From Beroe forskalii (Eukaryota > Ctenophora > Nuda > Beroida > Beroidae), in contig WFMF01000286.1 in assembly GCA_011033025.1 (NCBI GenBank), forward strand, positions 124,001 to 188,000: a stretch of DNA of 64,000 bases, in the 5' to 3' direction. The first letter of the stretch is position 1. Every line of letters begins with the position of its first letter. Position numbers and translations under genes: made by a program. Below are positions 1 through 64,000 of this stretch, piece after piece. The notes under the pieces are model-generated. The model did no database searches. It was not told the DNA's origin and worked only from the letters and a program-made list of their open reading frames with translations.

Positions 1-2680
1 TTTAGTCGTTGTTTCCGTGCTTGCATAGGTCTTTAGGTGACTGTCATGAAGAATGCTCAGCTTTCCATGTTCGGGGTTACTTCATATTTGTCTTTGACAT
101 CTAATATGCATATTGACAGAATTTGTTTGATCTAAACCGTGTATTTTACAACTGAAAACTTGACCCCATAAATGCAGTGTTATCAATTGAAAACCTAGAT
201 GTTACGGTACATCCAACTTTAGTTTCGAAGTGGTACTATTAGTATTCATCTGGAGTTGGTTACGGACGAATTAACGTACAATAACCGCCATTGATTAAGA
301 TACTATGTTACTAACCATTGAGAAACAATAATGTCACCATTATAATGCAAACAGCATCATAATGGTCCATTATTTTGTAGTTTTTCCTTCAGTATTGAAA
401 ACTTTCCCCGATTCTATTTGTTCCCAAGACTCTTGCAGAATTCGAAGGACATTCATTGAAAGTTTGAAACGCTTCTACAGATTAGCTTCAATTCAAGAAA
501 ATGTTAAGTTCTGTTGTTATTGAGATGTTGGTGATTATGACTTGGAACTTTTTCCATTGCAATGTAACAAAGAGATACGAATGAGGAATGCATTGAACCC
601 TCAGAAATTTAAGTATGATATCTCGTTTCTCGTTAAACCTGACTTGAATTTTCCACTATATTAACTTTTCCCACTACAGTAAAGAGCGGCCCATATTCCC
701 CCGCCCAATAAACTGCTCGATTTGGGAAGGGTTGGCAGAGATTTGGTTTATAAATTGCATGGAAGGAGAACCTTCCATACAAGGGCTTCATATTTTTTCT
801 TAAATGTTTATAAAATTCGAGTGATGTAGATCGCATTTTGAGGCGAAATTCAACTAGGTGTCCATGTTAAATTGTACAGTCCCGTGCATAATGGACAGTT
901 TATCGCACAGAATTTCGGAAAGTAGGCGGTAAATTGAACTTTAATCCCGTGTAATGGCCGCATGTTGTTCTCTCTTCATAGCGAAATAGCTCCTATGTTT
1001 ATCTGGACCGCTTCGGTAATGTGCAATAAATTTGCATGTGAATCAGAGGTTTTTCATAAAAATAAAATTTGTGCCATTGCCAATTATTCGTGAGTATAAT
1101 GGCATCCTCATTTTGGAAGTTACACTTACATGAAATGCACTAAAATGTTGGGCGGGAAATTAAGCGTTCGCTGTATTTCTTACTGTATTCAATCATTTCT
1201 AATACTTTTCAAGTATTTTAATATCCACACAACAAGTGATTACTGAGGAGAGAGTTGTGAAGATGTTCGTTAACCTTATTAACTCCTCAGGCTCCTGCTC
1301 AGAAGAACAGAGGATTCACCGTGTACAGAAGAGACGTTTACACACGAGGGACAACAACCACTGACTTGGGACGCTGCATTTCGTTTTGTTTAGTTGATGG
1401 CTCATTTCCGAGTCAACTCGATTACTACCATTTGCTTTCAGTGTTGCCGACTTTTCTAACTCAGAATTTATTTAGCGATTTGCCAATCAATTAGATTTGG
1501 CACATTATTGAAAGGGCGCGCAATATTTTGCGTAACGCGCGGGTATATTGCTACATGCCGCGTCACTATCCCCCACATTTGGAAATAGCACGCACCGCGC
1601 GCGCGACGGTTTGTGGATTTAAAGAATGGGGGGCTTTTTGTTAATTCGATGTAAACAAAATGATCTCTTCATTCAAAATAGTTGCAGTGATAGATCTTTC
1701 GCTTCAACTCACTACCAATGATCTCATCTGCACCATCGAACATCCCTCAGTCCTGATGGAACCCTTCCCTGGATATCCTCATTCAACTTGACTGATGTAC
1801 TGGAAACCCACCTACACCAACCTCCACTTCAGATACAACTCCTGCCTCCCCTAATCCACCTAGGACGGTGTGGTCCCTCACCAGACGAACCTACACATTC
1901 TGCTCACCTATCACCTCTAGAACTTACCTACCTCAACAACGGATATCCTCCCACAGAGACACTCACATCATGCAGACAGTAGAACAGAAACTGGAAAACC
2001 CCCAACCCAAGGACAGCAGTTTAACAGACTGACTAAATCGACTACATCGCTTATCAGTCCCTCGTTTATTATACCCTTTGTTGTGCCCTCCGTGGCCCAA
2101 TTGACCTGCCCTATGCATTGGACGACCCTCCAACTCACAACGATGAAATTAAGCGTTACTGCAGACTTGGCAGGCTTCTGTTGGCCCTTCTGACTAGTGA
2201 TTACCCCTCCAAATCAGCCCAACCCATCTCAGTACATGGGATAGAAACTACCCCCCTTCACATAAGATCTTGAAATAGAATAGTAGTATTCCGATCTTGG
2301 TCGTAAAATTATGACACTCGAGTCTATAAAGTTTGGGGGTTATCGTTGTTGAGCATTCAAGGATATTAAAAGAAAATCACCTTTAACGAATCTTATTCAT
2401 AAGCCATTAAAGAGTTTGAATCTGCAGGCTTTCATATGATCAGCCAATTCAAACGAGTTTGTTTTGCACTGATTTCAGATCCTGCAATTTGGAATTTCGG
2501 GTTTTTCTAATAAGTAGTTAATACCTAATTAAATGTATTAGTTCATCACAAGATTTAAGTTGCATAAATTCTGAATTTAACCGAATCTTAACTAAAATTA
2601 TCTAACTTATCATAATAAGACACCTCGTTTTGCCGAGTTTAACTTGAACCTTCTGGTCCAGGCAATGACTCAGTGACAAG
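1..2680. other. Intergenic / upstream region, no gene seen
   Basis: AT-rich sequence with short scattered open frames only and no recognisable protein. A GC-richer patch of GCGC/CGCG words lies near 1510-1610, and a C-rich stretch near 1780-2230 has no convincing frame. It may hold the promoter and 5' UTR of the zinc-finger gene that starts at 2681. An acceptor-like CAG (ctggtccag) lies about 20 bases before that ATG, so a 5' leader intron or trans-splicing is possible. Confidence 0.5.
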
Positions 2681-5600
2681 ATGCAGTCCGGAATCCGGCC
2701 CAACTTCTGCTGCACAGTATGCCACCAGCAGTTCGATATCCTCTTCGAATTCAAGAGACATTTGGAAAGTCCGGAGCATGAACTGGCATACGGAGTGCGA
2801 CTTCGCAACTCAATGGTAAGGGCGTGCACTGCGCAGGGTTATGCACCTTATTACAGGTACATGTTTTTCATGGCCGAGTGCGTTTTGTCTCAGAAAACTG
2901 GGGTTATTCGGACATTGATTTCATAAATTCTCATGTGAAAACTAAAGTTGTCGGCATGTCAGCTATTTCAGCAAGATTCTATAGCAGCTGCTCAAATAGC
3001 TGCGATGCCACTTATCTTATCTAATGTAGACATGTCAGGTGGGCTCCTATTTCTGCAACTGCTGCCATATCTGCGTCAACACCCTGATTATTTGGAAAAG
3101 CCACATCATGGGAACGAAACATATGAAAATAGCTTGTGAGTTGCTCTTGATTTCCAGCAGTCTCATAGCTAGGTGTGCACAATATTATTGATTTTCTTAA
3201 TAATGAGTGAAATCAGTATTACTATGCTCAATGGAGCATATCTCCTTTTGATTTACCATTTAGTGTTTTAAACGCAATCAAGTGATCCTTTAGTTTCATT
3301 GTTTTAAGTTTATACCGCCGAGATTTTCAGGTTATTGAATGAGTTTATGATTTTCTTATATCTCAGGCGCCTTCTCTATGGCTTACTCCAACTTTGACTT
3401 TGACAAGCCTGCGCGAGTGTCAGATGTGGGGGTGCTTGATCAGAACGTGGAGATCCCAGACTCCTTGCAGAGGGCCACGGGGAAACCGAGCACTCATGTG
3501 AGTACCTGACAACCTGATAACACCTGTCCAATATGAGTTGAGGTGTGATCAAGCATTCAATATTCTTCAATACACTGGGGAATGGGGATATGAGTTTATT
3601 CAGTTTTGTCCAACCTATGCTGCATATAATAGTTGATTAGGGGTCAGTGGCTGGGGGGTCAGTGGAATGTATCAGGCGATTATTATGTCATGTATGATAG
3701 AATTGCTCAGTGAAGAGTGTCAAGTACGTGTTAAACTGTTTCACATGCGTGTTATGGACTCTACCAGCTACGTCATCGGAGTCACTGACATCGACTACAC
3801 TGCTCCTGGAATCTACATGTGCAAACTGTGTGACGAACCCTTCAACGAGGGCAACAAGTCACAGCACCTCACTTCAACCCGACACAGGGTCAATGTAAGT
3901 TAATTAGTCAACGAGTATCAGCACCTCACTTCAACCCGACACAGGGTTTATGAAAGTTACTAAGTCAACAAGTCACAGCACCTCACTTCAACCCGACACG
4001 GGGTCAATGTAAGTTACTAAGTCAACAAGTCACAGCACCTCACTTCAACCCGACACAGGGTCAATGTTAGTTACTAAGTCAACAATTCACAGCACCCCAC
4101 TTCAACCCGACACAGGGTCGATGTAAGTCACTAAGTCAACAAGTCACAGCACCTCACTTCAACCCGACACAGGGTCGATGTAAGTTACCAAGTCACAGCA
4201 CCTCACTTCAACCCGACACAGGGTCAATGTAAGTAACTAAGTCAACAAGTCACAGCACCTCACTTCAACCCGACACAGGGTCAATGTAAGTTACTAAGTC
4301 AACAAGTCACATCACCTCACTTCAACCCGACACAGGGTCAATGTAAGTTACTAAGTCAACAAATCACAGCACCTCACCTCAACCCGACCCAGGGTCAATG
4401 TAAGTCGCTAAGTCAACAAGTCACAGCACCTCACTTCAACCCGACACAGGGTCAATGTAAGTTATTAAGTCAACATGTCACAGCACCTCACTTCAACCCG
4501 ACACAGGGTCGATGTAAGTCACTAAGTAAACAAGTCACAGCACCTCACTTCAACCCTGACACGGGGTCAATGTAAGTTACTAAGTCACAGCACCCCACTT
4601 CAGGTGTTTAGGCGTTGGGACATGGCACTCTACGAAGAAGCAATGAATGTGAAGGACGTAGGAAAGCCGGAGTTCAGCGAGCGGTGTGAGTCCATCGCGG
4701 CAGACATCTTCCCCGTGGAGCAAAACGTTCTCAACAAGGTCACTGCTTTACTACTACCACTACTTAAATGTGTTACTGCTTTACTGTTACTGCTTTTATG
4801 TATCACTGCTTTGCTAATTAACTTCAGAAACTTCTTTACTACTTTAATATGCCTTATTGCTGCTGTACTAGGCCATTACGAGGGCCCCTACTACTAAGTA
4901 GTTTGGCTAGGAAGGAACCACCAACTAGCCATTGGTCTGTACTCACCCCACTACTGTTGGCCCCACCATCGCTATTGGTTTCACTGCACTTATAGTGTTG
5001 TCACCCCTGCAGGAACAGAGGCTACTCTACGATAGGATCATGGGAACAGACGCCACATTAGATGAGCGGTTTGCAGAACCGCCCGCCTCCGTGCCGCAGC
5101 CCGCGAGACATGCAATGCGGGGGCCGTCTCCCGCAGCCCGCCAGGTGACTCCCGATAAGTACTGTGCAGGGGTTGATTCACTTCAACCCGACACTTCAAC
5201 CCAACTGTCTGTGTCGGACAAATGTCGGACTACCGCAGGGGTTAGAGGTGATCTAGATAACACCTTGTGATGTTTACACAGAGAGGTGGTATGAACAGAA
5301 AATATGTTTTAAATATTCCCGCCCTGGCCAGGGCGGTAACCCCCCGCGGTAATAGAAAAGACTGGCCAGGGTATATATTAGACGAACGAGTGTCACAGGG
5401 TGATATAAGCATAATATAGATATAATAACGGGTGATGACTAATTATCTGGAAATATTTCAATGTATTCTTGTGGGCAAATCGAGATCATGTTAGAGCTCA
5501 AATATGATTATTCTGGATCCAAAAAGTCTGCTGATTCAGAATAACATCATGAGAAAATTTGAAAACCCTGTTTTCCCATTACGCTACTGGCCAATTTGTT

Positions 5601-8600
5601 TGAGAAGGCAAAAAATCTTGCACAAAATTTAAATGACAATAATTATCTCCAAAAGTGTTATTTAAGCCTTACTTTGGGATGATTCTGAGCAGGGGGGTAT
5701 CAAGAGTGACTGCAGTAGGTAGCATCACTAACTTATCCAGCGGTGACCCCATGGAACCTAAAACGTGTTTGAAATCATCAATTCTAGGATAAGTTCACTT
5801 TCATAAAACTGTGATTTTGGGTCATTGTTAATCCAAAATTCTGCATCCCAAAGACATGAGTCATGTTTAATGAGGTCCCTGCCATCAAATGTGAATGTTC
5901 AGACCACCCAGGTCCTGTTCTAAGACTTACTTAAGGCCTGTAGCAAAAACACACACCTTTTCCAGAAATTTGGCGTGATTTTAGCTCTAAAATCAAGAAT
6001 TTTCTTGATATTCAACAAAATGCATGGAGAGGTCTTCATTAGTGTCTCAGCACGAAGTTCATGAATAAACCTAGATGGCAACTGATGGGAATGCTCCTGT
6101 ATGCAATTTTCCAATCATATGTCAGAAGTCAATCTTTGAATTTGTGCAAGATTTTTGTGCCTTCTCAAACAAATCGGCCAGTAGCATGGGAAAACAGGGT
6201 TTTCAAATTTTCTCATGATGTTATTCTGAATCAGCAGACTTTTGTCCAGAATAAGCACATCTGAGCTCTAACATGATCTCGATTGCCTGCCCACAATACA
6301 TTGACAAGAACTGTGACTTATCTTGAGATGAGACCGGTCAAAGTATGTTGTACTAAGGCGAAATTGTCTTATAGGCTATATGGGAAGTTGGTTTTACTTA
6401 TTTGGGTGCTGTGATGACGTCATCAAAATTGCGTAAAACCACTAAAATAGCGTATTTTGCAATAGGATGCTATTTTGCGCTACTTTGGACATCTCTAACT
6501 CAAAGAGTTTTCATCGGATTATGTTTTACTTTGATCTGCTGCTTTTGGACCTTGAGATTTAGCTATAAAACGAGTTTCAGGGCGATCGGTCGAAGATTGT
6601 TGTCGTGCGAGGCTTCTAAAAATTGAACTGCAAAATGATGGAAATTATGTTAATGAAAAAATTTGTACCGTAGTCCTATTCTGTGATACGATGGTGAACT
6701 GATAATGGTTTCTCCATGTCTCACAGTGAATAGGGATGGGAAATATACGATGAACTAGTGGAGCACGTGAGTTCACGCGGACGTTTTGTAGAAATTAGGG
6801 GATTTAAAGAAATTGATATTCAAACGGGATTTTCGACTTGATTACGTTGCAATGAGTTTAAATACGACTAATGCACGTGAAATTAGATCGGGTTGCTATA
6901 TTTCAGCACGTGAGTACACACGGACGATTTGTAGAAATTAGGGGATTTGAAGAAATTGATATTCACACGGGATTTTCGACTTGGTTACATTGAAATGAGT
7001 TCAAATACAACTTATGCACGTGAAATTAGATCTGGTTGCTATATTTGAGCACGTGAGTTCACGTGGACAATTTGTAGAAATTAAGAAATATATCAATTCT
7101 AGTAATTCCAAGTTAGAATAACGTAGTTTGGGTCTTCGTCTGGGTAAGTTGCGGGTTAGACTTGCGTGGGCTAGTAACGTGGGTTCGGACTACGTGAGGG
7201 CAAGTTACGGGTCCAAACTGCCTTTTGGGCAAGTAACATGGGTTCAAACTACATACATGTCAAGATATCACCACCAAAACCGTTGGACGGTTGGTCTAGT
7301 AACCCCCCGCGGGTTTGGATGTGACAACGGAACCTAAAAAGAGACAAAATGGGCTGATCACATCCAAACCAGCGGGGGGTTACTAGACCAACCGTCCAAC
7401 GGTTTTGGTGGTGATATCACTTGAAACATTAGAGCACGATGTTGCTGGAAAATGTTCGTGGTGCATCGATATCTAAAATTGCTAGTTTGCCAAGCCCAAA
7501 CCACATAGGTAACATAAGTTATTGAAGCTTTGATTCCCAGCACTAACAGTTACAGCCCACTCCCCAGCCCCCAATGCCACTAGACCGGGTACCTGCTGGA
7601 GGCAGGGGCGGCCCTCCCCCGGGTCACTATGACAACAGGAGGAGTGTGCCGCCTGCGGAGCACAGGGGACCGCCTGACAGATACACCCGCCCTCCTGAGG
7701 ACCACAGGAGACCCCCGGAGAGAGGCGCTCCAAGGAGGGACTCGCACAGGTGGGTGTCATGCGCAATGCGCATCTAGCAATGTGTTAATCGTTTTCAAAG
7801 AAATATTTTAAAGAAGTAAAGACTGCGGCATGATGTCCCCCACAATTCCAGGATGGCAGCAAATAAAGCTGTATTTCCTCTTCTCAGGGACTTGTCAAGG
7901 AGCGCCCCACCAAGACTGCAGGAAGTGAGGGTGGACTCTGACATTAAGTGCGATCTGGCTTTGGAGAGTGTGCGGGCCATGCTCCACAGCCTGAACATGT
8001 TCGAGGCTGAGACCAGGAGCAGCTCCTTCACTCGGGTAGAGGTCCTCAAAGCCCAGATACTCTTCGATGAGGTAGGAGGGAACTACTTATCATATCACTT
8101 GGGTCAAATCGCTTGTCATCCCCACGTATTCCATGTTATGAAGCCTTTATCATGAATTTCATCTGAGTCACTGTTATCCTCGTGTCAATCTTAAAAACTT
8201 TATCTTAACCGTTGTCAATGTTACATTAGTGCTATCATTGCAGGTATTGAAGATGGCATACCCCGCGACCCCAAAACAATCTGCTGCTGACGAAAACTAC
8301 ATCACCATGTTTGCTAATGGAAGATTGACTCTCAAGAGAAAGGAAGAATCCTTAAAAAGAGATGAGAAGAAAGAAGTTTCCAACACAAAGAGTGATAGCG
8401 TTAAAGCCACCTCTTCGAGGACTGCAGATAATCAGAGATCTAAGGAAATTCCCCTCCCCACTATGGAGGCACCTCCCTCTGTTCTGCCCCCTGATAGGGG
8501 TGGTCCTATGATGCCTCCACAGCCGATGCCTGAACGGGGTGCTCCTATGCTGCCCCCTCAGTCCATGCCTGAACGGGGTGCTCCCATGATGCCTCCTCAA

Positions 8601-9323
8601 CCGATGTTTGACCCCTGGGGCAGGCCTATCCTGATGCCCCCCTCTGACGTAATGCCCTTCCTGCCCCCTGACTTCTACCAGTCCCGGAGGAAGGAGGAGC
8701 CCAGAGAGCCTTCCCCCCGGAAGAGGACCCCGCCCCCAGCGGGCCTGGAAGTGTCCAGGGAGAACAAGAGGAACAGGTCCAGAACCCCTGAGAGGGTCAT
8801 CACCATCAAAGACAGACTCGGCACCAGGAAGGAACCTGACTCTAGGAAGTCTCCAAGTCGCAGATCTCCCGTCAGGAAGACATCGCCCAAGAGGACCCAT
8901 GGACGAAGGTCTCCGGGCAGAAAATCTCCTAGAAAAGCATCCCCTCCTTCTAGGCAATCCCCTGGTAGGAAGTCTCCTAGCAAGAGATCACCAGGCAAGA
9001 AATCCCCTGGTAGGAGATCACCAGGCAGAAAATCCCCTATTAAGAGATCCCCAAGCAGGAAATCCCCTGGCAGGAAGTCCCCTGGCAGGAAATCCCCAAG
9101 CAGGAAGTCCCCAAGCAGAAAGTCGCCTGGTAGAAGATCCCCTCGTCGGCCCAGAGGCTCGCCCCCCAGAAAGTCAGGCTCTAACAGGCGCTCTCCTGGA
9201 AGGAGGTCTCCCAGAAGGGGCTCCCCTCCGAGACACAAGGACAGCCAGGAGATGGAGGACGGGGACGGAACACTCTTCCTAGACGAGGGGGCCTATGCAG
9301 AGCTCCTCAACTCTCTGGGGTAG
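2681..9323 (+). CDS. Three-zinc-finger (U1/JAZ type) protein with KSP/RSP-rich C-terminus
   Basis: Exons read by phase: 2681-2815, 3039-3135, 3367-3497, about 3676 or 3718 to 3894, 4604-4738, 5013-5144, 7568-7749, 7852-8071, 8244-9323; about 760-775 aa. Finger 1 (C11, C14, H27, H33) and finger 2 (C51, C54, H67, H73) both fit C-x2-C-x12-H-x5-H. Finger 3 in exon 4 is CKLC followed by H-x5-H. This spacing is typical of U1C/matrin/JAZ fingers, which often bind RNA. Exon 7 is P/R-rich. Exon 9 has a proline/methionine-rich part and then about 25 KSPGR/RSPxR repeats (8830-9240), an SR-like tail suggesting a nuclear role in RNA processing. The C-terminus is acidic. ZNF318 or CIZ1-like families are possible but I cannot assign orthology. 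The acceptor of exon 4 and the weak donor of exon 5 are the uncertain joins. Confidence 0.75.
3895..4603 (+). repeat. 57-bp minisatellite made of exon 4 end plus 5' splice site
   Basis: About 12 near-identical copies of a 57-bp unit fill the whole intron 4 of the zinc-finger gene. Each unit copies the last coding bases of exon 4 (the finger-3 residues KSQHLTSTRHRVN) followed by the genuine donor caat|gtaagt and a short intron tail. The last copy is altered to caccccacttcag, which serves as the 3' splice site of exon 5. A further fragment lies near 5178-5210. Confidence 0.9.
5467..6302. mobile_element. Foldback element with about 200-bp inverted repeats
   Basis: The sequence from about 5467 to 5660 is found inverted, with modest divergence, at about 6110-6302. 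Shared words include atcgagatcatgttagagct and its complement, and the tract around ttttcaaattttctcatgat. The inner parts are less similar. It lies in intron 6 of the zinc-finger gene. No transposase frame is present, so it looks like a non-autonomous DNA element. Confidence 0.7.
6763..7085. repeat. About 142-bp tandem repeat, 2.3 copies
   Basis: Units start at about 6765, 6906 and 7051 with gcacgtgagt and share aaattaggggattt, gaaattgatattca and gggattttcgactt. It lies in intron 6 of the zinc-finger gene, between two hairpin elements. Confidence 0.75.
7261..7423. mobile_element. MITE-like hairpin, about 65-bp near-perfect inverted repeat
   Basis: The arm 7261-7325 (gatatcaccaccaaaaccgt ... 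cgcgggtttggatgtga) is repeated inverted at 7358-7423, around a loop of about 30 bp. It lies in intron 6, about 140 bp upstream of exon 7 of the zinc-finger gene. Confidence 0.8.
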
Positions 9324-10960
9324 TGGACAAATCCCAGTGGAATAATATGAGGAATGTTGGAGCGACAATCCCAGCCAAAATTTGTCCAAATCGAAGCAAA
9401 AAAGCCCATTTAGGTTGACAGAAACTTGATATTAATATTTGGCTATTTTACGCCGCGCAATTATTATCATGGTCTCAACTCGCTAGTTTTGATAAAGGAG
9501 CAATTTCCAAACTGCGTCAGAATCCAATTAACGCGCACAAAACGCGCGTCATTCATTCCTAAAAAAGCTACCAGGATCCTAATCTAGCCAAAATATTCCC
9601 AAACTAGCTGCCAGACTCCAAAAGTAGCCAGGGACTCCTAAAATCCGCTGCAAGGATTCCATTGCTTGTTTATACATCCAGGAACTCATTATATCAACTT
9701 TTTGTCGTGAAGCAGTGTTTTTGTGATTCATTGGAATGTGGGAACCTTATCAGCCATATGGCTCAATATGTTTCGAAATAATGTACTTAGCAATGTTGAC
9801 TTCGAGGTCCCTGTTTGGATAGTGAAATCCCTTATGACGCAAAAAGGCATTTTTGCTACTTTATGACTCCATGATAGTATAAATTATAATGAACGTGCAG
9901 CTCTTTGCGTTATATCACCCGAGTTCCAAGCTTAATTTAATGGATTGAGTAGTGTTGCGCGCGCTGACGCGCGCAAACCCACTCACTAATAACATTACTT
10001 GCTTTGCATACGAAGTAACCTCCGCAGAACTTCCATCTTTGCCTGATACATACTAATGCGCGGCGCATTTAGTGAAAAGAAAGTGATTTCACATTATTCC
10101 ATTTGTATCTGTTATTTCGTAACGTCATCGTCTCATGTTGCCTAGTGAAGACATGTAATTCAACGCTATCGAGAATGAAATCATGACTGAAGTAGTCTTA
10201 GACACGCCGCTAGACAGAAAAAAAGCCGTTTTTCCCGCGAAATCCCCATTCCCAGCCACTTATAAAAATTATTCCACTGGGGGACAAATGGGCATTTGCA
10301 GAGCTACTTAACTCTCTAGGGTAGTGGACAAGGGGGCCTATGCAGAGCTCCTCAACTCCCTGGGGTAGTGGACGAGGGTGAACAGTGAACAATAACGCAA
10401 AAAGTGGCGACAATTTTATCTTCATCAATGCCTTTTTGTAAAAGGAAAGGGCGATTTAGGACGGAATGTGACTTAACTGAAATAACTAAATAAAGCACTG
10501 AGAGTGACCACTAAACAATGTTGATTACTTACTAGCACTTATATTGATTGCATATTCAAAATAGCTGAATTCTTTGTAGCTAGCAGATCAATTGATCATA
10601 ATCGTGATAATTATCTGTTAAGTGAACTATCCTAAGTTTGAAAATATCCTTCGTTTATTTATGATTCTACACTTTTACAATAATTTGGTTTGTGTTCTTC
10701 CTTAACTTGCAGACAATGATTTATAATAGAGTTCATTGATGATTGCGAACTTCAAAATTACGATTGTTTTTCCTGAAATCGTAACGAAGGTGTTTTGCTT
10801 ATTTTATCATTGCCTCTATATTGTAATTTATGACTTGCCGTAAAATAAACTTTCTATCTGAGAAATAGCATGGAACGATTCTCAGGTAGAATAGTTCGCA
10901 GATAGTTGGCTCTTATCCCACTCACTGATCGACCAAACCTTACTCACATTTGGCGGGTCT
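9324..10960. other. Intergenic, with copies of the upstream gene's stop-codon region
   Basis: No gene is recognised. Two tandem copies of the last about 40 bases of the zinc-finger gene (the frame for AYAELLNSLG plus stop) lie at about 10291-10376, about 1 kb past the real stop. The rest is AT-rich with GCGC-rich patches near 9450-9550 and 9955-10070 that may be decayed MITEs. Confidence 0.6.
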
Positions 10961-11888
10961 ACTACAGTCACCGGCCTACTACAGTCACTGTTCTACTTGT
11001 CACCGGTCTACTACAGTCACTGTTCTACTTGTCACCGGTCTACTAAAGTCACTGTTCTACTAGTCACCGGTCTACTAAAGTCACTGTTCTACTTGTCACC
11101 GGTCTACTACAGTCACTGTTCTACTTGTCACTGGTGTACTACAGTCACTGTTCTACTAGTCACCGGTCTACTAAAGTCACTGTTCTACTAGTCACCGGTC
11201 TACTAAAGTCACTGTTCTACTAGTCACCGGTGTACTAAAGTCACTGTTCTACTAGTCACCGGTGTACTACAGTCACTGTTCTACCAGTCACCGGTCTACT
11301 AAAGTCACTGTTCTACTAGTCACCGGTCTACTAAAGTCACTGTTCTACTTGTCACCGGTGTACTACAGTCACTGTTCTACTTGTCACCGGTGTACTACAG
11401 TCACTGTTCTACTAGTCACCGGTCTACTAAAGTGACTGTTCTACTAGTCACCGGTCTACTAAAGTCACTGTTCTACTAGTCACCGGTCTACTAAAGTCAC
11501 TGTTCTACTTGTCACCGGTGTACTACAGTCACTGTTCCACTTGTCACCGGTCTACTACAGTCACTGTTCTACTAGTCACCGGTCTACTAAAGTCACTGTT
11601 CTACTAGTCACCGGTCTACTAAAGTCACTGTTCTACTTGTCACTGGTGTACTACAGTCACTGGTCTACTATAGTCACTGGTGTACTACAGTCACTGTTCT
11701 ACTAGTCACCGGTCTACTAAAGTCACTGTTCTACTAGTCACCGGTCTACTAAAGTCACTGTTCTACTAGTCACCGGTCTACTACAGTCACTGTTCTACTT
11801 GTCACTGGTGTACTACAGTCACTGGTCTACTATAGTCACTGGTGTACTACAGTCACTGTTCTACTTGTCACTGGTGTACTACAGTCAA
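10960..11888. repeat. 32-bp minisatellite, about 28 copies
   Basis: The unit reads tctactaaagtcactgttct then actagtcaccgg, 32 bp, with recurrent variants (acaaag/acag, tagtc/tgtc). It ends about 50 bp before the first ARL16 coding exon. On the plus strand each unit carries a branch-point-like ctactaa or an acceptor-like ctactacag. Confidence 0.9.
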
Positions 11889-11941
11889 GTTGGTTTCCTA
11901 GTTTACTACACTCTACAGCAACTGGTTTAGCAGCGCATGCA

Positions 11942-14900
11942 ATGGAGTGTTTAGTCATTGGGTGTCCAGGAGTGGGCAAGTCTACTCTACTGGACAGGTG
12001 AGTACTGAGTGCCTTGTACCCCAAGGCTTTTCTGGTAGGAGAATTTGAAATCTAAGGGGGGGGGGGCTACATTTCCCCTTAATTTTTCAAAGCCGTGAGT
12101 AGATTTCAAGGCAATTCTTTAGCCTTAATTTAACACCTAGCCTTAATTTAACACTTCATTTTGATGTTCCGATTTTTAAAAGCCCTCGGTGGGGCCTGGG
12201 ATCCCTGATAATTTTCTATTTGACCCTGCAAAGCAGTGAGGAAGTAATTTCTGAAAACCCTGCAGGCTAAGCAGTGAGGAGGTGCTAGCAGACCGAACTC
12301 TCCCCACCTTGACACCGACTGTTGGGAGCAACGTACAGGACATCACCCTCTCTAAGAGGAAGTGCATCAGACTTCGAGAGGTAGTTCTTGTCATTCGCAA
12401 TCTCTTCATTTTCATAACCTCGTTATCAAGTAAAACGCACGATCAATTATTATTATCAGCAATAATTCTAACAGAAAAGTATTCAGATAACATAATCAAC
12501 ATTTTTTGGACATTCTTATGTCGAACTTTACTGATTTTCGCCCAAGTAATGTCTGCCAATTTAAGAGTCCTTCTATAATCAATTTCTTTTTTGGCGTAGT
12601 AATTCCCCTCTTCCCAGTTGAGCTTTTCCCCAGTTGAGTTATTTCCCGCTTCCCAGTTGAGTAATGAGTACTTATATCCGAGTTATTCCCTTTCCAGTTC
12701 CGCATACCTCAGACTGCGCCAGAAGTTGCAGCTGAAGCCTGAGGGCTCCTTCCTCAGCCAGTGCATGTAGCCCTTGATGCCCCACGTCGTTCCGGCACTG
12801 TTCTTTATAATGAACTGTTTGGGAGTGTACCCCACTATGGACATGAGGTGGTAAAGCCCCTCTTGACACTGAGACTTGGTCCAGTCGAAGTCTCCATCCT
12901 TGTAGTTGTGGTAGCCGATGATACCCTTCACCGCTATCGTCATGTCCACTGGACTGATGGTCTCGATGGTGTGCTCTATGGTGGCTGCAGTGACTATCTT
13001 GTAGTCGCTGAGTCTGAAACCCTCCAACGCATTGTCGTTGTGTCGGATCAGTGAGCTGCACCGGTGCCGAGCATAGAACTCCGGCAGATCGGGCGCGTCC
13101 CTCCTGAAACTCAGGTGTTTGTTCTTCGCGATGTACTTCCAGGCATCCACGTCTGTTCCCTCGGAGGAGATGTCCCTTTTCCCCGTGTAGGCGCACTCTA
13201 TGATCTGCTGCACGGACAGCTCCTCAGGGTCGAAGAAGAAGCCGTTGTGCTTGGCAAGCTGCGCCTCTAAGGGGACTATAGAGGCGTGTGCCCAGCAGGT
13301 TCCGCCGTATTGAGCCCGCACGGGCGTCACTCCGTTCTGGTCTCTCCAGTCGAATGACTTGGCGGAGGCTGCTGCCTGCAGGACAGGGCCACTAGACTGG
13401 GTCTGGTGGAGGAGGGTGGTGTTCCCCCCGTAGAAGAGATCCAGCTCCTGTTCCGTCAGATGGGCCAGGGGTGTCAGCCCAACCTGCCACGTGATCTGCT
13501 CGTTTTTCTGCAAGTGCACGATAGCCTTGAGGTTGGTCTTGAAGACGGTGCGCCGCTCCGCCGTCTCAGACTCGTCATGCACTACCGCGTGCTCCGTTCT
13601 GTACTCCTCGTACAACGCGTGCAGCTCGGTCTCTGACTGCAGCGCGTTAGAGATCTTAGCGCTCTCTATGCACTGCTGCGCGTGGGGGTGCACCTCATCA
13701 GATAGAGAAGTTCTGAGGACCAGACACAGGAGTGCTGTGATGGGGAGAGATGTCATGGTGAAGAAATGGTGCAGGGGCAGGCAGGGGGCACTTATAGTAC
13801 ACACTACAAATGTTATTACTCTAGTAATGGTATTACTACTGTCCTGGAGCTATGAAGCGCAAATAGAACAATAATAACTCAATTCGGAATTTATTTTGCG
13901 GTTTGACAATAACATGGGATTAGATGCGCCAAACTAAATATTCCTAATTTTATTAGAAATCAACAATTGGACAAAAGAAAACTTTTTCTTTGATTATAAT
14001 TGATTTTTATTTGCTGCAAATAATTGTACTCATCACATTACTCCCAAGTCCCTCTGTTGCTAAATTTCATCTTTTTATCTCAATGAAATTATGAACAGTC
14101 TTTGCTTTTATAGTCTTTCATTCCTTTACATTCCATTATTTTTTAAACTAATTATTTATTATCGAGTCACTACTTGCAATTCAATAGATAACTTACTTCG
14201 GAGCTTTTCACTATGACCTAGGGGGGGCTTTCTTTGAATGTCTTCTCAATCCCACGTGACAATAACATTATCAACCTCTCACTTAAAACTACCCTTAGGT
14301 CAGTGGGTCGCTGCGTCAGACTTGGAGTCAGTACTACGAGGATGCCAGAGTGGTTGTTTTCATGGTGGACATGACCAACAGAGGACAGGTAATACTAATA
14401 GCATGGTTCAGAGGTTCTTTCAAATTGACATCTGATGATCACGCATACGTGTACACTATACTGGTCGCTCGAAAAGACGTCCTTGATAACATGAGATACC
14501 AACAATTGTGCGCGCAACTCTACACTTGAAGTTGAACAGTAACTCACAGTCACTGTTGTGTACTTGTAGTTGTACTTGTAGAGTTGTGCGCGCAATAAGC
14601 AATTGTAATAGAATCTACCTTAGGAGGTTTATTTATAAAGGTTGTAATTTGGGGATTTTCCAGGAAAATCCCCATTTTTTCACCCACCATGAAATTTCGA
14701 AATGACGTCATTATCATATGTTAACAAGAGTAATGACTTGAAAAATCCCCATATTTTCAACCTACCAAAATTTGAAACACCGAAATTTTATCCCAAATAA
14801 ATACACCTAAGGTATTTAAGTTATCGAGGACTCATTTCAAGAGATCTGCACACATATACCTCAGGGTTATTTTATAACCGTGATACAGTAATATAAACTA

Positions 14901-15847
14901 AAATATTTCAAGTTTTTCCTCGTTTGAAAAGCTTGTCGGATACGGACTCGCTTAGAAATTTGGAAATTTGATGCAATGAATTTGAAGTATTTCAGTTTGG
15001 TTCATGTTTCAGTTTTGCACAAGTCAAGTGGAGCTAGTGAAGCTCCTGAACCATTCCCTGGTTCAGAAGCTGCCAGTGCTGCTCCTTTTCAACAAGTGCC
15101 TCTCTCCCCTGGCCAAAGACCTCCCCTGGCTCTACAAGAAGTTCTGCATTGGGGAAATCCTTCACCACGCCGTGATGTCAGTTAAGGTTAGTACTTAGTG
15201 GCAAGGTTTACTGAGATGTCGCCACCTCATATATCGGTGTCTGAATATCCACAAAACCGCCATATGTATGTGTGTGATACTGATTTAACAGTATATCCAC
15301 GTACGTGCATGGCGCCGCGCGATCGGAAAATTCAGAATGATTCTCATTTTTAGAGGTCGCGACACCTGCCTAACTTAGTGAGTATTCATGTCCCAATGTC
15401 AGTTAAGGTTAGTGAGTGCGGTCATGTGCCAGTGTAATTATTGTTTAACTTTATAATACTGACCGTGCTGTCCCTACACTTTCGTGCGCGGGCCGCGGCG
15501 TATTAAGACGCGGAAAGAACATTTGGCATTTGCGAGCTATCAGTATCACTCTCCGCAAACAGCAAAAAGCACAACGCCCGCCATAATAATAAAAGTGACG
15601 CGCCGCGTACTAAAGAGTGGGGACACCACGAGGCACGTTGATGGTAGAGAATAATTATCTTAATTACCTGCACTTTCAATAACTCGTCATCATACAATTG
15701 ATAAAAATAGCCTCCAGTTCGTACATGAGAATGAAAGTGTAACAAACTGATCTGCTGCCTTTGCAGATGATGGAAGTGGATTTGTCGCAGCAGAGCAGTG
15801 TCGAGAGCATACTCAGTTGGATCAGAGAGAAATTCAACGTGAAGTGA
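11942..15847 (+). CDS. ARL16: ADP-ribosylation factor-like protein 16
   Basis: Five exons close in phase: 11942-11997, 12266-12380, 14299-14388, 15013-15186, 15767-15847, giving 171 aa, close to vertebrate ARL16. Visible motifs are the P-loop GCPGVGKST (residues 7-15), the switch-like PTVGSN, a WSQYY stretch followed by VVVFMVD, and LLLFNK. ARL16 is a divergent ARF-family GTPase linked in vertebrates to cilia/Golgi traffic and innate sensing. As in the family, the canonical DxxGQ switch 2 is degenerate. Here the guanine-specificity motif NKxD is NKCL (114-117), so nucleotide selectivity may be altered. The start is the ATG that places the P-loop right at the N-terminus. An acceptor-like tttag lies 13 bases upstream. 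Intron 2 holds an antisense peptidase gene. Confidence 0.88.
12683..13756 (-). CDS. Papain-family (C1A) cysteine peptidase, intronless, nested in ARL16 intron 2
   Basis: One uninterrupted frame of 357 aa. A signal peptide is seen at residues 1-19, then an I29-type inhibitor prodomain (about 44-103, with the ERFNIN-like ETAERRTVFKTN), then the mature peptidase from about 134. Catalytic residues are in place: Q149, C154 in GGTCWAHA, H303 in LYHLMSIVGY and N319 in IIKNSAGTTWG. The usual CGSC is GGTC, so the first cysteine, normally in a disulfide, is missing. The start chosen is the ATG at 13756. A TATA-like element (CTATAAG on the minus strand, 13791-13797) lies 35-40 bp upstream, so the in-frame ATG at 13804 is upstream of the likely transcription start. 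Absence of introns suggests a retrocopy or an intron-poor lineage-specific cathepsin. It is GC-richer than its surroundings. Confidence 0.85.
   Translation of the reverse strand: MTSLPITALLCLVLRTSLSDEVHPHAQQCIESAKISNALQSETELHALYEEYRTEHAVVHDESETAERRTVFKTNLKAIVHLQKNEQITWQVGLTPLAHLTEQELDLFYGGNTTLLHQTQSSGPVLQAAASAKSFDWRDQNGVTPVRAQYGGTCWAHASIVPLEAQLAKHNGFFFDPEELSVQQIIECAYTGKRDISSEGTDVDAWKYIAKNKHLSFRRDAPDLPEFYARHRCSSLIRHNDNALEGFRLSDYKIVTAATIEHTIETISPVDMTIAVKGIIGYHNYKDGDFDWTKSQCQEGLYHLMSIVGYTPKQFIIKNSAGTTWGIKGYMHWLRKEPSGFSCNFWRSLRYAELERE
13791..13797 (-). promoter_or_regulatory. TATA-box-like element of nested peptidase gene
   Basis: The minus strand reads gtactataagtg 35-40 bases upstream of the peptidase ATG. 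The spacing would give a very short 5' UTR. Position and sequence only. Confidence 0.45.
14506..14595. mobile_element. Small hairpin element in ARL16 intron 3
   Basis: Perfect 18-bp inverted repeats (ttgtgcgcgcaactctac at 14506 and its complement at 14578) with partly inverted inner sequence of ctgtt/tacttg words. MITE-like. Confidence 0.65.
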
Positions 15848-16116
15848 GGGGAACCTCCTTTTCAGTGCAAGTGAAGTACCGAATCTTCGTGACGAGAGGT
15901 CACATTCAGTTTCACTGTCACAGCATTTAACTTTTAATTAACTTTGATCAGATATTCTTTACAGTAAATGATACCAAGTGGTAATTGCCAACAGCCAAAC
16001 TATTCATGAATCATGATTGAATTTGAATTTCTTTGTATGACCCGCTGACGAGAGGGTCTGTCAACGGCCGACAAGAATTTCTTCGCTCAATTGATGCTAG
16101 GCAATATAATGACGGT

Positions 16117-16298
16117 GGTGTCTCGATCTTTCGTGGAGCGGCGTAATATGCTGCGCTCGCGTACTTTTTGCAGCGCAAATGTGCATTTCTTTGTTTTGAA
16201 TAGAATGTATATTTGAGTTTGACTGCGCGCTTCAACGCGCTGCAAAAAAAGTACTCATGCGCGGCATAATTCGCCGCGCCTCAAAAGAGTGAAACACC
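16117..16298. mobile_element. MITE-like element, about 55-bp imperfect terminal inverted repeats
   Basis: The left end ggtgtctcgatctttcgtgg and following gcggcg...gtactttttgcagcgc match the inverted right end (ggtgtttcactcttttgagg on the minus strand). The interior is short and non-coding. Confidence 0.65.
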
Positions 16299-16526
16299 AG
16301 GTTAACCGTAACCCATGTGTGCAGACCGCTCGATTGAAAAAGGCCTTGATGAATACGCGCAAAACTTGCTCCCTAAGCTGTTAATGTTATTCCATGTTCG
16401 TATTACTTATTAAATTGAATAATGAATATGTAAATTTATGCTCATGCTGTTAGTGTTTGTTTGCCTGTATTTCACAATTTTGAATTTAATTCTTAACGCT
16501 TTTTGTGGCTGATCAGTATCACTTGA

Positions 16527-16690
16527 TCGACCTTTTGAGGCGCGGCACATCACGAATCACGATACTCGATAGATAATACGATGGGCTTGTGTACTCGTTA
16601 CAGCGCACAAAACGTAGCAGTAACACATTAGCGCGCCAGAAAAGTATCTAAACTGCAAGCGCGGCAATTCGAAACTCCTCAAAAGGTCGA
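16527..16690. mobile_element. MITE-like element related to the 16117 copy
   Basis: Ends tcgaccttttgagg (16527) and its inverse cctcaaaaggtcga (16677-16690), with GCGGC words next to both. The cttttgaggcgcggc end resembles that of the 16117-16298 element, so the two likely belong to one family. Confidence 0.55.
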
Positions 16691-16830
16691 GAAACCATGT
16701 ATTACCTGTATATTATGATGTATAATTAATTGTTGCAATTTTACTCATTTTCATGAATCGATACCCATTTTAATTCTCCTTGTTACAGTTTCAAATCGTG
16801 GGATGTAAACCACTCAGACCCCTCAGTTTC

Positions 16831-16947
16831 ACGCGCTGTCTGACCCCTTTCCTATTGACACAAGCCAGGGCGCCTCATTCTCACGGGAGTGCAATGTTAT
16901 TTATTCTAAATCTGCAAGTCAGGCGCGCGACGGGGGTCAGACAGCGT
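16831..16947. mobile_element. Short inverted-repeat element
   Basis: acgcgctgtctgacccc at 16831 is repeated inverted at 16933-16947 (ggggtcagacagcgt), about 117 bp in total. Confidence 0.5.
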
Positions 16948-17136
16948 CTGAATAGCTGATATTAAACTGCATGATACTCGGATCTCATACAGAGCAGTAA
17001 TATTCAAATAGTTATATGGATAATGATATAAAGTCAAAATCAAAATTTCGATAAATCAACTTCAGATTTGATAAAATATTAATTTAAATTCAAAACAATT
17101 TTATTTCAGCAAACAGCACCTGTGAATGAGCTTTGT

Positions 17137-17650
17137 GCAGTGTACAGGAACACTGAACAGCTTTCCTGTACACTACACAGTGTTATGTACACTGCACAGT
17201 GTTATGTACACTGCACAGTGTTATGTACACTGCACAGTTTTCCTGTACACCACAGTAGTCCTGTACACTGCATTTTACGGTAACACTGTGCAGTGGACAT
17301 GAACACTGTGCAGTGTACAAGAACACTGTACAGTGTACAGAAACACTTTGCAGTGTACAGAAACACTGTACAGTGTACAGGAACACTGTGCAGTGTACAG
17401 GAACACTGTGCAGTGTACAGGAACACTGCAGTGTACATAACACAGTGCAGTGTACAGAAACACTGTGCAGTGTACAGAACACTGTGCAGTGTACAGAAAC
17501 ACTGTGCAGTGTACAGAAACACTGTGCAGTGTACAGAAACACTGTGCAGTGTACAGAAACACTGTGCAGTGTACAGGAACACTGTGCAGTGTACATAACA
17601 CTGTGCAGTGTACATAACACTGTGCAGTGTAAAGGAACTCTACAGTGTAC
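17137..17650. repeat. Palindromically arranged CAGTGTACA minisatellite, copy 1
   Basis: A 17-20 bp unit (cactgtgcagtgtacaggaa) is tandemly repeated. The part 17160-17275 is in one orientation and 17283-17645 in the other, with the switch at 17263-17293. The array is therefore one large imperfect palindrome. All six frames are open only because of the unit's composition. Confidence 0.9.
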
Positions 17651-17791
17651 ACTGTACAGTAGCAATGCGCGGTGTACAAGAAAAATGCTCAGTTTACAGG
17701 AACAGTATGTAATAAGGCACCCCCGTTTCTGATCCTGAAGGCTAATCTTTAATTCTGAACATAGGATCCGCCCATTTACTATGCCTCACTG

Positions 17792-17888
17792 GGGCGTGTC
17801 GAACTCCTACGTGCGCGGCTCTATCATGAGACACGCACAATTATTCCGCGCATGAAAAATCCGCGCACGTAGGAGTTGGACACGCCAC
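17792..17888. repeat. Hairpin inside duplicated flank (second copy near 18750-18856)
   Basis: ggcgtgtcgaactcctacgt at about 17793 is inverted at about 17867-17888 (acgtaggagttggacacgcc). The same hairpin is in the second copy of the duplication. Confidence 0.75.
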
Positions 17889-18023
17889 CGTAACCATACA
17901 CCTGGTCAAATCTGTTTTCAAATTGCAACAGCTCCAGACATTTTGTAGTCCAGGGTGGAATCATGAACATTTGCCATAATTTAATTCAAAATAAACAAAC
18001 ATAATTCAAACGAGCGTACCAGC

Positions 18024-18600
18024 TGTGTGCAGTGTACAGAAACACTGCACAGTGTTCCTGTACTCTGCACAGTGTTTTTGTACACTGCACAGTGTTCCTG
18101 TACACTGCACAGTGTTCCTGTACACTGCACAGTGTTCATGTTCACTGCACAGTGTTTCTGTACACTGCACAGTGTTTCTGTACACTGCACAGTGTTTCTG
18201 TACACTGCACAGTGTTCCTGTACACTACACAGTTTTCCTGTACACTGCATTTTCTGGTAACACTGCGCAGTGTACAGGAACACTGTGGAGTGTACAGGAA
18301 CACTGTGGAGTGTACAGGAACACTGTGCAGTGTACAGGAACACTGTGCAGTGTACAGAAACACTGTATAGTGTACAGGAACACTGTGCAGTGTACAGGAA
18401 CACTGTGCAGTGTACAGGAACACTGTGCAGTGTACAGGAACACTGCAGTATACAGGAACACTGTGCAGTGTACATGAACACTGCAGTGTACAGAAACACT
18501 GTGCAGTGTACAGGAACACTGTATAGTGTACAGGAACACTGTATAGTGTACAGGAACACTGTGCACTGGACAATAAAACTTTACACTGTGCAGTATAAAG
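18024..18600. repeat. Palindromically arranged CAGTGTACA minisatellite, copy 2
   Basis: Same unit as the 17.1-kb array. Orientation is reversed at 18241-18270: tgtacactgcacagtgtt units are on the left and cactgtgcagtgtacagg units on the right. Confidence 0.9.
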
Positions 18601-19249
18601 GACCTCTACAATGTACAGTAGCAATGCGCGGTGTACAAGAAAAATGCTCAGTTTACAGGAACAGTATGAAAATAAGGCACCCCGTTTCTGATCCTGTAGG
18701 CTAATCTTTAATTCTGAACATTGGATCCGTCCATTTACTATGCCTCACTGGAGCGTGTCGAACTCCTACGTGCGCAGCTTTATCATGAGACACCCACAAT
18801 TACGCCGCGCATGAACAATGAAAAATCCGCGCACGTAGGAGTTGGACACGCCACCGTAACCATACACCTGGTCAAATCTGTTTTCAAATTGCAACAGCTC
18901 CAGACATTTTGTAGTCCAGGGTGGAATCATGAACATTTGCCATAATTTAATTCAAAATAAACAAAAATAATTCAAAAGAGCGTACCAGCACCGGCAATAA
19001 TAAAACCTGGTGGTTCGCAGTGTGTTATTCTCGTACAGTTCCCATTCCATGTGGCATGCAGGGACTGCCACAGGTCAACTAAAACATACAGAAGTCACTG
19101 ACTCCAACTTTACCTAGCATCACACTTAAACCATTAACAAGTCTTGAGGAGAACAGTCCGCAGTCATTCCTCATCTGATCCATACCTACAGTTCTTTAGG
19201 CGAGTATATCAGCACACGTGACCTGTCACGCGATGTGTCACGTGACATC

Positions 19250-22885
<3,636 letters not shown>

Positions 22886-23636
22886 TTATTTCCTTTATTC
22901 AAATCTATTATAAATTGCTTCACACAGTTCCTGACAGGCACTCAGCTTTTTCCTGTAATAATCGGCTAGCTTTGCTGTTTTCAGTCTGGGAATTTTCACC
23001 AAATGTATCGATCGATGAAAAGATTTGCCGTTATCATCCCAGGGGAATAAATTATAAATTCCCAGTCAAATTTCCGAATAAGAAATCGAAAAAAGCTTAA
23101 ATCCGAACGAAATGTCGAAGTAAGCTTTTCTGGACACATTTCATGAATGATGAACTCAAAATCATGAAATTTTTAGAGCTGAATAACATAATTGAGCTTT
23201 TCCCAATGCCCAAATTGAATCTAGCCACTGCATTTTATGGATTAAAATTTGTTATTAATAGCTCTTTCTTTGCTTTATGTATTGTTGTCTTTTGATCTTC
23301 ATTTACCTTGTTCATTTTTTCCATGAAATCAAAAAAGTTCAATAGGTCTAAGGTATTCCATAGATATTTGTACAGTTTGTATCGATTCATTTGACGTGTG
23401 AAGTGTGTCACTTGATTTTCTGCCGCAAAATATTGTCTAATCATAAGATACATGCATATACATTATACACTGCTTTTAGATTAATTGTCAATGACGTTAT
23501 AACGACCAAGAGGTAGGTAACAACAACAACAACAAATGCAGCCACAACAACGACAACAATAACGACAACTATGCTGCCTGGAACAGAGCTTTGCCCATTG
23601 AACCCAGTTAAATCCCAATCGATGGGAAAATTATTT

Positions 23637-23967
23637 ACACAGTCTGGCTGGGTCAGACCTCTCTGTGACCCATCTAGACGAAGGGAGGTGGCACATAGCC
23701 ACCTCCCCAACTAAATCTGCAGGTAAGCCCTGACTTGCTTTGCAGTCAGTTTGAAGCCACCGGGTGTTGGTAGCTTGCTGGTCCAGTGAGGTCCTGGACT
23801 GGTGGGCTGCTCTCAGCCCAGGATATCTCCGGCAGTCGGGTGGCCTAAAACCACCCAGGAGTTCACATCCTAAGCCTCGCGTACTAGGGATAGTCTCCAT
23901 TGCTCAGCATGGCTGCCACCGGCCTGGTTGATAAAACCGACTGTGGCCATTTTACCAGGACTAAGAC
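23637..23967 (-). mobile_element. SINE-like dispersed repeat, longest of three copies
   Basis: On the minus strand it begins near gtcctggtaaaatggccaca and contains ggttttatcaaccaggcc, gactatccctagta and gtgaactcctgggtggt. Parts recur at 54713-54785 and 62695-62820. The shared core is cggtttaatcaaccaggc. No coding capacity. I do not see clear A and B boxes, so the SINE label is tentative. Confidence 0.5.
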
Positions 23968-24285
23968 ACTGCTTTTAGATTAGAATTTTCAAATCATATC
24001 ACTATGACACCATATAATACACTAAGAGTTCCTGAAGAACACATATTTCCCTTGAAAGTGACAGTAGAATAGTGGTACATAGTACACAGGTTTGATTTCA
24101 TTACTGTGTTTTTTGTGATGAGCAATAACATAAAAAGACAAAATTATATAAGATGCAAAAACCTGTAAGCATGTGATGCAACTTGCTGCAATAGCTGAGA
24201 TACCTCCTATGACTTTTGGTGCTGCTCCCAAAATAAACATCTCAAATGAGTTGAATAGGTAATAATTTATTCAAAATACTAGGTA

Positions 24286-24552
24286 GGGGCATGTATAGCA
24301 CATCAGGTGATCAAATAGAATTGGTCAATCGATCAACCCCATTTGAACAACTATAGTGTTTTTTTACTGTTTAAATGAGCAATATTATATTCTGTTTGTG
24401 TAAAACAGGTCAGTCTATCAAACTCACTTTGAATTCATCTCCTTCATTGACCCTAAAAAGTGTCGAGCCAAATGTCCAAAATGACTGAATACCAATGAAG
24501 TTGATCAATCTACCAATTCTATTTGATCACCCAATGTGATATACATGCCCCA
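24286..24552. mobile_element. MITE-like element, about 50-bp terminal inverted repeats
   Basis: ggggcatgtatagcacatca ... gatcaaatagaattggt at the left is repeated inverted at 24499-24552. Total about 267 bp with an AT-rich interior. Confidence 0.7.
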
Positions 24553-25149
24553 TACAACTGAAATTTGAATGGACCCATAAGGGGCATTCATGAAGGATGT
24601 CCTCATTGAGGGATAGTCAATGGAGATTTTTTCAGACAGGGGGGGGGGTTGATGTTTGGCCAAATGCAGACATCCAAATTTTTGGCAATTTTGACGGAAT
24701 ACGGATTTGTTGGTATTTTCACAAATAATTCCACAGTTTTTAAACTTTTCAAACTGGACGTCCAAGTGGAGGAAGGAGCCTTTGCATTTCGATACTTGCA
24801 GGGGAGGGAGGGAGGGATCTTTGTCATAGGACATTTGAGGTACCACATCAAATCTTATATACTATTTGAGTATCACCCAATTAAGGTAGAAACCAAGGTT
24901 GAAAGTTCTAATTACACCTTATTTCAATTTTATGACCAAATGCTGCATAGTATTATGTTTGCCAACCTGGAATACCCCCTCCAGAAGTCTGAATTTTAAT
25001 TCAAAATCTTTTGTTTTTATGCTCGTTTTCTCAAATCAATTTGGTATGTGTCCCATATAACTCTGGCTGATTGACATCACAGACCAAAACCTCAATATTG
25101 TTGTTTCCTAAACCTCATTATTACCCTAACCAAAACCCTTACCTCAAGC

Positions 25150-25735
25150 TAGTATAAGGCACCACTCATCCTCCACTAGGCTCCACTCATCCTCCACTAG
25201 GCTCCATTTAGCCTCCACTTGGCCTCATTCAGCTTCCACTAGGCTCCATTCAGCCTCCACTAGGCACAACTCAGCCTCCACAAGGCTCAACACAGCCTCC
25301 ACTGGGCTCCACTCAGCCTTGACTAGGCTCCACTAAACTCCATTCAGCCTCCACTCAGCATCCAGTAATCTCCACTCAGCCTCCACTCAGCCTCCACTCA
25401 GCCCCCACTAAAGTAGGCTCACTTCAGCCTCCACTAGGCTCCATTCAGCCTCCACTCAGCCCCCACTAGATTCCACTAAGCTTCCACTGGTCTTTATTTG
25501 GCTTCCAGTCTTCCACTCAGCATCCACTAGGCTCCACTAGACACCACAAACCACCACTCAGACTCCACTCAGCATCCACTAGGCTCCACTTGGCACCACA
25601 AATCTCAACTCAGCCTCCACTAGGCTCCACTCAGCATCTGTTAGGCTCCACTCAGTGCCAAATTAGGCTCCACTCAGTGCCCAGTTAGGCTCCACTCAGT
25701 GCTGAGGCTGAATGAAGCCTAGTGGAGGCTGAGGA
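25150..25735. repeat. CTCCACTAGGCTCCACTCAGC degenerate tandem array
   Basis: About 580 bp of 10-20 bp units based on ctccactaggctccactcag. A short stretch at the right end (25698-25733) is in the opposite orientation. Confidence 0.85.
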
Positions 25736-25935
25736 AAACTACTCAAACATTGATTTCATTTTTTAACAAAAACTTGGCCCCTGGCCAGTCAGTCAAAATA
25801 TGTGAACAATCCCTAAGGAAATCAACCCAATTAGAGAATTTAAGTTTGTCTGACAACCTGGATCGATCGATTGAAAAACCATCTTTTCAACGGGTCTTTT
25901 GATCAATCCATGTGCACATATACACGTAAGCATCA

Positions 25936-26155
25936 CTATGTCAGTGATACAAACATTTACTGTAAAATATATATCAGGAATCGTTGAACAGTTCACATAT
26001 TATGTAATAAATTTTTGGCCATTTCAACCCCCTCCCTCCCCCTTTAAGCAAAACGTAATCAAAGCTCGACACCTCTTGAGGTCGAATGTCAGTGATACAA
26101 ACATTTACTGCAAAATATTCATCAGGGATCGTTGAACAGTTCACATATTATGTAA
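25936..26155. mobile_element. ATTACGTAAT-family MITE remnant between 66-bp direct repeats
   Basis: The 66-bp sequence gtcagtgatacaaacattta ... cacatattatgta occurs at 25938 and again at 26088. The DNA between contains the tttttggccatttcaacccc-type interior also found in the MITE at 56961-57111. Confidence 0.55.
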
Positions 26156-26198
26156 AAACTAGAAAAGGCCAAGTCTAGGTGTGCACGATGTCAAATTG

Positions 26199-26594
26199 TT
26201 CCTAAGCCCGCATCGGTGTGTGTACGCGCCGCGCGTTTCGCGCACTCAAAAAAGGGGTATACGTGTTTGTGCGCAATAAAAAAAAAAATGCTCGCGCACT
26301 TTCAGAAAAGGTGCGCGCGCACTCAGAAAAGATGCGCGCGCACTCAGAAAAGATGCGCGCGCACTCAGAAAAGATGCGCGCGCACTCAGAAAAGATGCGC
26401 GCGCACTCAGAAAAGATGCGCGCGTACTCAGAAAAGATGCGCATTGCGCGCGTACCCAGAAAAGCTGAAAAGGTGCGCATTGCGCGCGTACCCAGAAAAG
26501 ATGCGCATTGCGCGCGTACTCAAAAGATGCCCTGCACTCAAAAGTTGCGCGGCGTCAAAGATGCGCGCGCACTCAAAAGATGCGGGCTTAGGAA
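26199..26594. mobile_element. MITE-like element carrying an internal GCGCGCACTCAGAAAAGAT array
   Basis: 16-bp terminal inverted repeats ttcctaagcccgcatc (26199) and gatgcgggcttaggaa (26579). Inside, a 19-bp unit is repeated about seven times and then degenerates, continuing outside to about 26800. The gtgtgtgtacgcgccgcgcg start also occurs near 59020. Confidence 0.65.
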
Positions 26595-26803
26595 GTACTC
26601 AGAAAAGATGCGCAAGCACTCAAAAAAGATGCGTGCGCACACACAAATGATGCGCGCGCACTCACCCACAAAACACGCGCGCGCACTCACAAAAGGTGCG
26701 CGCACACTGAAAAAAAGTGCGCGCATACTCACAAAAAGGCGATCGTGCACTCGGAAAAGGTGCGCACGCACTCGGAAAAGGTGCGCGCGCATCTCAGACG
26801 AAA

Positions 26804-26986
26804 TTCGAAGCCCACTGCAAATTTTCAAATCATGATTTTCGATGTAAATGTCCATATATTTCTCAGAAAAATTTTCTATAGCCAATTCTAATCCACATTG
26901 GAATTGGATATGGATAATTTGCTTTGAGAAATGCATGAAAATTTACATCAAAAATCATGCTTTGAAAGTTTGCAGTGGGCTTCCAA
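26804..26986. mobile_element. MITE-like element, about 55-bp inverted repeats
   Basis: ttcgaagcccactgcaaatt followed by tcaaatcatgattttcgatg is matched inverted at 26925-26986. The interior is AT-rich and non-coding. Confidence 0.7.
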
Positions 26987-27695
26987 TTGTGTCTAGTGAG
27001 ATGAGCACATCACGGGCACAATTGGGAGCCCACAGGCTCGTGCCATCCGGTCAGTGTGCCTTTGTCAATTTTAGCCAATGATCTGGTCACTGACAGTGAC
27101 TAATAAAGTAAATTGTAGACAATGGTAAAGGGCCGCATCATAACCAAAGTTTGTTTAACTTAAAAGCACATTTACATAAATTGGAACGTGTTAAAGAGAG
27201 CTATAGTTAAAGTATGGTGATTGTGTGTGCCACAACTTTACTTTCAGTTTCTGTGAAAACTAAACGGCTAACTAAACATCTTTTGTGATAATCAAGTTGT
27301 GCTTATTTTATTTGAGATTTTACTAATTGCTTTGGTTATTATTTGGCAATTATTATCATTAGGTTAGTAACACTACTAATAGAATAACAGTAACGTTGAA
27401 CTTTCTTGAATCACACTTTATCAATGATAACAAAATGATTAAAATATAAATGCAATAATCAAATACAATATATCAGTTTATAATTGGTTTCATCGAGATG
27501 GAACCCTTGGAAGAAGCAAGACTGAAGACTTTTTAAATTTTAAGGAAGGCCACAGTAGTCCTCTCGTATTGCAATTCATAAGCCTTCAGTACATTACAAA
27601 TTCTCATGCTGTTGACGTTTGCTGAATGATTGCCTCCTTCGAAGAACTCACGATGATTTTTTGATAACATAAGTTTCCACGATTTTTCAGGTCAG

Positions 27696-28754
27696 ATGGA
27701 CAGAATGCGTTGTCCTTTCATTTTCAAACATCGCCTAGTATTCAAAGCCTCGAAACTCCTGTTAGTAGTGGTTGTGATATGGGCAGTGCCTTGGTTTCAT
27801 ATTTTATACAGTAGCACAAAACACAGCGAGAAATACCAAATGATAAATGCAACAGAGGGAGCCCCCACGGGAACTCTGCCGCCGGCCGTAGTGCCCCCGC
27901 AGACGTGGCTACAGAAGCAATTCTCTAGGAGCATGGAGATCAGTAGACGCAGTGAGGTTATCCTTGACGCCGGCGCAGCACAGTGGCTGCAATGGAAGTG
28001 GAAATACCTGAACCTCTACTTCCCCAAACTACACACCAGACTCACTATCATTCCCAAAGCTGGGAGCACTAACTGGGTGGCAGCTCTGCTGCGCGCAGAG
28101 GGCACCCTCAAGACACCTCCCGAGCAGGAGAAGGACCTAGACTGGATACACGAGACCCTGATGAACCGACACAGGCTGATTTACAGGAGACAGGAACCCT
28201 CCAGCCCTTACACCAGCATCGTGGTCATCAGGAACCCCTGGGTGAGACTCGTGTCAGGATACGTGGACAAACTCTCCATAGAGAACTACTCAAAGTACAG
28301 AAACGCTTGGAAATCCATCAAAGAAATGCGGCGCTTGTTTGCCATTGAAATCCCGGATACCACGGCGCCGCAGTCAGACTACCACCCCTCTTTCGAGGAC
28401 TTTCTGAAGTGGATTCTCATCAAACAGGGCCAGGTGGACTTCCACTTCAGTCCGCAGCACCAGATATTGGCCCAGTCAGACACCCAATACGACTTTATTG
28501 TCCCTTTGGAGTGCTCTGATGAAATGAGGAGCGAGGTGTGGCGGGCCCTCAACCTTAGCGAGCCGACTCATTTCGGAACCCGAGCCTCTGACCCTCGGAC
28601 ACACAGAACTACGCTTCTTGCGAGGGAGTGGTTCTCGGAACTGAACAGCACCTTGGTGGACAGGATACATAGCCTGTTTCAAGCGGATTTCGCACTGGCA
28701 GACTACTCCAACTTCACACATCCTGACTTTCCCATGCCCCTCTACGGACACTAG
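27696..28754 (+). CDS. Carbohydrate sulfotransferase (HNK-1/chondroitin 4-O type), type II Golgi protein
   Basis: A 352-aa single-exon frame. A short cytosolic tail and signal-anchor helix (residues about 20-38) are followed by a lumenal domain. The PAPS-binding 5'-phosphosulfate motif is IIPKAGSTNW (118-127) and the 3'-phosphate motif is RNPWVRLVSGY (179-189), both in the order and spacing of the Sulfotransfer_2 family (CHST8-14 group). These enzymes move sulfate from PAPS to a sugar of glycoprotein or glycosaminoglycan. Potential N-glycosylation sites include NAT at 51. Substrate cannot be read from sequence. The ATG lies just 5 bases after tttttcag, a strong acceptor, so the 5' UTR is probably spliced. 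Intronless coding is common in this family. Confidence 0.88.
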   Translation: MDRMRCPFIFKHRLVFKASKLLLVVVVIWAVPWFHILYSSTKHSEKYQMINATEGAPTGTLPPAVVPPQTWLQKQFSRSMEISRRSEVILDAGAAQWLQWKWKYLNLYFPKLHTRLTIIPKAGSTNWVAALLRAEGTLKTPPEQEKDLDWIHETLMNRHRLIYRRQEPSSPYTSIVVIRNPWVRLVSGYVDKLSIENYSKYRNAWKSIKEMRRLFAIEIPDTTAPQSDYHPSFEDFLKWILIKQGQVDFHFSPQHQILAQSDTQYDFIVPLECSDEMRSEVWRALNLSEPTHFGTRASDPRTHRTTLLAREWFSELNSTLVDRIHSLFQADFALADYSNFTHPDFPMPLYGH

Positions 28755-29348
28755 GTTGACTTATCTTAATCGACAAGATTATAAAAAGTGGAATTGAAGA
28801 AACCGATAAGAAGAGAAGACTAATGGTCACGAATGATCAGAAATGAGTAAAGCATTCAGTGTGTATTTTTCTGAGTCAACAAGCAACAAGATAGTAAAAT
28901 TAGAAACATATTCTTAAAGTGGATCGTAAATTCTTATAGATTTCTGATTTAATCAAACATAAAATTAAATACAATTGAAAAATATCTTAGACTAAAACTT
29001 AATTACAATAAAAAAATCAATTCCAATTACTTTTAAATGATAACTCATTGCAACTTCAATTTCAAATAAAATGTTTCATGGGAAAAACTCTATAACCTCC
29101 TGATTACCTCGTGATAACAGGTCACTGACGTAAGAAAATTATAACGTTCACATCCATTGCAAATGTTCAGGAAAAACCTGATTTGATAAGCAACAGCAAA
29201 ATCATAAACCCATGTCAATTTGAACATGTTCATTTTAACAAAAACACCTTTTTGTACCTTTCATTTTGGTGCTGCCCAGTTGGCAGTAGCTTCAGACAGA
29301 GGGTAGTTCTAGGAGCAGTAAATAATCTACTGCTCAGTAGAAAGCAGT
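28755..29348. other. Intergenic, convergent gene ends
   Basis: AT-rich stretch between the sulfotransferase stop (+) and the WBP2 stop (-). AATAAA-like words on both strands (for example near 29010 and 29065) could serve as poly(A) signals. No gene seen. Confidence 0.5.
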
Positions 29349-31706
29349 TTACTTTGTCTTCTTGTCCTCGTCTTCGAAGGGCGGCGCACTGCTCTTTGAG
29401 GCCTGATGATGTCATTATAAGGGGTTAGAATGGTGTGCTGATGACGTCATCGTCAGGGGTTAGAATGGTGAGTTGATGACGTTATTATCAGGGTGTTATA
29501 ATTGTGTGTTGATGACGTTATTATCAGAACTTTAGATAAACATTAAACCTCTGTATATGGCTTTATATGCGGTCTTAAAGCAGAGGTTCTATACAGCAGC
29601 AAAGGAAGACTAGAGACTCTGACACAAGTTACTCTATTACACAACAAGTCATTACTCTTAGAACCGTTCTAGACAGGGAACAATGTTAGCAGTTGCTCCT
29701 GCCTCCCCACCCCATAGTTCATAGAAATGACTCAGAAGTATCAATGACCTTGGGTCACGTGATCACTATGGCTTATCACAGTGAATAGATGACCTCATCA
29801 GAGCAGGTGTAACTTACGTTGTCGTTGAGGTAAGCGGTGTTGTTGTTTTCGTTGTACATCGCTTGCCCTGCAGCAGCATTGTGGGACGGTCCAGGCTGCG
29901 CGGCTGCAGTGCTCACTTCACTCGCATCGTACTGAAATGAGGGGGACAATAGGACATCGTACTGAAATGAGGGGGACACTAGGGCATGGTATTGAAATGA
30001 GGGGGACAATAGGGCATCGTACTGAAATGAGGGAATAGGTTATAGGAAATGAGAGCACTGGGCAAGGCATCTGAATTGAGAGATACGGAAAGGACAAAAG
30101 GGCACAGGTTCTCCATATCAACAGTTACACAGACAGAAGAATTATTTCCAGAGATTCCCCAATATGGCATCGTACTAAAATGAGGGAATAGGAAAATAGG
30201 GCACCATAAGGCTCGGCGGGGATACAGCAGCGAAAGGGCATGCCACCAGGAACGCCGTATCCGGGCGGCTGCGGGTAGGGAGCCGCCCAGAGAATCAGCT
30301 TACCGCACCGCCTGGGGGCGGTAGGCAGGGGCGCCGCCCGCCTGGGGGAGGGTAGGGTGCCGCCCCGCCTGGGGGCGGGTAGGGTGCTGCCCCGCCTGGG
30401 GGCGGATAGGGTGCAGCCCCGCCTGGGGGCGGGTAGGGTGCCGCGCCACCTGCGGGCGGGTAGGGTGCCGCCCCGCCTGGGGGCGGGTATACTCCAGCGG
30501 GCGGGTAGCCGGGGAAGGGGCGGGCGTCAGTCGGAGGGGCGTATCCAGCACCACTGGGACCGGGCCCCGGGGGATAGAATCTGGGAAATGCGAGTCAATG
30601 AGCAGGGTGAGCAACAATTGATCGTGAAAACAAACAGCCCAGAGTACATTCAAATGAAAATTATGATGATTGAAGAAGCATCACCAGAAACTGAGAATAT
30701 CTCACCCGGCGGGGGGCGGTCCGTAGCCCGGCGCGGGGGCGGTCCGTAACCCGGAGCGGGAGGCGGCCCATACCCTGGGTAGGGGGAGGGGGCGGCACCG
30801 TAGGGGTTGTAGTCAAACGATTCGTAGGAGGGGGGCAGCTCGGCAGGGGCAGGACCACCTGAAATGAAGGGGCAACAGAACTACACAGGTCGTAGAGTTG
30901 GGGTTTTAGAATTAGGGAGTTGGGATGTAGAGATAAGTGAGTTGGGGTTGTGGGGCTGTAGAATTGTGCTGAGTAAATGAGTTGTGTGCTTGAAGAGCGC
31001 AGGAAAGCCCTAACCTCTGTGCATGCGGAGAAGATGTTTCCCGAACTGGATAGCTCCCCCTGCACTGAAAGTCAGCTTCAGTTTCGCTGTTCCCTCCCAA
31101 CCACCGCCCGGCTCAGCTCGGATTATGAACTTCACGCAGTTAGCTCCGAATATGGGCTGCTCCACCTGAGACAAAGTTTGTCATGTACATTATACACTGG
31201 AAATGTCCAATGTACATTGTAATGTACACCGTAATGTAAATTGTATACGGCAATGTGCATTCTACACTGCTGTGTACATTGTACACTGCAATTTAAATTG
31301 TCACCTTAAAAACCCCAGATTTAGGCAATGTGTCCCTTACCTCAATGCTGGAGAGAGAAGCAAAGTCTCCTGAGAAAGAATGGAGGTCCTTGTTGTCACT
31401 GCACAGGAATATGAACCTTCTAGTGGTCAAGTAGACCTCACCAGACGCTTTCTTCAGCAGTTTAGTTGGGAGGTTGTTACCGTTGATGTTCATCTCAGAG
31501 TCCTTACTCCTGCTTATCACCCTGCGATGATAAGATCCTTTCAGCACATCCAAATAGATCCTATTTATACAACTTGCCAATTCTGAACGATTCCTTTGAT
31601 AAGAAGTTGAAGAGAGTGACGTTCAAATAACAGGATTATTCCCTTACCTTTCTCCAGGGATCAGCAAGAGACGCCCAGGTCCATTGGAGGCAGTGTTCAA
31701 TGACAT
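29349..31706 (-). CDS. WBP2: WW domain-binding protein 2 (GRAM domain, PPxY)
   Basis: Exons 31706-31648, 31521-31341, 31165-31015, 30858-30706, 30580-30304, 29931-29818, 29402-29349. The start [11 protein letters not shown] and the GRAM domain ([39 protein letters not shown]) match WBP2. PPSY (about 139-142) is the WW-binding motif. A Pro/Gly/Tyr-rich region with five 9-residue GGAAPYPPP repeats follows, and the end [11 protein letters not shown] matches the family terminus. WBP2 is an adaptor for WW proteins such as YAP/TAZ and NEDD4 ligases. Summed exons are one base short of a multiple of three. Phases close, and the repeat frame is restored, only if one base is missing near 30730-30736 in exon 4, so a sequencing error or real frameshift is likely. 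A coding-like stretch at about 30230-30295 could be an extra exon. Confidence 0.85.
29926..30190 (-). repeat. About 30-bp tandem copies of a WBP2 3' splice site
   Basis: The acceptor and exon start ccctcatttcag|tacgatg of exon 29931-29818 recurs four more times upstream in the intron (about 29955, 29984, 30016, 30168), each with a usable pyrimidine tract and mostly an intact AG. Confidence 0.85.
30345..30500 (-). repeat. Coding 27-bp repeat of WBP2 (GGAAPYPPP x 5)
   Basis: Tandem units gcggcaccctacccgccccc within exon 30580-30304. They give a low-complexity proline/glycine region typical of WBP2 C-termini. Confidence 0.8.
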
Positions 31707-32284
31707 CACCCTAGTCAAAATGTATGAAGTTAACCCACGGAAGGTGATTACTGGTATGTGTAATCATAGGTCGAAAGGGCTGGTACAGGGGCTCAAAAAA
31801 GAAACCTCATAGCTTTGAATTGCATATCATGGTTTCAATCATTGAAGAGGTATAGCAAAAATGATAATTCTTGTAGGTAGAGACAACAATGCAAACTTGG
31901 GAGATGGGAAATGTTGTTTTTCTACATGTCCTTTCGACCTTAGAAGACACATCACACATTTAATAGCAATTAAACTTGAGTGTTTTGCAAAAATTCAGAA
32001 AATGTCGTAATATGAGAGCCGCGCGCGCGCGAATGCGCGGCTCAGTACTGTTGTGGCAGTGAAAATTCGCATCATCATGGAAACATTGCGGCTTACGTTT
32101 ACGTAATCTAAAAGAGTGACCGATTGGTGATTGAAACACGATTGAAATGAATACCACAATAAAATATGAATTGACCATCAATTAAATAATATGTCATGTA
32201 ATCAATAATCTTAATTATCTATTTATTAGAAGAGCTATCTATTTACCCACATTACGATACACAATGTAAACAATAACTGTCAAT
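31707..32284. other. Intergenic between SRP68 end and WBP2 start
   Basis: AT-rich. It contains a CG-rich hairpin (gagccgcgcgcgcgcgaatg with its complementary arm gcgcggctc, about 32017-32044). The WBP2 ATG is preceded by the acceptor-like ttttgactag|ggtg on the minus strand. Confidence 0.5.
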
Positions 32285-35200
32285 CTACCGTCCCCAAATC
32301 CACTTAGTGAACGACGACAGACCCGAGGCCTCTTTCTCTACTCGCTCGTCGAGGTCTGGGAACTCTGAACATGAAATTACGTTAACTTTTTATGAAACAA
32401 AAAATGGCAATCGACACTAAATCGACACTTGCGACGTGCGTCGGCATATTGGTTGATTTTCTCGCTGCTACCATTTATCTGAATTCTCACAACTTTTAAC
32501 ATCGTACCTATGTGATGTAACGTACCTATGTGATTTAACGTACCTATAATGTGGTTTAACGTACCTATGTGATTGAGGGAGATATCAAAGAACAGCGGTT
32601 TGCAAGGAATTGTGCGGAAATCTGGTGGTAACTTTGCGATTGTAGGCAAGTCTTCAGCTTTCGTGTAGAGCTTGAATTCGTCTAAGTTGTCGCTTAGCAA
32701 CTGAACATGATTTAAGTTTAGTATGAATACGAACCAAAGGGTGCGTTTTTAAACACAAATTTTATACCTTATTAACCAAAGCTGGAATTTAGTAACATAT
32801 TAATAGTATCTATGTATGAAATGAAACCACTGCGCTATTTATGACCAGCTCACCTTTTCCTTGTCGGCTGCTACTATTTCCTTCATCTCTGTGTCCACTA
32901 GTTGGGTCTGTAGGAAGGCGGAGGCGTGCGCAGAGCAGCGCTGACTGTGTATTTGTTTGTCTAGCGCTTGCAGGTCGTCTTTTAGTCCCTGTAACAAGGG
33001 AAGTTGTGGTCAGTTGGTGTATTGTTATCTGGTCTGCCTCGTGATCGAACATTCCCGGATTCGATTCCCTGCCATTCCCACTGAGTCACGGGTGAAAATA
33101 CCTAGGTATCTCAAGCCTATGCAGCCACACGTTTCACTCAGCATTAAAAAAGTAGAGAAGTGTATAGGTAACATGGTATTAAGAACACGAGCATGATTAG
33201 TAGATTGATCAATATGAATAAACAAGGAGTTACCTGAAGGTTTCTAACTTTAGTAGCGTTGGCAGCCTCAGTTGTGTCAGTGATGTGCTCTTTACATTTA
33301 TCATAGAGCACGATAGCGTTTAGCCAGTTACTCTGGGCAAGATGACATTCGGCTATGTAGAAACACCTGGGGATATATTCGAGATGATAAAGTAGTTATG
33401 TTCTAGATAATTAATAAAGTAAATGCATTCTAGTTCATCACGTCGTAAAACTACTTTCAAATAGTGTGCAATATAGCATCTAAAAGAATAATCAGCGCAT
33501 GAGGGATTATATAGATGTGATAAATCTTACTACTCCCCCTTTATCGTCCCCCTCCTACCCCTCCCCCCACTACACACCTCTTGGTCCTGTAGAACTTAGT
33601 GTTGACGTCTATCCCTTCGTAGATATCCCCGTCCCTATCCAGGGATGGGATATCCCGCTACCACTCCCCTTTACCCCCCACCTCCTACCACTCCCCCTCC
33701 ACCCCACCTCCTACCACTCCCTACCACCCCCACTACACACCTCTTGGTCCTGTAGAACTTAGTGTTGACGTCTATCCCTTCGTAGATATCTCCGTCCCTA
33801 TCTAGAGAAGGGATATCCCTCCTACCACTCCCCTTTACCCCCCACCTCCTACCACTCCCCCTCCACCCCACCTCCTACCACTCCCTACCACCCCCACTAC
33901 ACACCTCTTGGTCCTGTAGAACTTAGTGTTGACGTCTATCCCTTCGTAGATATCTCCGTCCCTATCTAGGGATGGGATATCCCTGAGATCCGCGTAGTTC
34001 TGTAGGATGATGTCGTACAGTCGCACCAGGTCCTCAGGGCGGGCTACCTTAGTCCCAGGCCGGGTCTCTACCACACCACTCAACTTGTCTGTAACCTGAT
34101 AACACGAACCATTCGTAATACTGAGGCTCCTGTCAGGCAATGCCGTGTTTTAATTAATCTTGGTCAATACTTGTGAAACATCAAAGCATTGCACAGTTTG
34201 AATGACAGACTAATGTACCTGTTTAGCCATGGCTAGGAAGCGTTCTATAGTGATGGTGATCCTGAGATAGTTGAAGTAGTCTGTGGCTGGATCTTCAGGG
34301 ACATTACTCTTCCTCAGTTTCTGAGAGATGTCTCTGCAGGAAGATATTATCTCCTCGTACAACTCTAGTCGCTGGTCTGCGTCCGAACACCCCTGAGAGA
34401 TACGCTGAGTTAAAACCCTGAGAGATTTGAACCCTAAGTTAAACCCCTGAGAGATCTAAACCCTGACTTGGAACACCCCTGAGAGATAACCTGAGATCAG
34501 AGATGAGGGGTTCAGGGGGGTGACCCCCCCTAAACCCTGAGTTGTAACTCGCTGGTTTTACTTCGTGCTATAGTCAGTGGGTATACTTGTATAGTTTATA
34601 TAGTGGGTAATGTGTGTAGCAGCTCACCGTTGCAAGTTGAATGTTGTCCTCCATCTGAACGAACTGGATCTTAACCTCGTCATCGGATATCGTGAAACAC
34701 TTGCCCTCCCACTTCACCTCCCTCACTGGAATGCTTACCATTAAAACTTCAAACAAACTACTTTACTTCAAACAAACAACTTAAGATTGTTATATTTCTA
34801 GCTCTGGTCAAATTACCACTTCTAACCTGTACTGGCTGCTACAGCAGTAGCCTTGCTAGCGATGATACCTAACCTACTAACCTGTACTAGCTGCTACAGC
34901 AGTAGCTTTGCTAGCGATGATACTGTCCAGCTCCTCCATTAGCCCCTCCTCGCCAGGGGGCGCCGCCCCCAAACCTCCCGAGCTCTGGATGTTGTAGAGA
35001 CAGTACTGAACTTTAGGACTCATCTCCGCGTGCTTCTCTCGGTACAACGCCCCGTCCTCCACTGCTTCTGAGGGAAGGTGGTTTCAGCACTGCTTCTGAG
35101 GGGAGGCGGTTAAAGCATGTCTCCTCATTAATCAATCACACTAAACTTTAACATGTCATCGAACAGGAATTCTAGTTTCATTTAAGATAATTATGAGCTA

Positions 35201-36539
35201 GATTCAGGGTTGAAGCAGATATCACCGCCCTCTAACCTGCTAGTTTGTTGTATATCTTCTGCGCGGCAGTGAGGGATATCACTGCCCTCTGCCAGTGCGT
35301 TTGTTCGAAGAGCAGCATGCCTGCCATGTAGTGGTGGTAAGCCTTGGCTTCTAACTGGGTGGTGGTGTCACACTTGAGAGTTACACAGTTCTTTTCCAGC
35401 TCAGCCGCGTACAGCACCGCCTTCTTCAGCTTGTGAATGAGATGCACCTGTGAGGAGCGTGTTATCTGCAGATACTCTGACATAGGCTACCTGTTTCCTA
35501 GGCTACACAACCTGTTTCCTAGGTTACACTTCCTGTTTCCTAGGTTACACTACCTGTTTCCTAGGCTACACAACCTGTTTCCTAGGTTACACTACCTGTT
35601 TCCTAGGCTACACAACCTGTTTCCTAGGCTACACAACATGTTTCCTAGGCTGAACTACATGCTTCCTAGGTTACACTACCTGTTTCCTAGGCTACACAAC
35701 CTGTTTCCTAGGCTACACAACCTGTTTCCTAGGCTACACAACCTGCTTCCTAGGCTGAACTACATGCTTCCTAGGTTACACTACCTGTTTGCTAGGTTAC
35801 AGTACCTGTTTCTTAGGCTTCACTACCTGTTTCCTAGGTTCGGTGTTTGCGAATTGTTTGAGGTCCATGGCGTAAGCCCAGGCCCTCTCAGCGCGAATGA
35901 GGATGATGTACATGTAGCGGATGTCTTTGACAAAGAGCTCAGGGGTGATCTTCTTATTGCTGAACTTCTTACTGCCGTGCAGGAACTTGAGTCCTGGGAT
36001 ATTCAGAGAGAATATTCTGCAAGAAAAGAGACTCAGAACTCAGAATCATTTTAAAGGGGGATATTCTGCAATAACCCCAGGTTTGTATTATTTATGTATG
36101 CCATATTACCTTTATAAAGTCGGTTTAGTCTGCGAGTGCAGTACTGCCGGTACCTCTGGAAATCGTCATGCTTCAATCCGTGCAGGTTCTGATACTCCTT
36201 TATGTCCTTCAGCACTACCGGGATAATAGTTCGTTTAGTTCATTATAAGGCTTTAAGGGATATAGATATCCTTCTCAATCACTCCACAAGGTGCAACATG
36301 TCTGCGAAATTGGTCAAATGTAGAAATATCTTATATAGTTGTTTCAATTAATACCACTTTAGGTATTGTTGAAAAGCATGGTGGGAATAAAGAGGAAAGC
36401 ATGCATAGGTAGGCGTGTTGGTGTGAAACTAACGCTTGAGAGAGAAAGGGCAGACTAGCTCCTCCTTCTCTTCCTTCTCTCCCTCCAGATTTTCCTCCAA
36501 ATGAACGTCCTCCACTTTAATAACTTCTTCAGAAGCCAT
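32285..36539 (-). CDS. SRP68: Signal recognition particle subunit SRP68
   Basis: Twelve exons close in phase: 36539-36434, 36214-36110, 35993-35827, 35447-35237, 35061-34882, 34725-34628, 34392-34219, 34095-33905, 33366-33234, 32988-32854, 32700-32565, 32364-32285; 571 aa, slightly shorter than human. SRP68 binds 7S RNA and SRP72 in the cytosolic particle that targets nascent chains to the ER. Diagnostic stretches are HGLKHDDFQRYRQYC (RNA-binding domain), RAERAWAYAMDLKQ, NTEPRK, RPEDLVRLYDIILQN, and near the end PCKPLFFDISLNHI plus the short basic/aromatic C-terminus TKWIWGR. An acceptor-like gtgtttgtag lies 1 base before the ATG. At least five of its eleven introns contain duplications of their own splice junction, listed separately. 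Confidence 0.93.
32510..32570 (-). repeat. About 18-bp x 4 copies of SRP68 exon 11 end and donor
   Basis: The unit aatcacatag|gtacgtta, the end of exon 32700-32565 plus its donor, is repeated three further times in the intron, keeping the GT each time. Confidence 0.9.
33560..33995 (-). repeat. About 160-bp triplication of SRP68 exon 8 end, donor and intron start
   Basis: Copies at about 33905-33990 (used exon), 33745-33835 and 33567-33660 each encode IPSLDRDGDIYEGIDVNTK ... YRTK followed by ag|gtgtgtag and a C-rich (minus strand G-rich) tract. The intronic copies keep the exon's reading frame and donor. Confidence 0.9.
34380..34510 (-). repeat. Four copies of an SRP68 3' splice site
   Basis: The acceptor of exon 34392-34219 (atctctcag|gggtgtt) recurs upstream in the intron near 34418, 34447 and 34481 as atctctcaggg, with variable spacers of about 30 bp. 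Confidence 0.75.
34806..34935 (-). repeat. Two-copy duplication of SRP68 exon 5 end and donor
   Basis: The last about 45 bases of exon 35061-34882 (IIASKATAVAAST) with donor tacag|gttag are repeated immediately downstream. Both donors are plausible. Confidence 0.9.
35490..35835 (-). repeat. 21-bp minisatellite of SRP68 exon 3 end and donor, about 16 copies
   Basis: Exon 35993-35827 ends cctaggaaacag|gtagtg. The intron continues as a 21-bp array of cctaggaaacaggtagtgta and variants, so almost every unit has a cag|gt. Confidence 0.9.
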
Positions 36540-36929
36540 TCTACAAACACAACCCGTTTACAAAACACAGAACTAAGAAGTAAATAATAATTCCTGTTAG
36601 AAGTTAATGGAGACAAGGTACATATTAGTTTATCACTGATTTAAACTTTATTGAATGACAAAATCGCGCCTAAAAGCGATTTAGAAGAAGGAATGAAGCT
36701 CAAATCCATAATTTCCATTGAATAGAATGACCATGGCTAGAGAAAAATACATTAATTGTGCCATATTTCACAATTTCAGTGAAACAAAGAAAGATGAATA
36801 AATTACTCCACTATTAGCCTGAATCACACTGATACAGATCACAATGACCTATGTATTTAGATCACATCAAAACATCCCTACATTCATCTATCACTTCACT
36901 TCTTCATTAGTTCTCTTCTCTCCCTCTCC
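36540..36929. other. Short spacer between DPH1 and SRP68
   Basis: About 390 bp, AT-rich, holding the 3' UTR of DPH1 and the 5' region of SRP68. Both genes are on the minus strand. No gene seen. Confidence 0.6.
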
Positions 36930-39220
36930 TCACTTCTTCCCCCTCCTCACCACCTTCGCCTTGTTGTCAGGGTGGTTGTTGGTCCACGCCCCCAGAGAGT
37001 CGTTGCTGTAGAAGTCCATGGGGTAGTTTTCCTGCCACTCCACGCCCCTGAGCGCCACTGCCGCCTCGTAGGGGGAGAGGAGAGGGGCAGGGAAGGCGTA
37101 GCCCCAGTCTATGGAAAGTCTGGGGCAGGCCACCTGGACCCAGGCACCCACCTCCTTCAGCAGACCCAGTCTCTCTGGGAATATCTCCGACATTAGCAGC
37201 ACCACGTGCTTTTTACCGGCCTTGCTCAGCTGCTGCTGTATGTTAGCCAGGATGGAGGGGTTGCCTTGACGACCCAGCGTCCCCAGTATCAGGCCCCACG
37301 TGTCAGCCTGGGCAGCCTTCTCTATCTCCCTGTGTCTGATGGCCCTCATCTTGGCGTGGTCGTAGTGCTCCTGAGTCAGGATCTTGGAGTAGGGATCGTA
37401 TCTATAGGCGGGGAGGGAGGGGTTGGAGATCATTATACTTTCCAAGTGGAACCTTCCATCTCCTAGGTAGAGCAGGCAGGAGACAGAGGGGTCAAGGGGA
37501 GGAGAGGTGCATCCTAAAACCTGCCGGAGAAAGGAAGTGAGATGGGGAAATGGGATGGTTTATTTTAGAAACTTAGGTTAATACTGCCTAAGAAATAGAG
37601 GATGATGAGAAGATATCTAAGAATTCGGATTACTTATTACCTCGCCAGGAGAGAGAGGCTTTGCTTGCGGGATCACCAAGTTCCAGCCATCTTTGTTCAG
37701 TACATCAACGAAACTGAAATCAATTGTAAACTTGATCAGCAGTACAATATTAATGAACTAATAATCATAAGCTGTATTTCAGCTGTCAGCATTGAACCAG
37801 TAGCGACTATACTCCATCAAACTGTCTTTACCTGTGCAGAGTGTTCAGGAACTGAATAGTGCTGACAACAGCCATCTTCTTGCTCTTGTCAAAGTTAACC
37901 TTCAGAGAATCAATGAGGTGCTTGGGGTCTATCTGAATATCCACAAACACGTACAGGACTGTTATACTCGTCCTGTAGTTTGCAAGGTTGTGGAATTCAC
38001 ATAATACTGGACATCTGCTACCAACCTATCAATGGATCCCCACTACCAAATCAATGCAACCTCCCACTACCCTATCAATGTAACCCCTACTAACCTATCG
38101 ATGCAACCCCCCACTAACCTGTCAATCCAACCCCCAATAACCTATCAATGCTCACTACCCTGTCAATGCAACCCTCTCTTACCTATCAATGCAACCCCCA
38201 CTAACCTATCAATGCTCACTACCCTGTCAATGCAACCCTCTCTTACCTATCAAAGTATCAATGCATCCCCCACTAACCTATCAATGGGCACTAGGCATGA
38301 GTGACCGTAGTGGATCATGAAGTCAGCCCCTAAAGAGCGGGCAGTAAAGTCGTCCACACAGCAAGCTCCGTAGGTGACATCTCCAAGAATGAGTGTTTCT
38401 GCATCAGTGAACACCTGCATTTTCAATCTCATGCTATTATCATCAATAGTTTATTCATATATCTAAGGTATCCACTAAAACAAGGTGGTTACTATAAACC
38501 TAAACAGATAACCACAATGCCTTGTGACAAGCCCCTTCATTCTCCAATCAGAGCAACCTCACCTCTAGGATATCAGCTATCACACAGGCGTACAGCAGGA
38601 GTCCCTCTGGAAACTGCAATGCCACACACTTGGCTCCAGCACTCCTGATCCGCCAGATACTCTTGTGGATCTCGAAGTTGTAGTTGGGAGGGAGTTTCTG
38701 AAATAATAAGGGGAAATCAGTGACAGTTCACAGTGCTACATAGTGCTTACCACTCTGTGACGTTGGGGTGAAGTTAGCAATTGGCATCATGGAGATCAGT
38801 TCCATAATTTACAGTTGGTAGAAATTATAGGAGTCGTTTGGAAAGGTTCACGGATTGGAAGCACTCCCTTTACTTCATGAAAATCAGGTGAAGTGTGAAC
38901 GTACCCACATTTATTGCATCGTTGATGAGGGGGTCATTGAGTTGCTCCTCTGGGATTTGTTGGACAACTCTGCGCTGCACCCGCTTTCTTGGAACACTGC
39001 TCTTCACTACCAGGGACTTTTCCTCCACATTTCCTTTACATGTACTGGTGTCTATACAGACACCATTCCCTCTACTAGTCTCTGGACAAGGGGGCTTTGG
39101 ACAGGTAGACCCTGACAGGACAGGCTGGTGACTAGTGGTGCTGCCGACTGCCGGGTCTGTAGCACAGGATGGGTCTGCAGTACAGGTGCAGGAGTCAGAG
39201 GGGTGGGAGGATGCCAACAT
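36930..39220 (-). CDS. DPH1: Diphthamide biosynthesis protein 1 (radical-type ACP transferase subunit)
   Basis: Six exons close in phase: 39220-38909, 38697-38563, 38414-38278, 37972-37832, 37713-37641, 37520-36930; 462 aa. With DPH2 it forms a [4Fe-4S] enzyme that transfers the 3-amino-3-carboxypropyl group of SAM to a histidine of elongation factor 2. The three cluster cysteines are visible: [10 protein letters not shown] (C167/168), VLGCTSP (C270) and [13 protein letters not shown] (C398). Family blocks [53 protein letters not shown] and YPMDFY are conserved. The N-terminal about 60 residues are Ser/Thr/Cys/Pro-rich and less conserved. The intron after exon 3 is largely a junction-derived array. 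Confidence 0.95.
38024..38285 (-). repeat. About 23-bp array of DPH1 exon 3 end and donor
   Basis: Exon 38414-38278 ends cccattgatag|gttagtggggg. The intron repeats tgataggttagtgggggttg with variants about ten times, some reading gataggtaagaga, so competing donors are present. Confidence 0.85.
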
Positions 39221-39993
39221 GTCTACGGGAAGGGAGCCATCTACCTTGAAAGGATAACTGGTTATTCACTGGCTGTTGAATGGAATGAATAACATCTTGT
39301 TTATCATAATTGGAAAATCATTCTCATGTCCCTTCATCTATGATTCTTCTTTTGGGGGCGCTGCAGATGCTAACATTCTTGCCTGCAATTTCGTAACTTT
39401 TTCATGATAATCAGATTTGTCTGAAAAGCCAAAAACTGGAGACATTTTCAATTTTAGATAGAGTAAGAAAAATGCGGCATCTTAAGTTGGGTCTGCGCCA
39501 GTGCGCCATCTTTAAAAGAAGAACCTTAACTTCATCCTTAAAATAAGGTGCATAATTTAAATTTATTGCTACTGCAATGCGGTAGCAATAAATAAAAGCA
39601 GTCTGCATCCTCTTAATTAAAATCTTAATTTTTGGACATACTGCAGCTGAATAATTGAATAGAAATTAAATTATTATCATAAATTTGAGTTTTGACATAA
39701 ATGACTTAATGGGTGATAACTGATATAAATACATTATACAGTGACACAATGATTGTACAGAATAAGCAGATACAAAATTCGTGAATTTAGTATTCATATA
39801 GTTTATACAACGCCGCAAGAAAGTTCATAATCCATAATAAAATGAATTTCTATTTGAGTGGGAAGTGTAAAAGCTTTACATGGGCAATCAATGATATTGA
39901 ATGGCCCTTAGAGGCAATTAATAAATAGTTCATCCCCGCATCACACCTGTAACACGATTTATTAAGTTAAGTCAGCGACCTCTGACAGTCCCC
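39221..39993. other. Intergenic between RWD/RING gene and DPH1
   Basis: AT-rich, no gene. It would contain the DPH1 promoter and the 3' UTR of the RWD/RING gene. Confidence 0.55.
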
Positions 39994-42771
39994 CTACATT
40001 TCCATGAAGTCCGTGACCTCAGAGAGTTCTCTCTCCTTCGCTTGCTTGAGTGCCCATCTCTGCTCTGCGAGGGCAGGGCTTTCTTTCCATTTCTCGTGGA
40101 AAATACGCTTCCCGCATATGGGACATTTCTTACCTCCTGAAATGAAGCTGTTTTGCATTCAAATTCATTTAGATGGACTGGAATTGTGCTGGTTTTCTGA
40201 AATGAAGCTGTTTTGCAATTAAATTCATTTACATGGAATGACTACTTTCCCTGTCTTTCCACTTACCTTTGAAGGGAGGAGTCTTCATGTACTGGTCAAG
40301 ACACTTGTGGTGGAAGATGTGGGAACAGTACACGTATTCCACGTACTGCTCATGCCGAATGTCTTGAGTTACCTGGAGTAAAGGTTAACTCAAGTAGTAA
40401 TGCCATCTACTGTAAGTGATGAATTTTCCAAAAAAAACGAAGATTTATGTTTTCCCCAATTTCCTACTGCTGAATTGGTTGCAATGCTTTGTTTGTCCTA
40501 CAGCTAAATTTGTTTGGACTTTGGAGTTGACAATAGAATGAGGGAGATAAGGTACCCACGTTGGAAGGGTCAGGAGGGAAGGCCTGAGTCTGGCAGATAG
40601 AACACTCCGTGACTGGGTAGAACTTGATGCAGTCCCTGACAATGTACTCTGCCACAGGTAGAATGGACGGTTTCTCTTGGAAGGGGGGATCCCTGGGAGG
40701 ACAGGATTTAGGTAATAAACAAACAGGGGACAACCTGTAGTAGCACGACTAGCGACTACAAATCCTCTACAGGAGTACGGCACTAAAGTATCATCCCAAG
40801 TTATTGAAGCGATAGTCATCCTACAGTATACCATTAGGCCCCTACAAATCATATACAATGATTCCTATGTTAACTGCTACTGAAAGTAAACCTACACTAA
40901 CAGGCACTAACTAACCTACCCCTTCTTGGGAATGGCAGGAAGCACTAACTAACCTACCCCTTCTTGGGAATGGCAGGCGGCACAATACAGCGCCTTGACA
41001 GCTCCACGCCTTGTCTTATGAACATGGCCGCCAAATCAGCCGGGAAGTTCGTTTCTTTGCACTCGACACTGGAAGAAGAGAGTGTTGCAGGGTGAAATAT
41101 CAGTAGCTGCTACAGTTAATCTGTAGGAATTGCCCATAAAGCATGTGCCTGCAGCGAATCATTGCAGCAGTAGCTATTCACAACAATACGAGGGTTCACA
41201 GGAATAGTCAGTAGGGGAGAAGTTCCTAATTAAAACAGGGGGAGAATGAAATTACAATAGACAGGGGGAGAATGAAATGACAACTGACATGTGACAGCTC
41301 CCTTATTCGCCATAGTGCTGGATAATGCACCAGGAGCTACAGACTGCACCAGGTATATGTACAGTGTACACTTTACAGTGTCCAGTATATGTTTTTAAAG
41401 ACTGCTGTTACCTGGAAATGGCTGATGTCCAGGTTTATGTATTTACCTGACGGACTGTCGAGGGTAGTCATCTGACACCGCCATCTTCACGTTCATGAAG
41501 TAACCGTTCTGGTGCACGTTTAGAAGGAAGGACCCGGCCTTCTGCCGGATCTTTATCTCGTCCCCGTCACTCAGCAGCTTCGTCTTGATCGCGTCCAGCT
41601 CCGCAGCGCACACGATAAACATGTTCTCATCCAGGAACTGCCGCACCACGCTGCACACGTGACTTACCTGGGGGTGCACACGTGACTTACCTGGGGGTGC
41701 ACACGTGACTTACCTGGGGGTGCACACGTGACTTACCTGGGGGTGCACACGTGACTTACCTGGGGAGGGGTGTGTGACTTACCTGGGGGTGCACACGTGA
41801 CTTACCTGGGGGTGCACACGTGACTTACCTGGGGTGCACGTGACTTACCTGGGGTGCACATGACTTACCTGGGGAGGGGTGTGTGACTTACCTGGGGGTG
41901 CACACGTGACTTACCTGGGGGTGCACACGTGACTTACCTGGGGGTGCACACGTGACTTACCTGGGGAGGGGTGTGTGACTTACCTGGGGGTGCACACGTG
42001 ACTTACCTGGGGGTGCACACGTGACTTACCTGGGGTGCACACCCCTGCAGAAACATTTATTTTTGACAAACATATGCACTAAAATGATTAGCTGGTCGAG
42101 ATGAATCGAATGCAATTAAAAGCTAAGCTTCATTTCCTTTGGTTGAAATTTCGATTAAAGGACCGCTTTTTTGCAACTCCAATCACAAAATCACGTTTGT
42201 AAAAATAATCTAGACAAAGACAGGTGGGAGCTTACCTGGAACTGCCCCAGCAGCTTCTTAGCCTCCTTCTCTGCGATGTTCTCGATGAGTTTCATGACTC
42301 TGTCAGGCAGTGACTTGCTCTTCACTTCTACCATCAGAGCTTTCTTGGGGTACTCCTCCGGGAACATGATGAGGAGCCGCAGCTGCTTGTGCTCAGTCTT
42401 CCTGAGGGGTTACCAACTACAGTTACCAACTACTGGGATGTTCCTAATACTGCAAATCATGCATTTTAGGGGAAGGGTTACCAGGTGCGGGATACTCCTA
42501 AAAAGTTCAAACTGTTAAGCACTTTCTCAGTGTCTCAGTGATAGTAACTTTATGAACTAGGGATATTGGAGGTATATGTCGTAGTTTCGCAGGGCAATGA
42601 CAAGGGGGATGTACTCAGACTACTTCTGGAGCAGTGATGCTATCTGAGGGCTGACACTCACCGTATTTTGACTTGCACAGAGTGCTCGCTGGCTGATAGC
42701 AGCTCCAACCCCTCCACAGACCCCTCTAGATCCCTCCTCAGCCTCCCCAGTTCCTGTTCCAGGGATGCCAT
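39994..42771 (-). CDS. Tandem-RWD / RING-H2 protein, putative E3 ubiquitin ligase
   Basis: Seven exons close in phase: 42771-42662, 42401-42236, 41667-41447, 41068-40958, 40692-40560, 40372-40267, 40136-39994; 329 aa. The N-terminal half looks like two RWD (E2-like) domains: LLIMFPEEYPKKAL carries the first YP motif and VKMAVSDDYPRQSV the second. The RING-H2 follows: C233-x2-C236 (CSIC), C263-x-H265 and H268-x2-C271 (CSHIFHHKC), C287-x2-C290 (CPIC). The C-terminal helix is rich in K/E. RWD plus RING occurs in E3 ligases such as RNF25, RNF14 and FANCL, and it would act with an E2. I do not recognise the exact orthologue. The ATG is preceded by gacagacag|g, acceptor-like. Intron 2 contains an unusual splice-site array. 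Confidence 0.8.
40915..40990 (-). repeat. Two-copy duplication of an RWD/RING exon end and donor
   Basis: The end of exon 41068-40958 (gccattcccaagaaggg|gtaggtt, encoding AIPKKG) is repeated about 38 bp further into the intron with an intact donor. Confidence 0.9.
41650..42048 (-). repeat. 23-bp array of juxtaposed 3' and 5' splice-site motifs, about 17 copies
   Basis: On the minus strand each unit reads gtgtgcacccccag|gtaagtcac. Exon 41667-41447 begins gtaagtcacgtgtgca, so each unit copies the intron end, the AG and the exon start. Because the exon happens to start GTAAGT, every unit has both an acceptor and a consensus donor with no bases between them. Confidence 0.92.
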
Positions 42772-43371
42772 CCTGTCTGTCTAGCTGTCTGTTTAGTGTC
42801 TGTCTAGCTGTCTAGATCCTGTGTGTGTTCTGGATGTATAATCGGAACACGAGGCAGAGAGATTTAGACAATGTCGAAGTTCATCGAGGTCTCGGCTACG
42901 AAGCAACCTTCATAGGCTACCTACAGGAGGCAACGTCAGCTAACATGCCAAGCAAGAAATTAAGATGTAACATCATTTTGAGAAATGGAATTAGGACATT
43001 CGCAGTCACATGTTTTGGTATTGATACTTTGATAGCAAGTCTTGATGGCACTTGTAAACTTTAAGAACATCCGTATACGAATAAGAAACACAAAAAGTAA
43101 TTTAACATTCAAATAACAAAATCTATATGAATAAATTCAACAATGTAAATACTTAAATAACCTCGTGTAAACCGATTGATAACGTGCCATTAACCCATTT
43201 CAAGACCCTTAGCAACGACAAATAATATTCCCAAGTCAACGTTGCAGTACTCAAACCAACAACAAACCAACAACAGACCAAATTCCAAAACAACATGTCC
43301 CCAGGCTCGCAAGGTAAGAAAACCTCTGAGTAAAAGTTATAAGGTAAAAAGAGGAGATGATATGCACTGCC
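42772..43371. other. Intergenic between COPS6 end and RWD/RING start
   Basis: No gene seen. AT-rich after about 42960. Repeated ctgtctagctgtct words just upstream of the RWD/RING ATG give several cag acceptor-like sites on the minus strand. Confidence 0.5.
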
Positions 43372-46300
43372 TCATGTGACCTGCTTGTGGTCTACAGGTT
43401 TGAAGGCCGGGGGCGGCGCCCCACTGAAAGGGGCCATTATGTCCAGACCCCTCAGCTTCTTCTTATTCACTGAGTTGCTGTAGATGACATTGGACTTGGC
43501 GACCATCTCGTCATGGTGCATTATACCCTTCGTCAGGGTGGCCAGTGTAGCAATCATCAAACCGTCCACAACCTCCTGAGAGAGATCGAGTCAGACAAGA
43601 GTGCGATGAGTTGGAGTCAGACAAGAGTGGGATGAGATGGAGTCTGACAAGAGTGGGATGAGATGGAGTCAGACAAGAGTGGGATGAGATGGAGTCAGAC
43701 AAGAGTGGGATGAGATGGAGTCAGACAAGAGTGGGATGAGATGGAGTCAGACAAGAATGGGATGAGATGGAGTCAGGCAAGAGTGGGATGAGATGGAGTC
43801 AGGCAAGAGTGGGATGAGATGGAGTCAGGCAAGAGTGGGATGAGATGGAGTCAGAAAAGAGTGGAATGAGATGGAGTCAGAAAAGAGTGGAATGAGGTGA
43901 AGTCAGAAAAGAGTGGAATGAGGTGGAGTCAGACAAGAAGGGGACGAGATGGATTCAGACGAGAGTGGGATCAGATGGGAGATCCATGATTTCATGAAAA
44001 GAATGAGATGAGAAAGGGACTAAAGTATGGAGTTTTGGGATACAGCACCTGATCGCTCTCCTGGTTGAAAGTGTCGCCATGCTGTTTAGCTAGTGGCAGG
44101 GAGGATACCAGGCTAGCAATAGACCTCATGACTGCGGGGTTAGCTGGTTCTCGCACCTGAGAAGGGATAGTCACGTTACAAATGTACAGTGAAACGAATA
44201 GAAGAGATAGCGAAGATTCTGATGTTGACGAGAGGATGGGTTGGTTCTAGCTAATAGGTATAAGATACCTGCTGTGTAAAATAGAGACTTCTCATGATGA
44301 TGTTTCAAAGTATTGGTCTATGCTCCTTAGATCATATAAGTATAACCATAAACAAACGCCCTAAAAGCACTGGAATCTTATAACTCCAAAGTAAGATAAT
44401 CCTAACATTTGAACCAAGACAAGTCTATGACACAACCATAATTTCAGTAACTCGCACCACTCTTGACATCTCTGATATAATCGCAGATGAGACTGACTCT
44501 GCCGTTCAGCATGGATATGGCACTCTGGTGAGATCCCACGATATCAGCCACTGCACTGAACCCTGAAGAAGGTGTAGGAATGATGTGAAAGTACAGGCTT
44601 TAGCTTCTTTGGATGTTTCTACGATTGGTCTAAATTAAAGGATCATGGAGGTCTCCCCTTCTGTCCTATGAGGACATTGTCCCTCCCAGTGACAGAACAC
44701 AGTCAACAACTCGCCGATCTCAAATTTCAGGAACTACCGATCACGTCTCTCAAGAGCACATATTATTCAACTTTCAATTTTTGGGTTATCATGTCTGATC
44801 ACACTAGTTAACATTGAAAATTCAGGTTGCACGTTGAATTGTCGACCGTCGACAGTCGATGGACCTAAGAACATTGCTTTTGGAACTTGGAAGCGCTCCC
44901 TTATAAGTAAAAAATGTATACTTTATTGGCCCTTATTTAGACAAAAACGACTTGGAGATTTTTGTCCAAAGGACCGGTAAAAAGGCTAATAAAATGGGAC
45001 CGATTAAATTAAAGGCCAGTTTATTTTCTTCCGAAGTAACTTTTATTATTTGGCTTCTGTACTGTTAAATTCAATTGAATTGTCGACCGTCATTACAATG
45101 TAATGACGGTCAAATGGATTTAACAGTACAATTAATGAATTTACATAACACAGATAGAAACAGATAATGACCTAAATTTTGATGTTAGATCGTTACTCAG
45201 TACTTCAGTATAAGATGCTTTTTGTGGCTATTTTTGAGCAAATATTTCTTTTTTTGCCAACTGCTTGAAAAATTTTGCTCCAAAGGGCGCGTTAAAATAT
45301 TTAAAAGGATTCAAAAATGGTTCGATTTTTGTCCGTGGGGCCTATTAAAAAAGGCCGGCTAAATAAAGGCCAAAAAGGTATTGAATTCCGATCATAGATA
45401 ACAGGCAATCAGGCAATCAATACCTGCGTTGCCAGAACCTCTCTCTACCACATACCAAAAAGAATAAATGGAGATTAGCCATTAGATAAAGGGGTCATCG
45501 TAATATGGAATTTTATGAAAACATGAGCTGTTTGAATGAAACTTAAACTACACCAGCTCTCAGTTCCAATCGGCCAATCCTCACTCAAAGCTGGACGTTG
45601 GATTAACAATTATTGCTAACAACGAGTTATAGGTCTGCTAATTCACAGCAGAGCACACGCACAAACACCTTTTGACTGCCACTACGATACAGACAATGAT
45701 TACAAAATTACAAACGCGGCGAACGGCCACCATGATTATAATCGAGTAATCACGCACGCACGCACCATGATTATATTTATAATAATAGTATGATACTTGT
45801 AGCTCAACCAAATATATTTGAACTGATTTGATTTCTACGGTTTATTTTGTGGGATGATCTTTCCGAAATTTGAAAAATGCTTATAACATGATGTATGTGT
45901 TTAGGTGTATTGCTTTTAAATTTAATGACGTTTGCGCGACACCTTTTAAGTTTTTTTATTCACTTTGTTTTTGATATTCTGCAATTATGGATTTACGTAT
46001 ATTGTAATAAAGTTTCAAAGCCCTTAGTGGTGCCCCTCCGGGGTTTTCAATTTAATTTACGAGTACCTATAGAGCTATAACATAGAGCTATAACATAGAT
46101 CTATAACATAGGTAATAGAGCTATAACAATGAGCTTCTCCGTAACGTTTAAACTTGACAAAGGACAAGGTTTAGTTTACTGATCGGATTTCTAATGCTGG
46201 GTCCATCGAAAAGCCAAGCAATCGAACAGCTAATGCACTATGTAGAATGTAGATTGAAGCTGAGGGAGACATTGCTATTTTTTGTTAATTGGGAAGATAA

Positions 46301-49100
46301 ATCAGGTAAAATGCCACGTCTGCCGGTCTGCGTCTACAGCTGAACGAAAAATACCGAGTATTTAATTTAAGCAAGCAGGTAAGAAGTTTTAGGAATGTTA
46401 TTTGTGTGGAAAAAAGAGGTGTTACGCATATTTCCGACATTAAGTGAGTATTGCAGTTAATAGAGGCAAAGAAAGTAAGTAGGTTTCACAGACTGCAAAG
46501 GTGAAAAAATTAAAGCAGAAATAGAAAGGTACAAAATAGCCATACTCCAATACAGGAGTTGGAGCACGGGGTGCTGGGTTCGGTCTAGCTCTAATCCGAG
46601 TCTGGAGCTTGCTTGTCCCGTGTCCCTGGGCACGGGTTGTTCGATCTTTTCATGACTCTAGTCGGAGTCCTGTCCTGATTTAGCGTGGGTACACACAACA
46701 AAACAAAACAAATCTATCAAAGGCACATCTGAAATGAGAGGATGTAATACTGTTCATATCACAGAACACCTCTTATTCATTACACGATTGGAGAGCTCTT
46801 TAATGTGACGTAATTATTATAGACTAGAATGTAGTATTGGCGATACAAAAGTGCCTATTGAACGAACATGTGGTTGTAACAAAATAGAAACAGGCAACCG
46901 GTGTAATGATGATATTTTAATTACGGAATACCATTCGGATCAGAGACGTGATTTCAGATCACGTCTGCGCGCTCAGATCAGCATTTTGCCACGCTCAGCG
47001 CGGAGACGTGATTTTCAGATCACGTCTGCGCGCTCAGATCAGCATTTTGCCACGCTCAGCGCGAAGACGTGATTTCACATCACGTCTGCCCTCAGAGATC
47101 ATCATTTCGCATTTCTTAGCTCAGAGACGTGATTTTCTTTACGTTTTCACTTCAGATTGATTTCTGCTGATGCTTGCCGAGCCTTCAATCTGAGCCATGA
47201 TTAAATGCGTTCAAATTTGTTATCAGCACGAGTTTTATTTGGCGGTATGAATATTCAAGTTCTCAACCGCAAATTTAATGCTTCTGTGATTTTATGATCG
47301 TTTTCAAAAACATCATCAATTTATACAACTTTATGGTCAATTTTTCACCAAAATCACGTCTCGAGAGGCCGACTTCTCGCCACGCTGAGCGTGGCAGATC
47401 AGCAGTGTTCTGTCACTGGGTTGTCCCTTCTGAAATGATTCCTCACCACTTACCAGCGACACTAGCCCCAGCCGCGTGGTCGATCCCTATCCGCTCACTC
47501 TCCGTCGTCTTGACGGAGTACTGCAGCTCAACGAACACTGCGCGGCTCTAAAAAGCGAATTGTTTTAAATTTAACTGATGACAAGGTTAAGCGGCTCTAG
47601 GAAGCAAACTGTCAACTGATATGAAGGAGCAGTGGCTCTAATGAGCTAATGAGAAGGAGCAGTGGCTCTAACGAGCTAATGAGAAGGGGAAACCGTGAAC
47701 CTAAAACTAGTCACTATCAGCTTTCTAATTTCAACCACAAACACCAGCAGTGGCCATTCTGCGTCAGAGGGGGTACCTGGTTACCTGGTAGTGGCTGATG
47801 TCGATGATGGACTCGAAGGTCCTCATGGCCAGCTCCTTCTCGCTGTCGTGATCAAACATCAGCAGCACAGGGCTTTCGTTCAGCTGACTGATCTGCGCGT
47901 GCAGGTCCAGGTGCCGCTGCGAGGGCAGCTGCCCTAGCGCGTACCAACCCACGATTTCACATGCGGAAAGGGTGTTACTGTGAGCATACTGTGAGAGTTT
48001 GAGCGATCGATTACTGATTTCAGGACTGCGAGCGTTTATTGATTTCTGAGCTGTTACTGAGGGGCAGGCTGCACTTGAAAGACTGGTGACTTGGAGGCTG
48101 ATGGGGCAAGGGACCTCGTCACCGAATTGTTGAGTTGATAATTTCAATACATTGTTCAGCAGTTCAAGCGAACTGATCTCTATAAGTCTAAAAAACTTAC
48201 AATTCTAAGTACATCGCTTATTATACAGATTTGATCAACTGAACGTGAGCTTTCAATGGATTTCAACTCACCGGAAGCGACCTTGTTGGAGCAGCTCGCT
48301 TGACCAGGACTAATCTGGGAAACTGAAACACAGAATCGTCAGCTTACTTTAGAAAGCAAAAACAAGGCAGCAATTGTTAGCAATATCTTACAACATTGTT
48401 TGACAACAAATCAATAATATCACGTTTCTCGAGCTTGTTGTCAAGGTAGTCCCTGATAACAAATCAATAATTCTCACGTTGTTCGAGCTTGTTGTCAAGG
48501 TAGTCCCGGTTGAGCACCCAGTCGCCGTCTATGACGTCATAGCACACATCGAAGGAGGAGATAATCTCGATATCCCTGCCACTTTGCTTGCCCAGCAACA
48601 CCCCGAGAGCTGCGGAGTTCGGGGATGGAAATCGGAGGGAAATCCCAGCAATTACAAGGAAAATAAGTAAATAGCTATTTGCCAATGATCAACTTATCAC
48701 ATGAATAATGGATTCGCAAGAAAGAAAGGTTCGCTATCGTATCTCAAACTTATGTATCGCATGCGTAAAGGAATCGTAATTTCGTAAGAAAGAAGAGTTC
48801 GCTACCGTATCTGAAGTCAGTGTTGTTGATCTTGCATCTGGTGGTGTGGTCGGCTATGTTCATCGTCACCAGAGGATGGAGGTACACCACACTCCCTGAC
48901 GACACTGAGTTCTTGCAAACCACACTCTCCTCGCACTCCATTGCGTTGCTAGGTGTGTTGCTAACCGCGTTGCTAGCAGCATTGCTAGGGGTGTTGGTAG
49001 CCGCGTTGCTAGGTGCGGTACTAGCCGTGTTGCTAGGCACGTTGCCACGAGGAGTACAGTCCATAGACTGGCTGCTTGGCCCTGCCTGCTCTCCACTCAT
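43372..49100 (-). CDS. COPS6: COP9 signalosome subunit 6 (MPN- domain)
   Basis: Nine exons close in phase: 49100-48806, 48609-48478, 48309-48272, 47988-47785, 47547-47454, 45444-45424 (21-nt microexon), 44562-44458, 44149-44049, 43575-43372; 397 aa. The MPN fold is seen as VYLHPLVTMNIADH, LGVLLGKQSGRDIEI and VGWYALGQLPSQ. It lacks the JAMM metal ligands, as CSN6 does. Next come VFVELQYSV...SERIGIDHAAG and the C-terminal helices with MLNGRVSLICDYI and NVIYSNSVNKKKLRGL. CSN6 is the structural MPN partner of CSN5 in cullin deneddylation. The N-terminus is low-complexity (SNAxxNTP repeats). Exon 3 and the exon 7/8 join are less certain; the latter is flanked by an 8-bp direct repeat. Confidence 0.85.
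43580..43975 (-). repeat. 26-bp minisatellite abutting a COPS6 3' splice site, about 14 copies
   Basis: Unit gatgagatggagtcagacaa plus gagtgg. On the minus strand it is pyrimidine-rich (ctcttgtctgactccatctc) and runs straight into the tctctctcag|gag acceptor of the last exon. Confidence 0.9.
45060..45129. repeat. Small palindrome in COPS6 intron
   Basis: tactgttaaatt ... gaccgtcattac and the inverted gtaatgacggtc ... gatttaacagta form a hairpin of about 70 bp. A gtcgaccgtcgacagtcga palindrome lies nearby (about 44840-44862). Confidence 0.6.
45880..46060. other. Possible retroelement 3' tail in COPS6 intron 5
   Basis: The segment ending agcccttagtggtgcccctc and cggggtttt matches a segment at about 57613-57645 downstream of a LINE-like ORF fragment. 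Shared tail only; identity is tentative. Confidence 0.35.
46935..47125. repeat. About 60-bp hairpin-forming tandem repeat, about 3 copies
   Basis: Unit gagacgtgatttcagatcac, gtctgcgcgctcagatcagc, attttgccacgctcagcgcg. Each unit contains the inverted pair agacgtgat/atcacgtct. Related words recur near 47355-47405. It lies in COPS6 intron 5. Confidence 0.8.
47541..47692 (-). repeat. Four degenerate copies of a COPS6 3' splice site
   Basis: The acceptor ttttag|agccgcgcag of exon 47547-47454 recurs as ctag|agccgc, ttag|agccact and ttag|agccact near 47597, 47637 and 47667. The last two are within 30-bp tandem units. Confidence 0.7.
48418..48520 (-). repeat. Two-copy duplication of a COPS6 exon end and donor
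   Basis: The end of exon 48609-48478 (gggactaccttgacaacaag and ctcgaacaac|gtgaga) is repeated about 55 bp into the intron as ctcgagaaac|gtgat. Confidence 0.85.
48690..48815 (-). repeat. Two-copy duplication around COPS6 exon 1 donor
   Basis: cagatacggtagcgaactct and ttctttcttacgaa at the exon 1/intron 1 junction recurs about 75 bp downstream as gatacgatagcgaacctttc. The second copy has lost the GT, so it is decaying. Confidence 0.65.
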
Positions 49101-50602
49101 TTCTCTGATTTACATTTCTAGCAGGGATTAAATGGTTAGATTACTAACAGTACCAATCAAGGTAGAATTTATATTTTAAATGAGATAGGTAACAGAAATG
49201 AGATAACCGAAATGAGATAACAGAAATGAGATAACAGAAATGAGATAACAGAAATGAGCTGACAGAAATGATTCAGATAAGACCTTGGAATCAATAATTT
49301 CTTCCAAGTTCCAGCTACGATAAGATGATCATCTTTAATAAACAATGAAACGAAACATATCAATATGGCAAAGCTTAAATACATAATAAAATTAACATAG
49401 CTCCATAATATAATCAGTACCAACACCAGTACCAAATGTCAATATACATAATATTTCGTACAGTACACATAAAAATATTTTAAAAAAGTTCCAAGGTTGT
49501 AGCTTAATCCTACAAAAAATCGACGACGAAGGATATAAGCAAACATATTGAAACAATTGGCTAAAATTTCAAATTTGGCTGCCTTGGAGTCAAAGTGTCA
49601 TAAGGGGTTTGTGTCGTAGGTTCCTTTCCAGCATACCCAAATAGTAATACCCGGCCATTATTTTATTCGTTTATAGATACTTAAATTGATACATAAGTAC
49701 ATAGCTGGAGCAAGTCAGCCCTAGCCCTTATTTGCCCAAATTCTTGCCCCAACTATGCATTGATAATCATCAATAGTTCAATTTAGGCTACAGTTTACAA
49801 TTAGCTCTCTTTTAACCACTGATATGGCTACAAAATAGTGAATTTCATTATGAAACCAGTTCAAACACATTCAGATGGCATTGAGCTGTCAATCAAACAT
49901 AAATGGCAAATGCGATGCTGACAGTCAATATGTTTGTTGCGTATGGTCAGCCAATGGTGGCAGAAAGCCCAAAACCAATAAATTTTCTTTATCTAATGTA
50001 GTCTTGGTAGTGGTTAACAATGAAATTCACTTTTGGCTAGGTTAACAACTGACAGTATCCAAGAAGCCCGACCACCATTCCTAACCATTTACACAACACT
50101 ATCTGCTCTTATTATCTGAGAGTCATAATGACCTCACTTTCAGGTCATATGCAGGAACAATAAAACTTTTTCGGCAACATTAAGACAACCCGCCTAATAA
50201 TCTTGCTTGACCCCCAAACTGATTCCTTAATTGAACTATTGATGTAATGATATACTTGTATTATTTGCAGTAGCCAAAATCTTTAAGTCTACTAGAGCCA
50301 GTCTTAAGTCCATACCCATAGTGCTACCTAGATCATAGTATAATAGCCCTGGTACAACTTATCAGATAGAAACCATTATGAAAGATTGAGATTGATGGGT
50401 GCATTGAAATACCAGTTCATAGAGAGCCCGATAGCCGGTAAGTGGGATGGTTTCACATACCACAAATTGATAACTTGTTGATGGAGATTGCTAGGTAACA
50501 CACCTTAGCAACGTTCAGTTGCTAAGTGAAGCTCTATCACCCAACAAGGTAATATTCTAGTTGCTAAGTGAAACTGTTATCACTCAGCTAAGTATCACTC
50601 CA
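49101..50602. other. Intergenic between TMEM11 end and COPS6 start
   Basis: AT-rich, no gene. A 14-bp array (aacagaaatgagat, about 5 copies) lies at 49185-49265 just upstream of the COPS6 start on the minus strand. The remainder, including the likely TMEM11 3' UTR, shows nothing recognisable. Confidence 0.55.
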
Positions 50603-53274
50603 TCACTTGGTAACGTAGGACGCCAGCTGAAACACCAGCAACAGTCCAGTAGCGAGTGCTATGGTGTTATGCAGCTTCTTCCTCACTCTGTCATCTCTCC
50701 TAACGAGGATGATGGGAGCTGAGGAGGTCAGTTGCTCCAGCGGCACCCTGTGCAGGTAGTGTCCTGCAGTGTCAACCTGCAGAGTGTTGTCAATGTAGTA
50801 TACCTATAGAGTTCAAGTAACAAGAATTAGTTAAAATTACAATTTATGTTAATAGCTCATATTCACAACTTTATTACCTGGTATTTACACGCAGGATCGT
50901 GCTGCCAACTGAAGTGGTAGGCTGCTGCACAACCCAGACTAATGCCGCTGAAGGGAACCGACCACGCCCACTTGAACCCTGACACACCGAGAGCAGGTAC
51001 ATTACAGATAAACATTACTTAGTGACTAAGATCACATTAAAATGGAGAAAGGAATTATAGGGAACCCCGAAAGCGCTCAGAGGGACAAAAGACATGATCA
51101 GGCGGGAAAAGGATTCCTGCAACTAACATGTAGTAAGCGATTTGTAATAAGGGAGCAACTAACATGTTGTAGGTAAGCAAATATCACTCTAAATTCCCTT
51201 ACCGAGGGCAGCGAGACCTCCCAACACAGCGGACTTGTGCAGGGCATTCCCTACCCTGATGTACCTGACACACTCCTCGCCTGAGGATGCGCTGATTAAT
51301 GCACAAAGTAAACCTTAATCCTCATATAATTAGCAATCAGGAGGTTGAATTTCAAGTTCTTTTTTTAATCGAGTTTCCCCTGTGACTTCATGAATTACCC
51401 TTTCAACGTTGGTTGCAGTGAAGCCTGCCCAGCTTACTGGTCATGTGGATCTAAAATAAGTGTTGTTACTTTGCAACCATTGCTTTGTATATCTCGTTGA
51501 ACGAGAGCTCAGGAGTGAGATGCAAGAGCTTTTGCAAGCTTTTATTTTAAATTTTTTCCGAGTTCAAGCACAGAGAATTAGATATGTAAGTTGAACTGAT
51601 TTTTTTTTATCATTTCGAAATTATCTTCCGCGTGGAACCCTTTTCAGGCTTGCAGGCGTTTGGTAGCAGTGAAGCCTGCCCAACTTACCAAGGTGATGTG
51701 GCTCTATAACGATAGTGCTGTGCTTTGCAACCATCGCTTTGTCCAACTCCCGCTCTCCCCGCTCAGGCGGTGCCTTGCCGTCGAACACTTCGTGGATTAT
51801 CACACAGTCATTCTCTTCCTCGCACAAGTAACTGAGAGAGGTGAGAGTGGCAGGGGGTTACTGGTGAGGGGGAGAGGGGTTGTGAGGGCAGGGGTTACTG
51901 AGAGAGAGGGGTTACTGGTGAGAGAGTGGCAGGGGGTTACTGGTGAGGGAGAGGGGTTGCTGGTGAGAAAGTGGCAGGGGGTTACTGGTGAGAGAGTGGG
52001 GTTACTGGTGAGAGAGTGGGGGTTACTGATGAGAGAGTGGGAGTTACTGATGAGAGATCAGCAGGGGGTTACTGGTGAGAGAGTGGCAGGGGGTTACTGG
52101 TGAGAGAGTGGGGGTTACTGTTGAGAAAGTGGCAGGGAGTTACTGTTGAGAAAGTGGGGGTTACTGGTGAGAGAGTGGGGGGTTACTGGTGAGAGTGGGG
52201 TTACTGTTGAGAGAGTGGCAGGGGGTTACTGGTGAGAGAGTGGCAGGGGGTTACTGTTGAGAGAGTGGGAGGGGGTTACTGGTGAGAGAGTGGCAGGGGT
52301 TACTGGCGAGAGAGTAGCAGGGGGTTACTGGTGAGGGAGAGGGGGGTTACTGGTGAGAGAGTGGGAGGGGTTACTGGCGAGGGAGTGGCAGGGGGTTACT
52401 GATGAGAGAGTGGCAGGGGGTTACTGGTGAGAGAGTGGGGGTTACTGGTGAGAGAGTGGCAGGGGGTTACTGCTTTACTGGTGAGGGAGTGGCAGGGGGT
52501 TACTGGTGAGAGAGTGGCAGGGGGTTACTGGTGAGAGAGTGGGGGTTACTAATGAGAGAGTGGCAGGGGTTACTGATGAGAGAGTGGGGGTTACTGGTGA
52601 GAGAGTGGGGGTTACTGGTAAGAGAGGGGCAAGGGGTTGCTGGTGAGAGAGTGGCAGGGGGTTACTGGTGAGAGAGTGGGGGTTACTGGTGAGAGAGTGG
52701 GGGTTACTGATGAGAGAGTGGGAGTTACTGATGAGAGAGTGGGGGGTTGCACTGAGAGTAGGCAGGGGTTACTAATGAGAGACTGGCAGGGGGTTACTAG
52801 TGAGAGAGTGGGGGTTACTGATGAGAGAGTGGCAGGGAGTTACTGTTGAGAAAGTGGCAGGGGGTTACTGGTGAGAGAGTGGCAGGGGGTTACTGGTGAG
52901 AGAGTGGGGGTTACTGGTAAGAGAGTGGCAGGGGTTACTGGTGAGAGAGTGGCAGGGGGTTACTGGTGAGAGAGTGGCAGGGGGTTACTGGTGAGAGAGT
53001 GGCAGGGGTTACTAGTGAGGGAAAGGGGTTGCTGGTGAGAGAGTGGAACACAGTGGCGAGTGAGGTGGTTTTGTTTTTGAGGTACTGGGTTGCGTACAAT
53101 CTAGTTGATAAGTCTTTTATTGAATAATATTCAATAGAAATACTGCATTGAAGAGTTAACTATTATTAACAAAAGTAAATAGAAAGTAAATAACAAGTAA
53201 AATTTCAATTACTAAAGTACTAACGATTCCACAGGCACGACATCGCTGTCAGTTGGAGCGCTAGGTTCATCCAT
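50603..53274 (-). CDS. TMEM11: TMEM11 (mitochondrial inner-membrane morphogenesis protein, PMI)
   Basis: Five exons close in phase: 53274-53225, 51831-51689, 51280-51203, 50978-50878, 50803-50603; 190 aa, nearly the length of human TMEM11 (192). Signatures: DCVIIHEVFDG, TIVIEPHHLG, RVGNALHKSAVL, two membrane helices, then SWQHDPACKYQVYY and LTSSAPIILVRRDDRVRKKL followed by HNTIALA. TMEM11/PMI sits in the inner mitochondrial membrane, associates with MICOS and shapes cristae. The first exon (MDEPSAPTDSDVVPVE) was found across a 1.4-kb intron by phase: it ends in phase 2 at tc|gttagt, and exon 2 begins t-tac. That intron is almost entirely a minisatellite. Confidence 0.9.
51425..51525 (-). repeat. 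Decayed copy of TMEM11 exon 2 end and donor
   Basis: gcagtgaagcctgcccagct ... gtggatctaaaataagtgtt ... tttgcaaccattgctttgt resembles 51667-51760, the end of exon 2 plus its donor, but with several substitutions and no open frame. It is an older duplication of the same junction type. Confidence 0.7.
51838..53045 (-). repeat. About 25-bp minisatellite of TMEM11 3' splice-site sequence, about 48 copies
   Basis: On the minus strand the unit reads ccctgccactctctcaccag followed by taacc. The true acceptor of exon 51831-51689 reads ccctgccactctcacctctctcag|ttac, so the array repeats its pyrimidine tract, AG and first exon bases. It fills about 1.2 kb of the 1.39-kb intron 1. Confidence 0.92.
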
Positions 53275-53631
53275 CGCAGTGCACAGCACAGCCTTTCATC
53301 AACAAGAGTTTCCTAGCCTCAAATTTGATTGTAGTATGGGCTGATTCTCAGTCAAAAATTGAATAGATCATAAAATCATTTGAAATTGAAATCAAAAGTG
53401 TTATCTAGTTAATATAATTTCTGAAACTTTCGAGCTTGAAATTGCAGTCATGAGCCATTAGACTCTCACTCTCTTATAGAAAGGTTTACACTTGAAATAA
53501 TCACAACTAGCTCAACAAATAAATACATTTGTTAGTTCAGTGGACAGCAAAGAATTGAAAAAATAACCAAAATAAATTAGAAAAGCATCTAGGTAAAAAA
53601 TAATCTGTAGGGAAATGTTCAACAGAAAACA
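53275..53631. other. Spacer between the TPR-like gene and TMEM11
   Basis: About 360 bp, AT-rich, no gene seen. It holds the TMEM11 5' region and the 3' UTR of the next gene. Confidence 0.55.
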
Positions 53632-54600
53632 TCACCCTTCCTTAAAACAATCTGGCAAACTGTGCCTTAGAAAAGAAGCTAAAAAGTCTACAGTTGAAAA
53701 GTCAGCATCATCCCAATTCTCGTAATGGATGACGTGATGGTTTTTATCAAAGCAGGGTAAATATTCAGGAGGAACAGAAGCAATGATATCCCCTAAAGTC
53801 ACAGAAACCTCCTTACCCCATGACGTGGAGAAGTCTGAACTGTAGGTTTTACTTGTGTTTTGATCATAGATCGAGGCAGCTAATTTGACAGCATTGTACA
53901 CTGAACATGTTATGAAAAAGATGATTTCTGATTTTTTGTGATGCAAGTTTGATTCGATGTTTGGTGTTTTCACTGGTTCTTGTAATACGTCAAACCATAT
54001 CTTATGAAAACTAGCTACAATTTTACATTCATTGAGTTGTTCAGAGAGTTTCCCAACTATTTCTGAGCAGTTTTTGTAGAAATGTGACAATAAAGTAGCA
54101 TAAAGTAACCACATATTAGGGTTTTTGTTCCTCATGGCAACAGCTCGCTCCAAGCATATAAACCCTTTCCCTACATCACCTGAGATAAAATCCAAGGCAC
54201 TTAAGATCAGCCAACAGTTAGAATCAGAATGACCACAAAATTCAGTAACACGGCGACAATGCTGCCTTGATTCTTCATAGCTGCCCATTTCTAAAAAACT
54301 TCGACACAAAACATCATGGTACTGGAGGACTAGGGGTGATTTCATTGAGGATGGGTCGTCCTCAGCAAAGAACTGATTAGCTAAATTAATTGCAGTTTTG
54401 TAGTCACCAATGGAAAAATGATACATTGTTCTTGAAGTCAGCAAATTGCTCTTGATCTGAGGTGAAATATTAGGTGGATCATCCTCGAGAAATCCAAAGG
54501 GTTCCCTCTTCAAAGGTTGATAGGAGATATCTTCAGATTTTGTAACCTTTTCCTGATTTTCCTCAGTATCAATCAGACACAGTTCTTCAAACCCATCCAT
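53632..54600 (-). CDS. TPR-like protein resembling C8orf76
   Basis: Intronless frame of 322 aa from the ATG at 54600 (MDGFEELCLIDTEEN). An upstream extension to 54642 has no ATG. The middle is helical with TPR-like periodicity: SRTMYHFSIGDYKTAI, LCRSFLEMGSYEESRQH, NCWLILSALDFISGD, KGFICLERAVAMR, NPNMWLLYATLLSHFY. The order and the phrase FICLERAV...NPNMW resemble human C8orf76, a poorly studied TPR-like protein. The N-terminus is acidic and the C-terminus has no known motif. An acceptor-like caaattttag lies 15 bases before the ATG. The homology is by pattern only; it could be another TPR protein. A/T-rich codon use, like STK19 next to it. Confidence 0.6.
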   Translation of the reverse strand: MDGFEELCLIDTEENQEKVTKSEDISYQPLKREPFGFLEDDPPNISPQIKSNLLTSRTMYHFSIGDYKTAINLANQFFAEDDPSSMKSPLVLQYHDVLCRSFLEMGSYEESRQHCRRVTEFCGHSDSNCWLILSALDFISGDVGKGFICLERAVAMRNKNPNMWLLYATLLSHFYKNCSEIVGKLSEQLNECKIVASFHKIWFDVLQEPVKTPNIESNLHHKKSEIIFFITCSVYNAVKLAASIYDQNTSKTYSSDFSTSWGKEVSVTLGDIIASVPPEYLPCFDKNHHVIHYENWDDADFSTVDFLASFLRHSLPDCFKEG

Positions 54601-55208
54601 GAGAAACTTGCCTACTAAAATTTGTGTATTTGAAGTTGGCACACTGCTTGGTCAATCAATTGCCTCTTACATGATCCCCTTCATGTTCAATACCAAATAA
54701 ACCAATCAGGTTGTTAGTCTTAGTCTTAGTTGAGTGGCCAAGGTCGGTTTAATCAACCAGGCTGGAGGCAGGCATGTTAAGCCAATCAGATGGCTGATGG
54801 TTAAATCTGAAATAGCCAACAGCAGATGGGGATGGTCCAACTGGTATCATGCACAAAGATCACATTTGAGGTAAGGGCTTGACCAACTAGAGTGCCAATT
54901 TCAAATATCCAAAGTATGGCAAGGCTTAATATCAAATCTCAGACAGTGCAACAAATTATATGCAGTAAGTATATCATATATTCACATAAATTAGTTACTT
55001 ATAATTTACAACTAAGCAATAAGCATTAAGCATATGCCGAATTATTTACAAGAAAAACTGCCAAGCATGAACATCTGTAGCAAACACCTATAATAATTTA
55101 TCCCTTACATTGTCATTGATGAAACATTATTACCTGCATGATCACCAACCCTGTAAAACTTAACCATTGAAATTGTGTTGATTCAAATGCAAATAAATAT
55201 TTGTTACT
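54601..55208. other. Spacer with a SINE-like fragment
   Basis: No gene. At 54713-54785 there is a fragment of the dispersed repeat also seen at 23637-23967 and 62695-62820 (cggtttaatcaaccaggct). Confidence 0.55.
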
Positions 55209-57770
55209 TTAGTAATGTTGAGAGTGCAATCTTATAAGATTTCCCATACCACATTTGATACTCTGCACATGGCCACTACCAATCAAATCATACAAAATAA
55301 ATCGAATTCCCAGAGAGCAGTGCCTAAATTTCATAGAAATCAATTCACTCTCAAGTACTTCATTTGAATGTTTATTTTTTAAGTGATTCAAAATATCTAA
55401 TCTTCCTTTCCCTAGCAGCTCAATGAAATTTCCAGCACAAGGCAAAGCAAACTCATATTTCATATCAACAGGGTTGAAAGACAAAAATCTTTGTTCAGTT
55501 AGAATAGAGATTGAGTCATCTGATAAGCAAAACCTTGCTTTTAATTCTGTTTTCTTGAAAAACATCACATGCTTACATTGTTTCAGGGTGCTGACAATTC
55601 TATCAGCTGGGATGCCAAACTCTCTCAGCTTTTCATTAAGAAATGCAGAATAATCAGTAAATAACATAATATAATCTAGTGTCTTTGATCTGAAGGAAAA
55701 GAGTTTTAGTTTACATGTTTCTCCAAGTGTTATGAGCTCACTGTCAACAATAGATCTATTTGGCATCACACTATACATCATTGATCTTGTAACAATTGGA
55801 CACATTCCTGAAAATGAAAGTTCGTAGAAATTTATTAACAAATTTCAATACTGTACCATCAAATCACAACTTGAAGGTTTCTTGAATTGAATATAAATAT
55901 TTTTATAGCATGATAGGGTGTAGGTCATTAATTGCAGAAAATATTATTTACCTGGAATACTATTCATTGATTTAAGAATGCATTGAATGTTGCATTCTAT
56001 CTCAGATATTTTCATTACATTTAAATCATCTTTGAAATCATCAAAATCAGCATCATCTTCACATTCTTCTGAACTTCTACACAAATGTCCCTGCTGTTTA
56101 AGTGAGAGAGTGATAGTCAATTATAATCCAGTATTATAAACAAAAAGATACATTATCACAACAATTTAAAAGATATAGGGACCCTTACAAGCTGGAACAA
56201 GCTTATATCAAAAAAGAATCAGTAAATTATTATTAGATTTTATTATCATGCATTAATTACAACCTGGCACTATGAACTAGTAGTGGATACAGGTACAGTA
56301 GCATATAATTGGTAGGAAGATTACATTTTTCAACTTCTGTAAAAATGATTTAGACAGAGAGGGTCAAAGATTAAAAATTACCAAAAATTGTTTAGGCAAC
56401 CATCTTCTCATCTTATGCATTCATGGTTGCACATCTATGTGCCACAATGAAAGCTTCTATTTGTTCTGATTAGACTCTGATGAAGGTATCTCAACTTGGA
56501 TCCTGTCAAAGACTAAGGATAGTGCTGCTGGAAAGAGTTATGGCCTGACCATACAATGATTAATGTACTTTCATTACAGAGGAGCCTAAAAATTGATTAC
56601 TATATAATAGACAAAGATCCTTTATTGAGTAAGAATTCTTCTAGTCCAACAAACGGAATGATGGGGCAATAGTGGAGTGTTTGGGACAGGAAAACCAGAA
56701 AACATTCAAAGTGATTCACTGAGTATCCCAAGTCTGATATATCTTATCTACGAAGTCACCTTCAAATGTGCTCATAACACTTTATGTGAAAGTTGACTTG
56801 ATCTTTTGATCTATTTTGGCCAGATGAAGCTTTGAATTCCCTACACTGGACAAAGACTAATGATGAACTTAAATTCATAAATGAACTTGAAGCTTATAAA
56901 TTATGAAACTAACACACCATCTAGAGGTTGGGGGAGCATTGGGCACCCATCAAGGGATTGTTCACATATTACGTAATCAATTTTTGGCTGATTTCAACCC
57001 CCCTCCCCCTCGTGATCAAGTTTACAGTAGTTGTATTAATTGTTACAATAACATGTAATGTAATCATTTGGAAACCCCCTCCTCCCTCTAAGTGATTACG
57101 TAATATGTGAATACTGATGTGTGTCGCGTGGGGAAGACTGGGAGCAAGGAGAGACCTCGACCATTTAAGGTGACGTTTTCGTGCACCAGCACTGCGAGAT
57201 ATGTGCTTCTGCAAGCCAGGAAGTTATGCCATTCGGAGAAGTTCAGCTCAGTTTTCATCCGACCAGATAGGACATTGGAAGAGCGAGCAGCTCACAAACT
57301 CCTCATCGAAGAGAGAAAGAAGAAGAAGGAGGGGGAGTCAAGTAACAATCGTATTGTCAAATTTGGGACCATAGTGACTGAGGTTGAATAAGATGGGGCA
57401 TGATTTTTTCTCTGCGCTCATAATTTTGGTGTGTACAGTGTGTTAAGCTGGGTTTGACATTCATTTTTCAAGTTTAAAGAGTCACCGAAGAGTTTTTAAA
57501 ACTGACAGAAATTTCGTACAAAACTGAACTGCTTGTTATAGGTGTCGGGTGTGAATTATGTTGTTTGCCCTGTGGTTTATGATTAAATATTATTTTATAC
57601 CCATATTTTTAGAAGCCCTTAGCGGTACCCCTCTGGGGTTTTACAAACAGACTGTATTTGTATCCCAAAGATAATATTTCAAACATGAAATTCAAATTTA
57701 ATCTGACCTGTTGGGTTTTGCTTTTCTTTTTCCTCAATGATGCTAGAGTCAATGGCTTCCGTTTAGACAT
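55209..57770 (-). CDS. STK19: STK19 (winged-helix transcription-coupled repair factor)
   Basis: Three exons close in phase: 57770-57708, 56093-55952, 55807-55209; 267 aa. The basic start (MSKRKPLTL ... RKKKSK) resembles the nuclear-localising segment of STK19. An acidic stretch follows, then the tandem winged-helix part: CPIVTRSMMYSV...NRSIVDSEL, MLFTDYSAFL, FALPCAGNFIELLGKGR (vertebrates have AVPGAGRFIKYFVKGR), SELISMKFRH, FILYDLIGSGHV and a GNLIRL end. STK19 was first named a kinase but lacks a kinase fold. It is a DNA-binding winged-helix protein used in transcription-coupled nucleotide excision repair. No kinase motif is seen here either. Intron 1 carries a MITE and a LINE ORF fragment. 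Confidence 0.88.
56961..57111. mobile_element. MITE with perfect 19-bp terminal inverted repeats (ATTACGTAAT type)
   Basis: ttcacatattacgtaatca at 56961 and its exact complement ending at 57111. The interior has C-rich tracts (aacccccctccccctc, ccccctcctccctc). 151 bp, in STK19 intron 1. A related copy lies near 25995-26060. Confidence 0.85.
57112..57391 (+). pseudogene. LINE ORF1-like C-terminal fragment
   Basis: The frame CRVGKTGSKERPRPFKVTF ... RKLCHSEKFSSVFIRPDRT then ERAAHKLLIEERKKKKEG looks like the C-terminal part of non-LTR retrotransposon ORF1/gag-like proteins (RPRPLKV...VFIRPDRTPEER pattern). It is truncated at the 5' side where the MITE ends, and no reverse transcriptase follows. 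Antisense to STK19, within its intron 1. Confidence 0.6.
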
Positions 57771-57960
57771 GAAATCAACTTATTCATTACTGTTGTGTCA
57801 AGAAATCAATTCATTATGTCTAAATAAGATAAGATAATTTTTTGCAATACAACAACACAATTCTAACATGAAACATTGCTCATAATATTACGTTGCTCAA
57901 TTTGACACACCTAACATTGTGTTCAAAATTAATTAATTATTCAATTACTTCTAAATATAC

Positions 57961-58135
57961 ATACAATGTGTTACCGTGGTGTTTCCACATAAAAGACGGC
58001 GCGCACTCAGTGCGCGCCACTGAATGCGCGCCATTCCCACCTTGGAGATTTAATGGTGGGAATGGCGCACACTCAGTGGCGCGCACTCAGTGCGCGCCGT
58101 TTTTATCATGTGGAAACACCACGGTTACATTGTAT
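57961..58135. mobile_element. Foldback element, about 75-bp near-perfect arms
   Basis: The left arm ataca...taccgtggtgtttccaca ... gcgcgcactcagtgcgcgcc ... cattcccacc is repeated inverted with few differences. The loop is about 15 bp. The arms themselves contain the palindrome gcgcgcactcagtgcgcgc. Confidence 0.88.
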
Positions 58136-58989
58136 AGATTGGTATCGTATAAGTATAATAATTTACTATAAAGTAACACGATTCATTCTTTGAAATTAGC
58201 TAATAAACTTCATCCTTCGTTTCCACAGGTGTCCAAAAATAGAATTAAAATCGGTAAATGTAAAATAGAATATGTAAAAACCTTAAAACTAGCAACACAT
58301 ACCCTCTAATTGCAGGGATAAATGAGATTAGAAAAATAGCATGAAAAATTTAGCCCTTGATAATATAATATCATGTAGGTAATAATAACACCAAAAACTA
58401 TCAGAGCTAACAGCTTTAAATCAATAAATTATCTTGTTGATTAACTTGCTCATTGCAGAGGTATTAATTGCAATTGATATAAATCAATATAACGTTGGTT
58501 TAAAATGTATTGTCTTACTTTCTTTCAACGGCCAAGGATGGCCCAAATGAATAACAACATTTATACATGACAAGATGATAACCCAAATGTTTTACTGAGC
58601 TAACCTAAATGTCCTATTCCTCATGATAAGACATTCAATTAATGTTATCTAAAAAGGGCGGCAATATATTGAGATTTTAATCCCTAATGTTCCTATGTAA
58701 GTATATCAACCTTTTAAGCCAATGATATGGATTATACTTTTTATTGTTTCTAACAATTAATGGTCATTTAATACTTTTATGAAATATTAGACAGCTTGGT
58801 GATCTCTAGTCAATGGAAAATGAAAGTTATTCATTTATTTTTATGTGATGTATTTTTTTATTGTGATATTATGGAGTAAATAAAAAAATTATTGTTTAAC
58901 TCAAAAATTATTGTTTAACTCAATAACAGTTGCAGATTTGGTACTCAATTTAATTATCAAAATAGACATTAATAAATACAGCACAGATT

Positions 58990-59480
58990 TTATTCATACT
59001 TTTCTAAGCTCGCATAGGTGTGTGTACGCGCCGCGCGCTTCCTTATGGGGCGGGTTCTGTCTGAGGAAAGGCGCAGCGTTTTTAAGCCCGCATAAGTGTG
59101 CTTAGCAAGGCGCAGCGCAAACAGGGATATACGTGTTTTGCCCTAACCAGGACCCTGGTTACGCAGCGCACACGGAGTGCGCGTGCGCGGCGCGGCAAGC
59201 GCCGAAACCCTCTGCTCAGGGAAATTCGTGTCTATCAACACTTCCGGCCCCGCTAACGTTGATATAACCAAAAACCGGCCGTCGCGTGGCACTGGTTATA
59301 GTTACAAACACGTTACTGGTTAGGGAACTCTTAACCATGACCACAAACAAGGGGCGTGTTCGTGGCACCGGGCCGCGCGCGTAAAACCAGGGACCTGGTT
59401 AAAACAAATGCCAAGTGCCTATCCTCATTCCAAAGCCCGCGTATACACCGAATGACCGAACAGGGGTATACGTGTTTAGC
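58990..59480. repeat. CGCG-rich dispersed repeat fragments
   Basis: Three partial copies start aagcccgcataggtgtgtgt-like (59006, 59084, 59432) and share ggtatacgtgttt. The same words begin the MITE at 26199. No frame of interest. Confidence 0.5.
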
Positions 59481-59584
59481 GACTACCCTCAGTGCATCCC
59501 AAATTCTTCATTATAATTATATAGCCCAAAGAAAACATTTTTCTGTATAGTGCTGTAAAAGTGTAAAAATCTATAATTGAATCG

Positions 59585-59860
59585 AATTGAATTGATATAA
59601 ATTGAATTTATGAATTGATATAAATTGAATTGATATAAATTGAATTGATATAAATTGAATTGATATAAATTATGTTATCATTATTATTACCCTGCAGTGT
59701 AATTACTTTTCGAATTTTTGAGCAATATTAATCATGTAATATCACCGTACCCAGCAGTTGAATTACTGTCAAGTGTGTAATTACTATATTCTAACTGTTG
59801 AATTACTATTCAAGTGTTGAATTACTATTCCCAACTGTTGAATTACTACTGTTGAATTAC
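59585..59860. repeat. Short tandem repeats (ttgaattgatataaa)n and (gttgaattactatt)n
   Basis: About five copies of a 15-17 bp unit at 59585-59670, then about six degenerate copies of ctgttgaattacta at 59752-59860. Confidence 0.75.
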
Positions 59861-60944
59861 TACAAATTTTCTGATACGGCCATTGGCACGATTCTAACCT
59901 ATTTGCTATCTCTTTGAGGATGCAAATAGGAGAATAATAAGCTCCCATGATATCTGTTATCGCACTTTTCATATAAAAAACGATTCGATATAATCTATTG
60001 TTAACCGTATATATACTGTAAAACAAGATAAAATAGCGATAAGGAGCACAAAATGTTCGGTACGATATATGTTATATTCTTCATGGCACATTCGATAGCA
60101 CAAGATAAAGTAAATATAGGCACAATGTATAAAATACGATATATCTAAACGAATTTATAGGGCAACACAAATTAAAGATAAAATAGATAGAAGGAACACT
60201 ATCGTATACACCTAAATGGCGCCACCCAGACGGGCTTGATAACTCCATCTGTGTTTCAATGTTTATTTATCTAATCTTAGAGATATAACGCAGACTTGTG
60301 GCGCCATATATAAGGTGTATTGCTCCGTTTATCAAATTCAACTACATTATTTCTGTGCGCCGTCATTTCTATCTGTCAGTGTTCGTTACTTATAATAGAT
60401 CGGGATGAAGATAATGATTATGGCACAAAACTTATTGTTCAACTGAGGAGTACATAGATACATTTTGATGCACTCTAAAGATTTAGCTGACTACATTCAC
60501 ATGTGATCGTGTTTTTCTTTAAGGGCAGATTCTATACGAGAACCGCATAAGATTGTAGCTCTCGAGTCAGTTGTTATTAATGTTTGTGGTGTGAATTGTT
60601 TTGTTTTCGATTGAGTACTTGACTTTCATGGTTCATTTGTTTATGGCAATGAAAGATCAAAAAAAATTTGTTAAGTACATATACATACACTACGTCATAC
60701 ACTAACAGTATGTATCAATGCTGGGCGCTGGTTGTATCATTTGGACTTTTGAACTTATTCGCTGAATTGACCCCGATATGATAATGATGTGATTCTGACT
60801 TTTACAAATCACTGGCAAATTTGTCCAAAATTCTCGCCTGTTTCAATTATGAAATAGTGTACCCATTATTCATAAAACATTGAGTTCGAATACCTAAGTT
60901 TCAAACCGACTACTTAGCTTTGATTGATGCGTATATGGCAGGGT

Positions 60945-61127
60945 AATAATACAGTAAATACACACTTGGGTGTGTCAATTACCATCGTAATTGCACTCGC
61001 AAGCTCGTGCAATTACTCCAATAAATGCACTCGCAAGCTCGTGCATTTATTGCATGAATTCCACTCGCAAGCTCGTGGAATTAATGTGGTAATTACACAC
61101 CCAAGTGTGTATTTACCGTATATTATT
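60945..61127. mobile_element. Inverted-repeat element with three internal hairpins
   Basis: Arms aatacagtaaatacacactt ... gtgtcaattacca (left) are repeated inverted at the right. Inside, three consecutive palindromes share cactcgcaagctcgtg and differ in their outer arms (attgca.., aatgca.., attcca..). Confidence 0.85.
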
Positions 61128-62694
61128 GAATTGATATATGATATGCAAGTATTACACTGGCTGTAGTCGACTAGTCGAGTGAAACACAAAGAATCAAGTC
61201 AGTCCACACCACAAAAATCTACTTGTTTCGACAGGTTACACAGGTTACACTGGTTATCATTCCTTTTCATTATTGCAGGTTTTGTTACCTAGATATATTT
61301 TTAATTTTAATTATCTCATTAGAGGCTGGAAGATCCAGTTGATAGTGGAAGTTTGAAGGCAGTTGATTTATGAAAACATTGTTGATGTGTTAATCAAAAT
61401 ACTTTATTTTATTTTATTTTTACTATCTGAATAATATAAAACCTATCATCCTCAGGATCTCCTTATAGAAAATCCAGGTTGGAAATCACGAGTATCAGAT
61501 AGAAACTATTTGTATTTTATTTTGATTGGATTTCTTCTCAAAAAATTTTCAAAATGTTATTGATATTTGTATATATTGTTTTTGTGTTATCTGACAGTGC
61601 CTAAGTTCAATGGGAATTCAGTTGATTGAATTGTTTTTATTTCAATAATCAGATGACTGTATTTGTCCTACAAAGAAGACAATAATCAGTATCAAAGTAA
61701 ATCATTTATTTGCATTGTTAAAGTCATTTTAACATTTGTTTTCATGGCACAAGTGTGCGATCATTTAAGTTGATGTGCCACTATAATATAAAAGTTTGAA
61801 TTATTATTATTATAAATGGACACCTGTGCTCAAGGGTATGTTCTTAATGGAAATACACCAACACAATTCTAAGGTGGTTTCATCATTCTGCGTTGATCAA
61901 ATGGACTGATCAAATGAAAAACACACAATACACTGCTATCTTTCCATACTAGCTAGGGTAGAATGTGGTGAGATACCAACAGACTAATCTTCTTTGTAGA
62001 ACAGTTACAGTCATCTTTGTATTCAAGCCACGATATGTTATTGATTGACAACCTTAATTTAATTTCTATTCATGTAACTGGTATGTGTAATCATCGGTAA
62101 ATAGCAGAGGTAGTAAATAGGGCTTTAGATAGATATCAACAATTAAAAAATTAATAGAGTTGTTAAACTCCAAACTAATGCTTTTTAAGGGATTTCTTTG
62201 GATTTATTGTGGTCTCGGCACTCAAGAAAGATATAAAACAGTTTTTCTTGAAATGGAAAACTTTCTAAACTTGGGCTTCAGATCCCTTTTTACTACCCCT
62301 ATTAACTACCTTATTGACGAGGTAGGGTAGTAAATAGGGTGTTAAAAAGGAGTCTAAAAGGGAATAAACCCCGGAATCATGATCAAAGACTCTTTTATTA
62401 TTTAATAAAACTGCTGTCTTTCATTGAAAGTAACAATTATTATTCAAGCCAAATAACTACTCCACAATATCAACTGACAGTTTCGAATCATAACTTTAAG
62501 ATTGACTTTATGAAAAGCTATGAATCATCTTCAGGATCTCCGAGGAGCAGCCTCAACACATCCTATCAGATTGGTAACAATATTGTTACCATGTGGTAAC
62601 GATATTGTTACCATGTGATTTGCAATTAGAGAGTTTGTTAAGTTTAAAGATTTTGGACATTTGCCTTCAATAAGAGGCAGGTGCGCTCTGTGTG

Positions 62695-62820
62695 CCATTA
62701 GTCTTAGTAAAACGGCCAAGGTCGGTTTAATCAACCAGGCCAGTGCAGCCATGCTGAGCATAGAGACTATCCCTAATACACTAGGCTAAGGGTGTGAACT
62801 CCTGGGTGGTTTGTGTGCCA
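62695..62820 (+). mobile_element. SINE-like fragment
   Basis: Plus-strand copy of the repeat found in minus orientation at 23637-23967: cttagtaaaacggccaaggt, cggtttaatcaaccaggcc, gactatccctaatac, gtgaactcctgggtggttt. Confidence 0.55.
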
Positions 62821-64000
62821 TTAAGATATATTTATTTATTTATTTATTTTATTAGATTTACAGTAGTCTAAACACTTGAAATAGATAATAAACAGATTTC
62901 CTGATGTAAGAAACTGTCTTAGGTTTGCATAACAACCCTATTTACTACCCTATTGACGAGGTCCTATTGGCTGATGAGCACACATAGGTGTAATGGATTA
63001 TGGAGTTGGAGAAAAGTCTTGCAGATTGATGTCTTGAAGAAATATTTCTTTTTAATTCAAAAATGTAATGAAGTATTTGAATTTTCAATTCGTATATCAA
63101 CAATTAAAGAATAAATAAATTAAACAATTAAAGAATAAATAAATAAATTTTCAATTTGTAATTGTTTTTGTTAATTCACTTCTCTAATAGATGAATGTTT
63201 GAAGACATTAAAGCAAGATCTGCAAAGGGAATAAATGGTAGGTAAGGTGATTGGGTTCATCATATTCATTGAATTGAATTGAATACCAATACAATAATCT
63301 AAATTTACAAAAGATTATTGTACATCCAGGGTTCTTAAAAGAGGGTGGTGAGTTACATTTGATGTTCTATTTTGTTGGCTCAAAGCTCTGATTTTTCATT
63401 TTATCAAAATGAACAAAATTGTCATATTACCTGTCCAATAAGAGGGAGGCAGCTGCCTGTGTCGCCTCCCCTGGCTACACCCCTGTGTACATCAACTTAA
63501 TTAATTTTTTATTAACTGGGGCAATTGCATTATAGTAGAAAGCCGAGAATTTTAATCATATGACACAACTCATATTAAGTTAACTAGTAGGGAATAGCAT
63601 ACCATCTCAATTAGACAGGGCCAACTGCAGTCATCTCAATCATATCTCTGCACTAGAGCTATGCTAATGCAGAGACATACTCACAAAAGTACTCACTATG
63701 ATTTCTGCCCACATGCCACTAAGGAACCATCTCCGCCAATGTTTCCAGAAGGGTATGGTCAGGCATATATGACCTCCAATCCTGTGTGTTGGGGGCACTA
63801 CGGGGCTTGAATAAGCCTTCTGTCAACTATCTATCTATATATCTATCTAACTGAGAATGCTGTGTTACACCATGTGGAGATCCTGAAGAAGAAATTATAT
63901 TAAATTTTGAATCTGTCAATCGATTATTGGTAAACATAGTGTGTGGGTTTGATATCATTTGTGAGAATTGTGTTTCACTGCAACAATGATCAATCACTTT

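Follow-up and report, generated by a model that had tools for sequence, protein, structure and literature searches.

To our knowledge, IFI6 is the only known case of a minisatellite built on a splice junction. Its minisatellite repeat units are reported to act as splice donor sites (1995 work cited in PMC4526556), and two downstream units are described as serving as donors in some transcripts (PMC4526556). A duplication across an intron-exon boundary, in the case described in PMC4974935, hands ready splice signals to the copy, and introners are presented in PMC9860276 as repeated elements altering intron content. For the ctenophore Hormiphora californensis, PMC8527503 gives 13% of the genome as marked by Tandem Repeats Finder, with an elevated indel rate in introns and intergenic DNA.

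The window analysed here, a 64-kb stretch of the Beroe forskalii genome, was resolved into 10 genes or gene pieces with 53 introns, which are short (median about 240 bp). The tandem-repeat load was high: 54 arrays in the 64 kb of the window, 45 in 60 kb of flanking sequence, and 69 in 19 pieces of other contigs totalling 150 kb, two of which lacked any array. Tandem copies of the host intron's own exon-intron junction, as claimed in the original prediction, were confirmed in several window genes. A strict gapless test (match score at least 15, with at least 4 nt on either side of the junction) identified donor-spanning copies in 12 of the 53 introns (SRP68 four, COPS6 two, TMEM184 two, and one each in DPH1, RWD/RING, zinc finger and ARL16), and acceptor-spanning copies in 4 (SRP68 two, WBP2, RWD/RING). 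A gapped test (score 12) gave 15 donors and 7 acceptors, adding decayed donor copies in TMEM11, TMEM184 and WBP2 (30581-30705), and acceptor copies in COPS6, RWD/RING (40137) and TMEM184 (19439). Since 11 of the 12 strict donor matches were longer than 25 bp, and the twelfth was 18/18, chance does not explain the donor copies. The junction-copy introns were the following.

3852..4587, plus strand: zinc-finger gene, intron 3895-4603, 57-bp donor-spanning array, 13 copies, nearly the whole intron
15175..15413, plus strand: ARL16-like gene, intron 15187-15766, 18-nt donor with an exact copy 221 bp downstream
19783..19833, minus strand: TMEM184, intron 19680-19822, decayed donor copy 34 bp downstream
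21984..22078, minus strand: TMEM184, intron 21448-22040, 47-bp donor-spanning unit, 2 copies
22426..22655, minus strand: TMEM184, intron 22187-22608, 57-bp donor-spanning unit, 4 copies
29924..30033, minus strand: WBP2, intron 29932-30303, 30-bp acceptor-spanning array
32503..32574, minus strand: SRP68, intron 32365-32564, 18-bp donor-spanning array, about 4 copies
33564..33984, minus strand: SRP68, intron 33367-33904, 164-bp donor-spanning unit, 2.6 copies
34385..34495, minus strand: SRP68, intron 34393-34627, decayed acceptor-spanning copies
34822..34923, minus strand: SRP68, intron 34726-34881, 47-bp donor-spanning segment, 2 copies 55 bp apart
35060..35117, minus strand: SRP68, intron 35068-35236, 28-bp acceptor-spanning unit, 2 copies
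35487..35840, minus strand: SRP68, intron 35448-35826, 21-bp donor-spanning array, about 17 copies
38050..38293, minus strand: DPH1, intron 37973-38277, decayed donor-spanning array, unit about 23 bp
40137..40237, minus strand: RWD/RING, intron 40137-40266, 60-bp unit ending at the acceptor AG, 2 copies
40904..40977, minus strand: RWD/RING, intron 40693-40957, 38-bp donor-spanning unit, 2 identical copies
41652..42042, minus strand: RWD/RING, intron 41668-42235, 23-bp acceptor-spanning array (cag/GTAAGTCAC), about 17 copies
47623..47687, minus strand: COPS6, intron 47548-47784, decayed 30-bp copies of tract, AG and exon start
48401..48507, minus strand: COPS6, intron 48323-48477, 54-bp donor-spanning unit, 2 copies
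48713..48812, minus strand: COPS6, intron 1 (48610-48805), decayed donor-spanning copy 68 bp downstream, the copy lacking GT
51409..51742, minus strand: TMEM11, intron 2 (51281-51688), decayed donor-spanning duplication, copies 251 bp apart
51843..53046, minus strand: TMEM11, intron 51832-53224, array of pyrimidine tract and AG, stopping 11 bp before the acceptor

The genes named in the original prediction were upheld by the strict or gapped tests, apart from the array of TMEM11 intron 51832-53224, a weak junction copy that shares the tract and AG with its acceptor and little more, and was counted by neither test. Unit length ranged from 18 to 164 bp; the predicted lower end stands, and the upper end of 160 bp is corrected. 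The features of ARL16, COPS6 intron 1, TMEM11 intron 2 and TMEM184 intron 19680-19822 had not been listed before.

On the basis of homologous proteins, one of them from a ctenophore, the junctions of SRP68, TMEM184 and the zinc-finger gene were confirmed, and at seven donor-array junctions the product is contiguous in relatives. These include (slash at the junction) RHRVN/VF of the zinc-finger array in homologue P0119, DVYE/AFVI (intron 22187-22608) and YDIQ/FLRF (intron 21448-22040) of TMEM184 in P0120-P0122, and, in SRP68, RKQ/VHL (intron 35448-35826) in five homologues, and NHI/EFPDL (intron 32365-32564) and TKR/CFYIAE (intron 33367-33904) in homologues; every full copy of the last array holds 80 nt of exon. 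The best named match of SRP68 was from the ctenophore Bolinopsis microptera (73% over 99%). The first TMEM184 exon starts at 22765 according to homologue P0120, versus 22799 in the model, which leaves the 53 introns unaffected; the intron upstream of this exon was left out of the counts. The SR-rich gene that lies 3' of the zinc-finger gene forms one gene with it. The RWD/RING array at 41652-42042 is a junction array as predicted, and contains CAGGTAAGT in most of its about 17 copies; its resemblance to a 5' splice site (CAGgtaagt) is misleading, as the reading frame makes GTAAGTCAC the start of exon 3 and places the array at the acceptor.

Outside the window, 102 introns from other contigs, including myosin and chaperonin genes, were used for the strict and event counts. 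Pair calling recovered 46 of the 56 myosin and chaperonin introns and 2 of the 6 adaptin introns, and the uncalled introns were left out of counts; an intron of contig C2, for which the gene finder had joined a wrong acceptor, was kept. Strict donor cases were rarer here, 3 of 102 introns, versus 12 of 53 in the window (Fisher P 0.0002). The donor arrays on other contigs were located in genes found by the myosin model.

C29:8799: donor array, 3 copies, 37 bp
C785:21210: donor array, 22 bp
C225:1046683: dispersed donor copies

By eye, one uncalled intron (C602, about 82467) carries a decayed donor-spanning duplication, outside the counts, and a donor-spanning duplication with a gap was seen at C343:118588. 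On C558 a chaperonin gene is present in two copies, and the equivalent intron has 4 acceptor units in one and 1 in the other, where the lone unit is the 3' end of that intron itself. This difference was observed in one acceptor array. Decayed and intact copies occur side by side, in line with the decay noted in the original prediction. At least one probable 1-nt assembly error, deduced from the reading frame, lies within the window in the WBP2 coding repeat near 30704-30775, and the assembler might likewise have made or miscounted the copies. We regard this as the least probable of the explanations, considering that in most arrays the copies differ among themselves and the flanking sequence is unique, and that the same architecture occurs on five contigs (C343, C29, C785, C225, C558); the copy numbers given are the assembled ones.

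The original prediction that many extra splice-site sequences are created was borne out, as 51 of the 59 donor copies in 18 donor cases retain GT. Of the downstream GT copies in 8 of the 12 strict donor arrays, 37 of 40 would meet an in-frame stop, and therefore the exon-side donor alone would supply the protein, with three exceptions. Retention of GT would also be expected if selection for extra splice-site copies, for instance for sturdier splicing, retained and expanded the arrays. However, those predicted stops, together with the copy number differing between the two copies of one chaperonin gene, make such selection very unlikely, and young copies would retain GT without any selection. 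Donor events reached 4-80 nt into the exon (15 events), and acceptor events 8-16 nt in five of six, the sixth, with 46 nt, being a doubtful gene-finder call. In the sample, donor-straddling duplications were more frequent than acceptor-straddling ones and included more exon.

We propose as the probable explanation a fast minisatellite turnover in which border-straddling copies are tolerated, at donors better than at acceptors. In this ctenophore genome, local tandem duplications would arise often and minisatellites turn over rapidly, the duplications landing in and near short introns. Those within an exon would mostly break the protein and be lost, and those within an intron or across its border would be retained; a border-straddling duplication may persist because the splice-site copy on the exon side gives an unchanged mRNA and the extra copies become intron, inside which the array could subsequently expand. 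Duplications across donors would be retained at a higher rate, and with longer exon pieces, than those across acceptors, possibly because a surplus acceptor copy lies upstream, where the spliceosome would meet it first, and a surplus donor copy sits downstream of the true donor. A genome prone to repeats, in which duplications of this sort can be harmless, accounts for much of the pattern; a modest additional junction bias is neither needed nor excluded.

The original prediction had argued that random duplication would not favour junctions; as proof of a mechanism, this is not supported. Counted per position, the duplicated share in the window was 28% at donors, 13% at acceptors and 26% in the interior, and outside 5%, 4% and 10.7%, so junctions are duplicated about as often as the interior or less. 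The outside set of this comparison comprised 100 introns, after removal of three of 103; these had been called by the gene finder on the C1 plus strand, in antisense orientation to a myosin gene, and one of them had been scored donor-spanning. Counted per event, the result disagrees, and both are given. In the window, 12 events were donor-spanning versus 3.7 under a uniform null (P 2e-5, post hoc, as the window was chosen for the pattern), 12 versus 4.9 when 45 nt of each intron were barred (P 3e-4), and 11 versus 3.9 at a 90% identity cut; slower decay is to be expected in the exonic half of such copies, and would keep them detectable for longer. Outside, there were 3 versus 1.3 (P 0.13), and over all 155 introns 15 versus 5.0. 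An excess of donors was seen per event in the window, and weakly outside, but not per position. An initial null, taking copy spacing as unit length, gave 12 donors versus 4.6 (P 0.00035) in the window and 4 versus 2.8 (P 0.29) outside, and was replaced as it inflates the expectation for short matches far apart.

Outside events touching the donor (array start at or before +12) numbered 5 versus 2.3 (P 0.055), or 7 versus 2.7 with a looser score (P 0.009). Acceptor-touching events (end at or beyond -12) numbered 6 versus 2.3 outside (P 0.014) and 8 versus 6.1 in the window (P 0.22), in total 14 of 51 versus 8.3 (P 0.018), a mild excess, so that acceptors too show some signal; 6 of 51 events were acceptor-spanning, with no excess (P 0.39). 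Donor sites scoring at least 8 in repeat units exceeded the units' own shuffles (window 8 versus 2.7, outside 10 versus 6.0), as did acceptor sites (6 versus 2.9 and 6 versus 2.8); against random genome segments the donor excess persisted (18 versus 9.0) and the acceptor excess vanished (12 versus 13.2). In the whole genome, CAGGTAAGT pairs within 44 bp numbered 170, versus 19 for the reversed motif, and AAGGTAAGT pairs 77 versus 17, counts dominated by a few large arrays.

These data bear on the possibility that junction DNA, above all the donor, is a duplication hot spot at two to three times the rate of the rest of the intron, where template switching would follow from R-loops, stalled polymerase or transcription-coupled lesions at splice junctions. 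The combined event-level donor excess, whose direction agrees within and outside the window, the acceptor-touching arrays, the strong donor sites in repeat units, and the donor copies distant from the junction in ARL16 and C225:1046683 are consistent with it. However, the donor signal derives mainly from a window picked for the pattern, acceptor-spanning events and per-position shares show no excess, and a role of R-loops or stalling is conjectural. We consider a hot spot unlikely. A two- to threefold donor bias may possibly be real, the favouring of junctions as duplication sites is only partly supported, and a special attraction of duplications to exon-intron borders is only hinted at.

The original prediction had also suggested introner-like insertion and intron gain. 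The arrays could be introner-like mobile elements, or traces left where introns arose through duplicated AGGT segments, and a few observations speak for this: a chaperonin intron on C2 has an identical 12 nt, CAAGATGCTGAG, before GT at both ends, RWD/RING intron 41668 has CAG/gtaag at one end and cag/GTAAG at the other (13/18 in register), and the acceptor units of C225 and C558 have a 14-nt string in common. Yet among 20 arrays, 189 of 190 unit pairs showed no kinship beyond shuffles, and in 99 introns the mean likeness of an intron's own donor and acceptor was 6.05/18, versus 6.11 for shuffled pairs (sd 0.16). An introner family, with 1 of 190 pairs above shuffles, and AGGT duplication as a general cause of introns were both rejected, and we judge this origin of the arrays highly improbable. 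The RWD/RING 41668 and C2 chaperonin introns remain as exceptions with alike ends; by eye, direct repeats flank the C2 intron and possibly one C602 intron.

With minisatellite turnover and tolerance as the preferred reading, junction arrays may be a cheap way for introns to lengthen. They offer a measurable donor/acceptor asymmetry, and natural tests of spliceosome choice among near-identical donors of which usually only the first would yield protein. If the donor excess holds genome-wide, splicing or transcription would be tied to local DNA instability. Should active ctenophore splice junctions, chiefly the 5' splice site, indeed be a two- to three-fold hot spot of transcription- or splicing-linked duplication, which we doubt, junction-born minisatellites would keep feeding intron growth and supplying ready-made alternative donors.

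As in IFI6, the array units hold the exon end and the 5' splice site of the adjoining exon (12/53 window introns, 3/102 others), and most copies (51/59, 18 donor cases) keep a potentially usable GT. Unlike IFI6, a single human gene, Beroe forskalii has junction minisatellites as a recurrent class within one animal genome, at donors and acceptors, and downstream copies are predicted to give mostly stops (37/40 in 8 arrays). As in the case described in PMC4974935, the duplication crosses an intron-exon boundary and splice signals are copied; in that account a new intron arose, whereas the copies here lie in existing introns, whose own ends have no general similarity. Introners copy themselves across many genes, whereas the Beroe junction units, one pair of 190 apart, are not shared between genes. 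Hormiphora californensis likewise has a tandem-repeat-rich ctenophore genome, in an account (PMC8527503) whose relevant passages make no mention of splice junctions.

Introns of the window carried copies of their own junctions, as the original prediction held: the strict test (gapless self-match covering at least 4 nt on either side of the junction) found them at 12 of the 53 donors and 4 of the 53 acceptors, and the gapped test (score 12) at 15 and 7, respectively. The unit length ranged from 18 to 164 bp, which retains the predicted lower limit and moves the upper one from 160 bp, and in the zinc-finger gene the array made up nearly all of the intron. In 18 donor cases from the window and outside, the GT was kept in 51 of 59 intronic donor copies. 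Most likely it is the exon-side donor that gives the protein, since use of 37 of the 40 GT copies in 8 of the 12 strict donor arrays is expected to introduce an in-frame stop; the three copies free of such a stop were all in SRP68.

The modelled introns (median 237 bp) of the window (C343:124001-188000 in the 216 Mb assembly) belonged to SRP68, COPS6, DPH1, an RWD/RING gene, WBP2, TMEM11, TMEM184, a zinc-finger/SR gene (modelled at first as two genes) and an ARL16-like gene. Seven of the products gave Pfam matches, i.e. JAB plus MitMem_reg, Diphthamide_syn, RWD plus RING, GRAM, Mito_morph_reg, Solute_trans_a, and Arf. The SRP68 protein spliced from 12 window exons was similar to ctenophore SRP68 (best named match Bolinopsis microptera, 73% over 99% of the query), which points to a ctenophore genome, and alignment with five homologues including Bolinopsis revealed no insertion at the joint for all four donor-array junctions; at junction ST|VRE, four of the five lacked one residue immediately upstream. 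Both donor-array junctions of TMEM184 were contiguous in three homologous proteins (the closest 93-95% identical), and the zinc-finger junction in one, P0119. The DPH1, COPS6, RWD/RING and WBP2 junctions were based on reading frame, splice consensus and what we take to be the human proteins. The donor of one COPS6 intron (window 44157-44457) breaks the frame as modelled, which may reflect a GC-AG intron or a missed exon. A WBP2 exon (30704-30775) has a probable 1-nt frame error in a 23-bp coding repeat, arising either from a mistake in the assembly or from a genuine frameshift. Coding exons of modelled genes also carry tandem repeats (8952-9143 and 30303-30489), which encode KSPGR-type repeats and a second kind of protein repeat.

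Junction-spanning repeats were real elsewhere, yet rarer than in the window. The outside sample, 150 kb of other contigs and 60 kb flanking the window, comprised 102 introns. Of 56 introns in myosin and chaperonin genes, 46 could be called from domain matches combined with splice consensus; 2 of 6 adaptin introns were included, and the others came from a small gene finder whose training set was the window plus the myosin and chaperonin genes (in-sample accuracy: both ends correct in 26 of 31 kept window introns, and 39 of 46 domain-based introns recovered). Strict donor-spanning copies were present in three of the 102 (C29:8799, C785:21210 and C225:1046683, contig and position), all in myosin-model genes and legible by eye, against 12 of 53 in the window (Fisher P 0.0002). 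Strict acceptor-spanning copies numbered two, C225:1033843 and the doubtful call C29:7658. Two further acceptor arrays, C558:177672 and C343:196216, came from the gapped test, as did weak donor matches at C225:1042864 and C2:556953.

Tests of whether junctions are favoured over chance, as had been predicted, disagreed with one another. Per position, no preference was seen: donors were duplicated in 28%, acceptors in 13% and the mean interior position in 26% of 52 window introns, and in 5%, 4% and 10.7%, respectively, of 98 outside introns, although this test is harsh because interior positions are multiplied by arrays. The prediction stood for donors per event in the window, where each duplicated segment was placed randomly in the intron stripped of extra copies (12 observed, 3.7 expected, P 2e-5, a post hoc value); outside, 3 were observed and 1.3 expected (P 0.13), giving 15 against 5.0 together. 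With 45 nt per intron barred, the figures were 12 against 4.9 (P 3e-4) and 3 against 1.6 (P 0.18). It failed for acceptor-spanning events, which showed no excess under the same null (6 of 51, P 0.39), whereas arrays merely touching the acceptor (ending at or beyond -12) numbered 14 against 8.3 expected (P 0.018); the outside introns alone had 6 of these, with 2.3 expected (P 0.014).

Splice-site scores of repeat units, independent of gene models, were compared with shuffled units or random segments. Donor scores of at least 8 occurred in 8 of 54 window arrays (2.7 in shuffles) and 10 of 111 outside arrays (6.0), with no excess at score 10 outside (0 against 1.1); acceptor scores of at least 8 occurred 6 times in the window (2.9) and 6 times outside (2.8). 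When random segments outside arrays, taken from these regions, served as the comparison (165 arrays), donor sites were in excess (18, with 9.0 expected) and acceptor sites were not (12, with 13.2 expected). Across the whole genome, CAGGTAAGT was paired within 44 bp 170 times (motif reversed 19; single sites 1,734 and 1,365), and AAGGTAAGT pairs numbered 77 (reversed control 17). The counts are inflated by a few long arrays, the 77 lying on 20 contigs and the CAGGTAAGT pairs on 15 among the 100 matches listed of 170, and whole-genome motif pairs gave no clear excess at the level of loci.

The genome is minisatellite-rich: per 10 kb, the window has 8.4 arrays, its flanks 7-8 and the other sampled contigs 4.6. 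In the ctenophore Hormiphora, tandem repeats make up 13% of the genome, and the indel rate in introns is raised (PMC8527503). Because the introns are short and the units measure 20-60 bp, many duplications are bound to cross a border, harmlessly provided that the exon-side copy is used, and this would account for much of the pattern. Such tolerance alone does not account for the per-event excess at donors, nor for the weaker tendency of arrays to extend as far as acceptors. Ascertainment, slower decay of the exon half and barred intron space may each contribute part of these deviations, and a genuine two- to threefold bias is also possible. A direct duplication of ca. 950 bp (window 17150-18661), seen by eye, holds two arrays whose 20-bp unit is palindromic, and C343:94001-104000 contained a satellite of ca. 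6 kb (positions 2855-8889 of that piece) with a unit near 21 bp, self-matching in both orientations.

The two intron ends differed in exon reach, which was 4-80 nt in 15 donor events and 8-16 nt in five of six acceptor events. Under a purely mutational cause both ends would be expected to behave alike. A splicing filter may treat them differently, as an extra acceptor with exon would lie upstream of the true one and compete, and an extra donor would sit downstream of the true donor; we infer such a filter as the source of the asymmetry.

The most direct evidence that arrays are built from the intron's own end came from contig C558, where one chaperonin gene is present in two copies: the 3′ end of an intron has four copies of a 31-bp unit in one gene copy and a single unit, the ordinary 3′ end, in the other. 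The array may have grown or shrunk, and the two gene copies may be paralogues or alleles. The acceptor arrays at C558:177672 and C225:1033843, in unrelated genes, had the string CCCTCGTGTTTCAG in common, the sole unit pair above shuffles. Chaperonin introns in C2:552501-557800 (at each end, GT preceded by an identical stretch of 12 nt) and C602:81801-85300 (direct repeat of ca. 11 nt on either side) are possibly recently gained. Paralogous or allelic introns with the same ends had lengths far apart: 281 and 4238 bp (C29:3099 and C177:167006), and 279 and 3826 bp (C184:224839 and C447:577756).

Judged by titles and abstract openings of openly licensed papers, no genome-wide class of junction minisatellites was recognisable in literature searches, but two precedents are known. 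Turri reportedly described in 1995 an IFI6 minisatellite with multiple splice donors. The IFI6 minisatellite is described as supplying multiple splice donors (PMC4526556), and a potato intron as gained through duplication across an intron-exon boundary (PMC4974935).
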